The notes beneath the pieces were generated by a model that had not been told where the DNA came from, searched no databases, and worked only from the letters and a program-made list of their open reading frames with translations. Positions 1 to 64,000 of a stretch of DNA of 64,000 nt are shown here, one piece after another. Where the stretch lies: the NCBI GenBank assembly GCA_033439295.1, contig JAVTLE010000004.1:310012-374011 (forward strand). Reading direction: 5' to 3'. This DNA is from Deuterostichococcus epilithicus. Lineage: Eukaryota > Chlorophyta > Trebouxiophyceae > Prasiolales > Stichococcaceae. Position 1 is the first letter of the stretch. Each line of letters opens with the position of its first letter. A program made the translations under genes and the position numbers.

Positions 1-3000
1 GTTTGAGGGCAGCTGCAGGGCGTTGACGGGCGCCGCTCAAACGAGAGGGCCCTTCGAAGCAGCAGGTTTGTACAGCAGTCAAGGGTGGGTGACTAGGCGT
101 TTGAAAGGAATTTCCTTCAACAGCTCTAGGGTGACCAGATCTCGGGCGGGTTGGGACCGCACCGGACAGCTGGTTGCGGTCAAGCAGCAGGCTTGTGGCG
201 CCGCCGCCGCCGGCGGGCAGCGCCGCGGCAAACAGCCCGAGCGTGCCCGTCAGCTTGTTGCCTGACAGGTCGATGGCCCTGAGCTTAGGCGCGGTGGCCA
301 GCGCCGACGGCAGCGGCCCTGACAGTGTGTTGCCGGACAGGACCAGGGCCTCCAGCGAGCTCAGGGCGCCTGCAATCCCGAGCCGGCAGCAGTGAGAGAC
401 TTGCAGATGTAGCGAGCAGTGGCGAGTGGCGTGCCGCCAGGCAGCAGACAGCACCACCGAAGCGACTGGCCATCCATGCAGTGTTGTCAGGCACCAGCAT
501 TGACATCTGTGCCGCCAGCAAAGCTGCAGCTGGTTGGCTCAGTTTGCAGAACCCTCAATTCAGCTGCGCCATGGGATGTGCCAACAACGATGGCAGCGCA
601 CCGTACGAGGCGGGAACGGCGCCAGTGAAGTCGTTGTTCGACAGATCTGCTGAGACCGCGGCGGCTGGCAGCGCCGGCAGCGCACCCGACAGCTGGTTGC
701 CGCTCAGGTCGATGTTTGCCAGCGCCACTGCCGCCGCCAGCGAGGGCACGCTGCCTGCAGTCCCAGATGTAAGCGAAGTCAATTCGAACGGGCGAGCAAG
801 GGTGGCGCAGATTCCGGAAATTATTTGTGGCGTTCCTGCCAGGTGCATTGCCTAGCAACCTGCCGCTGCTGGATGCCACAACCATGCAGCTGTTGAGATT
901 CTCGTTTCGGCACAGCTTGAGTGCTTCCCCCAAGGCATTCTGTCCTGCAGGATTGCATCCGACTCGCGCCCGCTTGCATGCTTGCGTCACCCGCATGCAT
1001 GCCGCAGCACAAGCAGGAGCGCCGCAGGAGAGGCGTGCGCGCCTGCCAGCTGGTTGCCGGTGAGATTGAGCGCCAGCAGGCGGCTGGCGGTGGGCGGCGC
1101 CGGCACAGAGCCCGTGAGCGCGTTGCCGCCCAGAGAAAGGAACTGCAGCTTCGGGGCAGCCGCCAGACACACCGGCACCGGTCCCGTCAGCCTGCGATTG
1201 GCGTCGGCGGTCAGTTGGCAGTGGACAGATCAAGGGGAAGTTCTGATTAGCAAGCTTCCCAGGACGATGCTGGATTGATCCTACTGGCGGGGGCAACATG
1301 GAGCAGGGTGTTGGCGGCTTTGGCAGAACTCCTCTCGTGGAGCGTCTGTTGCCGCTGCACACCATGAGACAGTTCGCTCTTCTGACGAAATTGGACATGA
1401 GCTGACTGCGGTGAGGCGGCCCAGGTTGCCAGTGCTGTTGCCCACCCGTTGTTGCTGACGTCGAGCTCCTGCAGCGCGGGGCTGGCATTGTCGCAGCCGA
1501 GCGCGCCGGTCACATTGTTGGACGCCAGATTGACGGCTGCCAGCCGGCCCAGCTGCTGCGTCGCCAGCGCAAGCGTCGGCAGGCTGCGGGGCAGCAGGCA
1601 TCAACATTCACTCAAGGCTTTTGGCACCCCCAAAATTGTGTGCCGAACTTCAGGTCGAGTATTGTGCAAGAAATGCGCCACACTGGTGACCCAGAACGCG
1701 TGGGGTACTGTGCAGGGCAGGGGCGTCGGCAACAGCACATACCCTACACCCACAAGGCCAGGGGGTGCTACTCACTCGATGGACAGTGCGTTGTCGGAGA
1801 TATCCAGGCGCTGCAGCGCGTAGAAGGTTGCCAGCAGGTCGGTGGCCAGATCGCACTGCAGGCCCTGGCCGCTCAGGTCGAAGGACACCAGCGCTGACTC
1901 GCTGCCGGGCAGGAGACAGGATATGGGATCAGAAGGAAGCCAGCAGGAGGTTGACGCATCTGCAGCCAGTGCGGCGGAGCCTGGTGCCGCAAGGTTGGCA
2001 GGCATGCAGACTTGTGTGCGCCTTGCTGGTGCAGGTTGCTCTCGCTGATACCATGGCTGAGCATGTGCATCAAACGTGAGCAGGTGCCTGCACATGAAAG
2101 TGATCGCACTTGCGCAAAGCAGGCTCTGTGGAACGCATCAGCGAACCTGCACAGGTTGCCGGGGTACAGGCACAGCGTGGTGGTGTTTGCTGCGGCCTGC
2201 CACGCCCTGTACTTGACGCAGCCGGTGGCGCCGCAGCAGCGCTCCAGGATCTGCGCTTAGGGCCGGCGCAGAGCGTCAGCAGGCGGCCCGCCCATTTCAT
2301 GAAACCGGTGGGCAGGAGCCCCAGCGCTGCAGCCCTCCTGCTGTCTTGCGCCGTTGTCGATTGGCATAACATGCCAGGGCGCATACCGCAGCAGCAGCAA
2401 CTGAACAGCGATGGTGGCGCCCCTGCCACACCAGGCCCGCACACCAGCCAAGCACTCAGAACAGAGGGGCCAATGCTGGAAACAGTTGGAGAGGGCAATT
2501 GGGCCAATGACAGCACCTGCTGGACGGAGACTTGCTGCGCAAGGTCCACTTTGCGGTGATCCTCGTCCTGCATGACCTGCACAGGGTTGCAGCAATGCCC
2601 GCGTCACTGCGGAATGCGCAGCGCAAACTGAGTGCAGATGATGGCATGCGCGGCTCGCAGCAGCGCCGCCGCAGTGGCTGCCAAGCACGGCAGAGAATGC
2701 TTCAGTGGCGAGATGCAATGTGCACTGAGGCATGGGCAAGAAGGCGAGCGTGCGCCTGCAGCGAGAAGACGGCGCCAGGCTGCGTGGCGGTCAGCGTGAC
2801 GGTGTAGCGGCCGGCAGCGAGCGCAGCGGACGGCACGGTCACGGACTCCAGCCCCGCGGCGTGCGCGCTGGTCCAGGGGCCCGCGAGCAGACGGTCCACA
2901 TTGGCGCCAGCCGGTGGGGTGACCGTCCTGAGGCACATAGCGGAAGTGTATCGGCAGAGACGGCCCTGCTGTTGAGGTGCTAGTCCGGCGGAGCCAGAGA

Positions 3001-3635
3001 CAGCGTTCTGGCAGGCGAAGTCGATGTTGGCGGCCTTGCACGCTGGTCTTTGCATCAGCAATGCGGGCCAAGCCGCCAAGTGTGCCGCAGGTTAGCGGGA
3101 CGAAGCAGGCAAAGCCAAAGCCAAGAACTCACAGATCGACGTCGCCGGCGGTGGAGTTGACGACGACGATCATGTCGCGCGCCTCGCCGGCAGCGACCGT
3201 CACGTCGAAGGTCTTTTTGGCTCCGACAGCTGCGAGCGTGCCGGTCGCATTACACGCGGCGTCGGCAGTGCCGCAGGACCAGGTGCCCGACGGCGTTGCG
3301 ATGGCAGGTGAGTCAGTCGAGACCGGCGCAGGCAACGCGACGACGCGTGTCACTGCTGGGTCCGCCGCGATCGGGCTCTCGGCTGGCACCTCAGCTGGCA
3401 GGGCGATGGGAGCCGGCGTCGAGCCCAGCGCTTGGTCCGCCACGAGAGCGATGCCATCCAACGGCGCAGGCGTGAATGAGACGAGCTGCTGCGCGGCGGC
3501 CTGCACATTCGCGGCGTCCGCGACGCCGGCCAGCCCGCGGGCTGTCAGCTGCCTGCCTGCTGACGCAGATCCCGTGGCACTGGCCAACAACGCCACGAGC
3601 AGCAATGCATTTGACATTTGGAAGCGAGCAAGCAT
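1..3635 (-). CDS. Secreted leucine-rich-repeat protein, 3' end beyond the window
   Basis: Multi-exon gene read leftward from ATG at 3635. Exon 1 (3635-3133) encodes a signal peptide (MLARFQMSNALLLVALLASA), then a Pro/Ala-rich linker and a beta-rich stretch ending VVVNSTAGDVDL that, with the later AAGRYTVTLTATQPGAVFSL (about 2780-2840), resembles a bacterial pre-peptidase C-terminal (PPC) domain. A Cys-containing segment (about 2144-2252) follows. Plant-type LRRs lie in exons at about 1776-2000, 1440-1600, 1020-1210, 595-765 and 140-375; readable repeats include LANIDLSGNQLSGALP and LRAIDLSGNKLTGTL. The donor GTGAG at 3132 ends exon 1. No kinase or transmembrane segment is visible, but the C terminus is off the edge. 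Inference: extracellular or cell-wall recognition or adhesion protein. LRR and signal peptide are firm; the PPC call is tentative. Confidence 0.8.
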
Positions 3636-4286
3636 CTTACAGCGCCTCGTGTAAGCTGGTTTCCTCGCGCAAGTGGGGCTGCACGGTTCCGGAACGTGGA
3701 TGTCCCACGATCTTTCTGGCAACACCGTCGACTAGTCCGCCCCCGCGCGGCTGCAAACTGGCGAGTGCAAGCCCTTGCAGATTTCCACCCCCCTTCTCCG
3801 CTGCTGCGCGCCCTGCAAACGACAGAAATGCCACTGGGGCCTTCAACCTGCTGGCTGTCGGACGAACGTTCATGCCCAGGGACGCGATGAAACGAAACCA
3901 GGAGAAGGAATAAACGATGCGACCCCTCGTAAACCCTCACAAACATGTTTTGAAACTTGAACATGTGTGTGCAGCCTGCAACCGCAGCGCCACCACCCTC
4001 GGCATCCCGCCCGGTACACAACCGCGCAGTGTGGGCGGCCGCAAACACGTTTATCACCAGTTGACCTGCAGCCTGTCAGGCCGTGTTGGCTGAGGACCAC
4101 GCGGTGATCCGACAGTGCGGGTGGCATGGAGAGGTGAAAGCGGCCAATGTCCACCAGGTCGTTGCGGCAGCAGTAGTCTAACCCTCGTCTCGGATCACAC
4201 CGGCTGTACCAGTCATCAGTTTCGACCCAACCGACGACCGCGTTTCGAAAGACTCCGTCTTGTATACGGATTCGAACAGGGCCGCG
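3636..4286. promoter_or_regulatory. Divergent intergenic region between the LRR gene and the helicase gene
   Basis: About 650 bases separate two divergent start codons (3635 minus, 4287 plus), so both promoters and 5' UTRs should lie here. I see no clear TATA box, tandem repeat or open frame with coding character. Confidence 0.5.
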
Positions 4287-7200
4287 ATGCAGCAGCCCGC
4301 TCAGCAGCTGCCGCCGCTCCAGCAGCGCAACGCAGCCCTGATTCAACAGCAAAGGATGCAGACCCAGCTGCTGCAGAAGCAACAGTATCAGGCGGTGAGT
4401 GCCCGACATGTGTTGCATCAGGTGACGAGGCTGGCTTGTCAGGAGGGCAGGTCGCATTGTCTGCATGATTCGGATTGTCCTGTACAAATGCTCGCCACTC
4501 ACTTGCAACTGACTCCCTCTCAAACATAATGCTGGCGGACAGGAACTCGCGCGGCTCATGGCGGCGCAGCACACGCCGGCGCTGGGCCGCCGCTTCGCAC
4601 TGCCAAAGCAGCGGGCCAAGAAGCAGGCGAAGCATCCCACTGCCCCAAAGCCCGCCACAGCTACAGGTGCGTCCGCATCGCGACCAGCAAGGCCGCAGAC
4701 ATGTGCGACCGGTTCAACTGTTTCGAGGCGCTCGCAGCCTCCACGCCCACAGCCCTTTAAAGCTCTAGAGCCGTACACATGGCTGACAAGCCCGCACCAT
4801 CATGGCGATAATCATACATACGTGTGACGCAAACTGTCGAAGCAGCACTGTTCCTCAAACTGCAAGAATAGTTTCTGCAGATGAGCACGGCGAGGCGGAG
4901 GGCGATGTCGGGGACGCCCTGGAGGAGCAGGGCTTCAGCGTCGTGTCCACCATCGAACTGGAGGCGCAAGGCCTGACGACGCACCCGGACAAGATCGCTG
5001 AGACGGCGTCGCTGGCGTCGGTGCACCCGCCGCAGCGGGCGCACGCGATGGCGCTGCCGTACGAGATCCTCGTCAGTGAGTTGCTTTGGCCCCTCGCCCG
5101 CTGGCTCAGGGTCCAGGGTTGCATGCTGCTGCAGAGGCAGGCACTGACGCAGGGGCGCGCCTGCCTCGTGCGGCTGCCGCGGGTGTGGCTGCCTCCTCAA
5201 CATGGGTCGTGGAGCTGGCAGGAAAGGAAGGTTGGCTGGGAGTCGTAAGGACGAAAGCGGCCCTGCTGGTCACAACCTGCTGCTCACAGGACCATCCTTT
5301 GCGCGCGGCGGCAGACTGATCACACCCCCTTTGTCCTCCGTTCTCGCAGACGGGATCAGCGCATTGCAGTACCAGTCGATCAGCCTGGCGTGCGCCGCGC
5401 ACGAGAAGTGGCTGCCTGACAAGTCGCGCGTCGGCTTCTTCCTGGGCGACGGTGAGATTTCTGCGTGTGTTGGACGCATGACACCCTTTGCTGAGGTGCC
5501 AGCGGGCGGCCGCCGGGCTGCTACCCACGGTGCTCGGACGGAGTCTTCGATAGCGCTCGCAGCTTCTGCCCGAGCCCCTGCTTTGCAAGGTGCATTCAGG
5601 ATGGCGGACTCAGCACGGCCGTGTTTGACGTGCGCTGCACACGCCGCTGCAGGGCCGGGCGTGGGCAAGGGGCGCCAGATCGCCGCGCTGATCTTCGAAA
5701 ACTTCTGCCGCGGCCGCACCAAGGTGCGCCGGCTGGTCCCGACCTCTGACAACTCCTGCCGCGCTGGGCACCAACAGCTCAGCAGCGCATCGGACACCAC
5801 TGCCTGAAAAACCTGTCGGATGCTGCATTGCTGCGCCGGCGCTGCTGCTCGCGACGCCCTCAGGCGGTGTGGTTCTGCGCGTCGGGCGACCAGGCCATGC
5901 ACACGCAGCGCCATATGAAGAACATCGGCTGCTGCCGGTCTGCTCATCCAGACTTCGCCGTCCCGCCTGAAGGTTTCAGCCCTCTGCTGCAGGCGGTGTG
6001 GTTCAGCGCGTCCGGCGACCTGGCCATGGATGCGCAGCGCGACTTCAAGGACATAGGCGCCCTCAAGTACGACCCAGTACGCATCCACAACCTGCGCAAG
6101 CTGAAAGTCCCCAAGTCGGGCAAGATCGCCGACGTGCCAGGCAAGTACACCGCCGCTGCTAATGGGGTCCTGTCCGCAGCCGCTGCCTGTGCTGCACGCC
6201 ACCGATGCTGCCCGGTGCAGCTTCCAGCATGATTGCACCGCTGCAGCCAGCAGTGCTGCTGAGCTCGGTGCCCTGACGGCGGCGGCAACCTGCACAAGGT
6301 GCTGGTGTCACGAGCATGACCTTGCTTCTGGGCTTAGCCACTTCCCTCCAAGTAGCCTCAAACTGCCTTCCAAGGCTGAGACCAGAACGTTGTGTGCCCC
6401 GCAGGCTGCGAGTGTGGCATCCTGTTTTCCACCTACGACCTGCTGATCTCCTCTACGCGGCCGACCAAGGAGCGAGCCGCGGCCATCAAAGCGGCCATGC
6501 TGCGGCAGCAGCAGGACGAGCAGCGGGGCTGCACGGCGGCGCCGGCCGCGGGCGACTCGCTGTGCGCGGGCGCCCTGGAGTTTGGTGAGAGCTTGTCCTC
6601 GGCCTCCTTCGTGCAGCGCCGAGAAGCACAAGCAGCAGGAGTAGATTTCTTTGAGCGGCGGACCGGGACACATGCTGCAATCAAGAAGTTTGCAAGGCTG
6701 CCTGGATGTGCAAACAAGGGGCCGACGGCTGCCACTGCAGCCAAGGTGCAGCGAAAGCAGATTCCCCTAAATGCCATGTGCGCATCAGCGTAGCCAGTGC
6801 CCGCATAATGGGGTCCGGCCGCAGGCAAGTAGCTCCTGGACTGCACAGATGGGTCCCCCTCGGCAATGCCCTGCAGATGGGCTTGACTCTTACTTTTGAG
6901 CCTACACCCTCTGCAGGCGAAAAGTCGCGGCTGCAGCAGATCGTGGACTGGTTTGGTGCCGACTACGATGGCGTCATCGTCTTTGACGAGGTGCGCACTT
7001 GCCACCTGTCTGCGCCCGCCCAGAGCATCTTCCGGCGCTGGCTGCGGTCCGTTCAATCCCGAGCTGGGTGCTGGACTTGCAGAGCCCTGCGCACCGCCCA
7101 GCCCAGTGCCCGCGGAATGCGCCGCAAAGAGGACACTACGCTCCCGGCTGTGAGCCAAGCTGCCGGCCGGGGTCGAGTGCACGCTTGTGCTCACTCGGCT

Positions 7201-10200
7201 GGCAATTCTGCTCCGCAGTGCCACCGGGCAAAGAACTGCGTGCCCAAGACCAAGGGCAACGGTGCGATGCCGCAGTCCGAGAGCAAGACGTCGCGGGTGC
7301 GCCCCTTTCCTTCCAATGAGCATGCCCGCATCCGGCGCAGTGCTGCCAGCCTGATCGTGCACCTGCTGCCGCTGGCGGCCTGTGCCACGACGCGCAGACT
7401 GTTTGTGACCAGCATGGTGACCTGCGCACATGGCTGCTGCTCCCGGGCGGGTTTGGCTGGAACGCCGCCGCGCTGCTGAGCAGCCGCCCATGCTCGCGCC
7501 TCCACAAACAGCCTCCCAGGACTCTGCCCCACCTCCAAACCCCACGCCCGCAGGCGGTCATCGAGCTGCAGCGGGTGCTGCCGAATGCGCGCGTGTTCTA
7601 CGTCTCTGCCACCGGCGCGACGGACCCCGAGAACCTGCTGTGAGCGCCGACTGGAACTTCGAATCTGCTTTTCGACCCTGCTGACCCGTGACGTGCCGCG
7701 GCTTGCTCGCCACATCCTCCGCAGGAGTCCGGCTGTTGCATGCTGGTCGTGCGCCGGGCTCTTGGGCCGCAGGCTCGGCAGTCGGCCAAGCTTGATCGGC
7801 GCATACCATGCGGCCTCTCAGCGTCGTCCCTGGCCGCTATGGCCAGTGGGCATCCAAAACCGGCTCCGTCTCCAAAGTTTCGTTATCAAGTTCTGTACTC
7901 GAGTCCCTTGAACCGCACACAGGTACATGACGCGGCTCGGGCTGTGGGGCGAGGGCACCGGCTTCCGCAACCGCCTCGACTTTGTCAAGCTGCTCAACGC
8001 GCGCGGCGTCGGCGCCATGGAGCTGGTGGCCATCGATCTGAAGCGCTCCGGCAAGTTCATCGCGCGCACGCTCAGCTACGAGGGCGTGGAGTTCAAACAG
8101 GTGGGTTTATGGTTTAGGGTTTAGAGTGGGATGGCCCCGAGGCCCGCTGCACTTTCTAGCCTGAAGAGCGTGTCAGTCGGTGGTCCTCAGGGAGCTTCAT
8201 CAAGATCATTGCGTGCGTGCGCAGCTGCAAGGCCGCGCCATCTAGGCAGGTGCTGCGCACCACACGGCCGCCCCGGGCCGCTCCCGAACCTGACTCAAGC
8301 GCAGGAGCGCGCGGCCATCCTGGCCGATTCCAGGGCCATGTGAGGTCCCGCGCAGCGGCGCTGCCGTCTGCTGCCTGACACCCGTCTGACGCCGTGCCTG
8401 CACCCCGCCTGCGAGCGCAGGAGCAGGTGGCGATCCCAGACGACTTCCGGGCGATGTACGACTCCGCGGCGGCGCTGTGGGCGGACCTGGACGTCGCCAT
8501 CCGCGGCGCCCGCGAAGACGGCGCCCTGGTGGGGTCCATCACCAGTGTTCCGGAACCGACATGCCGCTGCATCATGCAGCTGCGGGACCCCTTGCTAAGG
8601 CGCCGCTGCGGAGGGGAATCCTCGAGGCTCTTGAGGGCCCCAGCAGCAAGGCAGACGCCGCAGCTGGACCGTGGGCGCTGTTCCTGCACCTGCGTCTTGC
8701 CACATCTGCGCGGCGCAGTGGCGCCCGCGCCGCACCGCACTCCCAGCCGAGTCGCTGCGCCTTGCCCAACCGCAGGCAGGCGTGGAGTACATGAACGCGC
8801 GCAAGGCGCAGTTTGGCGCGCAGCTGCGCTTCTTCCGCCAGCTGGTCACAGCCGCCAAGGTGCCGCATGTCGCGAAGCTCGCGCAGGAGTACCTGGCGGC
8901 CGGCGACTGCGTGGTCATCGGCCTGCAGAGCACAGGTAGGGGGCATTGGATTTCAGATATATCATAGAATACATCTCAAGAGTAACTGGCGGCCAGCGAT
9001 TGCGTGGCACCGGCTTACAGAGCACAGGCGGGGCTGGCTGTTGGAAGATGCGTGTTTGGCGCTGGCAGTGTGTCGATTGCTGTTTGGTCTCCTAATGTAC
9101 AGGTGGCTGCTCACAAGCTATTGCATCACTCGCTGCAAAGTGACAGAGCTCTCCCTCCAGGTGCTAGCCAGCAGCGCCTTCCCACATCCACGAGAGCACG
9201 CCAGGGAGCGCACAACCTTTACATGGGCTGTGCGCTCCCATGCTTGCCATGCCACGGGCCAGTCAGATGCCCATTTGCGAGACTGGTGTTCGCGAACCCT
9301 AAACACTAAACCCTGCACAGGGGAGGCACGCACCGCAGCGATGGTGGCGGACGCCGGCGGCGAAGACGCCGACTTCGCCACCTTTGTCGAGCCCGCAGGT
9401 GATGGCTGTTCCGTCCCGCAGCAGCCAGCTGGCGATGCTTCAACGACGCAGCCCATGCTCGGCTCCAGTCGTGCACTCCTGCTTGTGTGTAGTCCTCCCT
9501 TGGCATGAAGCTTCTCTACTCGACTCGAGTCATACACTCTTGCATGTGTGTGGTCCTCCCTTGGCATGAAGCTCAGCAAAGGAAGCACGCCTCAGGTCGT
9601 CCAAGCGCCTCCTGCCATGTGCCGCCTCCAGCGTCTGCACGCAGCCATTGCGTTGCGGCAAGCAACGCCCCGAACCGCACACCGCAGCGGCCCCTGCCTG
9701 CAGCTGCTCCCGGTTGCGCCAACCTCCTCCGGCCTCACCGGCGAGCTGTGTGCGGTTGCAGGCCTCATCGTGCAAAAGCTCATTGAGGACCATCTGCCGA
9801 CCACGGCGCCGGAGCGCTCCAGCCTGCTGCGCCGCGCCAAGGAGATGAGGCTGCCGGAAAACCCGTTGGTGCGGCTTCTGATGCCTCTTGCCGCTGTTGG
9901 CACACTGCTCTAGTTGCTCGGCTCTGATCTGCTCCGGGTGCGGTCCCGCGCGACGGTCGGTCGCATGCGGACTCACAGCGGTGCGCACATCGCAGGTCCC
10001 AGCGACAAATTTGTACCTGAGGGTCTATGTGCTGTGTTCAGATTCTCATCCTGGCTCAGGGTCGAAATCCTGCCCGCAGGACCTGCTGATCGACATGTTT
10101 GGCGGTCCGGGCGAGGTGGCGGAGATGACTGGGCGCAAGATGCGCATGGTGCGGGAGGGCGGCTGCTTCCGCTTCCGCCCGCGCGCCGACGGCGATGTCC

Positions 10201-13200
10201 CCCTCGACTTAGTGCGTGCATGCAGTGCCTCATCCAGCTGAAACTCCCAACACTTGAGAAGCGCGCTTGCCAGGCGGACCGCAAGCCAGGCGGACCGCAA
10301 GCATGCGGCCATCGTGCCTGACGCCAACTTTGCCACACTGCTCTGGCCATGTTTCCAGGCTCCCAAGTCACAGCAAGGCTTGCACCGCAGCTGCAGGTCA
10401 GCACCGAGGTGGACAATGCAGAGTTCTCCTGCTGTGTCAGTGGCATGGGCCATTGCAAGTAGTGCCTGCATGTGCAGCAGAGAATTCGGTGCTTCCAGGC
10501 AGACCGCAAGCGTGAGACCATCACATGCAACACATGACAGTGCTGGAACTGTGCTGCGGGGAGTAGCAGGCTTGGGCCCGCCGCTGCAGGTCTACATCAA
10601 GCTGTCGGTGCCTTGCTGTCGCCGCAGGCAACCGTCGAGCAGAAGCCGTCCTTCTGGGCAGGCCTCAAGCGCCAGTGACGACACCCGGGCAGCTCAGAGT
10701 GTGTTTTGCTCAGTCTTTGGTAAGCGCCGCAGGTGAACATCGAGGAGAAGCGGTCCTTCCAGGCCGACCGCAAGCGCGTGGCCATCATCAGCGACGCCGC
10801 CAGCACCGGCATCAGCCTGCAGGCGGATCGCGCCGAGGCCAACCAGCGGCGCCGGGTGCACATCACCCTGGAACTGGCCTGGTCCGCCGACAAAACGGTG
10901 AACACTCCAATGTTGTGCGGCTCACTGTCCCCTGTCTGCATGCTTGAGTGAAGGGTTTTGAGCTTCCTTCTTGAGGGCGCCAGCGACGCTGCATGCACAG
11001 CATCCTGGACCTGGTCGGCCTGCCTACAATTTCCTGCGAAACCCGTCCTGGCTGACCGTGTTCTCCGGGGCAACGCTTTCAGTGGGCTGCCAGCAACGCC
11101 GTGTGGCTACAGCATACACCAGGGAGCTAGAGCATAAAAGTCAGCAAGCGGCGCGGGGTGCCACTGCTGGGCTCACCAGCATATCTGCACAATCGAGTAG
11201 CTCTGGACCTCCAACTGGCCAGCTTCTGCACCCAGATCCGAAATGTACAACTCGCAATGCGGCTGAGCCGTCATCGGCACACCTGCTTGGCGTCGGCTGG
11301 CGGCGCTGCGCCCACAGCACGCCTGCCACTCTGCAACCGCAGGTGCAGCAGCTGGGGCGCACCCACCGCAGCAACCAGCGGCAGCCGCCGCTGTACCTCA
11401 TTGTCGCATCCGACATCTGCGGCGAGCAGCGCTTCGCGAGCGCCGTCGCGCGCCGGCTGCAGCAGCTGGGCGCGCTCACGCACGGCGACCGCAACGCCGC
11501 CTCCGCCTCTGACGCGCTCGCCTCCTCCAACCTGCAGACCAAGTGAGTCTTATGCGGCGCCTTGTGTCCCTGCCGCCATGAGGCGATTGCAGCCGCCCTG
11601 TAGCGCCGCCCGCGCTGCGAGCGGCTGCTGCTGCGGCGCCCTGGACCTGCTGGCTCCGTGCTATTGAGGGCGCTGTCCACGCATTGCGACACACGGCTCC
11701 GACCCCTGACGAGACCGCTGTGCACCTCACTCAAGAGAAAGGGCAACGATTTGCTGCACGCACTGCGCACACGCTGATATGGAAGCAGTTGCGGAGCGTC
11801 CGACATCATGATGGGACGCGCTGCACAACGACACAATTCCGCTTTCTGATAAACCAGCCATAATGTATGAACAACCTCCAAGAAACGGATGTTTCTAGTG
11901 GGTGACCGAGCTTGTTTCCACGTTTAATGATGCAACCAATGCAGGCACAGCAATTGGGCGCTGTCGCAGATGTACAGGACGATCGTATGGCCTCGACTCC
12001 TGCTGCAACACACAAATCGAAACGTATATGATTTGCTGCTCTCCAGGTACGGCAAGCAGGCGCTGTCGCGCATGTACAAGACCATCATGGGGCGCGCGAG
12101 CGTGGACGACGGCGTGACCCCCGAGTTCATCACCGCGGAGCTGCAGGAGGCGGGTCATGTGCCGGGCACGCCCAACTGGCAGCGCGCCCGCTTCACCAAG
12201 TTCCAGGTGTGGGGCCGGCCTAAACCCTGGACCCTGTTCAGCTGGCAGCACCGCCAGCGTGTGATGTGTCCTTCATCAGTGCAACCCTGCCGTCGAAGTT
12301 GATGTGGAATCGCTGCTGGCGGCGCATTTCGCTGGCCACGCTGCATCGTGTGCATCGTGAACCGCTCGCCGCAGCCCCTGCGACCCGTCCAGTTGCCATC
12401 AGCTCTTCACGCTGCCCTGGGCGAGGGTCGCAAGTGCACGCAATCGACAGCAGCCGAGGGGGAATGGATCCGCCCTGCAGGAGTTCATGCACCTGGCGGG
12501 CGAGGCGCTTTCCTCGGTGGGCGTGCTCTCCTACGACGCCGGCCACGGCAACGAGCTGCGCCACCTGGAAAACAGCGGCCAGACCGACCAGGCCAGTCGC
12601 TACAAGTGCCCAGCTGGGTACACTATAAATTATCTCGTTCAAAGCGTTCTGACTCTGCCACTATTCTATCGGTGGGCAGCTCCGCCACCTGGTAGGTCTG
12701 GAGGACCTTGCCCCGCGTCACAGTGCTCCAAGCGGCAGACAGCGGCCTCTGAGAATGCTGGCCGCCTGGCGAGGGATAGCCCCTACTCAGAATGTGAGCC
12801 TTTCCCTTTCGAGCCTCTTCCTTTCGTGCTGTAAGCAGGAAAAGAAGAAGGCGGATGCCAAAGGCGACTGGGGCGGCATCAACAAGTTCCTCAACCGGCT
12901 GCTGGCGGTGCAAGTGGCGAAGCAGGCCAAGATCATGGCCTACTTCATGGCCCTGCTGGTGAGACCTCGGGATCTGCTGTTGCGCCACGGTTTTCCTTGC
13001 CGGCATCCCTCTGGCTTGCATGCCTGACCAGTTGATGGCTGTCAGCCCGCTAGTGCAGACGCGCTTTGGGCGGGCTGCAGTGCTGTGCTGTTGCGCAGTC
13101 AGCAGTGCAGCAGCGCCCAGGCAACGCAATGAGCATGGGCACCTGCCACTGGAACACATGGCCCAAACAAAACCTTTGTTGGCAAGCATTTGAGGACAGG

Positions 13201-15930
13201 TGCGGCTGACTTGATCGCACATGGTCGTGGATACCAACCCTAAACCCTACACTCAAGCCTAAAACCCCGTGATGCAGGAGCACACGGTGCAGCAGGCCAA
13301 GCGGCTGGGCAAGTACAACGAGTACGCCATCGTCATGCCCGCCGGCGACATCCGCTTCAAGGACCGCCAGGTGCGCCGGTGCTTGCAGGGGAATCGCAAT
13401 CGCATGCAACCCCCCTGGTCTACCATCAGTGTGCTGCTTACTGGCCGGAGGGCTGGTGTGTGCGGAGTCTCCCGCATGGCGCCGAGCTTCGAGCACGCGT
13501 CCAGCAGGTTCGAAGACCCACCGAATGCACAAGGCTGAAGGTTGTTTGGGTCCCGCAGGCGGGTTGCGTGTGGCACACCGCACGGCCTCCCCTCAAGGTC
13601 TCGAGCACCTAGCCTCACCGAAACCTACGACCCCTGGCCTCCACATTCCCTGCTCGCACAGATCATTTACATGGACATGGACACGGGCGAGCGGACGTAC
13701 CACAACGAGTACCTCATCGACCGTGGCGCCGTCTGGGACACCGTGGAGGCCCGCCTGGCGGAGGAGGTGCCGCTCATTGTGCTCCTTGAATTTTGTGCTA
13801 TCTACACCACTCCATGTACGTGTGCTGCATGGCACCTGGCCAGGCGCACGACCTGGGACACCAGTCGACGCCCACCTGGCCGGGGAGTGCCCACTGCTGC
13901 GGCACTTGTCCACCGTGCCGCCCTCTGAACCAAACCGGTGCTGGCAGTCACTGCCGTGTGGGGCCCCGCAGAAGCGGGAGGACCCAGAGACCTACAGCGG
14001 CTTCTACTACACCGAGAATGCCCAGACAGGGTTCATCTACCCCATCCTGGTGAGGAGCAGCCCTGTCGTGCCAGACCCACAGTGCTTGCTTGCCTGTCGT
14101 GAGGGCAGACATCATGGGCTGCCCTGAGGGTGCCGGCAGGCGCTCAGGCGTGATCCCGCACGCCTCGATGCACCTCGACTAGCGTAGGGTCGTGCAGGCG
14201 GCGCTGACGCCTCAGGCAGCGACGCTCCTGTTTCCGATCACCAGGGAGCAGGGGCTGACAGGCATCCGACCTGAAGAGGCTCCCAAGCCAGATTGTCTTT
14301 CAGAGCAGGAATCTCCCAGCATGACAGCTGTTGACCTGACACAGGACAACCGACAGAGACAACACCAAGCACGTTCCAACGGTGTGGATCAGACGCTTTG
14401 CGATTGAGTGCGCAGGCCCTGGAGCGGGACGAACGGGGGCGCAAGCTGCAGGCGGTGCACCGCAGGAAGCGGAAGGGGCACGGCGACCGGCGGCCGCCCA
14501 ACTACTTTCGCATCGTGCGGCACGTGACGGGCTTCAGCTCCAACGACATGTCCTTCGACGTGCGTGCCGCCCGCTGCCATGACCCTGTGTGTCTGTCACC
14601 TGCATCTGTGCGGGCATCTGCAGGGTATAGGGTTCGCAGATACACTTGTGTTCAGTCAGTCTGAGTGCGAAGGCTTGGGTCCACAGCAGCGGTGCTGTCA
14701 CGCGCCTTTTACCACAGCTGTTACAGAGTCAGATCTGCCGGGCAGCCCCACATGCATCGGCATTCTCATGGCCTGAGCAATCGTCGTTTTGTCCGAATTT
14801 CCCGCAGCAAATGCGCGAGAAGGGGTACCGAGAGGTGCAGCCTGCGCGCTACACCTGGATCAGGAGTATCTGGGAGAAGCAGTACACCGAGAAGAAGACG
14901 TGCGCGATCTGCCGCAAACTGAAGTCGCAGAACCCTTCACCCTCGTTGCCGTGCATGCTTGCGGCCGGCTTCCGTGCAGCTGCTGTGGACTGCTGTGGAC
15001 TGCTGCATGTGCGCCTTGAGAGCTCTGATCTGGGCGCCACTGCACTGGCTTAACATGGCAGAGCGAGCAAACATGTGTGTGTGACGGGGCTGATCCGTTT
15101 CTTTTACCGCTGCGCAGCGAGCGGACGGCACCAATGCACCTCATCACGGGTGCGGTGCTGCCGCTGCTGCCCACCCTGGACAAAAGGTGCGGAGAAAAAC
15201 CTCCATATGACCGGCGCCCGGAGCTGCTGTCGGCGACCGTGCCTATTCATGATCATTGGGTCATGCCTGCACATGGTGTGCGAGCAATTCGTTTCTCGGC
15301 GACTACGGCAAGCGCATAGTTTCTGCTGTGTGTGAGCCAGCAACCACAGCCTGACCTGCGCCCAGAACGACATGCTGCGACCTGTGGCAGCATCATGCTG
15401 CGGAAGCCAGATTTTTAGGCAGTTTCCCTCCGGCGCTGCGCAGGGGCGGCAAGCTGCAGGTGTTCCGCGTGGAGCCCAAGGACGACAGCCCCTCGCAGAT
15501 AGGTGCGCATCCCCAGCTGTGGTCAGGCCCCGTCAGCGTTACTCGGCAATGCTTCACCTCACCGTGATTTGCTGTGGGGAGGACTGGAGGAGCGCTCTTG
15601 CAGCGGGCCGTGCACATCCCGATCCGCACGCTGCTGCCCGAGCACGCAGGGCTGCATCAGGTGACAGTCCGCCCGCTCCCTGACGTGTCGACGCCCGGCT
15701 GCGCAGGCATCATGATCGAGCAGGGCAACTTGAAGCCGGTGCTGGATGCCGTGGCGGCGCTGCAGCCGGAGCGGCCCTGGGAGGGCGCGCCCGCGGCGGG
15801 CGATGCGGCCCTAAACTCTGAAACCGCACAGCTGACGGGCACGGCAGCCGCGGAGGACGCGGCCTTCCGGGCGGCGGGCGCCGCCAACGCCGCCGCGCTG
15901 CGGGTGGGGCCTCTGATGCGGGGCGCATAG
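4287..15930 (+). CDS. FGT1: Strawberry notch / FORGETTER1-type helicase-like protein
   Basis: About 29 exons, roughly 1,200 residues. A Gln-rich N terminus ([15 protein letters not shown]) precedes the sno core. Helicase half: ISALQYQSI (5350-5451), Walker A-like [11 protein letters not shown] (5653-5723), [19 protein letters not shown] (5993-6140), [10 protein letters not shown] (6405-6584), VIVFDE plus CH across an intron (6917-6990, 7219-7296), YVSATGA (7554-7639), [12 protein letters not shown] (7923-8100). C-terminal half: [14 protein letters not shown] (8776-8935, 9321-9398), [13 protein letters not shown] (10080-10211), [14 protein letters not shown] (10733-10897), [11 protein letters not shown] (11343-11542). 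Later exons are 12047-12206, 12481 to about 12590, 12839-12958, 13278-13370, 13662-13766, 13972-14049, 14416-14559, 14808 to about 14930, 15118-15186, 15444-15502 and 15707-15930. Known: family members are nuclear chromatin-associated cofactors, and the Arabidopsis member acts in heat-stress memory with remodelers. The ends of two exons (12590 and 14930) are not fixed. Confidence 0.93.
5864..5929 (+). repeat. Exon copy inside an intron of the helicase gene
   Basis: These 66 bases repeat the start of the downstream exon at 5993-6058, with 12 differences by my count and the same CAG acceptor context. The copy stays open and in the same frame ([19 protein letters not shown] against [19 protein letters not shown]). 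The downstream copy matches the sno family better. It is either a decaying duplicate or an alternative exon. Confidence 0.8.
8111..8124 (+). repeat. Telomere-like motif just after a splice donor
   Basis: GGTTTAGGGTTTAG, about two units of TTTAGGG, lies 10 bases inside the intron that begins at 8101. Confidence 0.7.
8302..8344 (+). repeat. Decayed exon copy with a stop codon
   Basis: Repeats the start of the exon at 8421 ([12 protein letters not shown] then TGA, against [12 protein letters not shown]). The copy lies 119 bases upstream and also follows a CGCAG acceptor-like sequence. The stop codon argues against use as an alternative exon. Confidence 0.7.
8982..9028 (+). repeat. Decayed copy of the preceding exon end
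   Basis: Repeats 8889-8936, the last part of the exon encoding [10 protein letters not shown] plus its splice junction, at close to 90% identity with one single-base indel. The donor GTAGG of the original has become CGGGG in the copy. Confidence 0.8.
9470..9577 (+). repeat. Imperfect tandem duplication of about 58-60 bases in an intron
   Basis: Two adjacent copies share TGTGTGTAGTCCTCCCTTGG / TGTGTGTGGTCCTCCCTTGG and the following GCATGAAGCT. They lie inside the intron between the exons ending at 9398 and starting at 9762. I see no coding role. Confidence 0.75.
10258..10680 (+). repeat. Three decayed partial copies of the next exon within one intron
   Basis: Segments near 10258-10335, 10488-10530 and 10628-10680 each resemble the start of the exon at 10733 ([16 protein letters not shown]). 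The middle copy is closest: CTTCCAGGCAGACCGCAAGC against CTTCCAGGCCGACCGCAAGC. The first copy contains a further internal repeat of AGGCGGACCGCAAGC. Confidence 0.7.
11956..11995 (+). repeat. Decayed exon copy upstream of the exon at 12047
   Basis: GGCGCTGTCGCAGATGTACA against GGCGCTGTCGCGCATGTACA in the functional exon ([11 protein letters not shown]). The copy lies about 100 bases upstream inside the intron and diverges at its 3' end. Confidence 0.7.
13236..13248 (+). repeat. Telomere-like motif near a splice acceptor
   Basis: AACCCTAAACCCT, the complement of TTTAGGG repeats, lies about 30 bases before the acceptor at 13276-13277. A degenerate CCTAAAACCCC follows. Confidence 0.65.
13850..13899 (+). 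repeat. Decayed copy of the preceding exon end
   Basis: Resembles 13723-13772 (the exon reading [13 protein letters not shown] and its donor): CTGGGACACCAGTCGACGCC against CTGGGACACCGTGGAGGCCC, then CACCTGGCCGGGGAGTGCC. The original donor GTGCCG corresponds to GTGCCC in the copy. Confidence 0.65.
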
Positions 15931-16134
15931 CTCGAGCTTGAGTCTTAAACTTTGTTTGAGGGGCCAGCAGCAGACAGTGGGGCACCAACAGGGGCTTCCT
16001 GCCGAGCGCCGGCCAGTGGGCGGGTGTCCGGCTGGAGCGTGGACGAGGGGAAGCCAGCTGGTGCAGCCCGCCCGAGACCTCCGTACAGCGCTTCGGCTCA
16101 GGTTCTTTCGCAGCCTCATCATCCGACTGGAGGG
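15931..16134 (+). promoter_or_regulatory. Short spacer between two co-directional genes
   Basis: Only 204 bases lie between the helicase stop (TAG 15928-15930) and the ATG of the PHD gene (16135). It must hold the terminator of one gene and the promoter and 5' UTR of the next, unless the two are co-transcribed or joined by a splice I have missed. The single frame is interrupted by stops. Confidence 0.5.
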
Positions 16135-19100
16135 ATGTGCGCGCAGGGCGAGGTGCCGAGCGGCCCGAGGCAGGCGGCGCTCACCTTCAGCCCCGTCAGA
16201 CGGTATGCTGGCAAGGAGAACGAGTCGCCCGACGATCAGGTGGGTGCCGCAGGCGCACGGGCTGCCTTGTGCGGCGGTTCCTGGCCGGGATGTGTCGGCA
16301 ATCACATCAAAACATGAGCGGCTTTTTGACAGCAATCGACATGAACAGAAGCCCTCGCCTGTGGCCCTTCCACGTGGCTTGCAAGGCAGTCGCAGTCGCA
16401 TTCTGAAGCATGGTGTGTCCGTGTTACACTACAGCGTGGCAGCAGCGACGATGAGGGCAGCGACGCTGAGGAGAAGCCAAAGCGGGCACCGCGCAAGACG
16501 AAGTGCGCCCTGCGGCGGCCGCCCAAGGCGGCAGAAGCGGACGACTCGGACTGCGAGGTGAGTTTCGAGCCCAGTGGACACTTTGCTTCCCAGGAGACAC
16601 CTCGCTCTGCACTGCGATGCAGGATGTCCATCGCTGCTTCCCAGCTGTGCTGCACGCCTTCAGCATCTCGACACACAATCACTCACCGCGCAGCGCCGGT
16701 GCTTTCCCAGCGGACATGGCCGCGGCAGGCAGCGCTGTCCTGGGGGCTGCGCCGGGGCCTTGCAGCGGTTGTCTTCGTGGGGTTTCCTTCTGTTCTTGGA
16801 GTCTCAGGAGACTTCTATGGTATCCCATGATCTCTCTCCCATGGACTTTCACGGTGTTTGGCAACCCTGTTCCTCGCATGCAGGTGGTCAGCGTCACGGA
16901 GGAGCGCGCGGCTCGCCTGGCAGCCAGCGGCCTGTTCGAGCGTGTGGCGCTGCCGTCGCTCAAGCTCAGAGCAGCGCCGTCCGGCGGCCACGACACCTCT
17001 GCCGGCGGAGGCGGCGGCGGCAGCCCCGCGGCGTCGGCGAAGACGCCCAGCGCGGCGGGCAGCCCGCCTGCNGGCGGGTGCAACGGCGACGGCACGCCCC
17101 CGCCTGCGGCAAAGGAGGCGGCCAGGCCGCGGCGGCGCGCGTTGTCGCCGCAGCTCAGCCGCAAGGCGCGGCGCACGCTGGAGGCGGATTTGTCTGAGCG
17201 CTCTGACACGGACGAGTCGGAGGCCGGCAGCGGCGGCGGCGGCTCGTCGGAGTCTGAGGAGTCTGACGGCGGCGCCGACGCCGAGTCTTCGAGCAGTGAG
17301 GACTCCGAGGCGGAGTCGGAGGACGAGCCGGCGGCGGCGGCGACGAGTTCAGCCCGCCGGACGGCGGCCAAGCCAGTCGAGGCGGCGCCAGAGGCCGCGG
17401 CGGCCGTGGCTGCGGCGGCGGCTGCGGACGAGGATGCAGAGGGGGCGGCCGCCAAGCCGGCGAAGCGCGCATGCAAGGCCAGCCGCAGCGGCGGCAGCAT
17501 CAGGGCGATGGCCGCCAGGCCGGACGCAACAGCCAGCGCCGACGAGGTGGCGGCCGCCGGGCCGGGCACTGACGACGGATCGCTCTCTGCCTCGGATGAG
17601 GATCCGCTGGAAGCCGCTGCATGCCGCCGCGCCGCGCCGGCAAAGGCCGCCGGCGGGCGGCAAGTGATTGACCTGTCGAGCGACGAGGACAGCTCGTCGG
17701 ACGAGGCGGGCGAGGCAGAGGAGCAGCAGCAGCGGCAGCAGCAGACGAAGGAGCAGGGGAAGCAGAAGCAGAGGAAGCAGAAGCAGCCGGCTGCCGCGAG
17801 CGGCGAGGTGGCGGCGCACGTCATCGCGACCAACTCGGAGCTCTCCGGCGAGTGGGAGGTGCAGACACCCCTCTCGTTCCGTGCCTCTGCTGCCCGTCCG
17901 GCACCTCGCTGCTGCGTGCCAGCGGCCCGGACCTGCAGACATGCACGTGCAGTGGTGTGGGGTACTGGCCTCACAAACACATCCCAAACCGCCCTTGTTG
18001 CCCTGCCACACCAGCAGCCGAGACGACTGTGAATGGCCCGCATTGTACATAATTGAGCCCTGAGGAAAAGCTGTGCGCTCGCTGCTGCGCTCGCAGGTGA
18101 GGTGCTGCTGCGGCGCGACGGACGACGACGGCGCGCCGATGGTGGAGTGCGACGACTGCGGCGTGTGGCAGCACAGCGCCTGCGCCGACGTGCCGCCCGG
18201 CGCCGCGCCCGCCCACTTCGCCTGCACCTTCTGCGCCGCGAAGCCAGGTGGGCAGGCCAACCCCTGGATTCTAGACCCTAGAAAAGGGCAAGGGCGAGCC
18301 TGCTCGCGGACCTCCTACTCGAGGGCGAAATGGGCCAGGCGCATCCACATGAGCCCTTGCAAGTGCACTTGCAGGCATGTCACAACATGTGACACGCGGG
18401 CAGGCATGCAGCCGCAACGCGCGCACGGGCAAAGTGCGAGGCAGCGTCAGCCTGTGTGGCTGATGGCAGAGAGGTGTTTCAGATGGCGCAGGCCCACTAC
18501 GTTGCCCCAGACCGGATCTGGACTGTTGGCTGTTCGTTGCTGCACCGGAGATGGTAGATGACCAAAGACGTCTGGTCATCTGATGAGGCGACCAGCTGTC
18601 AGTGCTTCCATTGCACCAGATTGACTCTTTTTGATTGGCTTCTCAACGCTGATCCATTTGTCTGCATTGGTGGTTTCGTTGCTCCATGACGCTCCCGCGC
18701 CGCGTGCACAGGCGCCAGTCAGCAGGCCGCCAGCAGCAGGCCATCAGCAGCACAGGAGACGGCCGCGGCGCCCAGTGCCAAGAAGCTGCGAGTCTCCGTG
18801 TGGGGGGAGTCATCAGACGACGAGGGCTTTGGGGCGGCAACAGCCTCGCCGGCGACAGCCGCGCCGCAACCCGGCGGCAGAGCGGCATCGGCGGCGTCCG
18901 AGCGAAAGCGCAAGCTGCAGGCGCTCTCCGTCATGGCCAGGGAACAGGGGCAGGTGCGCACGTTGGCGACCATTCGATAAACCCTTTCTGACTGCTGTCG
19001 TGCCTCGTTCGTTGGGACGCAGGCAGCGCACGGGCCCACATGTGCCTGTGCCTTCCTTCACAGCCAGCCCCTCCCTGGAAGCGCTGCGATGTCCTGTCAC

Positions 19101-22100
19101 AGTGATGTCAGTCCTGCGCCGAAGATGCGCCTGCAGTTTGCACGGCTCTTGCTTGCCGCCGTGCAGGAGGCGGCGGAAGTGGCGCTGCCAGACGGCAAGC
19201 AGCGCAAGCGGCTGCGCAAGGGCGGCGGCGGCACATGCGGCGCATCGCCGCCGGCGGCGGAGGACGCGGCCATGGAGGATGCTCTGGTGCAGGAGACCCT
19301 GCATCCAGACACCCTGTCGGACTTTGTCGAGTCGGAGCCCGAGGCTGGCGGCAGCGCCGCCCGGCTGGCGGTGCGCCGCGGCGCTCCCGGCAGCGCAGCC
19401 GGCCGCCGTGGCAGCCCGGCTACGGCGGCAAGGAGGCACGACAAGGCAGGCGATGCGGACGATGCTGACGACTGGCCGAGCGCCTCACCAGCCAGCCCAG
19501 TCTACTCGCCACTTAGCCCAGGCTACAGGGCCATCACCCCAACCTACACGCCATGCAGCCCGACACACCCGCCGCTCAGGAGCCCCGCCGGCGACGGCGC
19601 CCGCCCGGCGAGCCCGGCGAGCGCGGCGCGGCTTGACGAGCGGCTGGCGGAGGTGCAGCGGTTGCGGGAGCGGCTCGAGTGGCAGCGGGCAGAGGCGGTC
19701 CGGGAGCAGCGCCAGGCGGCGCAGTTCGCCAAGGTGTGTTCAGAGTTTAGGGTTTAGGGTTCCAAGGGCAGCCTGCCCAGCTGCCCAGCTGACGTCCACT
19801 GCCCGCTGGTGTGAGCGGCGCAGCCCTGCACGGGGCGAGCGACCACAGCAGCCCTGCTACGCGATGCATCTACTGCAGTGGGTGTTCAAGCTTGCTTCGG
19901 CAGGTTGCAAGCACTGATCGGCTGTCTTCATGTGCTCGGATTTCTGAGCAGAAAACATAGCAATATTCTGCGACAGAGAGCACAAGCTTCGCTCATACCA
20001 TACTCCGCATGCCATGCAGGAGGGGCAGCAGCTGCTCGCGGATGCGAATGCGGAGATCGACCGCCGCGTCGCCGCCCGCATCGCCGCGGCGGCAATGCGC
20101 GCCGCTGCCGAGGCGGAGGATCGCACCGCGGCTGCGATGGCCGAGGCCGCAGCAGGAGCCGAGCGGCGGGTTGAAGCCGCAAGAGTGGAGGCGGCGGCAG
20201 ACTCCAAGGAGCGCTTGCGCAAGGTGACGCTTTGGGGGATTCAGTCAGCTCGCAACGAGCTTGCTGCCCATTCTCCGAGTTGCTGGGGCTGCTTGGTCAG
20301 CCGCTCCGGCGCCAAGCATGCGGCCTGTCGAGGCCTCTTCCTCGGGACTGTAGATGCATTGTGGCTTGCAGATTCTCTGCATCATGCCTTGAGCCCTGGC
20401 TCCAGCAAGGACCATGTCAGGCATGCGATGACACTGCGCAACACCTGCTTTACCACACATAAGTGGTGGGCCCCGCACACCGTCACATCGCACTTGCAGG
20501 GCTGCAAGTTGTGCATGCTTGTGGCCATCCTGCAAGCGTGCAACAACACCCAAAACGTATAAACTCCTACCCCAAGGTGCTGGAGCTGGGCAAGGCCAAG
20601 GGCGCGGCGGAGGCACGGCGCGCGGCCGCCGCCGAGCGCGAGGCCCTTGCCGCCGAAGTGGCACGGCTGCAGGCGCAGCGGCAGGCGCTGCAGTCGGAGC
20701 TGGTGGCCGCGCACGAGGCCGCCGCCGCCGCGAAGGCGGCTGCGGTGATCCGCGCCGGGGCGGCGGCGCTGGAGGCCGAAGGGGAAGAGGCCGAAAGGGA
20801 AGAAGCGGCTGCCCGCGAGGCCGCCGCCGCGGAGCGAGCCGAGCGGCGGGCGTTACAGGCGGTGGACATGGCTCAAACTGCAGCGGCAGCAGAGACGGAG
20901 GCTGCCGCCGAGGTGTGGCGGCGGGAGCGGGCCGCCCTGGCTGCGGAGCTCGCCACACTGAAGGTCGGGGGGTTCCACACTGCCGCTCGCTTGCTCTACT
21001 TGCACCGACAATGCTCGATTGATCATCTTGTGTGTACAGCATGACTGGCAGAGCTGCGGGGACATCTAGGGTTGCCGGTACGCAGTGCTCGCTGTGTGCA
21101 GGGGCGCAGCAGCTGAGCTGTGAGAAAGGTCGCAATGAGAGGCATTGGCTAAGAGCTGTAAAATCTATAAATTGCAGGCTGAGCGGCTGCAGGCGGCAGC
21201 AGAGCGAGTCGCTGCACAGGCTGCAGCGCAGGCCGAAGTTGCCAACCTCAAGGTGAGAGTACCCATCCTTTGGTCAGCACTGCATGACGTGGAACCGTTC
21301 GTGATGCTGCCTGTTGAGTCATGGGTGTAGCTGGATCGAGGCCCTTCCAGTCAGCACAGCCGGATTTCACACTGCACCGTGTCAACGCGCTCTCTGATGT
21401 TCGGCATAGTATTACGTCATGTACAGCGCAGCCTGCTGCATGGTCATGCGGCATGCTCACCACTCGTCGCCTGCTCCCCTGGCATGCATTACATTCACAC
21501 TGTGGATGACAACACTGCAGAGTGCTCTGGAGGTTGCCCGTCGCGCCGCATCGGCGCCGCCAGCAGCGTCGCAGCCACCCAGCCTACAGACGCCCACGAA
21601 GGGGGAGCAGGCGGCGGCCGCTGGCGCCAGCGGCTGCGAGGGCGGCGCCAAGGCCCCGCGCCAGCTGGACATGGCCACGCCGCCGCAGCAGGTCAAGGAT
21701 GCAGCAACAGCGGGTGCTGTCATGACGCCTGGCACGCCGCCGCCGGCGGAAGCCGTGCTGGAGCGCCTGAAGTCGTCACCGGGTGCGGAATTGCAGCTCC
21801 GACGTTTTCGGTTGATGTGCAGCTGGCCTGGCATCGCTGCTCGTCAGCATCACAGTTAAGGGGCATCTGGTTCTGTGTCCTGTCTATCCGACGTCCAAGT
21901 ACGCTGCAATGGCATACCTATGCGAAAAGCTTGTGAAGAGCTTGTGAACTGGTTGGTCGTCATGGGCGGCAGAGCCACAAGAGCACCCACTGATGCTATC
22001 ATGTTGCACGTGGCTGCAGGCGACACCGCGGAACGGCTAGCGGCGCACTTTGGGTGTGGCAGCAGTGAGGTCGCAGGCGTGCTGTGCCGCCTAGAGGAGG

Positions 22101-22147
22101 AGTTTGAGGTCTACCGCCGGCCGGGCGGCGCATATCACATCATGTAG
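16135..22147 (+). CDS. PHD-finger nuclear protein with CTD-like heptads and C-terminal winged helix
   Basis: Eleven exons join in frame to 1,072 residues: 16135-16239, 16435-16557, 16884-17858, 18097-18247, 18712-18953, 19167-19733, 20020-20223, 20577-20963, 21178-21252, 21521-21782, 22020-22147. Order: acidic/Ser-rich low-complexity region with basic patches (to about residue 400), SUMO-interacting-like VIDLSSDED (337), PHD finger (402-452), second acidic region, three heptads of YSPxSPx type (645-665), a long Ala/Glu/Arg coiled coil (about 670-960), and a C-terminal winged helix (about 1018-1072; VLERLKSSPG then ERLAAHFGCGSSEVAGVLCR and ending GGAYHIM) resembling the RPA32 tail fold. One ambiguous base lies at 17072. 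Inference: chromatin- or transcription-linked adaptor. I do not know a family with this exact architecture. Confidence 0.85.
17664..17690 (+). other. SUMO-interacting-like motif
   Basis: Encodes VIDLSSDED, a hydrophobic core followed by Ser and acidic residues, as in phospho-regulated SUMO-interacting motifs. It sits in a disordered acidic region of the PHD protein. The assignment rests on the motif only. Confidence 0.5.
18097..18247 (+). other. PHD finger exon
   Basis: A single exon carries the whole zinc-binding pattern: the CCCG start, VECDDCGVWQHSAC and FACTFC, giving C4-H-C3 spacing. The Asp-rich loop and the Trp before the His resemble PHD fingers that bind methylated histone H3K4, but binding is inferred. 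Confidence 0.9.
19503..19565 (+). other. Three CTD-like heptads
   Basis: Three contiguous 7-residue units, YSPLSPG, YRAITPT and YTPCSPT, match the RNA polymerase II CTD consensus YSPTSPS at Tyr1 in all three and at Ser/Thr5-Pro6 in all three. They are embedded in the middle of the PHD protein, not at a polymerase C terminus. Confidence 0.8.
19744..19762 (+). repeat. Telomere-like motif just after a splice donor
   Basis: AGTTTAGGGTTTAGGGTTC, two clean TTTAGGG units, starts about 10 bases inside the intron that follows the exon ending at 19733. Confidence 0.75.
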
Positions 22148-22501
22148 AGGCCTGAACCGTTGAAGAAGCCGTATAACCAAAGACTTTCGGCGGGTGCACT
22201 GTACATCATTGGCAGACTATATTGCCACGCTATATGGTGCAATCAGCAGTACCGTTCCACTAATCAAGCGCTGTCACTCAGGCCACTCTTGTGCGCCACT
22301 GCACTACAGCTATATATGGGTTTGACAAACGCAGCGGGGTCCGAAACGTTAGTGCGGCTTTCTCAGCTTCATGCGCGCCTCCAAAACATTGCAGCACCAT
22401 CCCCGCCTCAACAAACATGAAAGTATTACTTGTTCGAGCCGCAACGCAAGTGATGACTTTACTTGTTCGAGCCGCAAAGCAAGTGATAAAATAATCGGGG
22501 T
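22148..22501. other. Intergenic region with a short tandem repeat
   Basis: Between convergent gene ends (stop at 22147 plus, stop at 22502-22504 minus). At about 22424-22488 a unit of about 33 bases containing TTACTTGTTCGAGCCGCAA is present twice. No gene is seen. Confidence 0.6.
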
Positions 22502-23849
22502 TCAGGGCCGCTTCTGCAGCACCATGCTGCGTGTCTCAGAGATATTGAAGTGCGGTGAGCCTGGCAGCCTGGCATGTAGCGCTCGCCGGATGTCTTCAGT
22601 CAGTTTCGGCAGTCCCTTATTTCGGGTGACGTCCACTCTGACGAAACCCACGACATCACTCATGGCTTTCAGCACGCCGGTAGGTGACATTTTCGTTTGT
22701 CCGGCGGCGGTTTAGGTCCGTCATCCTGCAGCGGCAGAGCAGAAGCACATCTAGTGCAGCCTCACGAGAAGGCCGCGGCATCATCATTCGGGGGTGTTAC
22801 AGCAGGGAGCAGCGGCGACAGCACATGATATGTGCATGGCAAGGTAATGACATAATGCAGAATCGACCGCTGTGCGGCGGCGCCAGACCTTCGACGTCTT
22901 GCCTGTTCAAGCAATGGTGTTCGCACCTACCGATACATACACATAGTCAGCAATATGGGGGGACAGGCCGGAGCATTCCCGTAGGTCACTTAGTTCCAGC
23001 TTTTGAACAAAATCTTCTTCAGAAGAGAGAAGGTGGTACAGCAGTATCAGGTTTCCAGAGGTTGATCCTTACCGGGTCGTGCATGCCTTGGGTGGTGTTA
23101 TTTATGCATGCGTGCATGCAAGGATAGCAGTCCACACCTCGTAGCGGAATAAGGTTAGACCATAACACATCCATGTACGAAGACATGCCGCAGATGCATA
23201 AGAGAATAGTCCTCGGAGCCTTTGTTGTCGGCGCTGCTTCGTAAGCTCCCACCCTCAGCAGGAATGCCGCAGCCGCTCGTCGATGTTGCCAGAGACGGTG
23301 ACACAACGACCAATTGATCATGTGCGCCGCCATTGCGGTATGCGCGGTTCACTGCATGGATCTGGCGGCGGCCCTGTAAGCGGCAGGAAGGCAAGAAGTG
23401 TAGCCGGGCAAAGCAAAGGCAGCTGTCGTTGCAGACATCTCAATGGCAACAGTATGGCGTGCAGCAGGATGCGGCAAGGAGACACGCAGCCTGCCAACAG
23501 CTGAAATTGCGCCACCCTCACTGCTGCTGACAAGCGGTCTGCTGCCGGCGCTGCCATTGGCATGAGTACAGGCTGCTGCGGGAACCTTGCGGTCATGTCC
23601 ACCGCGCAGAAAGCGGAATGTGCTTTTGAGGACCCTACGCACGTGGCAGACACATCTTGCAGGCTGCACAGGGTACTTCATGCATTGAATAGGGTTTGGG
23701 ACACACGTTCGTGAGTGACAATGACTCGCACTGCGCCAGCATGCAAGTGTTAGCAGACGCAGCTCCGGCGGCGCACAGTCAAATTCTGCAAAAAGAAGAG
23801 CAATGGCAAGCACGCCAGCGAGAAGAACAGCGAGTGAATGTCTTCTCAT
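22502..23849 (-). CDS. Possible secreted protein, function unknown
   Basis: The candidate start at 23849 encodes a convincing signal peptide (MRRHSLAVLLAGVLAIALLF). The candidate last exon (stop 22502-22504) reads VDVTRNKGLPKLTEDIRRAL ending SMVLQKRP, possibly entered at the acceptor TTTCGTCAG. Between them an open stretch (about 23350-23600) has coding-like composition, but I could not fix exon joins in one frame. The family is not recognised. The signal peptide and the tail may not belong to one gene. Confidence 0.35.
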
Positions 23850-24286
23850 GATGGAAAATCAGACACGTGAGTCCGTCAGTGCGTGAGTTTCAGATGCCGG
23901 ATGCAGCCATTTGGCCACAGTAGTTTTGCGGAGAAATCGGCGGCAGGCAATGCGACTCGCTCGTGGAAAGTTGGTGCCCTTCGATGCGATCAAGAAGAAC
24001 TACCAGTGGAGCCCAGCTTGCAGGTGGACTGCGATTGCTTTGGCCTGTAATGTGACGTGGCTTAACCCCGCCCAGGAAGCAGCATTTGGTGTCTTGTCAA
24101 TTCGCTGAGAGTCTGCTAGGCCAGAAGACAGTTTTCCTGCTAGACATCGAACGGAAGTCACAGACCTACAAGCATCCACCACTAAATCAACCCTTCGCTG
24201 GACCTTCTTGAAAATGTGTGTCAACCGCTAATCGCCATGCGTTGCAGTGGCGCACAGCGGGGGTCCCTCATAACGCAGACAAATGC

Positions 24287-25173
24287 ATGGCACGCCCCAA
24301 GATCCGCCCAGCACTCCCCATCGGCTTCTCAATCAGCGACATCTTAGCAGCCATGCCATTGCCAGGCAGCGATTTGTCAAACTTCTACATGTGCCACCTG
24401 GCGGTGGCTTCCCTGCATCACAGCGTCTTTATTGCATGTTCGCCGTGCCATGCCACCATTGCACACGGCAAAGACGTCCTGCCCGTTGCTGCCAGCCGGC
24501 AAATAAGCACCACAGCGCAGTATTCGCAACAGAGCTGTGTTTGTGCAGGCGTTCATGGAAAACAGAAGTATCACTATGCACACGCCAGTGGACAGCGGGC
24601 CTGCCTTAATTGCCGAGCTGGATCGGCACGCCGCACACCCGCCTGTGCAGGTGGGCCCGCCGCCGGTGCGTGCTTTTGAGTCGTCCTGGGTGGCGCCATG
24701 CATGCAGGCACCAGTGCAACGCCAATGAGACAGCCACATGGTCCGCTGCTGCCCGAAAGTGCTCAGCGGTCATGAGCGCTTTGGCCATGGGTCAGTTGAC
24801 TGCCACTGCAATTGGCCCTGCAGGTCGGCCGCCTGTGGACGCAGTTGCCGTTCGTTGCACAGTCGCAGCCGTTCGCCCTTGCCACCCACAGTCTGCTGCT
24901 CGGTGAATCAGTACATGTGTGCTCAACTGGAGGTGCTGTCGCATACTCGCATTCGAAGAGCACCTGGCACACAGGCGGGCGCAGCGACACTGTTGGTGCG
25001 ACATTGTTCGTCAGGCACTCAGACGTGCCATTGTCATCAGCTGCAAGCAAGCTGACACTGCTGCCTTCAAGGTCTGCGGTGTTGTCACGACGCTGAGGCT
25101 CTTTGCCGCTGCTGCTGCCGCGGCCGCATCTAGCTCCGTCGCTGAGTGCACTCAGTTGCCCTGCTGCCAGTGA
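24287..25173 (+). CDS. Possible small multi-exon gene, function unknown
   Basis: Three exons with good splice borders share one direction: 24549-24650 (AFMENRSITMHTPVDSGPAL onward, phase 0 at both ends), one starting at 24824 (VGRLWTQLPFVAQSQPFALA), and a last exon after a TTCAAG acceptor near 25070 (VCGVVTTLRLFAA, Ala-rich, stop 25171-25173). The ATG at 24287 (MARPKIRPALPIGFSISDIL) is a guess for the first exon. No family was recognised. Confidence 0.4.
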
Positions 25174-25772
25174 CGCAGATTCATGATGCAAGAATCTGCG
25201 TCAAGTTTGATACCATCTCGGTGCTTTCTCGCAGTTACCAAAAATTCTCACAGAAGCTCTTGGGCAAATGCAAGCCTAGCCTGCATTTCGAAGTCAATTT
25301 TAAGACCAGAACAACATTCCAGAACAAGATGCCTACTGATCAGCAGGCGCAGCCCTTGCTCCCGGCAGCGGCGGCGCTGCATCCGCAAATGCGCCGGCTG
25401 CAGCCGCTGCCGTGGCTGGCACTGCCGGCGGTACGTTGCATTACCATCGCCTGTCACCACCTTCCTGCAGCGGCCTCGTCCATGGTTCGCCCTGTCGCCA
25501 CACCTTGCTGGATTGCACCTGAGCATGTCGTCTATGAGATGTCCTGCTGCTGGAAGTGCCTGCATGGATGCATATAGTGCACCAGCCCAGATCGCTGCTT
25601 ATGCAGCTTTGCCATATGACGTGACATCATCGATGTTGCTGACGTATTGCTGTGTTCTTGTTGGTGGGAACAGCGTTGGGCAGTCTTGCTCCTCTGCTGC
25701 TGCCGCGGCAGGTCCTGCTTGTCTTACATCCGAGCGTGCTTCAACCGCATGAGCGAGGGGCCTGGAGTCTGC
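25174..25772. other. Region with no firm gene
   Basis: An ATG at 25329 opens a short frame (MPTDQQAQPLLPAAAALHP) ending at a GTACG donor-like site. It might be an upstream exon of the degraded copy that follows, but I see no homology between it and the PHD gene. Confidence 0.3.
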
Positions 25773-25961
25773 TTGGTCATCATGGGCGGCAGAGCCACAA
25801 GCACCCACGGATGTATTCGTGTTACACGTGGCTGCAGGTGACACTGCAGAACGGCTGGTGGCGCACCTCGGTTGCGGCAGCAGGTTGCAAGCGTGCTGTG
25901 CCGCCTAGAGGAGGAGTTTGAGGCCTACCGCCGCCCGGGCGGCGCGTATCACATCATGCAG
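25773..25961 (+). pseudogene. Frameshifted duplicate of the winged-helix exon of the PHD gene
   Basis: About 190 bases match 21953-22147, that is the end of the last intron, its CTGCAG acceptor and the whole last exon. Relative to the original, 4 bases are missing in the segment reading GGCAGCAG-GTTGCAAGCG, which breaks the reading frame, and the stop codon TAG has become CAG at 25959-25961. Because intron sequence is included, this is a DNA-level segmental duplication, not a retrocopy. Confidence 0.85.
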
Positions 25962-26402
25962 AAGTGGATCAGGATTGCAGATCTCGGTTGGACGAGCTGT
26001 AGGAACGAAGCCGTTGGTCGAAGGTAAGTTTTCGTGCAATGTTCGGGCTTTTGGTTCATCAGCAGGGCCAGTGATCAAGGGTCACTACTCGCTGCGGTAT
26101 TAGTCAACAAGACACAATTGTCAACCAGCAGCCCGGCACACACTGTACAGGAATATCAGTACAAAGCAGGTGCTTTGCTCTGAAGTTGAAGTGCAGGCTA
26201 GCTACCGTGGGTCAAGCGAATGGGGCACCTCTATGGCAAATTCTGATCTGCCTACCAATGTGGGACGGAGGCCCTGAACATCAATACCAGTCTGATGCTC
26301 TAGTTTGCGTGCGCCGCCCTGCTTGAGCCAGCTTGGACTGATAATAAAATTTGACAAGGCGTCCTGCCAGCCTGCGCCGCGGTTGTTCCGAGCTCACGGT
26401 TG
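25962..26402. other. Intergenic region, nothing recognised
   Basis: About 440 bases of lower GC than the surroundings, between the degraded duplicate and the stop of the minus-strand membrane-protein gene. No open frame with coding character and no repeat was noticed. Confidence 0.5.
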
Positions 26403-28461
26403 CTACGCCTCCTGCCAGTGTGCCGCCGCGAGAATGGCCAGCGGCGCGGCCGCGGCGCCGGCCTGCAGCGCCAGCCGCCATCGGCGCGCCAGCGGTGGCA
26501 GACAGAAGACCACCTCCGTCTGCCCCGGCGGCAGCCGCGCCGCCCGCACCTTGCCAAAATGCTGCCGGTCGCGCAGCTCCCAGAGGTACATCTGCGGCAC
26601 AGGAGGCAGAGCGGTCGGATTGAAGACAGGCCTGTCTAAAGGTCAGGGCTTTGGCAGGCAGCATACAATAGAAAGTCTGCGGGGCCGCACGTCGGCGTAG
26701 CGCACTGCGTGGCAGGCCTTGTGTGCTGGCGGGAGAAGTGGACGCTGGAACTCGCACTGCAGCACATGCCGCCAGGGAAACCCGCCAGCGACCGGCATCT
26801 GGCATAAGGAAACTGTGGGGGGAAAACGTTGTCCTCACCACGTACACTGGTGCCGCGAAAGCCAGCTCAACTTGTAGCACTGTCCACACCGCCAGCGTGG
26901 CGGTGCGGTCAGACAGGGCGCCCAGCCCCAGCGCTGCCTTTGCACCCGGCCATCCCAAAAAGTGACGCATGTAGTCCGGATATGATGCCTGCGCAGGGTG
27001 TGGGTGCAGGCTCTGGGTGTACTGCAGGACTTGAAATGTGCTGAGAAGGTTCACAGCAGATGAGGTGCCGTGCAGCCGCTCTTGTGTTACGTTGTAAGCC
27101 GCCTGGGGAGCGGTCAGGACCCGGGCAGCGGCTGCAGGTTTGTCTCGGCACAATGCAGTAGCTGCTGGCTGCAGGTCCCAGTCAGATGCGAACCTGGGGC
27201 AGTGCAAAACTGCCAGGCAGCTCCGGCATGTGATGCCTCATGCAGCTGGCCGGGTATGACCAGCCGCCCATCGAACAAGCGGGCTCAGGGTAGATGAGGG
27301 GCTGCAGCGCAGCTCATGCCCCACCTGCAGCGCCTCATACAGCCGGCCATTGCAGGCGACAATGAGCGCCAGATATGTGGCCTGCAGCGGCAGGAAGCCT
27401 GGCAGCAGGAAGCGGAAGCCGATGCCCAGGACGGCCCAGTACACCTGGTTCGCGAACACCAGCCTGCGCACAGGAGGTCGAGGGTGCCTCGCAGAGGCCG
27501 GGTAGGCACTGCAACAGCAGTGCTTGACCTCGCAGCATCCGTCCATGTGGTGAGGACATGCTTGCGGCGGTCGCGTCAGGACACAAGCCTGCCATCGAAC
27601 AGCCGCCAGTGCGGGGTTGGCGGCGCAGCACCGACGAAGCGCCCATGTCGGGCAGCGTCGCAGGTGACCGCACCACTGGACGACGAAGGTGACGTAGTCA
27701 CCAGCCGCCAGCTGGATCTTGAGAGGCATGAGATGCGCGATGACTACCATCTCCCACAAGTGCTTGCAGGCCAGTAGCGGCTCGCGGCGCGCCAGAAAGG
27801 CGTCCCGCCGCAGCCAGATCGCCAGCAGCACCGCCAGCGACACCGCCCCCAGGCCCAGCATCACCAGCAGCTGCAGGCACGAGGGTTGGTGTGTCGTCAG
27901 AACCATGGCGAGGCGCTGCATCGTTCACTTTTCGAGACGGCTGAGGCAGCGCAGCGGAGCCGTGCGCGCCTCCGGGGCGGGCGGTCCCTTGCCGCGGTTT
28001 CAACACCCCACCACATGGTGCTAGCACGGACATCAGCCGAGCTCGCAGCCGGAGGCGAGCACTGCGGTGCCAGGGTCGCTGGCTGCGCATCCACATGTCG
28101 CAAGCCAATGGCACACAAGCAGGGGCAGTAGGGAACAGCGGCGCCGCGGTCGAGGCATACGATCAGTCAAGGCTGTGCAGCTATCCCGTGACTCACGAGG
28201 CAGCAGTGACAGCCCACGCTTTCGGCACGTTCACAAGGTGCATACACCAGACAATCATCATGCTGAGTGGTTTGGACAGACGGGAACTGAGCGTACATGG
28301 TCCAGTGGCGTGCCGAACGACCACCATTTGAGGTTGCTGCTGATCGCCATGACGCACAGGATGCCGTTGAAAATGACGTCAAGCCCCAGCTGCGCCTCTT
28401 GAAAGTGGCGGCGAAAGGCTGCCTCCACCCGGGCATCTTCAAACTCCAGCAGTTGCGCCAT
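26403..28461 (-). CDS. Polytopic membrane protein of unknown function
   Basis: Read leftward from ATG 28461 (MAQLLEFEDARVEAAFRRHF, then a hydrophobic LDVIFNGILCVMAISS). Later exons: about 27875-27700 (LLVMLGLGAVSLAVLLAIWL after a CTGCAG acceptor), about 27475-27300 (VYWAVLGIGFRFLLPGFLPL then QATYLALIVACNGRLYEALQ), about 26992-26850 (WTVLQVELAFAAPVYV) and about 26596-26403 (MYLWELRDRQHFGKVRAARL, ending LAILAAAHWQEA, stop 26403-26405). At least five hydrophobic segments are visible. Algal genomes hold many such uncharacterised membrane proteins; no transporter or receptor motif was recognised. One or more small exons may be missing. Confidence 0.6.
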
Positions 28462-29475
28462 ATACGAGGGGTTCGCGGGCACGCGGACGGCCCGGTGGCT
28501 CTAGCCGAGCCGGTCCATGTGAAGCAGGTGGGTTGCGGGATCGTCGTTGCCGTGACAGAATGTGCATGCCGTGCCGACTACGCTACCATTGTATTCCACC
28601 GCGTCAATGCTTCACTTGTACGCGCGGCGCGGCAGGGCGAAAACCAATCAAAATCTCGAGAGGCAAGACAACGAGACTGCTCACTTGGTGGCTGGCGTAA
28701 CACCAAAACGGTTCCGTCTCCGTTCGTGCAATCAGTCAGCACATGCCTGTCCACGTGTCCAGCGTGTTTTCTCGGCATCCGGAAAACCCTACCCTAATTC
28801 GGCGGCAACGCTGGCGCCGCTCGTCGAAGTTTCGGTGCCAAATTAGGATTTGCCTGCCAAGCTGAAACCACCAGCCCATAGGTTCGCAGCAGCTTTGTTG
28901 TGTCCAGCGTCGGCACATTGCAACAGCGGGTTGAAGGCTTTCCGAGAGCCACTTTCGTTCGCGCATCCCTGCCAGGTCGAACTGCGCATCTCTTCCTCGC
29001 GGTTGCGATTGAAAACTTTACAGCATAAGCGATACGCGTCGCAGAGGCTTCACGTTCAATCAGTCTGCGCGGGAAGCTCGCAAACATCCGCAGCTTTTGT
29101 GCTAATGCATAACACCCGGTTGTTCTGCATGATGCCTCGCGACGATCGGATTTAGCCGTTCATCCACTTCGACTGCCCACGAAATCAAGTTAGGCTGCTT
29201 CAGCGCCTTGGACACCCGCCAGCCGGAGCACAGCTCAGTGTTGAGCACAGCAGCCGGAAGCCCACGCTTTATTGCGCATGGCGCACCGAGCAGCCGCTGG
29301 GCGCTGCTTGTCGGCCTTCGTGTCGCAATGTGTCCGAGCATCCGGCACGCCAGGGTGATTCCACTGCCATGCGCCAGCTCGCATATTGCAGCTTCAGATG
29401 CAACTGAAGGGGCTTGGACAGGGTTGACTGTGTGCACCTTGGTTGGCTGGAAGGAGCCTGTGCCTCACCCGTCCG
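28462..29475. promoter_or_regulatory. Divergent intergenic region
   Basis: About 1 kb between divergent start codons (28461 minus, 29476 plus). It should contain both promoters. No open frame looks coding. A CCCTACCCTAATT stretch near 28788 is weakly telomere-like. Confidence 0.45.
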
Positions 29476-32400
29476 ATGTCCCGAGCTGTTTCTCGCTCAT
29501 GCCACAGGATCCTGGGCCAGGCCACCAACAGCAGCCAGGCGGGCGCGCCAGTTGTGGCGGCGGCAGGACTCCACGCCTGGGCTGCCGCCGGCGCAGGCGG
29601 CGCCTTGCGGCAGCCGACCGCGCATGATGGTCCCCTGCCCAGTAGCCTGCCGCGGGCGGCATGGCAGCCAGCGGGCGCACGGGCCATCAGCGCCTCATCC
29701 TGTGAGCCATCCCCGCCGCCACTCGCCCCTCTGCCTACGAGTAGTTGGTTGATGGCGCGTGTGGCACAGTAGCTCGCTACCTGCCCAAGTGGATCTGGGA
29801 TCAAGCATGGAGCGGTCCCTGCCAGTTCAGGCAGATCTCAGCTCTCGGCAGCAGAGGTGTTCGCGGGCCCGGCAGCGGGGCGATTCCCGCCGCGCAGCAG
29901 GACAAGCAGCAACGATGCCAAAGCTGACTGCAGCTCTCACGTCCCGCTGCTGTGGCGCCCGCAGCCCGCGGCGCGGACGATTATTACAAGGTGCTGGGCG
30001 TCGAGCGGGGCGCGAGTGATGCAGAGGTGAAGAAGGCGTTTTACCAGAAGGCGAAGCAGTACCACCCCGACTCTAACAAGGTGATATTCATTGAAATGAG
30101 GTGTTCAGTCAAGGCAGGCAATGCAGGCTGCACAGCACTCTGCAGGCGCGTCTGTTTCCTCACGGCAGCATCTGGGGCGTCGCTGCGGAATCCATGCCAC
30201 ATCCTGGCAGCTCACGCACGCAGCCGGAAAAGGTTGCGCCGCGGCGAGGAGTCCAGCGTGCTGTGCCCTGCCCTCCTCCCGCGCAGAAGCCTTGGGGACG
30301 GTCAACAACTCCGACGCGCAGCCCGCTCCATGCGCAAGACTTCTCGCCATGCAGTCCCGCATAGACGCCTCATAGGGGCTGCCGCACCCGTGTGCGCAGG
30401 AGCCCGGGGCTAAGGAGAAGTATCACGAGGCGCAGCGCGCCTACGAGACGCTGTCCGACAAGGAGAAGCGGTCCATGTACGACCAGGTGCGGGCGGGGCA
30501 CGCTGGCTTGTGTGTCGAGACTGGTTTGTTGGTTGGGACTCGTGGTTCAGGCTTGTGGACGAGTCTGGGTCGGCAGCGTCCTGGATGCGGGCGGCGCCTG
30601 CGACTGACACCGCCTCCCCCACATGTGCATGGCGTGGCAGGGCGTGGCAGGGCTGCGTGCCACAGCCGTGTGCGAGCGCGCGGCCTGCGCAAGACCGTGG
30701 CGGGCAAGGGCGCGTGGCGGCCGCTGTCCGAAACGGCTGTGCCGCCTCATTGTGGGGAAGCTGGGGCGACAGCAGCCGCTCCCGTCGCAAGGGCGGGTTC
30801 TCACTGCGGGGCACGGCAACGCGCTGTGTGGCAGCTCGGAAACCCCAGCAGGCGACACAGCTGGCGGACATGCCGTTGACGGCGCCCTTCTCGCCCTGGC
30901 CCGCAGGTGGGCCGCGAGAACTTCGAGCGCATGGAGCGGGGCGAGGGCGGCCCCGGCGGCGGCGGCTTTGGCGGCGGCAGCCCCTTTGGCGGCTTTGGCG
31001 GCAGCCCCTGGGGAGGCGGCGAGCAGGGCGTGCACTGGGACTTTGCCGGCGCCGGGCAGAGCATGAGCATGGAGGACATTATGGAGCAGCTGTTCAACGC
31101 CGGTGCTGCCGGCGGCGGCCGCGGCGGGGTGAGTCCCACCTCCCCCCTCGGGGCCGGAGGAAACCATGCAACAGTCATGGGTCACCGCAACCTGGGCACT
31201 CTTGGCCGATTAGGGCGCCGGTGCAGCCGGCGGTGCTGAGCTCTGCACGGAGGCAGACTTCACTGCTTCAGCTCGAGTTCCGGTGGAATGGAGCGCAGCG
31301 GCAGCGCACGCGCAGCATTCGTGCACGCCATCAGCGCATTCATGCGGGAACATCACGGAGTGAACATGGATAGATTGAACAAATTTTCAAGCGGAGCTGG
31401 GCTTTGATGAGGCGAACCGCATCTATTCTGACTCCAAGCTCAAACTTGAACGTGTGGGTCTCGTGCACTGCAGCGGCGGCGCACGCGCAGCATCCGCGCA
31501 CAGGTGGTGCTGTCCTTCGAGGAGGCGGCGCGCGGCGCAAAGCGCACCATCCGCGTCTCGCAGGGCTTGCCGTCGCCCAAGAACGTGGAGGTGGACATCC
31601 CCGCAGGTGCGGGAACGGAAGTGAAAGAAGAGAAGAACCAGGCCCCGCAGCGCTCTGGTTGTGTTGCGGCACCGCTATTAGGGTGCCGCCCAGCGCCGTG
31701 CCTTCTGCCTGAGGTCTCGAGGCTGCTCTACGACGCAGATCCAGGCTGTGTCAGCCATCAGCTTCGTGAGGTCGTGCTCCATCACCACGCCACAACCATA
31801 GGTGTTCTCCCCCTCAGGCATCGACTGCGGCACGACGCTACCCGCCAGCAAGGTGGCGGGAGCGGCGGTGACCGCGTCTAGATATGCTGTCGGCCCCTGC
31901 CTTTTGCAGGAATCGACCACGGGTGCTGTCCGGCCAGTGGGGTTGCGGAGGCCACCAAAGACCGCCGGGGGCCGCACACCAGAAGTCATGTCACTTCCAC
32001 TTCAACCCTTCCGACACGCCTGCCCCCCGCCCACAGGCATCGACAGCGGCATGACGCTGTCAGCCGGCGAGGTGGCGGAGGCGACGAAGGACCGCCCGGG
32101 GGCGGAGCTGTTTGTGGAGGTCGTCGTGCAGCCGCACCCCGCCTTCGAGCGCGTCGGCAACGACGTGCTGGTGGCCGCGACGCTGGACATGCCCGACGCG
32201 GCGCTCGGCACCGAGATCACGTGCGTGCTTCGCCAAAACTTTTGTGGCAGTCTTTACATGCGCGCCGGGGACTTGGGGTTCAGGACCGTGTGCTGTGCTG
32301 CCTTTGCTGTGCGTGCCGTCCAGCGGCCCAGCTGGCGCAAGGTAGCCCCATGCTGGCAGCAAGGCTGCAGCGGGGAGCTCGCATGCCGTGACCCCCTGCG

Positions 32401-33376
32401 GGTGGCCGGCCGTTTGCAGCATCGTGCCGTCCCTTGCTCAGGCACCCGAAGATGTGCAGCGATCGAGCGGGGCAGCTCTGATAGTCGGGCGCACACAGAG
32501 AGCTGGCTCGCTCTCTCGCTGTCTGCGCTGTGTGCCGCCTGCTTCATGGCAAGGCCGGCGCCGGCGCTGGGTGCGCTGGTGTGACCCGCTGCAGTCTCGC
32601 ACCTCCCACCGAAGCCCGCCCCTGACGGCTGCGCTGGCGACAGTAGGGCGTGAAGCTGCAAGTGGGCTGCCACCATGGGCTGCACATCCGGTACTGGTCG
32701 CTGAGCTCGCCGCGGAGTTGCTGCTGCCGCCGATGGCGCAGGCAGGGAAGCGCTGCTGCCTGCGCCATAGGTGATGCAGGAGCACCCTGCTGCGGGCTGA
32801 GGGCCGAGCAGGCCGCATCTCCAGCGATCCGAAAACCCGCTCCGTGCACCCCCTCCAGCCGCACTTGTGTCAACATGTGTATCGTTGACCCATCTGCACC
32901 TGGCGCTGCAGAGTGCCCACGCTGGACGGCGACAAGTCGGTGCGGGTGCGGGAGGGCACCCAGACGGGCGACCGGCTGCGGCTGCGGGGCCTGGGCTTCC
33001 CCCGCCTCGGCGGCTACCAGCGCGGCGACCAGTTCATCGTCATCCGGTGCGCGCCCGGCGCCGGCGGCGCCTCCCTTGCTGTCTTGCGCGGTGTTTCGGG
33101 ACGAGGCAATTCCTGACACATGGCATTGCATTCAAACCAGCAGGCGGATTTACTGCGGCGCTTGCCCTTTGGCGCTGGTTGCTCACGGCGCTGCAGCGTG
33201 AGATGACGGCACTCGGCAACATGTGCGCATTGTGTCTGCGGCTGGCACGCTGAAGCCTGCGCCCGTGCTGCCGCTGCAGGGTGGTCACGCCGCGCAACCT
33301 GACGCAGCGCCAGCGCGAGCTGCTGGAAGAGTTTTCAGCCGCCGGCCAGGAATCCCCCCGCGCCAAGGCCGCCTGA
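29476..33376 (+). CDS. Type II DnaJ co-chaperone, probably mitochondrial
   Basis: Eight exons join in frame to 389 residues: 29476-29701, 29965-30080, 30400-30486, 30907-31128, 31504-31606, 32037-32220, 32912-33046, 33280-33376. Exon 1 is Arg/Ser/Ala-rich with no acidic start and ends ARAISASS, typical of a mitochondrial presequence. Exons 2-3 hold the J domain ([23 protein letters not shown] in YHPDSNK). Exon 4 is a Gly/Phe-rich linker. Exons 5-8 give the substrate-binding domains (RVPTLDG-like [28 protein letters not shown]). The four CxxCxGxG zinc repeats of bacterial DnaJ are absent: exon 5 runs straight from the first beta strands to VEVDIPAG. Role: stimulates Hsp70 ATP hydrolysis and delivers unfolded clients, here presumably in the mitochondrial matrix. 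Confidence 0.92.
31295..31327 (+). repeat. Copy of the acceptor region of DnaJ exon 5
   Basis: GCGGCAGCGCACGCGCAGCA here against GCGGCGGCGCACGCGCAGCA at about 31474, just upstream of the true acceptor at 31502-31503. Both lie in the same intron. Confidence 0.6.
31812..31976 (+). repeat. Decayed copy of DnaJ exon 6 within the preceding intron
   Basis: CAGGCATCGACTGCGGCACG (31815 on) mirrors CAGGCATCGACAGCGGCATG at the real exon start 32037, including the acceptor. A second block near 31941-31976 (GTTGCGGAGGCCACCAAAGA) mirrors GTGGCGGAGGCGACGAAGGA of the same exon. It may be one copy split by an insertion, or two separate copies. Confidence 0.75.
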
Positions 33377-34092
33377 AACCTTAAGTGCTGAAAGCCTTTG
33401 AGGTCGCCACAAGGGCTCTGGCCGAGGAAGCCCTGTGGCCAAGGCTTGCGGGCGACCCCGGCCGAGGCCGCCGCGAGTGGCGCCGCCCATGCGTCCCTGT
33501 GGGTCGCAAGCGGCGCCAGGGTCGTGCGCGAGGGCGCGCTGACCGGGGAGCGAGGTGCAGCGGCTTCGATGGCGTCCGGCAGTGCCGCATTGGCAGCTCC
33601 GGAGGGGCAAGGTGTACATTGAGGAGCGCGCAGGATCAGTAAGCCTTCGCAGTGCCCTGCATTGCCAAGCGCACAGCATCGCCTGTTATCCTCGGAGTCC
33701 ATCGGGGTTCTGGAAAGCTCTGGGGGCCGATGGACAGTAGGAGTCTGCTGCCGAGCATACCCGGTGCTGAGCCGTGAGGAGTCGCAGGTTTGGAGGGCAT
33801 GTTGGGCGGCATCGAGTCTCAGGCTGCACATTACATGCGCGTTTCCAGCAGCAGGTCGTAGCTGATAGGCAGTAATCAGTTGACAGTTGGCTGTTAGTGA
33901 AGTGAAACCCAACTCCAGGTACCTATATCAAATCAAGCACGACAACAGGGCACAGCGCAGTTTCGCAGGGCAACAACGTCACGAATTCCAGGATTCCATC
34001 AGGGCGGTCTCAACACGTCAGCAATCAGCTGCTTTGCTGTACTGGAGGTTATCACAGTCTTCTACGCAGCGCAGCGGCAGGTGCGGCGGGTA
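33377..34092. other. Intergenic region between convergent genes
   Basis: About 700 bases between the DnaJ stop (33374-33376) and the stop of the first channel gene (34093-34095, minus). It should contain both 3' UTRs. No further gene is seen. Confidence 0.55.
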
Positions 34093-37000
34093 TTACGCCG
34101 CAAGAATCGCGATCAGCACGATCGTGTAGCTGAGCAGCAGAGTTATGAGGCTCCAGTGGTCGACCGTCTGAGAGAGCCACGCTGCGGGGATGCACAAAAG
34201 GAACTGTTGCCACGATTGCACTTGCCTACCACAATGCCGCACGTGCCCTGATGCCGACTGTTTCAGGCGCTTTGATGGCATTCAGAGTCACAAGTCGCAC
34301 TGAGCGCATGCTTCAGTCAGCTCCCGATCAGGCAGTTCAGCGCCATCGAGCTCACCAGCAAAGTCGCGGTCGTCTCTCGCTGGCCGCAGCACCCCCTTCA
34401 TGCGCGCATAGGGCCGCGGGTGGCGCGGGCGTCTCCTTGACGCCGTCGAGGCGCCGCCGCCGCCGCCGCTGCCGCTGCTGCTGTCGCCGCCGAGCGGCAT
34501 CGGCGGCTGCGGCGCCGATGCCGACCGCTGCGCCTGGGAGCAGACGCAGGCTGCACGTCAGCGGCCTCGCATCTGGTGGTGTGTCTGTGACTCGTCATGT
34601 GGTGAGGGTGCACGCTTTAGGGATGTGGCGGGAACGAAGAGGTAACGGGCGCATGGCCCATGGCTTCAAGCCTTTCGCGCTCGCTGGGCTGTGTGGCGGA
34701 CTACTATGCGCGCTGTGTGGCGGACTACTACGCTCTTGCGCGGCATAGTCCCCCCCTCGCCCCCGGAACAGGAGCTCCATGTGGGCTTGCCACAGCTGGG
34801 GGGAAGGCGCTCACCAGGGCTGGGGAGCCGGCCGCCGGAGACTCTAGGTCCTCGGCATCCCCGTTAGCTGCACCGCCGCCCGCGTCGCCAGCCTTCGGCG
34901 GCGCGTGCCGCAGGCTGGGCTTGCCCACCGGAAGCGGCACGGCGGACCGGGGGAGCAGGTCGGCCTTGGCGACGGCCGCCTTTGCATGCGCCGTCCGCTT
35001 GCGGTGGCGCTGATAGGCGGACGCCTGCCTCTGCGCGAGCAGCCGGGGGCAGCTACGAGTTTGCACAAAGTCTCTGGGCGGCCACGCCGACAGAAGAGAC
35101 GCTCTGCGACAGCCACCTGAGGCTGCAGTGCCAGCCATCAGCGGTGGCAGGCGCGCTTCTTCTGCTGCCTGCAGCATACGCCTCTTCACGATCAGGCACC
35201 CCCCCCNGGGCCCGTGAAATGGAGGACGAGGAGCAGCATGCATATGCGCCGCTGAACCAGTTTGGTAGTGCAAGGTTGCCAATGAGGGTTCAGGCGCACC
35301 TTCAGCCGCGTCGTCCGCTCGTGCAGCGACGCGATGTGGCACACCAGCCACGCCTCCAGCGCGATCGCTGCGGGATGGAGGAAGCAGCACCACACATCAG
35401 CACAGTGGCCTTTGCGCAGAGCGCCGCGCACGAGGCGTGCGGCATGGCGCGTAGGCAGGAGCTTGCGCCGTCCAGATGCACAGACCCGCCGAACCTGCGC
35501 CTGCGGCGCTGCTGATGCAGATGCACGTGAGCACACGCCAGAGGTGCGGCAGCGAGGACACGGCTTTGGGGGGTGCCCGGGTGTTAATGTTGCGCCCCTT
35601 ACGGCAGGCGTCAAATGCTAAACCCTGATATTGCCTGCAAGAACCCACCCAGCAGAAACGCGTAGCCCGCCAGCACCAGCGCCTGGGACTTGAGGATGTA
35701 GCTGCTGTTGGGCAGCTCTGCGAGGGCGGCCAGGCGCTTTGGGGTTTTGCAAGTCGACTGCGCGCTGGCTGCTCCTTTGACCGTCAAAGCACACAACTGC
35801 GCAGGGCGCCAGGTTGCTGGACCCACATGCTGGATCGTGGTGCTGGAGCCTGCCAGGTTGCCAGCAGTGAGTCCGCCAGCTGCAGGAGCTCTGGTGTGGG
35901 ACCGCACCTGCCGAGATGACGAACTGCACCGCCGTCAGCGCCAGGAACAGCGTGACGAGGAGCGCTGCAGGGTGGCACATGAGCCATCAGGGGTTAGAGG
36001 TTCGGAGGGCTCGCCAGGAGACTGTGGTAGGCTTGCCCTCGACACACGGGCTCGGACGCTGGAGGCTGCTGCGCACTGCAGCACAGCGGCTGTGGCATCG
36101 CCGTCAAGTGTGGAGTGGGAGGCCGCCGCACCCAGGCGCTTTTCGATGTCGTCGGTGCCAATCAGGAAGACGCTGAACCCGAGGTAGCTGCTGAGGATGA
36201 TGGGTATCAGCGTGTTCACCTGCGGAGAATGCAGAAGCGTCAGCGCTTCAGGCAGGTCGACTGAAGGCGGTGCCGCTTGCGCCAGGGTTGCTGGGTGCTT
36301 CGGTGCTGTCAGTCATGCGGGAGGGCGCTCAGCCAGCGGCAACTGCACACCCTGGGGCAGCGACGCAGCCTATGCAGCGCCGAGCCGCTCGCAGCGGGCG
36401 CCGTGGTGGCCAGCACGGGACGTGTCGGAGCTATCGATGGATCTTACTAGTTCACCACTAACTATGCCCTGAGCCTGAGCCCGCACCATCCATGCAAGAA
36501 CGCGTGTGCTCGCGAAGGTGGGAAGTCGCAGCAAGCGGAAGTGGGAAGTCGCACCACGTAGTACTTCCAGTAGCGCGTCACGCGGATGCGGACCAGCAGG
36601 TTGTTCCCAGGGTTTAGCCGCGAATTGAAGATGGGCTCCACGCCCGTGACGCGCCGCTGCCCGCCGGCCTCCGTAGTCGTGGTGAACAGCGGCACCGGGT
36701 CATTGGGGTTTGGCGGCTCGAGCGAGCCCTGCACAGCGGGCGGCGGCGCCAGGTGTCAGCGGCAGGCTCAGCAGTCCGAGGCTCTGCGTCTCGCCTGAAC
36801 CGCTTCGAGATGCCGACTCCCGCCTGAAGCAGGCTGAACGAAGTGCAGCAGTGCGCCGCACAACCCGGAAGGAAGCACGCCCGCACAGCTGCCGTGCGGC
36901 TGCCGCGCTGCAGCGGCAATGCGTGTGGGGTGCTGCAGTCCCTGCATGGCTGCAGCGGCAGGCGCCGGCGCAAGCGCCGCCCATGGCTGAACTGCTCGGC

Positions 37001-39898
37001 CCGCCCGAAACCTGGTTTGTCCGGGGGCATCGCATGAGGCGCGCACCCGCAGCTGCCGCGCAGCGTCACCCGGCGCGTACGGCTCCAGGGTCACTTCGTC
37101 AACTCGCCAGCCGCTCGAGTCGTCGCCGTGCGGCAGCGGCCGCAGGTTCAGCACGCCGGCGGCGCTCGGCAGCAGCACGCTCGTGGTGTTAAGGTTTTCG
37201 TAGTCGTGCGCATACTTCACCTCCACCAGCAGCTCCTGAGAGTCCCACCTGTGAGTGGGAACCTGGCAGGCATTAAGGACCAGGGCACGGTGAGACTGGG
37301 GCCTGAGATGTGGTGCAAGATCCTTCAAAGCGCATTTGGGAGGCCCAGCTGCCCGGCATGCGCCCGACGGCCGCTCAAGTGTTGGCCTGGTGCTTGCGTC
37401 ACACAGCCCCCGGCACCTACGAACGAGCCCAGTTCATGGAGACAGGCACCGGCTTTGCTGCCAAGGCAAGGGTCGTGCGGGGTCGGTGCGTGTTGTGACA
37501 GCCACAGGAGAGGGGCCTGGTCGGGACGCACGGGAATGCCTTGAAGTCCATAGGGGTATACCACTCGGCATGGAGCTGCGGACAGCACAACATGCCGTGT
37601 CAAGTCTTGTTTCGAGACGTCGCCACTGCAGCTGCGCTCCAACCAACAGAGTGATAGCCTTCGAATACAGGCTCAGGCGATGCATGCTCCGGGCCGGCTT
37701 TTGTTTGATACCACATTTGCATGTGTCCACAGCATGGCAGGCTGTGGTGCAAGAGGTGCATGCATCCGCAGATCTTTGCAAGTGGGATTTTATCCTCGGA
37801 TAGTCGCAAGACGGCAAAACCCACCTGCACAGTCCATATCCAGGAGGCGAAGTTTTCCTTGTCCACAATGGGTTGCGGGGTCAGCCTGCAGGGGGCGCGG
37901 ATCACTTGGTCTGGCAGTGGCATGACAAGACAAGGCCTCCTGCCGCGACCTGTCCCGCCTAGAGTGCTTTCCGAGCTGCAGACTTGATCGCATGAAAGTG
38001 TGCGCCGCCGGCAGTTGCGCCAGCAGCCGGGTGCTCGCTGGCCACGCACATCTCCCGCGTGTGATCACATGCGGGCATGCGTCGCCAGCAGGTGTGCTGA
38101 CAAGTTCCGATGACATACACCAAGGGCTGATGACATATACCACATTTCTCCGGTCTGAGCATGCAGCGGCGACGGCTGGATTCTCACGTGCTTTGGTAAA
38201 TGTAGTCCTGGCTGGCCTGGTAGATGTTCGTCAGCTGGAAGTCGGGTATGAATATCCCTGCACGCCAGCAACAAACCTTCCTCAGCTCTTGCTCCTCAAG
38301 CTGTTCAAAATGTCAGGAAGGCCGGACCGCAGAGGCTGCGCAGATACGGCAAGTGCAAGCTCGATGCATAATCCAATGCTCTTCGCATGGCACTTGGCAT
38401 CTGTCGTGCGGATGATCTGCAGACTGTGGCGTGCACAGCAAACAGCGCCTGGTGACACGGCCTCACCATCGCAGCTGCACAGGAAAGTAGCTGGTCAGAT
38501 GTGTTGCAGGGTGCCACAGGCTCAGCTTGTCAACAGACTCCGTCAGAATCGTCTAGAACAAGCCAGCACAAGCGATGCCAGTCGGGCTCGGAACTCAATT
38601 CTGGCAGCATACCAGTCCTGCGTCTCGAAGTTGTTGCTGCACAGCCTGGTGCAATCCGTCTTGACAGCTGCGCCATTGCCTACAATCAGGAAGAGGCTCG
38701 ACATCGAAGCGCATCCCAACGAGTGGTGCGCCGCCGGCAACATGGAAAGGCTGCTGGATGCCGGACCGCGAGACGGGCTTTGCTTTGAGAGACCTGATAC
38801 GAGCCAGCATGGTCGATGCAGGCAAGCCGGCCTGGAGTGATACCGGGACGTGAGGCTCGAGGGTCGAGCGCACGATACAGACACCGCTCACTGTGAAAAG
38901 AGCTGCAGGCGGCTGTGATAGGGATGCCAAGGTATGTTGACAGCTGCTCGTCAGCAGCGGCCAGCTCCGTCTCGTTGCGACCAGCTGTGGCATTCTTGAA
39001 CTCGTCGCACAGCTGGATGATATACTTGCAGTAAAAAGCACTGCGCGCAAAACAACACATTGGGTGGCAAAGGAGCCGCGCAGGATGTGCCGTCGGGCGG
39101 GCATGCACGGTAATCCAAGAGTGTTTGCAGGCGGAAAGCAGCTGCGCAGGGGGCGCAGCGACTGCGTGCACGAATGAAGTGTCGTGACAGTGGATGGGAG
39201 GCTGCTGCTCACTAGTCGCTTCGGGATGGGTCGTTGCAGTTGCGCCCAAGGTTGTTGCGGAACCAGGTCGCCGTGTCGGCATAGCTCTCCCAGGAGATGT
39301 AAAAGTACAGGACCGCATCAAACCTGTGCGCAGGTGTGCAGGGCTTAGTGCGAGAGTTGAAATCGATGTGGAGGCACCTTGGGGTGTGCGGATGTGTCAG
39401 GAGTGCATTGCCTGTAGTTCTTTTCATCCACTCCAAGGAGTCGGTCCAGGAACGCGGACATGTAGATGCCTGCGGCAAAGCCTTGCATGTCAGCGTTGGA
39501 GGTCGCGACGAGGTGAATTTATCGCCGTGCCACGTTTACGCGGTCGACCAAGACACGAGGCACATTGCGCCAAATGCAGTTTAGCAAGGCTGCCGCGCCA
39601 CACCTTGCGAGACATTGAACCCGGGCACGCTGTTCGAAACCAGTAAGCAAGAGCACGTAAGAGCACAAGTCGACGGATCGTTTTGTGTTGCCGCGGTGAC
39701 ACATGCAGCAGTGCCACGCATGAGGATGCCGCTTGGGAACCGCCATAATCTCACAGTGAGATGGGCAGGGAGCAGGAGGGGAGCTTGCCCCTGGCCGCGG
39801 AGAGGGGAGTCCTGCTGCGATATGCTGGCCACTTGGGGTATGCACCAGCCCAGCAGCAATGGGGCCAGCAGCCAAGCCCTCACGCGGTGCGGGGCCAT
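34093..39898 (-). CDS. Pentameric ligand-gated ion channel subunit, copy 1 (divergent)
   Basis: Read leftward from ATG 39898. Signal peptide (APHRVRAWLLAPLLLGWCIP), then the SPLRGQGQ motif shared with the other two copies. Extracellular domain: GIYMSAFLDRLLGVDEK (39430-39478), LYFYISWESYADTATWFRNN (39212-39325), STYLGIPIT (about 38930), a GIFIPDFQLTNIYQ-type segment (about 38220), WDSQELLVEVKYAHD (about 37240) and NPGNNLLVRIRVTRYW (about 36600). Membrane: M1 plus loop in one exon (36126-36219, VNTLIPIILSSYLGFSVFLI then GTDDIEKRLG), M2 LLVTLFLALTAVQFVIS (about 35905-35965), M3 SYILKSQALVLAGYAFLL (about 35645-35710) continuing as IALEAWLVCHIASLHERTTR (about 35300-35370), a cytoplasmic loop (34400-35050) and M4 DHWSLITLLLSYTIVLIAIL ending at TAA 34093-34095. 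Fold order matches prokaryotic and animal receptors. Ligand unknown. One ambiguous base at 35207 lies in the loop region. Confidence 0.85.
34687..34735. repeat. 24-base tandem duplication
   Basis: GCTGTGTGGCGGACTACTAT followed by GCGC, then GCTGTGTGGCGGACTACTAC. It lies within the M3-M4 loop region of channel copy 1, probably in an intron. Confidence 0.7.
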
Positions 39899-40754
39899 CA
39901 CATCTGGAACTGTAGGTCCTGTTTCAGCTGTTCAATCCTAGGCTTCTCTGAGAGGTGTCGGGCCCTCTACTGCAGTGTCGTCAGCTCGGTCTCATTGATC
40001 ACGCAGGGCAATGCGCCACAGGACCGAGTGGCAATGCTGACGACGACAGAAATTCGCAAACGATGCGCAGTGCAGCAGGTGCAGCAGCCGGACGACTTTG
40101 ACTTGCGGCCGCCCCATTCAACTTTCTCGCAGCTGTCGCGAGCGGCCGCGAAGCTCTGCACTTGCAGTAATCGGCGTCTGCAGCCACCCTGTCGTGAGTA
40201 ATGGCAACAGGTCTGTCATGACTAATGCACTTTGTGCGCACATGGACAGAGCCAGCACAGACTGCACTGGTTCAGAACCTCTTCGCACATGCTCGACAGC
40301 TTCTCGTGTTGTGCCAAAAGATTCGCCACAGTCAAGTCTGCAGGCCTTTCGGCCCAACATACACCTCATGACAATACCACCATGACGGCGGCGGCAGCGG
40401 AAGGCGTCGAGGTCTTCCAGCATTCAGTGCAACAGCGTTCAAGAGGAGTGCAAAACTCCATAATTATCCAAGGCTGCAACTAGCTAGTTGACATTTGCAC
40501 ATTCTTGCGGTCCAGGTCCTGAACAGGACAACTCTCAACCCCGCAGCCAAACTCAAACCACAACGAGACACAAATGAGGCAGGGAATGTTACACATGACA
40601 GCGTCGTCCTAGAATTCTTATTCGGGTCCTGCACCTCGGTAACTTCAAGTTCCACAGGAATTCATGAGTTTGGCGCCGGGCGTCGAACTGCCTGTCGGTG
40701 TGACGCTGAGCCCCATCTGGCGGCACATGTTTGGCGGCAGTAGTGTGGCGCCGA
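39899..40754. promoter_or_regulatory. Intergenic region between channel copies 1 and 2
   Basis: Contains the promoter of copy 1 (right to left) and the 3' flank of copy 2. The part near 40650-40754 is similar to 46640-46740 downstream of copy 3, so the 3' flank was duplicated with the gene. A TTACA (TGTAA on the minus strand, the green-algal polyadenylation word) lies near 40589. Confidence 0.45.
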
Positions 40755-43700
40755 TCACGTCGCGCAGACGATGATGAGGATCAGGATGTAGGAGACGACC
40801 AGGAATATGAGCGAGTAGCGGTCCACCTTGCCAGACAACCACTCTGCACGCCAGCAACCATGCTTTCGTCAAGCAGCAGCAGGTAGGTGCACCGCAGGCG
40901 AACAGTCCTCGTGGGTGCCAAAGACGCGCCTCTGGACTGCAGTTCCGAGAAGCACTCCTGCACACCTCGATCATATTGTTACTGCGGCAAGCAGCAGAAT
41001 GGCACTCGTCAGACGACTTGCAGGAACGGACCACAACCTAGCAAACTTGGCTCACCTGCATAATCCGAGTCGTGCTTCAGCGGCATTAGGGCGTCCCTCC
41101 AGCGCCTGCCGCCCAGCCGCTTGAGCATGGCAGGCTTGTGCCCCGGTCTGCTGGGCTGGCAATCTGCCGGGTGCGCATCGCCATGCCCATTTGACTGCAC
41201 GCCCGTGCCCTGCCAGAATCCGGGTGAGTCAAGGGTGGAAGTGTTGGCACGCAAATGGTGCAGTGCACGGTGGCTGTCAACCCTGCAAGCGATCCGCCAC
41301 AGCGGTCAAGGGGGAACGCATTGCAACCCCCCCTTCCTTTTATCCCACAACGCTGCACCGGCTGAAAGCATGCTGGCCCCTGTGGACGCCCGTGTCTGGG
41401 ATGATGGAAACCCCGGACAGTATGGTCGAAACTCGGCTCACAGGACGGTTTGCACATCGCCTCGGGCGCCTTGAAAGAACCCGAAACCCTACCGTGATGT
41501 GCGCCAAGCTGGGCGGTTCCGACTCCTCCGCGTCGCCCGCGGTCGGCGGCTGTGTCACAGAACCTGTGCGCGGCGACATGTTCCGGATGGACGCCTCAGC
41601 CAGGTCGTTCGCCGAGATCTCGCCTTTTATATACTGCTTATACGCCCGTCGCCACGCCTGTCGCAGACATGATAGCCCGTCACACAGGAATCAACCTGTT
41701 CGGGAGATCCTGAGTGCAGGCAACAGGACCGGTCAGAGCGGTGCGGGGCTGTGTCTGCGGGCATCCCACGCAGCAGACAGGCACCAGGTCCAAGCGGCGA
41801 CTTCCAGTGCTCACAGTGCTATGCGCAGAGCGCCATCAGGAAAGGTTTCGTCGCAGGGGATCTTGCGCATTGCGTCGCAGGAGGGCCGGCGCGACACCGC
41901 CCGGAGTCCATGTCGTGCTTTGCAGCTTTGTGTCGTGCGCGCACCCGGATCCGGGTGTGCCGCTGGTGCGAAGTGCCCAAGTAGTACACCATCCACGACT
42001 CCAGCGCCATCGCCACGAACAGGGCTGCGGGGCAGCACACGCCGAGCGTTGCTCACCCCGCAATGCACGGGCCCAACAGATCGTCAGGGCTGCATGGGCC
42101 TGCTGGCATGACTCCCACAGCCTGAACGTGAGTGGGGCACAGCGCGAGCTGCGGACCAGGCAGCCTGCTGCAGGTTGGTTCAGTCTCAGGGTTTAGAGTT
42201 TCAGTTTCGAGGCCACGCACCATAGCCCGCCAGCACCAAGGCTTGCGTCTTCAGCACGTAGCTGCATGTGATACGGTGGGGTTCTTCAGTCAATTCTGGC
42301 GGTGAACAGGCGAACACATCGCAACGCAGCTCCTCGGGCGTCTCTGAGACATGCATCTGCGACACGCGCAGAAGGCCGCCGGCGCACCTGCTGTTTGGCA
42401 GGTTTGTGCTAATCACAAACTGCAGTGCGGTAAGCGCCAAGAAGAGCGTCACCAGCAGACCTGCAAGAGGGGTGAGCAGACAGTGCACGGCTTTCACGTG
42501 CTAAATCTCGCACATTATGCTGTGGATGCGTATGTGTGTGCGAGTTGCATTCAGGATACTGCAGAGCTGCGGAGACGGTAATGTGCTGGTTCAGCACCAG
42601 CACTATGACATGAGTTGAGCCCTCACCCAGGCGTTTCTCCTGCAAGGGAAAGCAGGGAGGCTTCAAGCAGTAGCTCGTGTCTGGGTGCAGCCATCCAGCT
42701 GACGTAGCACTGGCTTGAAGAGATTACACGCTTCAAGCCGCCACTGTCGAGGCTTCCAGTGAAGCGGAGCCCGGCACGGCATCAAGGATGACCCTGACAA
42801 ATCTGCGCACCATTTCCTCAACGTCCAGCAGGAAGACGAAAAAACCGAGCGCGGTCGACAGTATGATCGGCACCAGGTTGTTGACGACGAAAAAGGATGA
42901 GTAGCGCGACACCTGCACCGCCGACACGAGGGTTCAGAACATCACATACAGGGCAGGCGGCGGCAGCTGCTGCCACAGTCGTCCAGCGTTTTCAGCGTTT
43001 ACTTGTGAGGTTCCGATGCATTGTGGGGCACAGGGAGTCGGGCAGCGAGCGGTTGGTGGTTGGGGGGGGGGGGCATTCAGGCGAAAGAAAATCTACCTTT
43101 ATGACGACAAGCACCGAGTTGCCGGGGTTCAGCCGGCTCTGGAACACTTCCTGCAGGCCGGTCACGTAGCGCTGCCCGTTTGCATCCGTGGCTGTGGTGA
43201 ACAGCGGCACCTGCAGAGCGCCACGGCTCCAAAGCATTAATGCTTGTCCAAAAGCAACACTGAGACTCATCAGGTGAGGAATTTCCGAAGAGTTGAGGGA
43301 ACCCAAGCCCCATGCGCACGGTGCAGCAATGCGGCTGAACCTCTGGACACTGAGGCACTCTTCTGCAGATTGGGGGAGCGGCCTCACCGGGTCATTCACG
43401 GCCGGCGGGACCAGCTTGCCCTGCACGCCCACGGAGCAGTCCTCGAGCAAGGATTGAGCGGTCTTCAGGTTCTGACGACATACATGCAGCAGGCTGTCCA
43501 TGGGGCGTATTGCTTTCGCAGCTTTCCTTGTGGCCGCATGCAAACCAAATTACAGCATGGTGCGGCCCCACCCGCACTAGCTTGGACTCGTCTTGGACGA
43601 TGTACGGCTCCATGTACACCTCATCCACCCGCCAGCCGGACGAGTCGTCGCCATTGCGGCGCGGCCGCAGGCTCAGCACCCCGGCGGAGCTGGGCACCAG

Positions 43701-46352
43701 CGTGCTCGTTGTGTTGAGGTCCTGTGCAGCGGCGGAAGGTCGAGGCAATCGGCAACTGACGTCACACACGGCGCTGAGATTGCGCCACGCGACCGACATG
43801 CCGCCAGCAGCACCGCGCAAGCCAGCGCCATCGGCAGCAAGCACCGCGGTAAGGCTCTGACCCTGCGCTGGGCATCTGGCAGCATGTCACAAGCGCCGCA
43901 AGGCCAGGGGCCAAGCTTGAAGCAAACTGCTTCAGCAGCATGGCGACCAGCTGAGCATGTGACCCAAGTGCGAACTCGCCGTATGGCGGCGCCATGACAT
44001 GTAACCCCCGTAGCATCACCTGCCCATCATGCGTGTACTTCAGCTGGATGAGCAGCTGCTGGTTGTCCCAGGGAAATGCTCGGAAGTCCATCCTGACGAA
44101 GTACTGCGCATGGAAGCTGACAGCCCATATCCTGCGGGGCACCATGCCCGGGCGGTGACGCTAGTGGATTGCAACAGTGACAGACACTCCGGCTGGCGAC
44201 CTGGCATGCAGCCGGCAGCTGTGCGGCTCCAGAACAAAGGGCCCAGCAAGAGACTGCCGGCGAGCATGCATCCTCACCACGCGCCATAGTGCTCCTTCCT
44301 GCACCAGCAGCAGGCGCCTAGTTAGTGAGCGCACCCTGCAGGATGGACACCAGGTTCCCAGCATAGGAGCAGGGTGTCAGCACAGCCTCACATTCAGCAG
44401 GCCAGCGGCATGGAGCCACGATGCACTGACCTGTAGTCATACTGCGGCATCAGCCTGCGGAACCAAAGCGGCAGTGTCAGTGCAACTGTGTGATGAAGGG
44501 TGCGCAAGGATCCTGCATCAGGTCCGTGAACGATTTTGTGCGGCCAAGTGTGTCATACGCACTGTTCGTTTGTCACGTAGTCCTGATCCAGGCTGTAGAT
44601 GTTCGCCACGTTGATGTCTGGTATGAAGATGCCATCGCAGCTGCGTTCAGAAGGATAGCCGGAAGGTTGGGCACACTGTCACAGCACACCGTCAGGGCAG
44701 GACAGCAGGCGGCTCCGCTGACGTGTCAAGAAGTAGTATGGGCGCCTCTGCTGCAGGGCACAGCACAAAGCTGCTTACCAGTCCCCCGCGTTGTAAGTGT
44801 TGGAACAGTATCTGGTGCAGGACGTCCGGGCCGGCGACCCATCGCCTGCGGCCAATCCCAGCATTGACTTGCATGCACTCACCCGTGCACGAGCCAGGTC
44901 GTATGATGCATCGGCTTCTCCTGAAGATCGGCATTGCCAGCGCCTTGCAGTGTGGGGCAAACACCCGAAATCAAAAGGCTGGTAAACACTGGAGTCTGCA
45001 GGAGGCTCACTGTTCCATGACTTGCAAGGCAGGTCGATGGGTGCTCCCAGGTAATAAGCGCCGTCAGCACGCAGTCGCGCCCGCTCAGCACTGCCTTCCG
45101 TCGTGTTTTGAAAGCGCTGGCAGAGCGCGCGGAATTCGTTGCACCATGCGGGGAAGCTGCAGGAAGTACCAAAGCACTCTTAGCTATGCACGCATGGTAC
45201 CACCCACAATGCCATGGGTCGGGCCCAGCCGGCTTGTTTTGCAGGCTCAGCACGCACTGTGGCACAGTGTATGGCGGATTGCAGACGGATGAAGCAGACC
45301 CCGGCAGATGGGCTGACGAATTGTGGCAGCACGGCAGGCGCACTAGTCGCTGCGCGAGGGGTCTGCGCAATTAGTGGCAATGTTGTTGTAGAACCATTCC
45401 TCGATGCCGCGTTGGTCGGTCCACGTCACGTAGGCGTACAGCCTGTGGTTGAAAGGCAGGCGCACTCGGCAAACCAGCAGCGTCGCCAGGGCCCCCCAGC
45501 CACACTGACCACGCACTCCGAGGGGTGTGGCATACATGGGGGTTGGTATGCGGTGGAGGAACCGGCAGGAGTAAGACCGCCGTTCTTGACGAGGAATGAT
45601 TTTGCTCACACAGCGTCGAAGCGGTAGTTCAACTCGTCCACTCCCAGCAGGCGGTCGAGGAAGGCGCTGATGTATATGCCTGCGCCATTGGGACAGCATG
45701 CACTGGCTCCCTCTGAAGATCGAACGCCTCGGAACTTGCACTTTGCAGGCGCAATGAATATCATGCTCCACAGCCGTGGTGTCCTGCCATGCCCCCGTGT
45801 GTCTGCAGCGGCGAGCTGCCTCACCCTCCGAGACGTTAGCGCTCGGCACCCCCTGCCCCCTGAGCGGCGAGCTCTGCTGCTGGAAGGCGAACTGCGCCCG
45901 GCAGCCTGCACGCAAGAAGGATAGCTGGGATTGAGCTGGCTTGAACGAGCTTGAGGGGCTTGGGAATGTTGCGGCGGTCCATGCTCCGCAACCGATGCGG
46001 CGCCGTCGCAGGTGACACTCCAGCTGTGTGATAGAGCACACAGATGGGATGATAGGGCCAGCGGGCTGCCGTGATGAGCACGTGCAGCTGCGAGGTTTGC
46101 TGTGTTCCGCGAAACCAGCGAGTCAGCGACATCCCGGGCAGCTTCCGCAAGCCAGAGCTAGGTTGCGCTCTTCCTGTACGATTGGGCTCTGACGGCAGTT
46201 CAAAGTCGACACGCGTCATTTACGGGGCACAGGTTGCAGCAAGCTGCCCGCTTTCACTCCACACAGCCTGTCGGAGGCCAGCTGGCCTGAAGCGACCCAC
46301 CGGTAACAGCGAGGAGCGCAACCAGGCTCAATGCCGTCCACGTCATACCCAT
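40755..46352 (-). CDS. Pentameric ligand-gated ion channel subunit, copy 2
   Basis: ATG 46352; exon 1 (46352-46301) encodes the signal peptide MGMTWTALSLVALLAVT. Then CRAQFAFQQQSSPLRGQG (about 45834-45906), GIYISAFLDRLLGVDELNYR (about 45609-45690), LYAYVTWTDQRGIEEWFYNN (about 45348-45450), a Cys-containing segment YYLGAPIDLPCKSWNSEPP (about 44890-45140, NTT glycosylation site before it), DGIFIPDINVANIYSLDQDY (about 44580-44640), FRAFPWDNQQLLIQLKYTHD (about 44010-44110), NSVLVVIKV (about 43100). M1 NLVPIILSTALGFFVFLL (about 42800-42920), micro-exon EKRLG (42627-42639), M2 LLVTLFLALTALQFVIST (about 42400-42470), M3 YVLKTQALVLAGY plus ALFVAMALESWMVYYLG (42220-42290, about 41960-42040), loop, M4 DRYSLIFLVVSYILILIIVC, stop 40755-40757. 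The Cys-loop position has FPWD but no cysteines, as in bacterial channels. It is very similar to copy 3. Confidence 0.88.
41163..41235. repeat. Single copy of the 80-base intron unit
   Basis: CATCGCCATGCCCATTTGAC and flanks match the unit that is present three times at the equivalent position in copy 3 (47147-47385). Confidence 0.75.
42627..42639 (-). other. 13-nt micro-exon encoding the pore-entry residues EKRL(G), copy 2
   Basis: GAGAAACGCCTGG between a CTTGCAG acceptor and a GTGAGG donor. It supplies the loop between M1 and M2. In copy 1 the same residues (IEKRLG) sit inside the M1 exon, which confirms that the micro-exon is needed for the frame. Confidence 0.85.
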
Positions 46353-46740
46353 ACGCCCAGCTCTCTGCACATCGTAGCGCTGGCGAAAGATATGCGCGCT
46401 TGCCGTGTAAACGGTACGGAATTGTCGAATCACACGAAGTGATCACTGGTGACGCAATGCCAGTTGGCAGAACCCTAAAAAGGAATCTCCTTTTTGAATA
46501 GCTCTCACATGTCAGACAGTCGGACAGGATGGGATTCGTCCGTCCACGCAGATGAGGCATGAGGCGGATGTTGCACATGATAGGTAGCGTCATCGTCAAA
46601 ACCTTGTTGGATCCTACACTTTGGATATCTTCACATTTCACAGGATTTCCAGAGTTCCTGGCGCTGGGCATCGGACTGCCCGTCGGTGTGACGATGGCAC
46701 TCAGGCCATCTGGTGACATTTGCCAGCAGTGTGGCGTCGA
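46353..46740 (-). promoter_or_regulatory. Upstream region of channel copy 2 with a block conserved in copy 3
   Basis: The block at 46449-46480 (TGACGCAATGCCAGTTGGCA, then AACCCTAAAA) recurs upstream of copy 3 at 52599-52634 (TGACGTAATGCCAGTTGGCA, then AAACCCTAGC). It combines a bZIP-like TGACG core with a telo-box-like AACCCTA. It may be a regulatory element or simply duplicated sequence not yet diverged. The left part near 46640-46740 is the 3' flank of copy 3. Confidence 0.5.
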
Positions 46741-49700
46741 TCATGTCGCGCAGACGATGATGAGGATCAGGATGTACGTGACGACCAGGACTATGAGCGA
46801 GTAGCGGTCCACCTTGCCGGACAACCATTCTGCAAGGCAGCAAACCATGTTTCGTCCAGCAGCCGCGAATAGGTCTGCCGCAGGCAAACAGTCATCTTGG
46901 ATGCCAGAGATGCGTCTCTGGACTGGGCTTTGAAGGACCGCTCATGCACAACCCGATCAGATTGGCCTGTGCGACAAGCGGGAAATGGTCCTGTCGGACG
47001 ACTTGCTGTGATAGGCCACGTCCAGGCAAATTTGTTACCTGCATAATCCGAGTCGTGCTTCAGCGGCGATAGGGCGTCTCTCCAGCGTTTGCCGCCCAGC
47101 CACTTGAGCATGGCAGGCTTGCCCCCCGGGCTGCTGTGCTCGCTATCTGCTGGGTGTGCATCGCCATGCCCATTTGACTGCACAGCCATGCCCTGCCAGG
47201 CAGGATGAGCAGAAACTGTTGGCAATCTGCTGGGTGTGCATCGCCATGCCCATTTGACTGCACAGCCATGCCCTGCCAGGCAGGATGAGCAGAAACTGTT
47301 GGCAATCTGCTGGGTGTGAATTGCCATGCCCATTTGACTGCACAGCCGTGCCCTGCCAGGCAGGATGAGCAGAAACTGTTGGCAGGCAGGTGGTGCAACG
47401 CACACAGTGGCTGTCGACCCTGGAAAAATCAGGATCTGCCACAGAGAGCAAGGGGGAGAGCACCGCAACCCTTCCCAGACCCCCCCCTCGTGCTCTCCTT
47501 TTATGCGCTGCTTCTGCTGACATCATGCCGGACCGCACATGGCCAACTGCGTCGGCAATGCAAACCCCACGAAATGGTCGGAACTCGGCTCACAGGACGG
47601 TTTGCACAGCACCACGGGCAACTTGACAGAAGCCGAAATCCCACCGTGATGTGCGCCAAGCTGGGCGTGTCCGACTCCTCAATGTCGCCCGCGGACGGCG
47701 GCTGTGTCACACAACTTCTCCTTGGCGTCATGTTCGACGCCTCAGCCAGGTCGTTCGCCGTTATCTCGCCCTTTATGTACTGCTTGTATGCCCGTCGCCA
47801 CGCCTGTTGGATACATGATGCCCGTCACAGAGGAATCGACATGTTCGGAGGGTTCTGAGTGGAGGCCACAGGACCGGTCAGCGCTGTGCGGGGCTGGCTG
47901 CGGGCATCCCTCGCAGCTAACGGGCGCCAGGTCCAAGCGGCGCCTTCGAGCCTGTGCCATGCGCAGAGCGCCATGAGAAAGAGTTCCATCGCGGGGAAGC
48001 CTGCACATTGTGCCGCTGGGCCTGCGTGCCGCCGCCCGAAGTCCAAGTCCACTGTCAGGACATTGTGTGTCGTGCGCGCACCCGTATGCGGGTGTGCCGC
48101 TGGTGAAAAGTGCCCAGGTAGTACACAATCCACGATTCCAGCGCCATCGCCACGAACAGGGCTGCGGGGCAGCACACGGGGAGCGTCATTCCCCCGACCA
48201 TGCACGAGCCCGACAGGTTGTCATAGCTGCAAGAGCCCGCCAGCCGGAGCCAAGCTACATCAACGCTAGCGGGTCACAGTGAGCCGCAGACCAAGGAGCC
48301 TGGGGCCAGAGCATGGCCCAGCGTATTGTTCAGGTTGGTTCAGTCGCAGGGTTTAGAGTTTCGAGGCCACGCACCATAGCCCGCCAGCACCAAGGCTTGC
48401 GTCTTCAGCACATAGCTGCAAGTGATGCAGTCGGGTTTGAGTGAGTTCTGGCGGTGACAAGGCGTCAGATGCATGAAACATCGCAGAGCAGCTCCTCAAG
48501 CTCCTCTGAATCATGCATCTGCAACACACGCAGAAGGCCGCCGGCACACCTGCTGTTCGGCAGGTTTGTGCTGATCACAAACTGCAGCGCGGTAAGCGCC
48601 AGGAAGAGCGTTACCAGCAGGCCTGCGGCAGGGTGGGCAGACAGGGCGCTGCTGTCAATTGCCAGATTTCGCAGTCCAGCTGTGGATGCAACCAGGTCGC
48701 TCAGAGCAGCTGTGAATGGAATTGTGTGCAAAATTTGTAGTCAACACCGCAATGCTGCAGAGATGATGACATGCTGACTCAGCAGCGTATATATGACACG
48801 GGTGAAGCCCTCACCTAGCCGCTTCTCCTGCAACGGGGAAGCAGGGAGGGCTTGAGGAACAGCGAGTATGTTATGCAGCCATCCGGCTGACACAGCACTG
48901 GCCCGGAGGGATTACACAAGTAACAAGCCGCCACTGCCAAGGCTCCAATGTAACTGCGGGCACGGCATCGGCAATATCCTAGCAACTGGCGCACCATTTC
49001 CTCAACGTCTAGCAGGAACACGAAAAAGCCGAGCACGGTCGACAGGATGATCGGCACCAGGTTGTTGACCACAAAAAAGGACGAGTAGCGCGATACCTGC
49101 ACCGCCGACACAACCACATCACTTGACATCACTCAAAGAGCAGGCGGCAGCAGTTGCTGCTGCCCACAGCCATCTTTCAGTGCCCGCGTGATATCAGTGA
49201 AATTCGATGGGGTGTGGGGCAGCAGGGAGTCGACCAGCGGGGCCGCCATTCAAGCCGGTCGGAACCTGACCTGAATGACGACAAGCACCGAGTTGCCGGG
49301 GTTTAGCCTCCTCTGGAAGACTTGCTGCAGACCGGTCACGTAGCGCTCGTTGTTCGCATCCGTGGCTGTGGTGAACAGCGGCACCTGAACAGCGCAACAG
49401 CTTCGAGGCATCGATGCTGATTCGAAAGCATCGGTGAGGCACACCAGGTGACGATTCTCCGAAGGAAGACAACCCCTATGTACGGCGCAGCATGCGGCTG
49501 AACCTCCGGACACTAAAGCATTCTTCTGCGGTTGGGAGAGCCGCCTCACCGGGTCATTGACGGCCGGCGGTTCCAGGTTACCCTGCACGCCCACACAGCA
49601 GTCTCTGAGCAGTCTTCACCTGATGACTTGCTTGCAACAGGCTGCAAATGGTAGCCACCGTCTTCACAGAGTTCTTGTGACAGCCTGTGCGAACTCTTTG

Positions 49701-52515
49701 CAGCATGATGTGGGCCCCACCCGCACGAGGTTGGACTCGTGCTGGACGATGTACGGCTCCATGAACACATCATCCACCCGCCAGCCGGACGAGTCGTCGC
49801 CATTGCGGGTTGGCCGCAGGCTCAGCACCCCGGCGGAGCTCGGCACCAGCATGCTCGTCGTGTTGAGGTCCTGTGCAGCAGCGGAAGATGAAGACGATCA
49901 GCAAATGAACCCGCACGGCAATTACATTGCACCGGGCGTCCGCCACGCCGCCCGACGCACCGTGCAAGCCAGGGCCATCGGCAGCGTCATGGTGAGGCTC
50001 TAGTCCTGCGCCGGGTGTCTGACAGTATGTCACACGCGCAGAAACGCCAGGCGCCATGCATCTGCGTCAGAAACTGCGTCAGCAGCGGGCCCGTCCGTCT
50101 AAGCATGTGGCCCAAGTGCCACCGCCGCCCGCCGTATGGCAGCGCCACGATATCTTCACCCCCGTACCATTACCTGCCCATCATGCGTGTACTTCAACTG
50201 GATGAGCAGCTCCTGCCGGTCCCAGGGGAAGTTGCGGAAGTTCATCCTGATGAAGAACTGCGCATGGAAGTTTACGGCCCAGACCCTGCGGGGGCACAGT
50301 GCCCGGGCGGTGAAGCTTTCGGATTGCAACAGTAACAGACATTCTGGCTTGCGATCTGCCATGCAGCCAACAGCAGTGCGGCTCCAAAGTAAAGGGCATG
50401 GCAAAAGGCTGCCGATGAGCTCGCGTCCTCACCATGCGCCATAGTGCTCCTTCCTGCACGATCAGCAGACGCCTCGTCAGTGCGGACACCCGTCTGGATG
50501 GACACCAGATTCCCAGCATAGCAGCAGAATGTCAGCAGTGGGACAGAGGCGTGGAACTGACGTATAATCATACTGCGGGATCAGCCTGCGGAGCAGAAGC
50601 GGCACTGTCAGTGCAGTGCAATCAGGGTGGTGAAGGGTCCGCAAGGAACCTGAGCAGGTCCGAAAAAGATTTCGTGCGGTCAAGTGTGTCATAGCATCAT
50701 ACGCACTGGGAGGCGGTTACAAAGTCCTGATCCAGACTGTAGATGTTCGCCACATTGATGTCTGGTATGAAGATGCCGTCGCAGCTGCGGTCAGAAGGAC
50801 AGCCAGAAGGTTGGGCACACTGTCACGGTACAGCCTCAGGGCAGGACAGCAGGCGACACCGCTCTTATGTCAGCAAGCAGTATCCGCGCTTCTGCTGCAG
50901 GGATCAGCACAACGCTGCTCACCAGTCCCCGGCATCGTAAGTGTTGGAACAGTATCTTGTGCAGGACGTCCGGGCCGGCGACCCATCACCTGCGGCAAGA
51001 TCCGGATTGAGTTGCATTGACGCGTGCACGAGCCATTCGAATGATGCATTGGCGTCCCCTCAAGGTCATCGCTGCCAGTGGTTTGCGCTTGCCGGGCAAA
51101 CATCAGATGATGGAAAGCCTGCCGGTAAACAACATATTCGGCAGGAGGCTCACTGTTCCACGTCTTGCAAGGCAGGTCGATGGGTTCTCCCAGATAATTC
51201 TCGCCCTCGTCACGTATTTGCAACCGCTCAGCACTGCCTTCAGTTGAATTTGCAAAGCGCCGGCAGAGTGCGCGGAATTCGTCGCACCATGCGGGGGAGC
51301 TGCAGGAAGCGCCGAAGCACTCTCAGCAGGTGCACGCTTGAAACTACGATGCAGCCCACAATGCGATAGGTGGGGCCCAACAGGCTTAGTTTGCAGGCTC
51401 AGCACGCATTGGAGCACAGTATATGACGGAGCAAAACCGGACGAAGCGGCCCCCGCAGATAGGCAGGCGAGTGGCAGCACGGGAGGCGCACTAGTCGCTG
51501 CGCGACAGATCTGCGCAATTGGTGGCAATGTTGTTGTAGAACCAGGCCTGGATGCCGCGCTGGTCGTTCCACGTCACGTAGGCGTACAGCCTGTATATTG
51601 AGGGCAGACGCACTCGGAAACCGGCATTGTCTTGCGGGACCCCCAAGCCACCTTGGCCATGCACTCCGACGGGTATAGCACGCAAGGGAGATGGCATGCG
51701 GTGCAGGAACCGGCAGGAGCTTGACCGTCATTCTTGGCGAGGGATTAACTTCCTCACACAGCGTCGAAACGGTAGTCCAACTCGTCCACTCCCAGCAGGC
51801 GGTCGAGGAAGACGCTGATGTAAATGCCTACGCAACTGGGAAAGCACGCACTGAGACCTGTGCTGAGACCTTTGATAAGCACCTCACAATCTGTAGTCGG
51901 CAGTCGCAATGGATACTGTGCTCTGCAGCCGTAATGTCCTACCATGCACCCCCCCCCATGTCTGCATCGGCGAGCTGCCTCACCGTCAGAGACGTTAGCG
52001 CTCGGCACCCCCTGCCCCCTGAGCGGCGAGCTCTGCTGCTGGAAGGAGAACTGCGCCCGGCAGCCTGCAGGCAGGAAAGCATCGCTGGGGTTGAGCTGGC
52101 TGGAACGGGCTTGAGGGGCTTGGTGGAGCGGTACAGGCTGAGCATCAATGCGACGCCATTGCAGAGATGCACTTCCAGCGGCGTGAGGGAGCACACAGCT
52201 GGGATGGAGGGCCAGCAGGCTGTCGTCGTCAAGCACGTGCATCTGCGAGGGCTGTTGTGTTCCTCACGCCAGCGAGTCAGCGACATCCCGGGCAGCTCCA
52301 GCAAGCGAGAGCTAGGCCGCGCTCTTCCGGTACGATTGGGCTCTGACGGCAGTCTCAAGGACCACGCATCATATACGGGGCACACGTCGCAGCAAGCTGC
52401 CCTCATTGACTCTACGCAGGCTGTCGGATGAGGCCAGCTGTCGGAGCCCGTAAGTGTACCCACCAGTGACAGCGAGAAGCGCGACCAGGCTCAAGGCCGT
52501 CCACTTCAATCCCAT
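46741..52515 (-). CDS. Pentameric ligand-gated ion channel subunit, copy 3
   Basis: ATG 52515, signal peptide MGLKWTALSLVALLAVT. Same layout as copy 2: CRAQFSFQQQSSPLRGQG (about 51990-52065), GIYISVFLDRLLGVDELDYR (about 51770-51830), LYAYVTWNDQRGIQAWFYNN (about 51495-51590), YLGEPIDLPCKTWNSEPP (about 51130-51200), DGIFIPDINVANIYSLDQDF (about 50720-50780), FRNFPWDRQELLIQLKYTHD (about 50175-50260), NSVLVVIQV (about 49280). M1 NLVPIILSTVLGFFVFLL (about 49000-49110), micro-exon EKRL (48815-48827), M2 LLVTLFLALTALQFVIST (about 48560-48625), M3 YVLKTQALVLAGY (about 48370-48420) plus ALFVAMALESWIVYYLG (about 48100-48170), loop exon ending HDSDYAG (about 47040-47100), M4 DRYSLIVLVVTYILILIIVC, stop 46741-46743. 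Near-identity with copy 2 in exons and flanks indicates a recent tandem duplication. Confidence 0.88.
47147..47385. repeat. Three-copy tandem repeat, 80-base unit, in an intron
   Basis: Units start at 47147, 47227 and 47307, exactly 80 bases apart, each beginning CTGCTGGGTG and nearly identical. 80 is not a multiple of 3 and the region lies between loop exons, so it is intronic despite long open frames across it. Confidence 0.92.
48815..48827 (-). other. 13-nt micro-exon encoding the pore-entry residues EKRL, copy 3
   Basis: GAGAAGCGGCTAG between a GTTGCAG acceptor and a GTGAGG donor, at the same place as the micro-exon of copy 2. Confidence 0.85.
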
Positions 52516-53273
52516 ACGCCTAGCTCTCTGCGACTCATTGGTTTGGCGCTTTGGCGAAAGATGTGCGCGCGTGCTGTGTTACAAGACAGTGATTGCTCGT
52601 GACGTAATGCCAGTTGGCAGACCAAAAACCCTAGCAAGGATTCTCATGTGTCGGACTGCATGAATCATGCTGGGCCTTGTGCATCGCGATTCTGCGCTGC
52701 TGCGTAATGTTGAGGCCCCACGGGGAGCACCCACCGCTGTTGACCTGCTTGCTTGTTTGATAGTCGAGCAATTTTGACACGCACCGACTGGTGCTCTTCA
52801 GCTTTCGAGACTGAAATCGATCGCGGCAGCCCTCATGGTGGCAATTCTCGTAGCAGTTGCCGCGGCCGTGGCAGCGTCTGCCACTGCCGCTGTGACTGTT
52901 GTGGCATCGCATTTGCGACAGCGAAACACCGCAGCGGGCATCGACGGCGTCCAGGTGGACACTCTGCACCTGTCTTCCACCTCGGCAACGTGATGTTATC
53001 ACGTGCCATGCACACCCTCCACTTTGCAGCGGCTCCGCTGCGGGCTGACCCGCCGAGGATCGCCGCAGGGAGTGGCGGACGAAGAGTCGGAGGGCCTCGT
53101 GGCCGGCCATCCCTCCAAAAGCCGGCCAGATGAGGGGTGCGCACCTTGCAGCGGCTTCAATCTGCGTCACATAGCAGGTCATTGGTCACTTGCACGGTGG
53201 TCCGCCTTCATCAGACGCGATTCTCATCTCTGAGAGCTTATCCAATTTCTCTTGTCGTGACTCCTGTACCGCA
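52516..53273. promoter_or_regulatory. Divergent region between channel copy 3 and the TPR gene
   Basis: Holds the promoter of copy 3 (conserved block at 52599-52634) and the 5' part of the TPR gene. An ATG at 52835 opens an Ala/Val-rich hydrophobic frame (MVAILVAVAAAVAASATAAV, stop near 52993) that could be an alternative first exon of the TPR gene, or a decayed copy of its membrane-anchor exon at 53274. Confidence 0.45.
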
Positions 53274-56200
53274 GGGTGGCCATCGGGCCGCTGGTCATGG
53301 CGGCAGCTCTTGCGGTGCTGCTCGCGGTCGCCGCGTTCGTTGGCGTCACCGCCTTCTGGCTGCAAGGTGCACCCCCCAAAACGCACCGCATACCGCGCCT
53401 CTACTACGCCTGCTTGCTTTGCGCGCTGCTTGGCTGGCACGCCACCCCTCTGTGCCTGCCTGCAGGCCGGCCCTGCGGCAGCTGCATCCCTGAGGTTTAG
53501 ATGCTTCCGAGTTCGAGGTGCCTTGCGTCCGCAGGGCGCTCCAGCGGCCTACCAGGGCCGGGGCTGTGTGTGCGTGCGCCTAGCCTCGGGGCGCGCCTGA
53601 AGCATGCCGCCGGCCTGGGCTACACGCACCCCATCCATACCAGCTCCTGGAAGGCGCAGCGCTTGTTTGACCTGGTGCGCCGCCGGCCTGGCCCGACAGG
53701 CCCAGATAACATCAAGCTGTTCCGATCGGCCGGGTGATTCCCGGCCCTGCAACCGCATGGCTGCGCTAATGCGGGCCGCTGCCCATAAACATGTTGCGCA
53801 TCTCGGTTTCACTGATGCTTCCACCGCTCCACTGCGGGAGGCGGCAGCTGCCCTCGCCGTTGCGGCGCTGCAGCCTGTCCGTGCTGTGCTGCCGGCCGCC
53901 CCAGCGCTGCTGTTGGTTGTGCATGCCGCCGCCCGCCCCATGTTTTCCTCGTGGACGGCCAGCCCCTCTTCGAGTACCACTGCCACGCCAGTTTCCGTCG
54001 CCGGCTCCTGTTGGAGACATGCAGCTTGGACCACGGTTGGAGGGGCTGTGCCTGGCCCCTTTGTCGGTGTTACCAACGCCATGGTTTTTTCTGTGAGCAC
54101 ACCCTGTGGCATGCCCCACTGCACTGCAGGGCCTGATGGAGGCGTGGAACTTCAACCAGCTGGAGGCGCACAATGCCTTCTCGGCGGCAGCCGCGCAGGA
54201 CCCGGCCTGCTCCCGCTGCTGGTGGGGCGTCGCCTATGCGCTGGGACCGGGCGCCAACAGGCGCGCCGCCGCGGCGTCGTTCCCGAACGACTCCGCACAC
54301 AGCTCGCTCCAGGAGCTCCAGGCTGGGGAAGCATGATTGCTGCACTGGCAGCGTGCGTACCACACCCCTGCTGTCCGGGGACTGAGAAGGCTGAGGTCTG
54401 GCAGGCGCTCGGTGCGATGCAGGAGTCCGCTCAGCCTGACTGGCAGCAAGGGGTGTGGCAGGTTTTGAGCACCAGGAGCGGCTCGATGCTGGCACAGGGC
54501 TGTGACGGAGGAGCCTCAGATTGAGAAGCAGCAAGGGGTGCAGCAGAGCAGTTCGAGCACCAGGAGCGGCTCGATGCTGGCGCAGGGCCGTGACGCAGGA
54601 GCCGCAGCCCTACCCGTCCTTCTCGCCGGTGGACTTTCCGGCGGCGCGCGCGGCGGCGCACCAGGCTGCCCGGCTCGCCGAGGCGGCACTCAAGAAGCAG
54701 CCGGGCAATGAGGTGCACGTGCTGAGGGACAAAAAGAAAAGGGCTGCCAGCGCCTGCCCTGCGGCACAGACTGCGAACAGTCCACTGCCAACAGCTGCCT
54801 GCACAGCTTGGGCCCTGTGCCCCCCTCCCCCNGCGGGACTTGCGGAAAGCTGCCGTGCGGAGCGCCCATCTGCCTGAGTGCGCCGGCGCACGGCGAACCG
54901 CGCTGCTGGCTCGCACTGAAGGTCGGCTGCTGTGCAGCAGCGGCTTGCGACCCACGATCACACGTGCGCATCTTCACTGCGATTCCACCGCTGGCACCTG
55001 CTCTTGCGCAGCTGGCGCAGAGGGACGCGGCCTGGGGCCGCGCGGTCGCCGCGCGCTTCCGGCCGGGCTCCGACCAGCAGCCGGCGCGCGACGCCGCTGA
55101 GCTGGAGTACGCACAGCAAGTGGCTGTCATCGGTGCGACAAGTCGTTTACCACCGCCAGCGCGGGCGCCCCCATGTCATGCTGTCATGCTTTCTGCCATT
55201 CGCTGCTATTCTCCGCCTTTTGCTGGGGAAAATCACGCACGGGACCGCCGGCGCCGACTGAACCAAATCGTCTGGCTGATGGCGAGACTGCCATGAAGGA
55301 TCGAGCCAGTCGCACCGCTGCGCCTGGTGCAGCCTCGAGATGAGCGGGTTCGAGGCTGACGACGCTGACGGTTGCGCTGCACAGGGAAGCAGTATCAGGA
55401 CGCGGATGCGTTTGCTATCGCGGCGGAGACACACATGAACCTGTCGCCATGGGATTACTATCTGCCGGACAAGGTGCATTCGACTTTCAAGCACTGCGCT
55501 CCTCTGCCGCGGGCAGCTTGCTTGTTCAGCGGCTGGCAGCCTGCTAACACGAGGCTGGGATGTGGCAAACATGCTTAACGACATCTCACCATCTCTGTAC
55601 GAGTCCGCCCTGGATGAGATAGGCTCGCGGACTGACGCCCGGCGCTGCGCATGCATCAAAACCAGAAAGTCGTCGCTGCAGCTGTCCGGATTACTTGCTC
55701 CAACGCCCCAGGCCCTGCTTGCCCCACCGTTTCCGCGCAGAACCACACGCTACGGGAGTCGGCGGTGGCGGCGGAGGCGCTGGTCCACAGGGCGCTGGCG
55801 CTGCGGCCGGCGCACCCATTTGCGGCACACCTGCTCGTCCACATCGCCGAGGCCGGCAGCCCGCTGCGGTGCGGCGCCTACATTTGATACAAAAACGTAT
55901 CAGTCTTCTCTCGGATATGCCGCCGCTGCTCTGCCCCATCCGGTCCATGGGACCCTGCTGCAGTTCCGAACGATGATTAATTCCGATGCTGCTGCACGCC
56001 TCGCCCTACAGCTGTCTTTGATGCCGCGACCTCCGCGCTGCCGCGCCTACGGCAGCGCTGACTCCACCTGAGGCGGTGACAAGATGCACTGACGCCCCTC
56101 AGTGTCCGACATGTCGCCGCTCGTCCCCCCGCCGCCACACCGCCCGGTGGTGTCTGAGCTCTCCAGCTCTCTGAACCCCAGCCTCTCCACCCGCGTAGGG

Positions 56201-59200
56201 GCGCCCCGGTGTCGGCGGCGCGGGCGGAGGGGTCTGCCGACGGCCTGCTGGCGCCCCGGGGGCCGGCGGCCACGATGGGACACCTGCTGCACATGCCCAG
56301 CCACACCTATGTGCGCATCGGCCGCTGGCACGACGCCGTGCTGTCCAATGTCAGGTGAGGCATCCGCCGGCTTGAGCAGCGGCGCAGGGTCGCCGTGACC
56401 GTCCAGCTCGTCCCTGTCCAGCCCGACCTCCCCATCCGCCGCTGGCCCTGCCACACCGGCCGTACTCCTCTGCGAGACGTGGGATGTGCGGCCGCCGCAA
56501 GCCAGGGCCAAACGTGTTGGGTGCGCTCCATCAGCACTCAGAGCAATGCGCCTCCACGGCCTGCTCGGCAGGGACCTGCCGGCACGGACCTGCAAGGCAT
56601 GTGCCGCAGCTGTCTCCCTCAACTGCGCCCTGACTGCCTTGAACCCTCAAGCCTGTGGCTGCAGGGCGTACGAGGCGGACCTCGAGGACGTCAGATCGTG
56701 CCGCTCACCCTACACCCCAGGTGTTGCGCGCTGTCAAACCTCAGTCTGAGATTCTGTACTGGCTGGGCCTGGCTGCTTGGACGCCGTTGTGCCAGCCTGC
56801 CGCAACACAGGGTGGCAACTTGCTCCACAACGAAACTGGCCAGTCTGCATGTCGACATGCGTCCTACAAAATTCGAACCAGAGCGCACGGCGGCCGGCAC
56901 GCCTTGCACAAGCACTGCTTTGCGGGGGTGGGATAGCCTGCGGCGTGGGATGCGGCGGGGGGCTGCCGGGGCCTCGTGACGCCAACTAGGCTCGAACGAG
57001 CCAATCCGACTCAGGTTCTGCACGATCCTGACAAGCGTCGGATGTGACCTGACGCAGAGCACAACACCGACCTGCTGATCTACGCAGCCGTCCTGGGCGG
57101 CGAGGGCGCCGTCGCACGCAAGTGGTCGGAGAAGCTGCGGCACTTTCAGGACGTGTTGCACACCGCGGCCTACGGAGACCCCAGCCGCGAGTGGACACAC
57201 CTGCCGCTGATGCAGGCGAGCCATTTTCAGTCCTTGACACCCTGAGCATTGCGGGTACTGGTGCAGGAGACAGGTCGTCGGACCGCACAGTCTTCAAGAC
57301 CAGCAGCAACGTGCCGCACATCACGGTCGCTAAAGCATAACATGCTGCTGCCCGCCAGTCGCTGCCCGGCAGGAACTGGCTGCGAGTGCAGGTGCGGGCC
57401 AGGGCCCTGTCGGTGCGGGCCAGGGCCCTGTCGATGCGGCAGACTGGCTTGTGTCGAGGCAGCGGTTTGCGAGCTGCAGGCTGCATTTGCGGACTGGGAG
57501 GCCATCTTGGCGACGCCTGCGCCACCGCCGACAGCGCGCGGCATGTGCCCGGGCCCGGGCGCATACCCATACGCCACAGCGGTGAGTTTGAGTGCGTTTG
57601 CTGTGCGATGTGATGGCTTTTCTGCATCGCGAAACCGAAGCATGGTGGTCGTGCATTGCGGCCCTGCCGTTGTGCCGCCTGCTGCAGTGAGGGCGAGCAA
57701 GCTTTCACTTGCAACCACCGGCGTGATCCGCTACACAGATGGCCTTCTCGCTCCTCGGGCCCCACCATATGGTCGCGGCCAGGATGCTGCATCCTATGCA
57801 TGAGGCCGCCAGGCTGGGCACCATCGGCGCCAGACCTTGTTCGCAGGTATGGCACTACACGCGGGGCCTGGCATTCACGGCGCGCGGCGCGGCGGCAGCA
57901 ACAGACGGTGTGCCTCAGCAGGCGGCTCTGGCGGCAGAAGAGCTCGCCAGCTTCGAGGTAGGCGATCTGCAGCAAGCTGCGCATCCAGTCATGAGTGCGC
58001 CTCGTGTTCTGTCGGGAGTGAAGTTGGCATGTGCACCGGGCGCATGGGCACAGGCCGGCGAGCGCCGAACAGGTGCAAGAAGATCGCGCAAGACTCGGCA
58101 GGGGGGCTACACTGCAATGTGCCGAACAGGACTAGCACGTCTCATAGGTCAGGCCGCACTTGGGAGGACACTCGTGAACATCGGCGTGCACGCAGGCAGC
58201 AGCGGCACAGGTGCCGGAGGAGGCGGCCACACACCCGGGCGAGTGGCCGGGAATTTATGCCTGCGACCACCGCAAGCTGCTGGCTATCTATGGCGACACC
58301 CTGCGCGCTGGGTTGGCGGCTCTGAAGGGCAACCTTGCAGCTGCGGAGGTGGGAAACCCTAAACCCTAAGCTCTGCACTGCATCCACACAACGACCAGCC
58401 TAGTCCACATAGGTCTCTCAGGGCATCGGTCCCGGGCACGGCCTGCGTCGCTGCTGTATCGGCGCAGCAGCGCAGGCAGGGGGCCGCATGGGCAGCTTGC
58501 AGGCGAGGCGCTGCTGGCTGTGCGTCAGGTTCCAGCGGCAGTTCGGGCTTCAGCGGCTGTGCAGTCGCCTGCGCGCCACGGTCTAGGACACCTCCTGGCC
58601 GCAGGAACGGCTGCGGGCTGCGGCAGCGGTCGAGGACGGCATGGGTTACATGGAGCCGCCCCGGCTGTACCTACCGGTGCGGCACTGCCTGGGCGCGGTG
58701 CTGCTGGCGGCCGGCCGGGGCGCGGATGCAGAGCAGGTGGCCACGGTTCCGCAAGCTATTCCGCGATCTCTCAAAACTCGAACTGATACCGACTGCAGAG
58801 GCGCCCGGCAATGCAGTGAGCCGATGCTGGCAGGACACTGCGGGAAGCCACATGGCGCCCTCCTCGCCCTGGAGTCACAGCTGCTCCCTGGTGCAGTGTG
58901 ATAAGCAAGCGCTGGGCGACACTACAGACCAACGACAGCAACCTGCGGCTTCTCCCTGCTGCCCTGTGACGCCTCATGGCACACATCACCGGTTTTTATT
59001 ACATCATCATCAACTGAGTCATTCTACCAACTGACTTTGGCTTTAACCCTCCAGGCGTTCAGAGAGGACCTGGCGGTGCACCCCGACAATGGGCGCTCGC
59101 TGTCGGGGCTGGCAGCCGCGCTGGAGGCGCAGGGGCGGAAGCAGGAAGCGGAAGCGCTGCGAGTGGGGCCGCTGGCGGCGGCCTGGCGGCACGCCGACGC

Positions 59201-59237
59201 CCCGCCGGCGCCGTGCCCGCAGTTCCCGCAGCCGTGA
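53274..59237 (+). CDS. Membrane-anchored TPR protein of bacterial type
   Basis: The first well-bounded exon (acceptor CCGCAG before 53274) encodes a transmembrane anchor, VMAAALAVLLAVAAFVGVTA. Downstream exons follow the order of a bacterial TPR family: GLMEAWNFNQLEAHNAFSAA then CSRCWWGVAYALGPGAN (from 54130), 54599-54712, about 55020-55120, AETHMNLSPWDYYLPDK (about 55386-55470), ALRPAHPFAAHLLVHIAEA (about 55740-55868), GHLLHMPSHTYVRIGRWHDA (56199-56354), EHNTDLLIYAAVLGGEG (about 57058-57210), about 57476-57580, WHYTRGLAFTARG (57848-57958), about 58211-58348, YLPVRHCLGAVLLAAGR (about 58606-58738) and FREDLAVHPDNGRSLSGLAA (59055-59237). The true start codon and the exons between 53373 and 54129 are unresolved; VDGQPLFEYHCHASF (about 53952) may be one. 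Function unknown; TPR arrays usually mediate protein binding. Confidence 0.8.
54468..54599 (+). repeat. 86-base tandem duplication at a TPR-gene splice acceptor
   Basis: GAGCACCAGGAGCGGCTCGA and the following bases, through GGGC-GTGACG-AGGAGCC, occur at 54468 and again at 54554. The second copy contains the functional acceptor GACGCAG before the exon at 54599; the first has GACGGAG, so the AG is displaced. Confidence 0.85.
57391..57432 (+). repeat. 21-base repeat, two copies
   Basis: GGTGCGGGCCAGGGCCCTGT then C, repeated head to tail, just after a possible donor in the TPR gene. Probably intronic. Confidence 0.75.
58354..58369 (+). repeat. Telomere-like motif just after a splice donor
   Basis: AAACCCTAAACCCTAA begins 6 bases into the intron following the TPR exon that ends at 58348. 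Confidence 0.75.
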
Positions 59238-59973
59238 CCTGGCTGTGTGGCTCTGCGGCATATCACATGCCGGGAGGTCCATCCTGATCGGAATCTCGCT
59301 TCAAGTCAGCAGCGTGTTGAAGGCTTGTCCGTACAGTCGAGAAGATCCGCACTGGCCAGTTGAGGCGCTGCAGTGCTGCGTCTGTTGAGCTGCGGCTAGA
59401 ATCACTTCGCATCAGCAGAAATGCTTGACTGAAGCAGGCACGATGTGCAGGAGCACTGAAATGGAAGTTCATGTACAGTAAGATCAATGGTGTGCAGTGG
59501 TCGCTGTAGGCACGCTCTTGATGGTCCAGCTTCAGTTCCTTTGTGCTGACGACCTTTACAATCCTAGTCGGTGGAACGACCCACCCTCCAACTGCAACAT
59601 GGACAGGCCACAAACGATTCCGGCAAAGCAGAACCACCACAACAGGTGCTGCGCCGCAACAAAGCCTCGTCGGGCGGTGACAAAGGAATTGCAGCCTGGG
59701 CAGGACAACCAACAAAGAAACAATACAGCGGCTCTGAATGAGACTGAAAATCACAGGTGCATACTTCGGTAGGACAAATCTATAGCAGCAGGGGCACATC
59801 AACCTGCCAGTGCCTGCTGGTGTCAGCGCACCGCCTCCGCAGGTTGCACAATGCAGCGCTGGCTAGGGCCCATGCCGAGCGCATAACCGGTTGTCATGTA
59901 CGGCAGGGCGTCTATATGTTCGTGGTGCAGCGTCGAACTGATGTTCTGGGCTTCCGCCTGCAGAAGCTGCGCC
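59238..59973. other. Intergenic region between convergent genes
   Basis: About 735 bases between the TPR stop (59235-59237) and the NAR2 stop (59974-59976, minus). It should hold both 3' UTRs. No gene is seen. Confidence 0.55.
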
Positions 59974-61841
59974 CTACACGTTCTTCTTGCGCAAGTAGGT
60001 GAGGACGAAGTAGGTTAGGAACATGAGCGGCCCCACGGTCGAGCAGATGCCGGCAGCAATCTTCATACCCTTCGGCCGGGGGTCAATGGCGTTGACCTGC
60101 ACATGGATGAAAGTGTAGCAGGGTCAGCATTGCGCCTGTGCATGCTGTTTGGGCAATCAATGACCGCCGTCGGCATCAACTTTGGGCCTGAAAGTCATCA
60201 GCACACTTGCCGAACAGCGCGGACGTGGACACCGTGGCGCAACCAGATCAGAAACAGGAGTCTGCAGTTCTGCTGCAGAGGTGTGCAGGTGTGTGGCGCC
60301 ATGCCAAAACGGGCCAGCATCAGCAGCCACGCCCTTGCGTGAAGCTCCGCACCTGGAAGTAGCCCATGGAGCTGCCAAAGGCGACCTGGTAAGACACCGT
60401 GGAGGAGGAGTTGTGGAACACAAAGGCGCGGACGAAGTAGGTGGCGGTCGCCACAGAGTCTTTGGGCTTCCACACGATGCCGGTGGCGTTGCTGCGGGAC
60501 GGGTCCAGGTGCGACTTGATGACGATGGGGCACTTCTTCGACTTCTGCGGCGGGAAGGAAGGGCGCCAGCCGGTGAGCAGCTGGCACGCGGTGGCAGGGC
60601 TGCTGTTGCGACAGCATGCTCAGGAGCGCAGAGCGTGCCTGCGCCACTGCCTGACATCGAGCCGGTCGTCAGCGGGCATCGCCACCAATGCACTGGGATG
60701 CCAGCCGAAGGTGTGCAGCACGATCAGGGCCGCGCAGCAGTTAGGAGGCTCACCGAGATGATGTTGTTGGTCTTGCGCCACGGGCGGTCGACCTGAGAGT
60801 AGTTAGAGTAGCAGGCCTTGAGCTGTACGTAGTCCGTCAGGTTGGCTGTCTGGTTAGCAAAAACGGAGTAGTTGATGATGACGGCATCATCTGAGTCCGC
60901 CTGGATCTGCGCGCAGATCGAATATGCAGTCAGCTGCTTGCCTGCGCGAGTGGCATGATTTCAAGCCCGACGTGCCGCCATGCTCGGTGTGGCAACTTGC
61001 CGTGAACGGGCAGCGCGATCGATTCCAGAGTCTTTCAGAAACTTTGAAAGCAGGTAACATGTGCGCGCCAGCTCGAGGCGCTGCCACAGGGGATGCACGG
61101 GTGGCTTACCTTGGGGAGGCAGGCCGCGCCGAGGTCGTCATTTTTGCACGGCGTCGTGATGACTTCCTCGCCGTTGATCATGTACCGGAGCGTCACCGAC
61201 AGCTTCGGCGGCATGATGCTGGAGAGGGCTGCAGCAGCATGACAAGCTGTATGAGCGAACTGGCATGGGGTTCGTCCCACGCCTCCAAACGCTTCATGCT
61301 ACTCATGTGCCAGCAAAGAGCGCGTTGCCAACACCGCTGCGTCGCTCCGTGTGTGAGGAGCGCGCCTCGAGGGTTGTGGTGCACGGCAGCGCGTCGGATC
61401 ATGAGTGCCACAGCAATGCGATCGCCATGCATAATCAGGCTTTCACGCAGCTTACAGTTGCTGCATTCATGTTCGGGCGCCAATTGTTCCGGTGTTCGGC
61501 GCGCGGCAGCGGCATTGCAGCCGCGCGCGCAGATGGAAGCAACTTAGTCACGTCCTCGGCGTAGCGCCTAGGGCTGCCGGCCCGGCTGACCGCTCACGTG
61601 CAGGGTCCTTGCAGCAATTAAGGATTCGTATCTGGATCGAAAGCTGACGGCGCGAGCTCCAACTTTTGCTGTGCAGCTCGCGCGGATGCGCGATCGTGTG
61701 CCCGGACAGGTATGAAAGAGAGTGAGGGCACTCACTGACTGCTGCGGCTGCTGTGGCGTTGAGGCCCGTCTGTGCGGCAGCGCCTGTGGCCAGAAGCAGC
61801 GCGGCAAAAGCTGCTAGCATGCATGCTGCCCGTGACGCCAT
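59974..61841 (-). CDS. NAR2: Nitrate transporter accessory protein NAR2 (NRT3)
   Basis: Five exons join in frame to 230 residues: 61841-61736, 61228-61110, 60906-60754, 60544-60353, 60096-59974. Exon 1 encodes a signal peptide (MASRAACMLAAFAALLLATG). The core matches the family: LKACYSNYSQVDRPWRKTNN, KKCPIVIKSHL and VATATYFVRAFVFHNSSS correspond to the conserved K-x-C-Y, S-Q-V-D-R-x-W-R-K and T-A-T-Y-F-V-R-A signatures. The last exon is a C-terminal membrane anchor (ICSTVGPLMFLTYFVLTYLR) with a basic KK tail. Known role: forms a complex with NRT2 at the plasma membrane, giving high-affinity nitrate uptake. No NRT2 or other nitrate gene is in the window. Three or more NxS/T sites suggest a glycosylated lumenal domain. 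Confidence 0.92.
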
Positions 61842-62436
61842 CTCTGACGTGTGCACTCGGCGCCGGCGTGGGGCCTGGACGGCAGACTGTTCAAGCAAGC
61901 TTCCTTGAGTCCAGTACCTGTGCTTGATTGGCTCCGATCGGCGAGTTGTAACGTGCTCGCGCCACTGGCCGGCCCTTAGCGGGTGGTCAGCAGGGCGCAG
62001 AAAAAGGGGCAGAAGGCAACTTCTCGTCAGGTGCACGTGGCCCATCTGATCGGCGTGAAATTGTAATCACGTAAATCTGACGAAGAGCTACAAACTCCCA
62101 AAGGGCAGTTGGCTCTTCTGGTCGCTTGCCTGACCACGAGCGCGGACCAGGAGTCACAGGGCGCGTGCTCACTGTCGTCCGAACGCTGCAGTGTGGAACA
62201 TGATATTCGTTTAGGGCAGTGTGGCAGTATTAGTGGAAGTGCGAGCAGGTCTCGACAACAACAGGCCAGGTGTCGGGATTCAAAATGTGTTTGCCACTCA
62301 CAAGGCGCACGAATGAAGTCCTTGGCTGTCCAGACAACTGAAGTTCCAAAGCAAGATCGCATCAGAAGGTCAGCAGCTCGATCTTGCGACCTGCTCGTCG
62401 ATCTCAGCTCACGCCGCGCAGCGCGCATAGCGCGGC
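61842..62436. promoter_or_regulatory. Divergent intergenic region between NAR2 and the Apollo-like gene
   Basis: About 595 bases between divergent start codons (61841 minus, 62437 plus). Both promoters should be here. No clear element was recognised. Confidence 0.45.
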
Positions 62437-64000
62437 ATGTCGGAGGGCGTTGTGCTCAGCCTTGGGCAGGGCGTGCACGTTTCCGTGGATTTCTGGCGGC
62501 GGTACCGGGTGCCTGTGGCGGCCCACTTCCTGACGCACATGCACGCCGACCACATTGAGGGGCTCGGCAGCGCTTGGCGCGGCGGCGGCGGCGGCGCCAT
62601 ATACTGCTCTCCAGCGACGGAGCAGCTACTGCAGGTAGTCCAGATGGGGTTATAATAGCTGTTTTACTGGACTCAGATGCGTCACTTCTGGCTGTATTGC
62701 GAGACGATGTGCTCCACAGGCGCTGCTGCAGATCCGTTGCAGAGGTTGCAGAGTTGCAGCAGTCGGACGTGCATGGCCATATGTCGCAGCGTCAGCCGCT
62801 CAGATAAGCGGAGCAGGTTGCACAGCCTGAACACCCGCCGATCGCAGGAAAAGTGGCCGGAGATGTCAGCACCTGTGGTGCCGTTGGCGGTGGGCGAGAC
62901 GCACGTGCTCCGGCTGGCGCCAGCCGCCAGCAGCACAAAAACAGACGCCAGCGGCGCCGCCATTGACATTGGCGTCACCCCCCTGGACGCCTGCCACTGC
63001 CTGGTGAGACGCTGCGACGTCACCGCCAAGCGCTGGCTGCGCTGCCACTGAGGCTGCCTCCATCATCGCCTGACAGGACGTGGTCATTTGAATCTGACCA
63101 ACATTGTTAGGCGAATTGTCCAGCAGCTATCCTTCGGGCCACCAACAGCGTGCCAAGCAGGGCACACATTTCGGGGCTCCCAGCGCAGTGTGCCTCGGGA
63201 AATGGCGTGGACGGCGCGGCCGCTGACCTGCGCCACCGTGCCGTGGCGCAAGCTGTGGTTGATGCCCTGCGCTGTGCCGCCTGCAGGGCGCGGTGATGTT
63301 CCTGTTCGAGGGGCCCATCGGCCGCATCCTGCACACCGGCGACTTCAGGTGCTGGCCTTCTGCTGCTGGCATCGTGAGGTTCTCTTGGGACTCTATGTTC
63401 TGCTGTGCTGAGACGAGGCAGCAGCTCCACGAAAGAGCACTGCTGTGGTGTTCTATGCCCTGGCGCAGCGCGTTGGCTGTGCCGTATGGCTGCCACCCAT
63501 TTCGTTCAGCAGTGCAAAGATTCACAACAATCGAGGGTGAATGAGGCGGTGTCGTGTCGTGGGCATCCCAGGTGGGAGGCGGCAGCACAGGCGGCGCGGC
63601 CATGGCACCCGGTGCTGACCTACGCACCGATAGACCTGCTGCTGCTGGACAATACATACTGCCACCCCAGGTGTGCACCCGTCTCGTTTGACATCGAAAC
63701 TTGACCGTAAGGCTTGCTCGAGACGTGTGAGCGGGCGGACCTGCTGCTTGAGGATAGCACGGACTGCCACCCCAGAGTTTCATCCAGCCTCCTTGCTCGG
63801 CAGGAAGATGTGGTTTTGCTGGCCCATGCCATGCGCTGCCAGATCAGTGGTCGACAGCCGGCGCCTGGAGCGCCACTCAGCAGCCCTGTATGGTCGCACA
63901 CGACACCGCGACCAAAGGGGCCGATCGCTACCGCATGCACGAACGCGCGGGGTGCCGCCTCAGCAGCGCAGGCCGCTGCTGTAACTGCATCGCAGTTACA
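62437..64000 (+). CDS. SNM1/Apollo-type beta-CASP DNA nuclease, 5' part only
   Basis: Exons: 62437-62634 (MSEGVVLSLGQGVHVSVDFW, then THMHADHIEGL, the HxHxDH metal motif, and YCSPAT), 62848-63003 (VGETHVLRL and LDACHC), 63287-63348 (GAVMFLFEGPIGRILHTGDF), 63572-63670 (DLLLLDNTYCHP) and 63776 onward (LLARQEDVVLLAHAM). Order and motifs follow SNM1B/Apollo: metal site, HCPG-like motif, FEG, TGDFR, LDNTxCxP, RQE. The beta-CASP half is beyond the window. Known: members are 5' exonucleases acting at telomeres and interstrand crosslinks. Joining exons 2 and 3 gives HCLG where HCPG is usual. An additional exon between 62634 and 62848 cannot be excluded. Confidence 0.88.
63738..63775 (+). repeat. Duplicated coding segment forming the 3' end of an intron
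   Basis: Repeats 63633-63670 (the end of exon 4) with 8 differences in 38 bases by my count. Exon 4 ends TGCCACCCCAG at 63670 before donor GTGTGC; the copy ends with the same TGCCACCCCAG at 63775, whose AG now serves as the acceptor for exon 5. Confidence 0.85.

What the first reader, a model, noticed from the sequence alone, without database searches (positions are those of the whole stretch)
5864..54599. Introns across the window repeatedly contain decayed copies of adjacent exons
I find independent cases in at least four genes: helicase (5864, 8302, 8982, 10258-10680, 11956, 13850), DnaJ (31295, 31812), TPR (54468) and Apollo (63738). Copies include the splice-site context and show all stages of decay, from about 90% identity to barely recognisable. 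This recurrence suggests a lineage-wide process of local tandem duplication that creates or enlarges introns, not an accident in one gene.
Basis: partly seen in the sequence, partly recalled or inferred. Interest (0 to 1): 0.85.

Follow-up and report, generated by a model that had tools for sequence, protein, structure and literature searches.

The report
Introns grown by nearby exon duplications
In this algal-looking genome some introns carry worn-out copies of the edge of the exon next to them, and such introns are longer by about one copied unit, which points to introns growing through small local DNA duplications that splicing hides.

Summary
A gene model self-trained on the window plus 17 sampled 10-kb stretches of the same 46.8-Mb genome, then applied to 7 more, gave 545 testable introns. 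At alignment score >=34, 32 of 545 contain a copy of their own flanking exon, against 0.44 for shuffled exons, 0.47 for other exons of the same gene (537 introns) and 0 reverse-complement. In the 7 held-out stretches: 4 of 134 against 0.10 (score >=32). Copies lie near the exon edge at a tightly distributed offset (median 118 bp, IQR 103-137, 45 pairs). Mismatches hit all codon positions, somewhat more the third, so the copies decay as non-coding DNA.

Introns with a copy have a median of 385 bp; minus the offset, 240, against 242 without. That supports enlargement of existing introns; I found no clear intron creation.

Best explanation: short tandem duplications across splice sites, tolerated because splicing removes the extra unit. 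Two tensions remain: high-scoring copies are too rare, and most copies lack the duplicated intron flank, compared with a constant-rate process. 'Lineage-wide' was not testable: no related genome was available.

The parts
5861..5929 (+). decayed copy of the head of helicase exon 5993-6188, including its CAG acceptor, offset 129
   Evidence: 83% over 69 bp; score 78
8298..8363 (+). copy of the head of helicase exon 8421-8528, offset 116; intron flank weakly similar
   Evidence: 74% over 66 bp; flank p 0.04
8977..9028 (+). copy of the tail of helicase exon 8776-8935; donor GT reads GC in the copy; offset 93
   Evidence: 85% over 53 bp; view
10256..10313 (+). short pieces of a multi-copy series of the head of helicase exon 10733-10897, offsets 473-489
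10487..10523 (+). another piece of the same series, offset 264
   Evidence: 86% over 37 bp
10620..10672 (+). another copy of the same exon head, offset 105
   Evidence: 79% over 53 bp
   Evidence: 78%, score 38
11942..11984 (+). copy of the head of helicase exon 12047-12206, offset 102
   Evidence: 79% over 43 bp
13853..13891 (+). copy of the tail of helicase exon 13662-13766, offset 120
   Evidence: 87%, score 37
31295..31326 (+). copy of the head of a DnaJ exon, offset 175; no flank similarity (p 0.35)
   Evidence: 91% over 32 bp
31811..31867 (+). copy of DnaJ exon sequence at 32030, offset 219; called exon by the gene model, probably a decayed copy
   Evidence: 81% over 57 bp; exon-exon class
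31925..31974 (+). second copy of the same DnaJ exon head, offset 131
   Evidence: 78% over 50 bp
54430..54519 (+). tandem duplication across a TPR-gene acceptor with the intron flank still visible, unit 85-88 bp
   Evidence: 82% over 93 bp; flank score 27.75 vs control mean -1.2
63738..63775 (+). weak copy of the tail of the Apollo-like exon 63572-63670, offset 105
   Evidence: 79% over 38 bp, 33.7 bits, E 0.28
47142..47384 (.). three 80-bp units in an intron (by my model) of one channel-like paralog; a single unit at 41157-41216 in the tandem paralog
   Evidence: the model merges tandem genes here, so the stretch could be gene-end sequence

Best explanation
Short tandem duplications, mostly about 85-150 bp, have recurrently struck genes in this genome. 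When a duplication straddles a splice site (intron end plus exon edge), the transcript still carries a complete splice site next to the intact exon. Splicing to that site removes the extra unit, the protein is unchanged, and the allele can persist. The redundant exon edge then decays as intron sequence, and the intron is longer by one unit. Shown: copies beside their own exon far above controls, direct orientation, exon-edge position, preferred offset, non-coding decay, and a length excess equal to the offset. Inferred: that the DNA event is a tandem duplication (the unit is seen whole in only a few cases), that it arises from break or nick repair with end fill-in, that splicing ignores the copy, and that most visible events are old.
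For: Excess: 32 of 545 introns vs 0.44 / 0.47 / 0 for shuffled / far / reverse-complement exons at score >=34; held-out stretches 4 of 134 vs 0.10 at >=32.

Locality: 53 same-strand repeats within 800 bp at >=36 bits and 0 opposite-strand, window plus 17 stretches; a whole-genome search with intron 5724-5992 returned only itself and its neighbouring exon, with the tool's caveat that common words are skipped.

Offset: 30 of 38 copies at 85-150 bp, against 16% of detected copies if unit lengths 51-400 were equally likely.

Whole units: intron flank repeated with the exon edge in 54430 and L022:3858 by test, and by eye in L003:7118 and L018:612.

Decay: mismatches at codon positions 1/2/3 are 13/17/21%, 39 pairs including L011.

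Length: 385 minus offset = 240 vs 242.

Polarised case: three 80-bp units in one paralog, one in the other.

A tandem model with copy age 0.25-0.4 substitutions per site gives 0.12 at score >=60 (observed 5 of 38) and, for copies at >=48, flank similarity 0.33 (observed 2 of 13, P 0.14) (the 2 of 13 is my count).
Against: Intron flank is similar (p<=0.05) in only 5 of 36 tested copies, where about 2 would be expected by chance; constant-rate neutral tandem duplication predicts 72-75%. An earlier variant of the test gave 3 of 24. Loss of the flank does not simply follow age: five copies with identity >=0.9 over 21-32 bases (window 31295, L012:1856, L014:1430, L018:2379 twice) show none, though such short islands inflate identity.

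High-scoring copies are scarce: 5 of 38 at >=60, about 54% predicted at constant rate. The model needs a higher past rate, and even the 0.25-0.4 cohort mispredicts identity >=0.9 (8 of 38 observed, 0.08 predicted) and aligned length >=60 (7 of 38, 0.30 predicted).

Intron-internal duplications are fewer (3 clusters with offset 55-180 against 24 exon-intron clusters) than my hand estimate of near parity at a steady rate.

The acceptor/donor asymmetry 29:10 (p 0.003) is not predicted. Intron boundaries have no RNA support.
Confidence: 0.58

Rival explanations
1. Exon-limited templated insertion: a break inside the intron is repaired by copying 25-75 bases of the nearby exon edge (polymerase-theta-like or template switching), so the intron flank was never duplicated.
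For: Flank similarity in only 5 of 36 copies; over 22 acceptor-side copies similarity drops to 0.30 (control 0.26) at 11-15 bases into the intron; some high-identity short copies lack the flank.
Against: Four well-preserved cases carry the intron flank. No opposite-strand copies, which repair of this kind usually also gives (recalled). Nothing in the model fixes the left edge at the acceptor. At constant rate it also predicts too many high-scoring copies (0.53 at >=60 vs 5 of 38).
Confidence: 0.2
2. Copies are kept similar to their exon by gene conversion or weak constraint, for example as decoy or regulated splice sites, so they outlive their flanks.
For: Exon-intron pairs outnumber intron-intron pairs and flanks are lost.
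Against: Mismatches hit codon positions 1 and 2 (13%, 17%) not far below 3 (21%). AG is kept in 16 of 23 and GT in 4 of 9 copies, which I judge to be what decay at this identity gives; offset is not biased to multiples of three (17/19/9, p 0.15).
Confidence: 0.1
3. Intron creation by tandem duplication of exonic AGGT segments (Rogers model).
For: Related mechanism; direct copies of exon sequence; four pairs with intron length within 35 bp of the offset.
Against: Copy boundaries mostly lie well inside the introns and intron length exceeds the offset by a median of 240 bp.
Confidence: 0.05
4. Artefact: gene-model error, low complexity or assembly error produces the similarity.
For: Gene models are unsupervised; some decayed copies were called exons (DnaJ, L003).
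Against: Annotation-free self-BLAST shows the same excess and strand bias; shuffled, far-exon and reverse-complement controls are near zero.
Confidence: 0.02

Closest known systems
Potato RdRp intron gain by tandem duplication across an intron-exon boundary (PMC4974935; passages read)
   Same: [quoted passage not shown]
   Different: There a new intron appeared in the duplicated region; here existing introns seem to be lengthened, in many genes, with a preferred unit and mostly worn copies.
Tandem-duplication origin of new intron positions in Drosophila (PMC2891723; passages read)
   Same: Tandem duplication of exonic sequence followed by intronization of one copy.
   Different: [quoted passage not shown] here introns exceed the unit by about one normal intron.
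Tandem exon duplication and mutually exclusive exons (PMC9013439; passages read)
   Same: Search of gene sequence for homology to exons of the same gene; unannotated duplicates found.
   Different: That work concerns exons as units, with RNA support for some; here mostly exon edges, decaying, without RNA evidence.
Small tandem duplications from fill-in of break ends by CST/Pol alpha-primase (PMC8355091; passages read), and the rice patch-mediated break repair it cites (title seen in its reference list only; paper not held)
   Same: A general source of short tandem duplications at break ends.
   Different: [quoted passage not shown] here the offset centres on 118 bp, and no repair gene was tested.
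Introners (PMC9860276; listing and start of abstract only)
   Same: Genome-wide effect on intron content.
   Different: Introners are copies of an element inserted in many genes; here each copy resembles its own neighbouring exon.

Membership tests
Tandem duplication spanning a splice site | copy in direct orientation near its source | tested here: met
   53 same-strand vs 0 opposite-strand within 800 bp at >=36 bits, window plus 17 stretches
Tandem duplication spanning a splice site | unit includes the intron flank as well as the exon edge | tested here: inconclusive
   seen in four cases (two by test; two by eye); 5 of 36 tests overall; compatible with an old cohort, not with a constant rate
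Tandem duplication spanning a splice site | intron lengthened by one unit | tested here: met
   37 introns, median 385 minus offset = 240, vs 242 for 494 introns with score <28 (introns scoring 28-31 left out)
AGGT intron creation (Rogers) | intron length equals the unit; copies at the intron ends | tested here: not met
   four of 38 pairs within 35 bp, none equal
Introner elements | families of similar introns in unrelated genes | tested here: not met
   no between-locus match >=50 bits in window plus 17 stretches; one intron searched genome-wide returned only itself and its neighbour exon
Mutually exclusive tandem exons | whole exon with both splice sites and an open, conserved frame | tested here: not met
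   copies mostly cover one exon edge (three short exons of 36-45 bp are covered nearly whole); mismatches on all codon positions; GT kept in 4 of 9
Mutually exclusive tandem exons | expression of the copy | not testable with these tools
   no RNA data
Retroposed exon fragments | copy spans an exon-exon junction | not tested
   indirect only: intron bases -10 to -6 match 0.50 vs 0.25 control

The most novel reading that the evidence does not exclude
A lineage-specific repair or replication process copies exon edges into the neighbouring intron in steps of about 118 bp, was far more active in the past, and may copy from the splice junction into the exon without duplicating the intron flank. It would be a directional, quantised route of intron growth that needs no transposon.
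Probability: 0.2. Interest if true: 0.78.

Novelty: new variant of a known kind. Interest (0 to 1): 0.56.

Why it matters
How introns grow without transposons is poorly known. Here about 7% of introns (38 of 545 at score >=32, one coding-repeat case included) still show the donor exon beside the copy. Source, step size and decay can therefore be measured in one genome, and a single related genome would turn it into a dated rate. It also warns gene predictors: mine took some copies for exons (DnaJ, L003).

Tried and rejected
Simple tandem duplication looked refuted when most copies lacked intron-flank similarity. My first power estimate (0.73-1.0) ignored detection bias and longer indels. Simulations conditioned on detection, first with assumed indel rates, then with rates set near those of the channel-like paralogs (intron p-distance 0.222, 0.09 gap openings per substitution, mean length 6.3), show that a constant rate is rejected but an old cohort is compatible.

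Wholly exonic duplication with intronization was rejected: the spacer between copy and exon does not resemble the exon interior (0 of 36 at p<=0.05).

Frame-preserving selection was not seen: offset modulo 3 is 17/19/9 (p 0.15).

A link with interstitial telomere motifs was tested: 4 of 42 copy-bearing introns (score >=30) carry the motif vs 19 of 508 others, Fisher p 0.09, not established.

Species identification failed: five tries of the 18S family search gave no answer. Literature: the listings showed no paper whose title or abstract start describes genome-wide exon-edge copies in introns of an alga; only those listings and the passages named were seen.

On recheck I corrected the wording that only the youngest copies show the whole unit, since some high-identity short copies do not; I lowered the main explanation from 0.62 to 0.58 and raised the exon-limited rival from 0.17 to 0.2 and the creation rival from 0.04 to 0.05.
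Full report
Setting. The window is G000:C4:310012-374011 of a 46.8-Mb genome in 21 contigs, GC 62.6%. Intron-rich genes and TTTAGGG motifs suggest a green alga; that is my reading from recall, and the species was not identified. The tool holds no relatives of it.

Gene models. I trained a hidden-Markov gene finder, without external data, on the window and 17 stretches of 10 kb. It settled on donor AG|GTGCG-like and acceptor GCAG|G-like signals. It gave a 42-exon Strawberry-notch-type helicase (Pfam AAA_34 E 1.6e-102 and Helicase_C_4 E 3.2e-89 on its first 1062 residues), a DnaJ protein, a TPR-like protein (TPR_19 below its cut-off), a lactamase-fold Apollo-like protein and a channel-like gene (Neur_chan_memb just above its cut-off, LBD below). 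Seven further stretches were annotated with the frozen model as held-out data. In all: 49 gene models, 550 introns (545 testable) in 304 kb.

Is it there, and more than chance? Without any annotation, same-strand repeats within 800 bp number 53 at >=36 bits and opposite-strand ones none, in the window plus 17 stretches. On all 304 kb there are 65 same-strand against 3 inverted within 900 bp at >=34 bits. With annotation, each intron was aligned to its own two flanking exons. At score >=30, 43 of 545 introns hit (shuffled 1.76, far exons of the same gene 1.27 over 537 introns, reverse-complement 4). At >=34, 32 of 545 (0.44, 0.47, 0). Held-out: 4 of 134 at >=32 (shuffled 0.10, far 0.27, reverse-complement 0). 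One pair at >=32, in L011, is a coding repeat array; it was dropped from the statistics, leaving 38 pairs in 37 introns, but it is still in the counts. L002, offset 27, is a short tandem repeat and was kept. Copies are unevenly spread among genes (permutation p 0.0046): helicase 7 of 41 introns, L018 7 of 21, L012 5 of 13, the channel-like gene 0 of 50.

Anatomy. Copies of a downstream exon begin near its acceptor (from 12 bases before it, the limit of the search, to 34 after), and copies of an upstream exon end near its donor (9 after to 31 before). Averaged over 22 acceptor-side copies, identity is 0.84 at exon positions 5-9 and falls to background near position 50. In the intron it is 0.50 at -10 to -6 (control 0.25), 0.30 at -15 to -11 (0.26) and 0.31-0.36 at -25 to -16 (0.24-0.25). 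The offset has median 118 and IQR 103-137 (45 pairs at score >=30). Simulated detection does not favour that range: if unit lengths 51-400 were equally likely, 16% of detected copies would fall at 85-150, against 30 of 38 observed. Mismatches by codon position are 69/519, 87/518 and 109/519, so the copies do not look conserved as coding sequence; 5 of 38 have an in-frame stop within the aligned part.

Enlargement, not creation. Introns with a copy (37) have median length 385 bp, those with score <28 (494) 242. Subtracting the offset gives 240 (p 0.90 against 242), whereas the raw lengths differ (p 7e-6). If duplication had created the intron, its length would equal the offset and copies would touch the intron ends. 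Four of 38 pairs come within 35 bp of that, two of them with doubtful small exons in my model; none is equal. A polarised case is in the window: a tandem gene duplication (41057-46489 against 47039-52645) carries one 80-bp unit on one side and three nearly identical units on the other. My model places the array in an intron, but it merges the tandem genes there.

What kind of event? In 54430 and L022:3858 (by test), and by eye in L003:7118 and L018:612, intron flank and exon edge are repeated together, as a tandem duplication must. Most others do not show it: flank similarity at p<=0.05 in 5 of 36, and the spacer is not exon-like (0 of 36). I simulated tandem duplications, decayed them with indels set near those of the paralogs, and detected them with the same scan. 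A constant rate predicts flank similarity in 72-75% of copies and score >=60 in 54%; observed 5 of 36 and 5 of 38. An old cohort (0.25-0.4 substitutions per site) predicts 0.12 at >=60 and, for copies at score >=48, flank similarity 0.33 (observed 2 of 13, P 0.14); a 0.2-0.35 cohort predicts 0.50 (P 0.011). The 0.25-0.4 cohort still mispredicts identity >=0.9 (8 of 38 observed, 0.08 predicted) and aligned length >=60 (7 of 38, 0.30 predicted). So plain tandem duplication survives only with a higher past rate. Copying of exon edges alone is not excluded.

Exon-touching excess. With offset 55-180 there are 24 exon-intron clusters and 3 intron-intron clusters. From breakpoint space and simulated detection windows (0.18 against 0.25) I estimate by hand near parity for a steady uniform process. 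An old cohort removes most of this gap, because intron-intron pairs decay on both sides (detection 0.05 or less at t 0.25-0.3 in that simulation).

Mechanism. Inferred chain: nick pair or break, fill-in and joining, tandem duplication of about 120 bp (a known kind of repair outcome; passages of PMC8355091); splicing at the site next to the intact exon; decay of the redundant copy. Why the unit centres on 118 bp, and why acceptor-side copies outnumber donor-side ones 29 to 10, is unexplained.

Known precedents: one potato gene with a duplication across an intron-exon boundary, Drosophila tandem-duplication introns, tandem exon duplications in animals. The listings I saw showed no report of this at genome scale in an alga.

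Limits: no RNA, no relative, 0.65% of the genome sampled (304 kb of 46.8 Mb), unsupervised gene models, ages in relative units only.

Noticed in passing
window 8112, 9295, 13236, 19745, 58355; L016:1780; L017:705; L012:4697: Plant-type telomere motif CCCTAAA/TTTAGGG sits mainly in introns: 25 of 30 occurrences in 304 kb, introns being 53% of the bases (reversed-motif control 6 of 12), in both orientations relative to the gene (13 and 12). Looks like short interstitial telomeric insertions, possibly break-repair scars.
   Followed up: partly
window 34356-53037, minus strand: Tandem genes resembling pentameric ligand-gated (Cys-loop) ion channels, merged into one by my gene model; weak Pfam scores. 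Two of them form a 5.5-kb tandem duplication with intron p-distance 0.222.
   Followed up: partly
25 sampled units: Copies of the downstream exon head outnumber copies of the upstream exon tail 29 to 10 at score >=32 (binomial p 0.003, one coding-repeat case included).
   Followed up: partly
L018:372-5006: A stretch with repeated duplications across exons and introns (offsets 109, 145, 147, 261), the densest cluster sampled.
   Followed up: partly
window 9458-9573: Intron-internal 61-bp tandem duplication, 87% identical.
   Followed up: no
L019:620-752 vs 958: Direct repeat outside my gene models, 84%, offset 338, in an AT-richer stretch (GC 0.545).
   Followed up: no
L011:6413-7212: Tandem array of 96-102-bp units that looks protein-coding, partly called intron by the gene model.
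   Followed up: no
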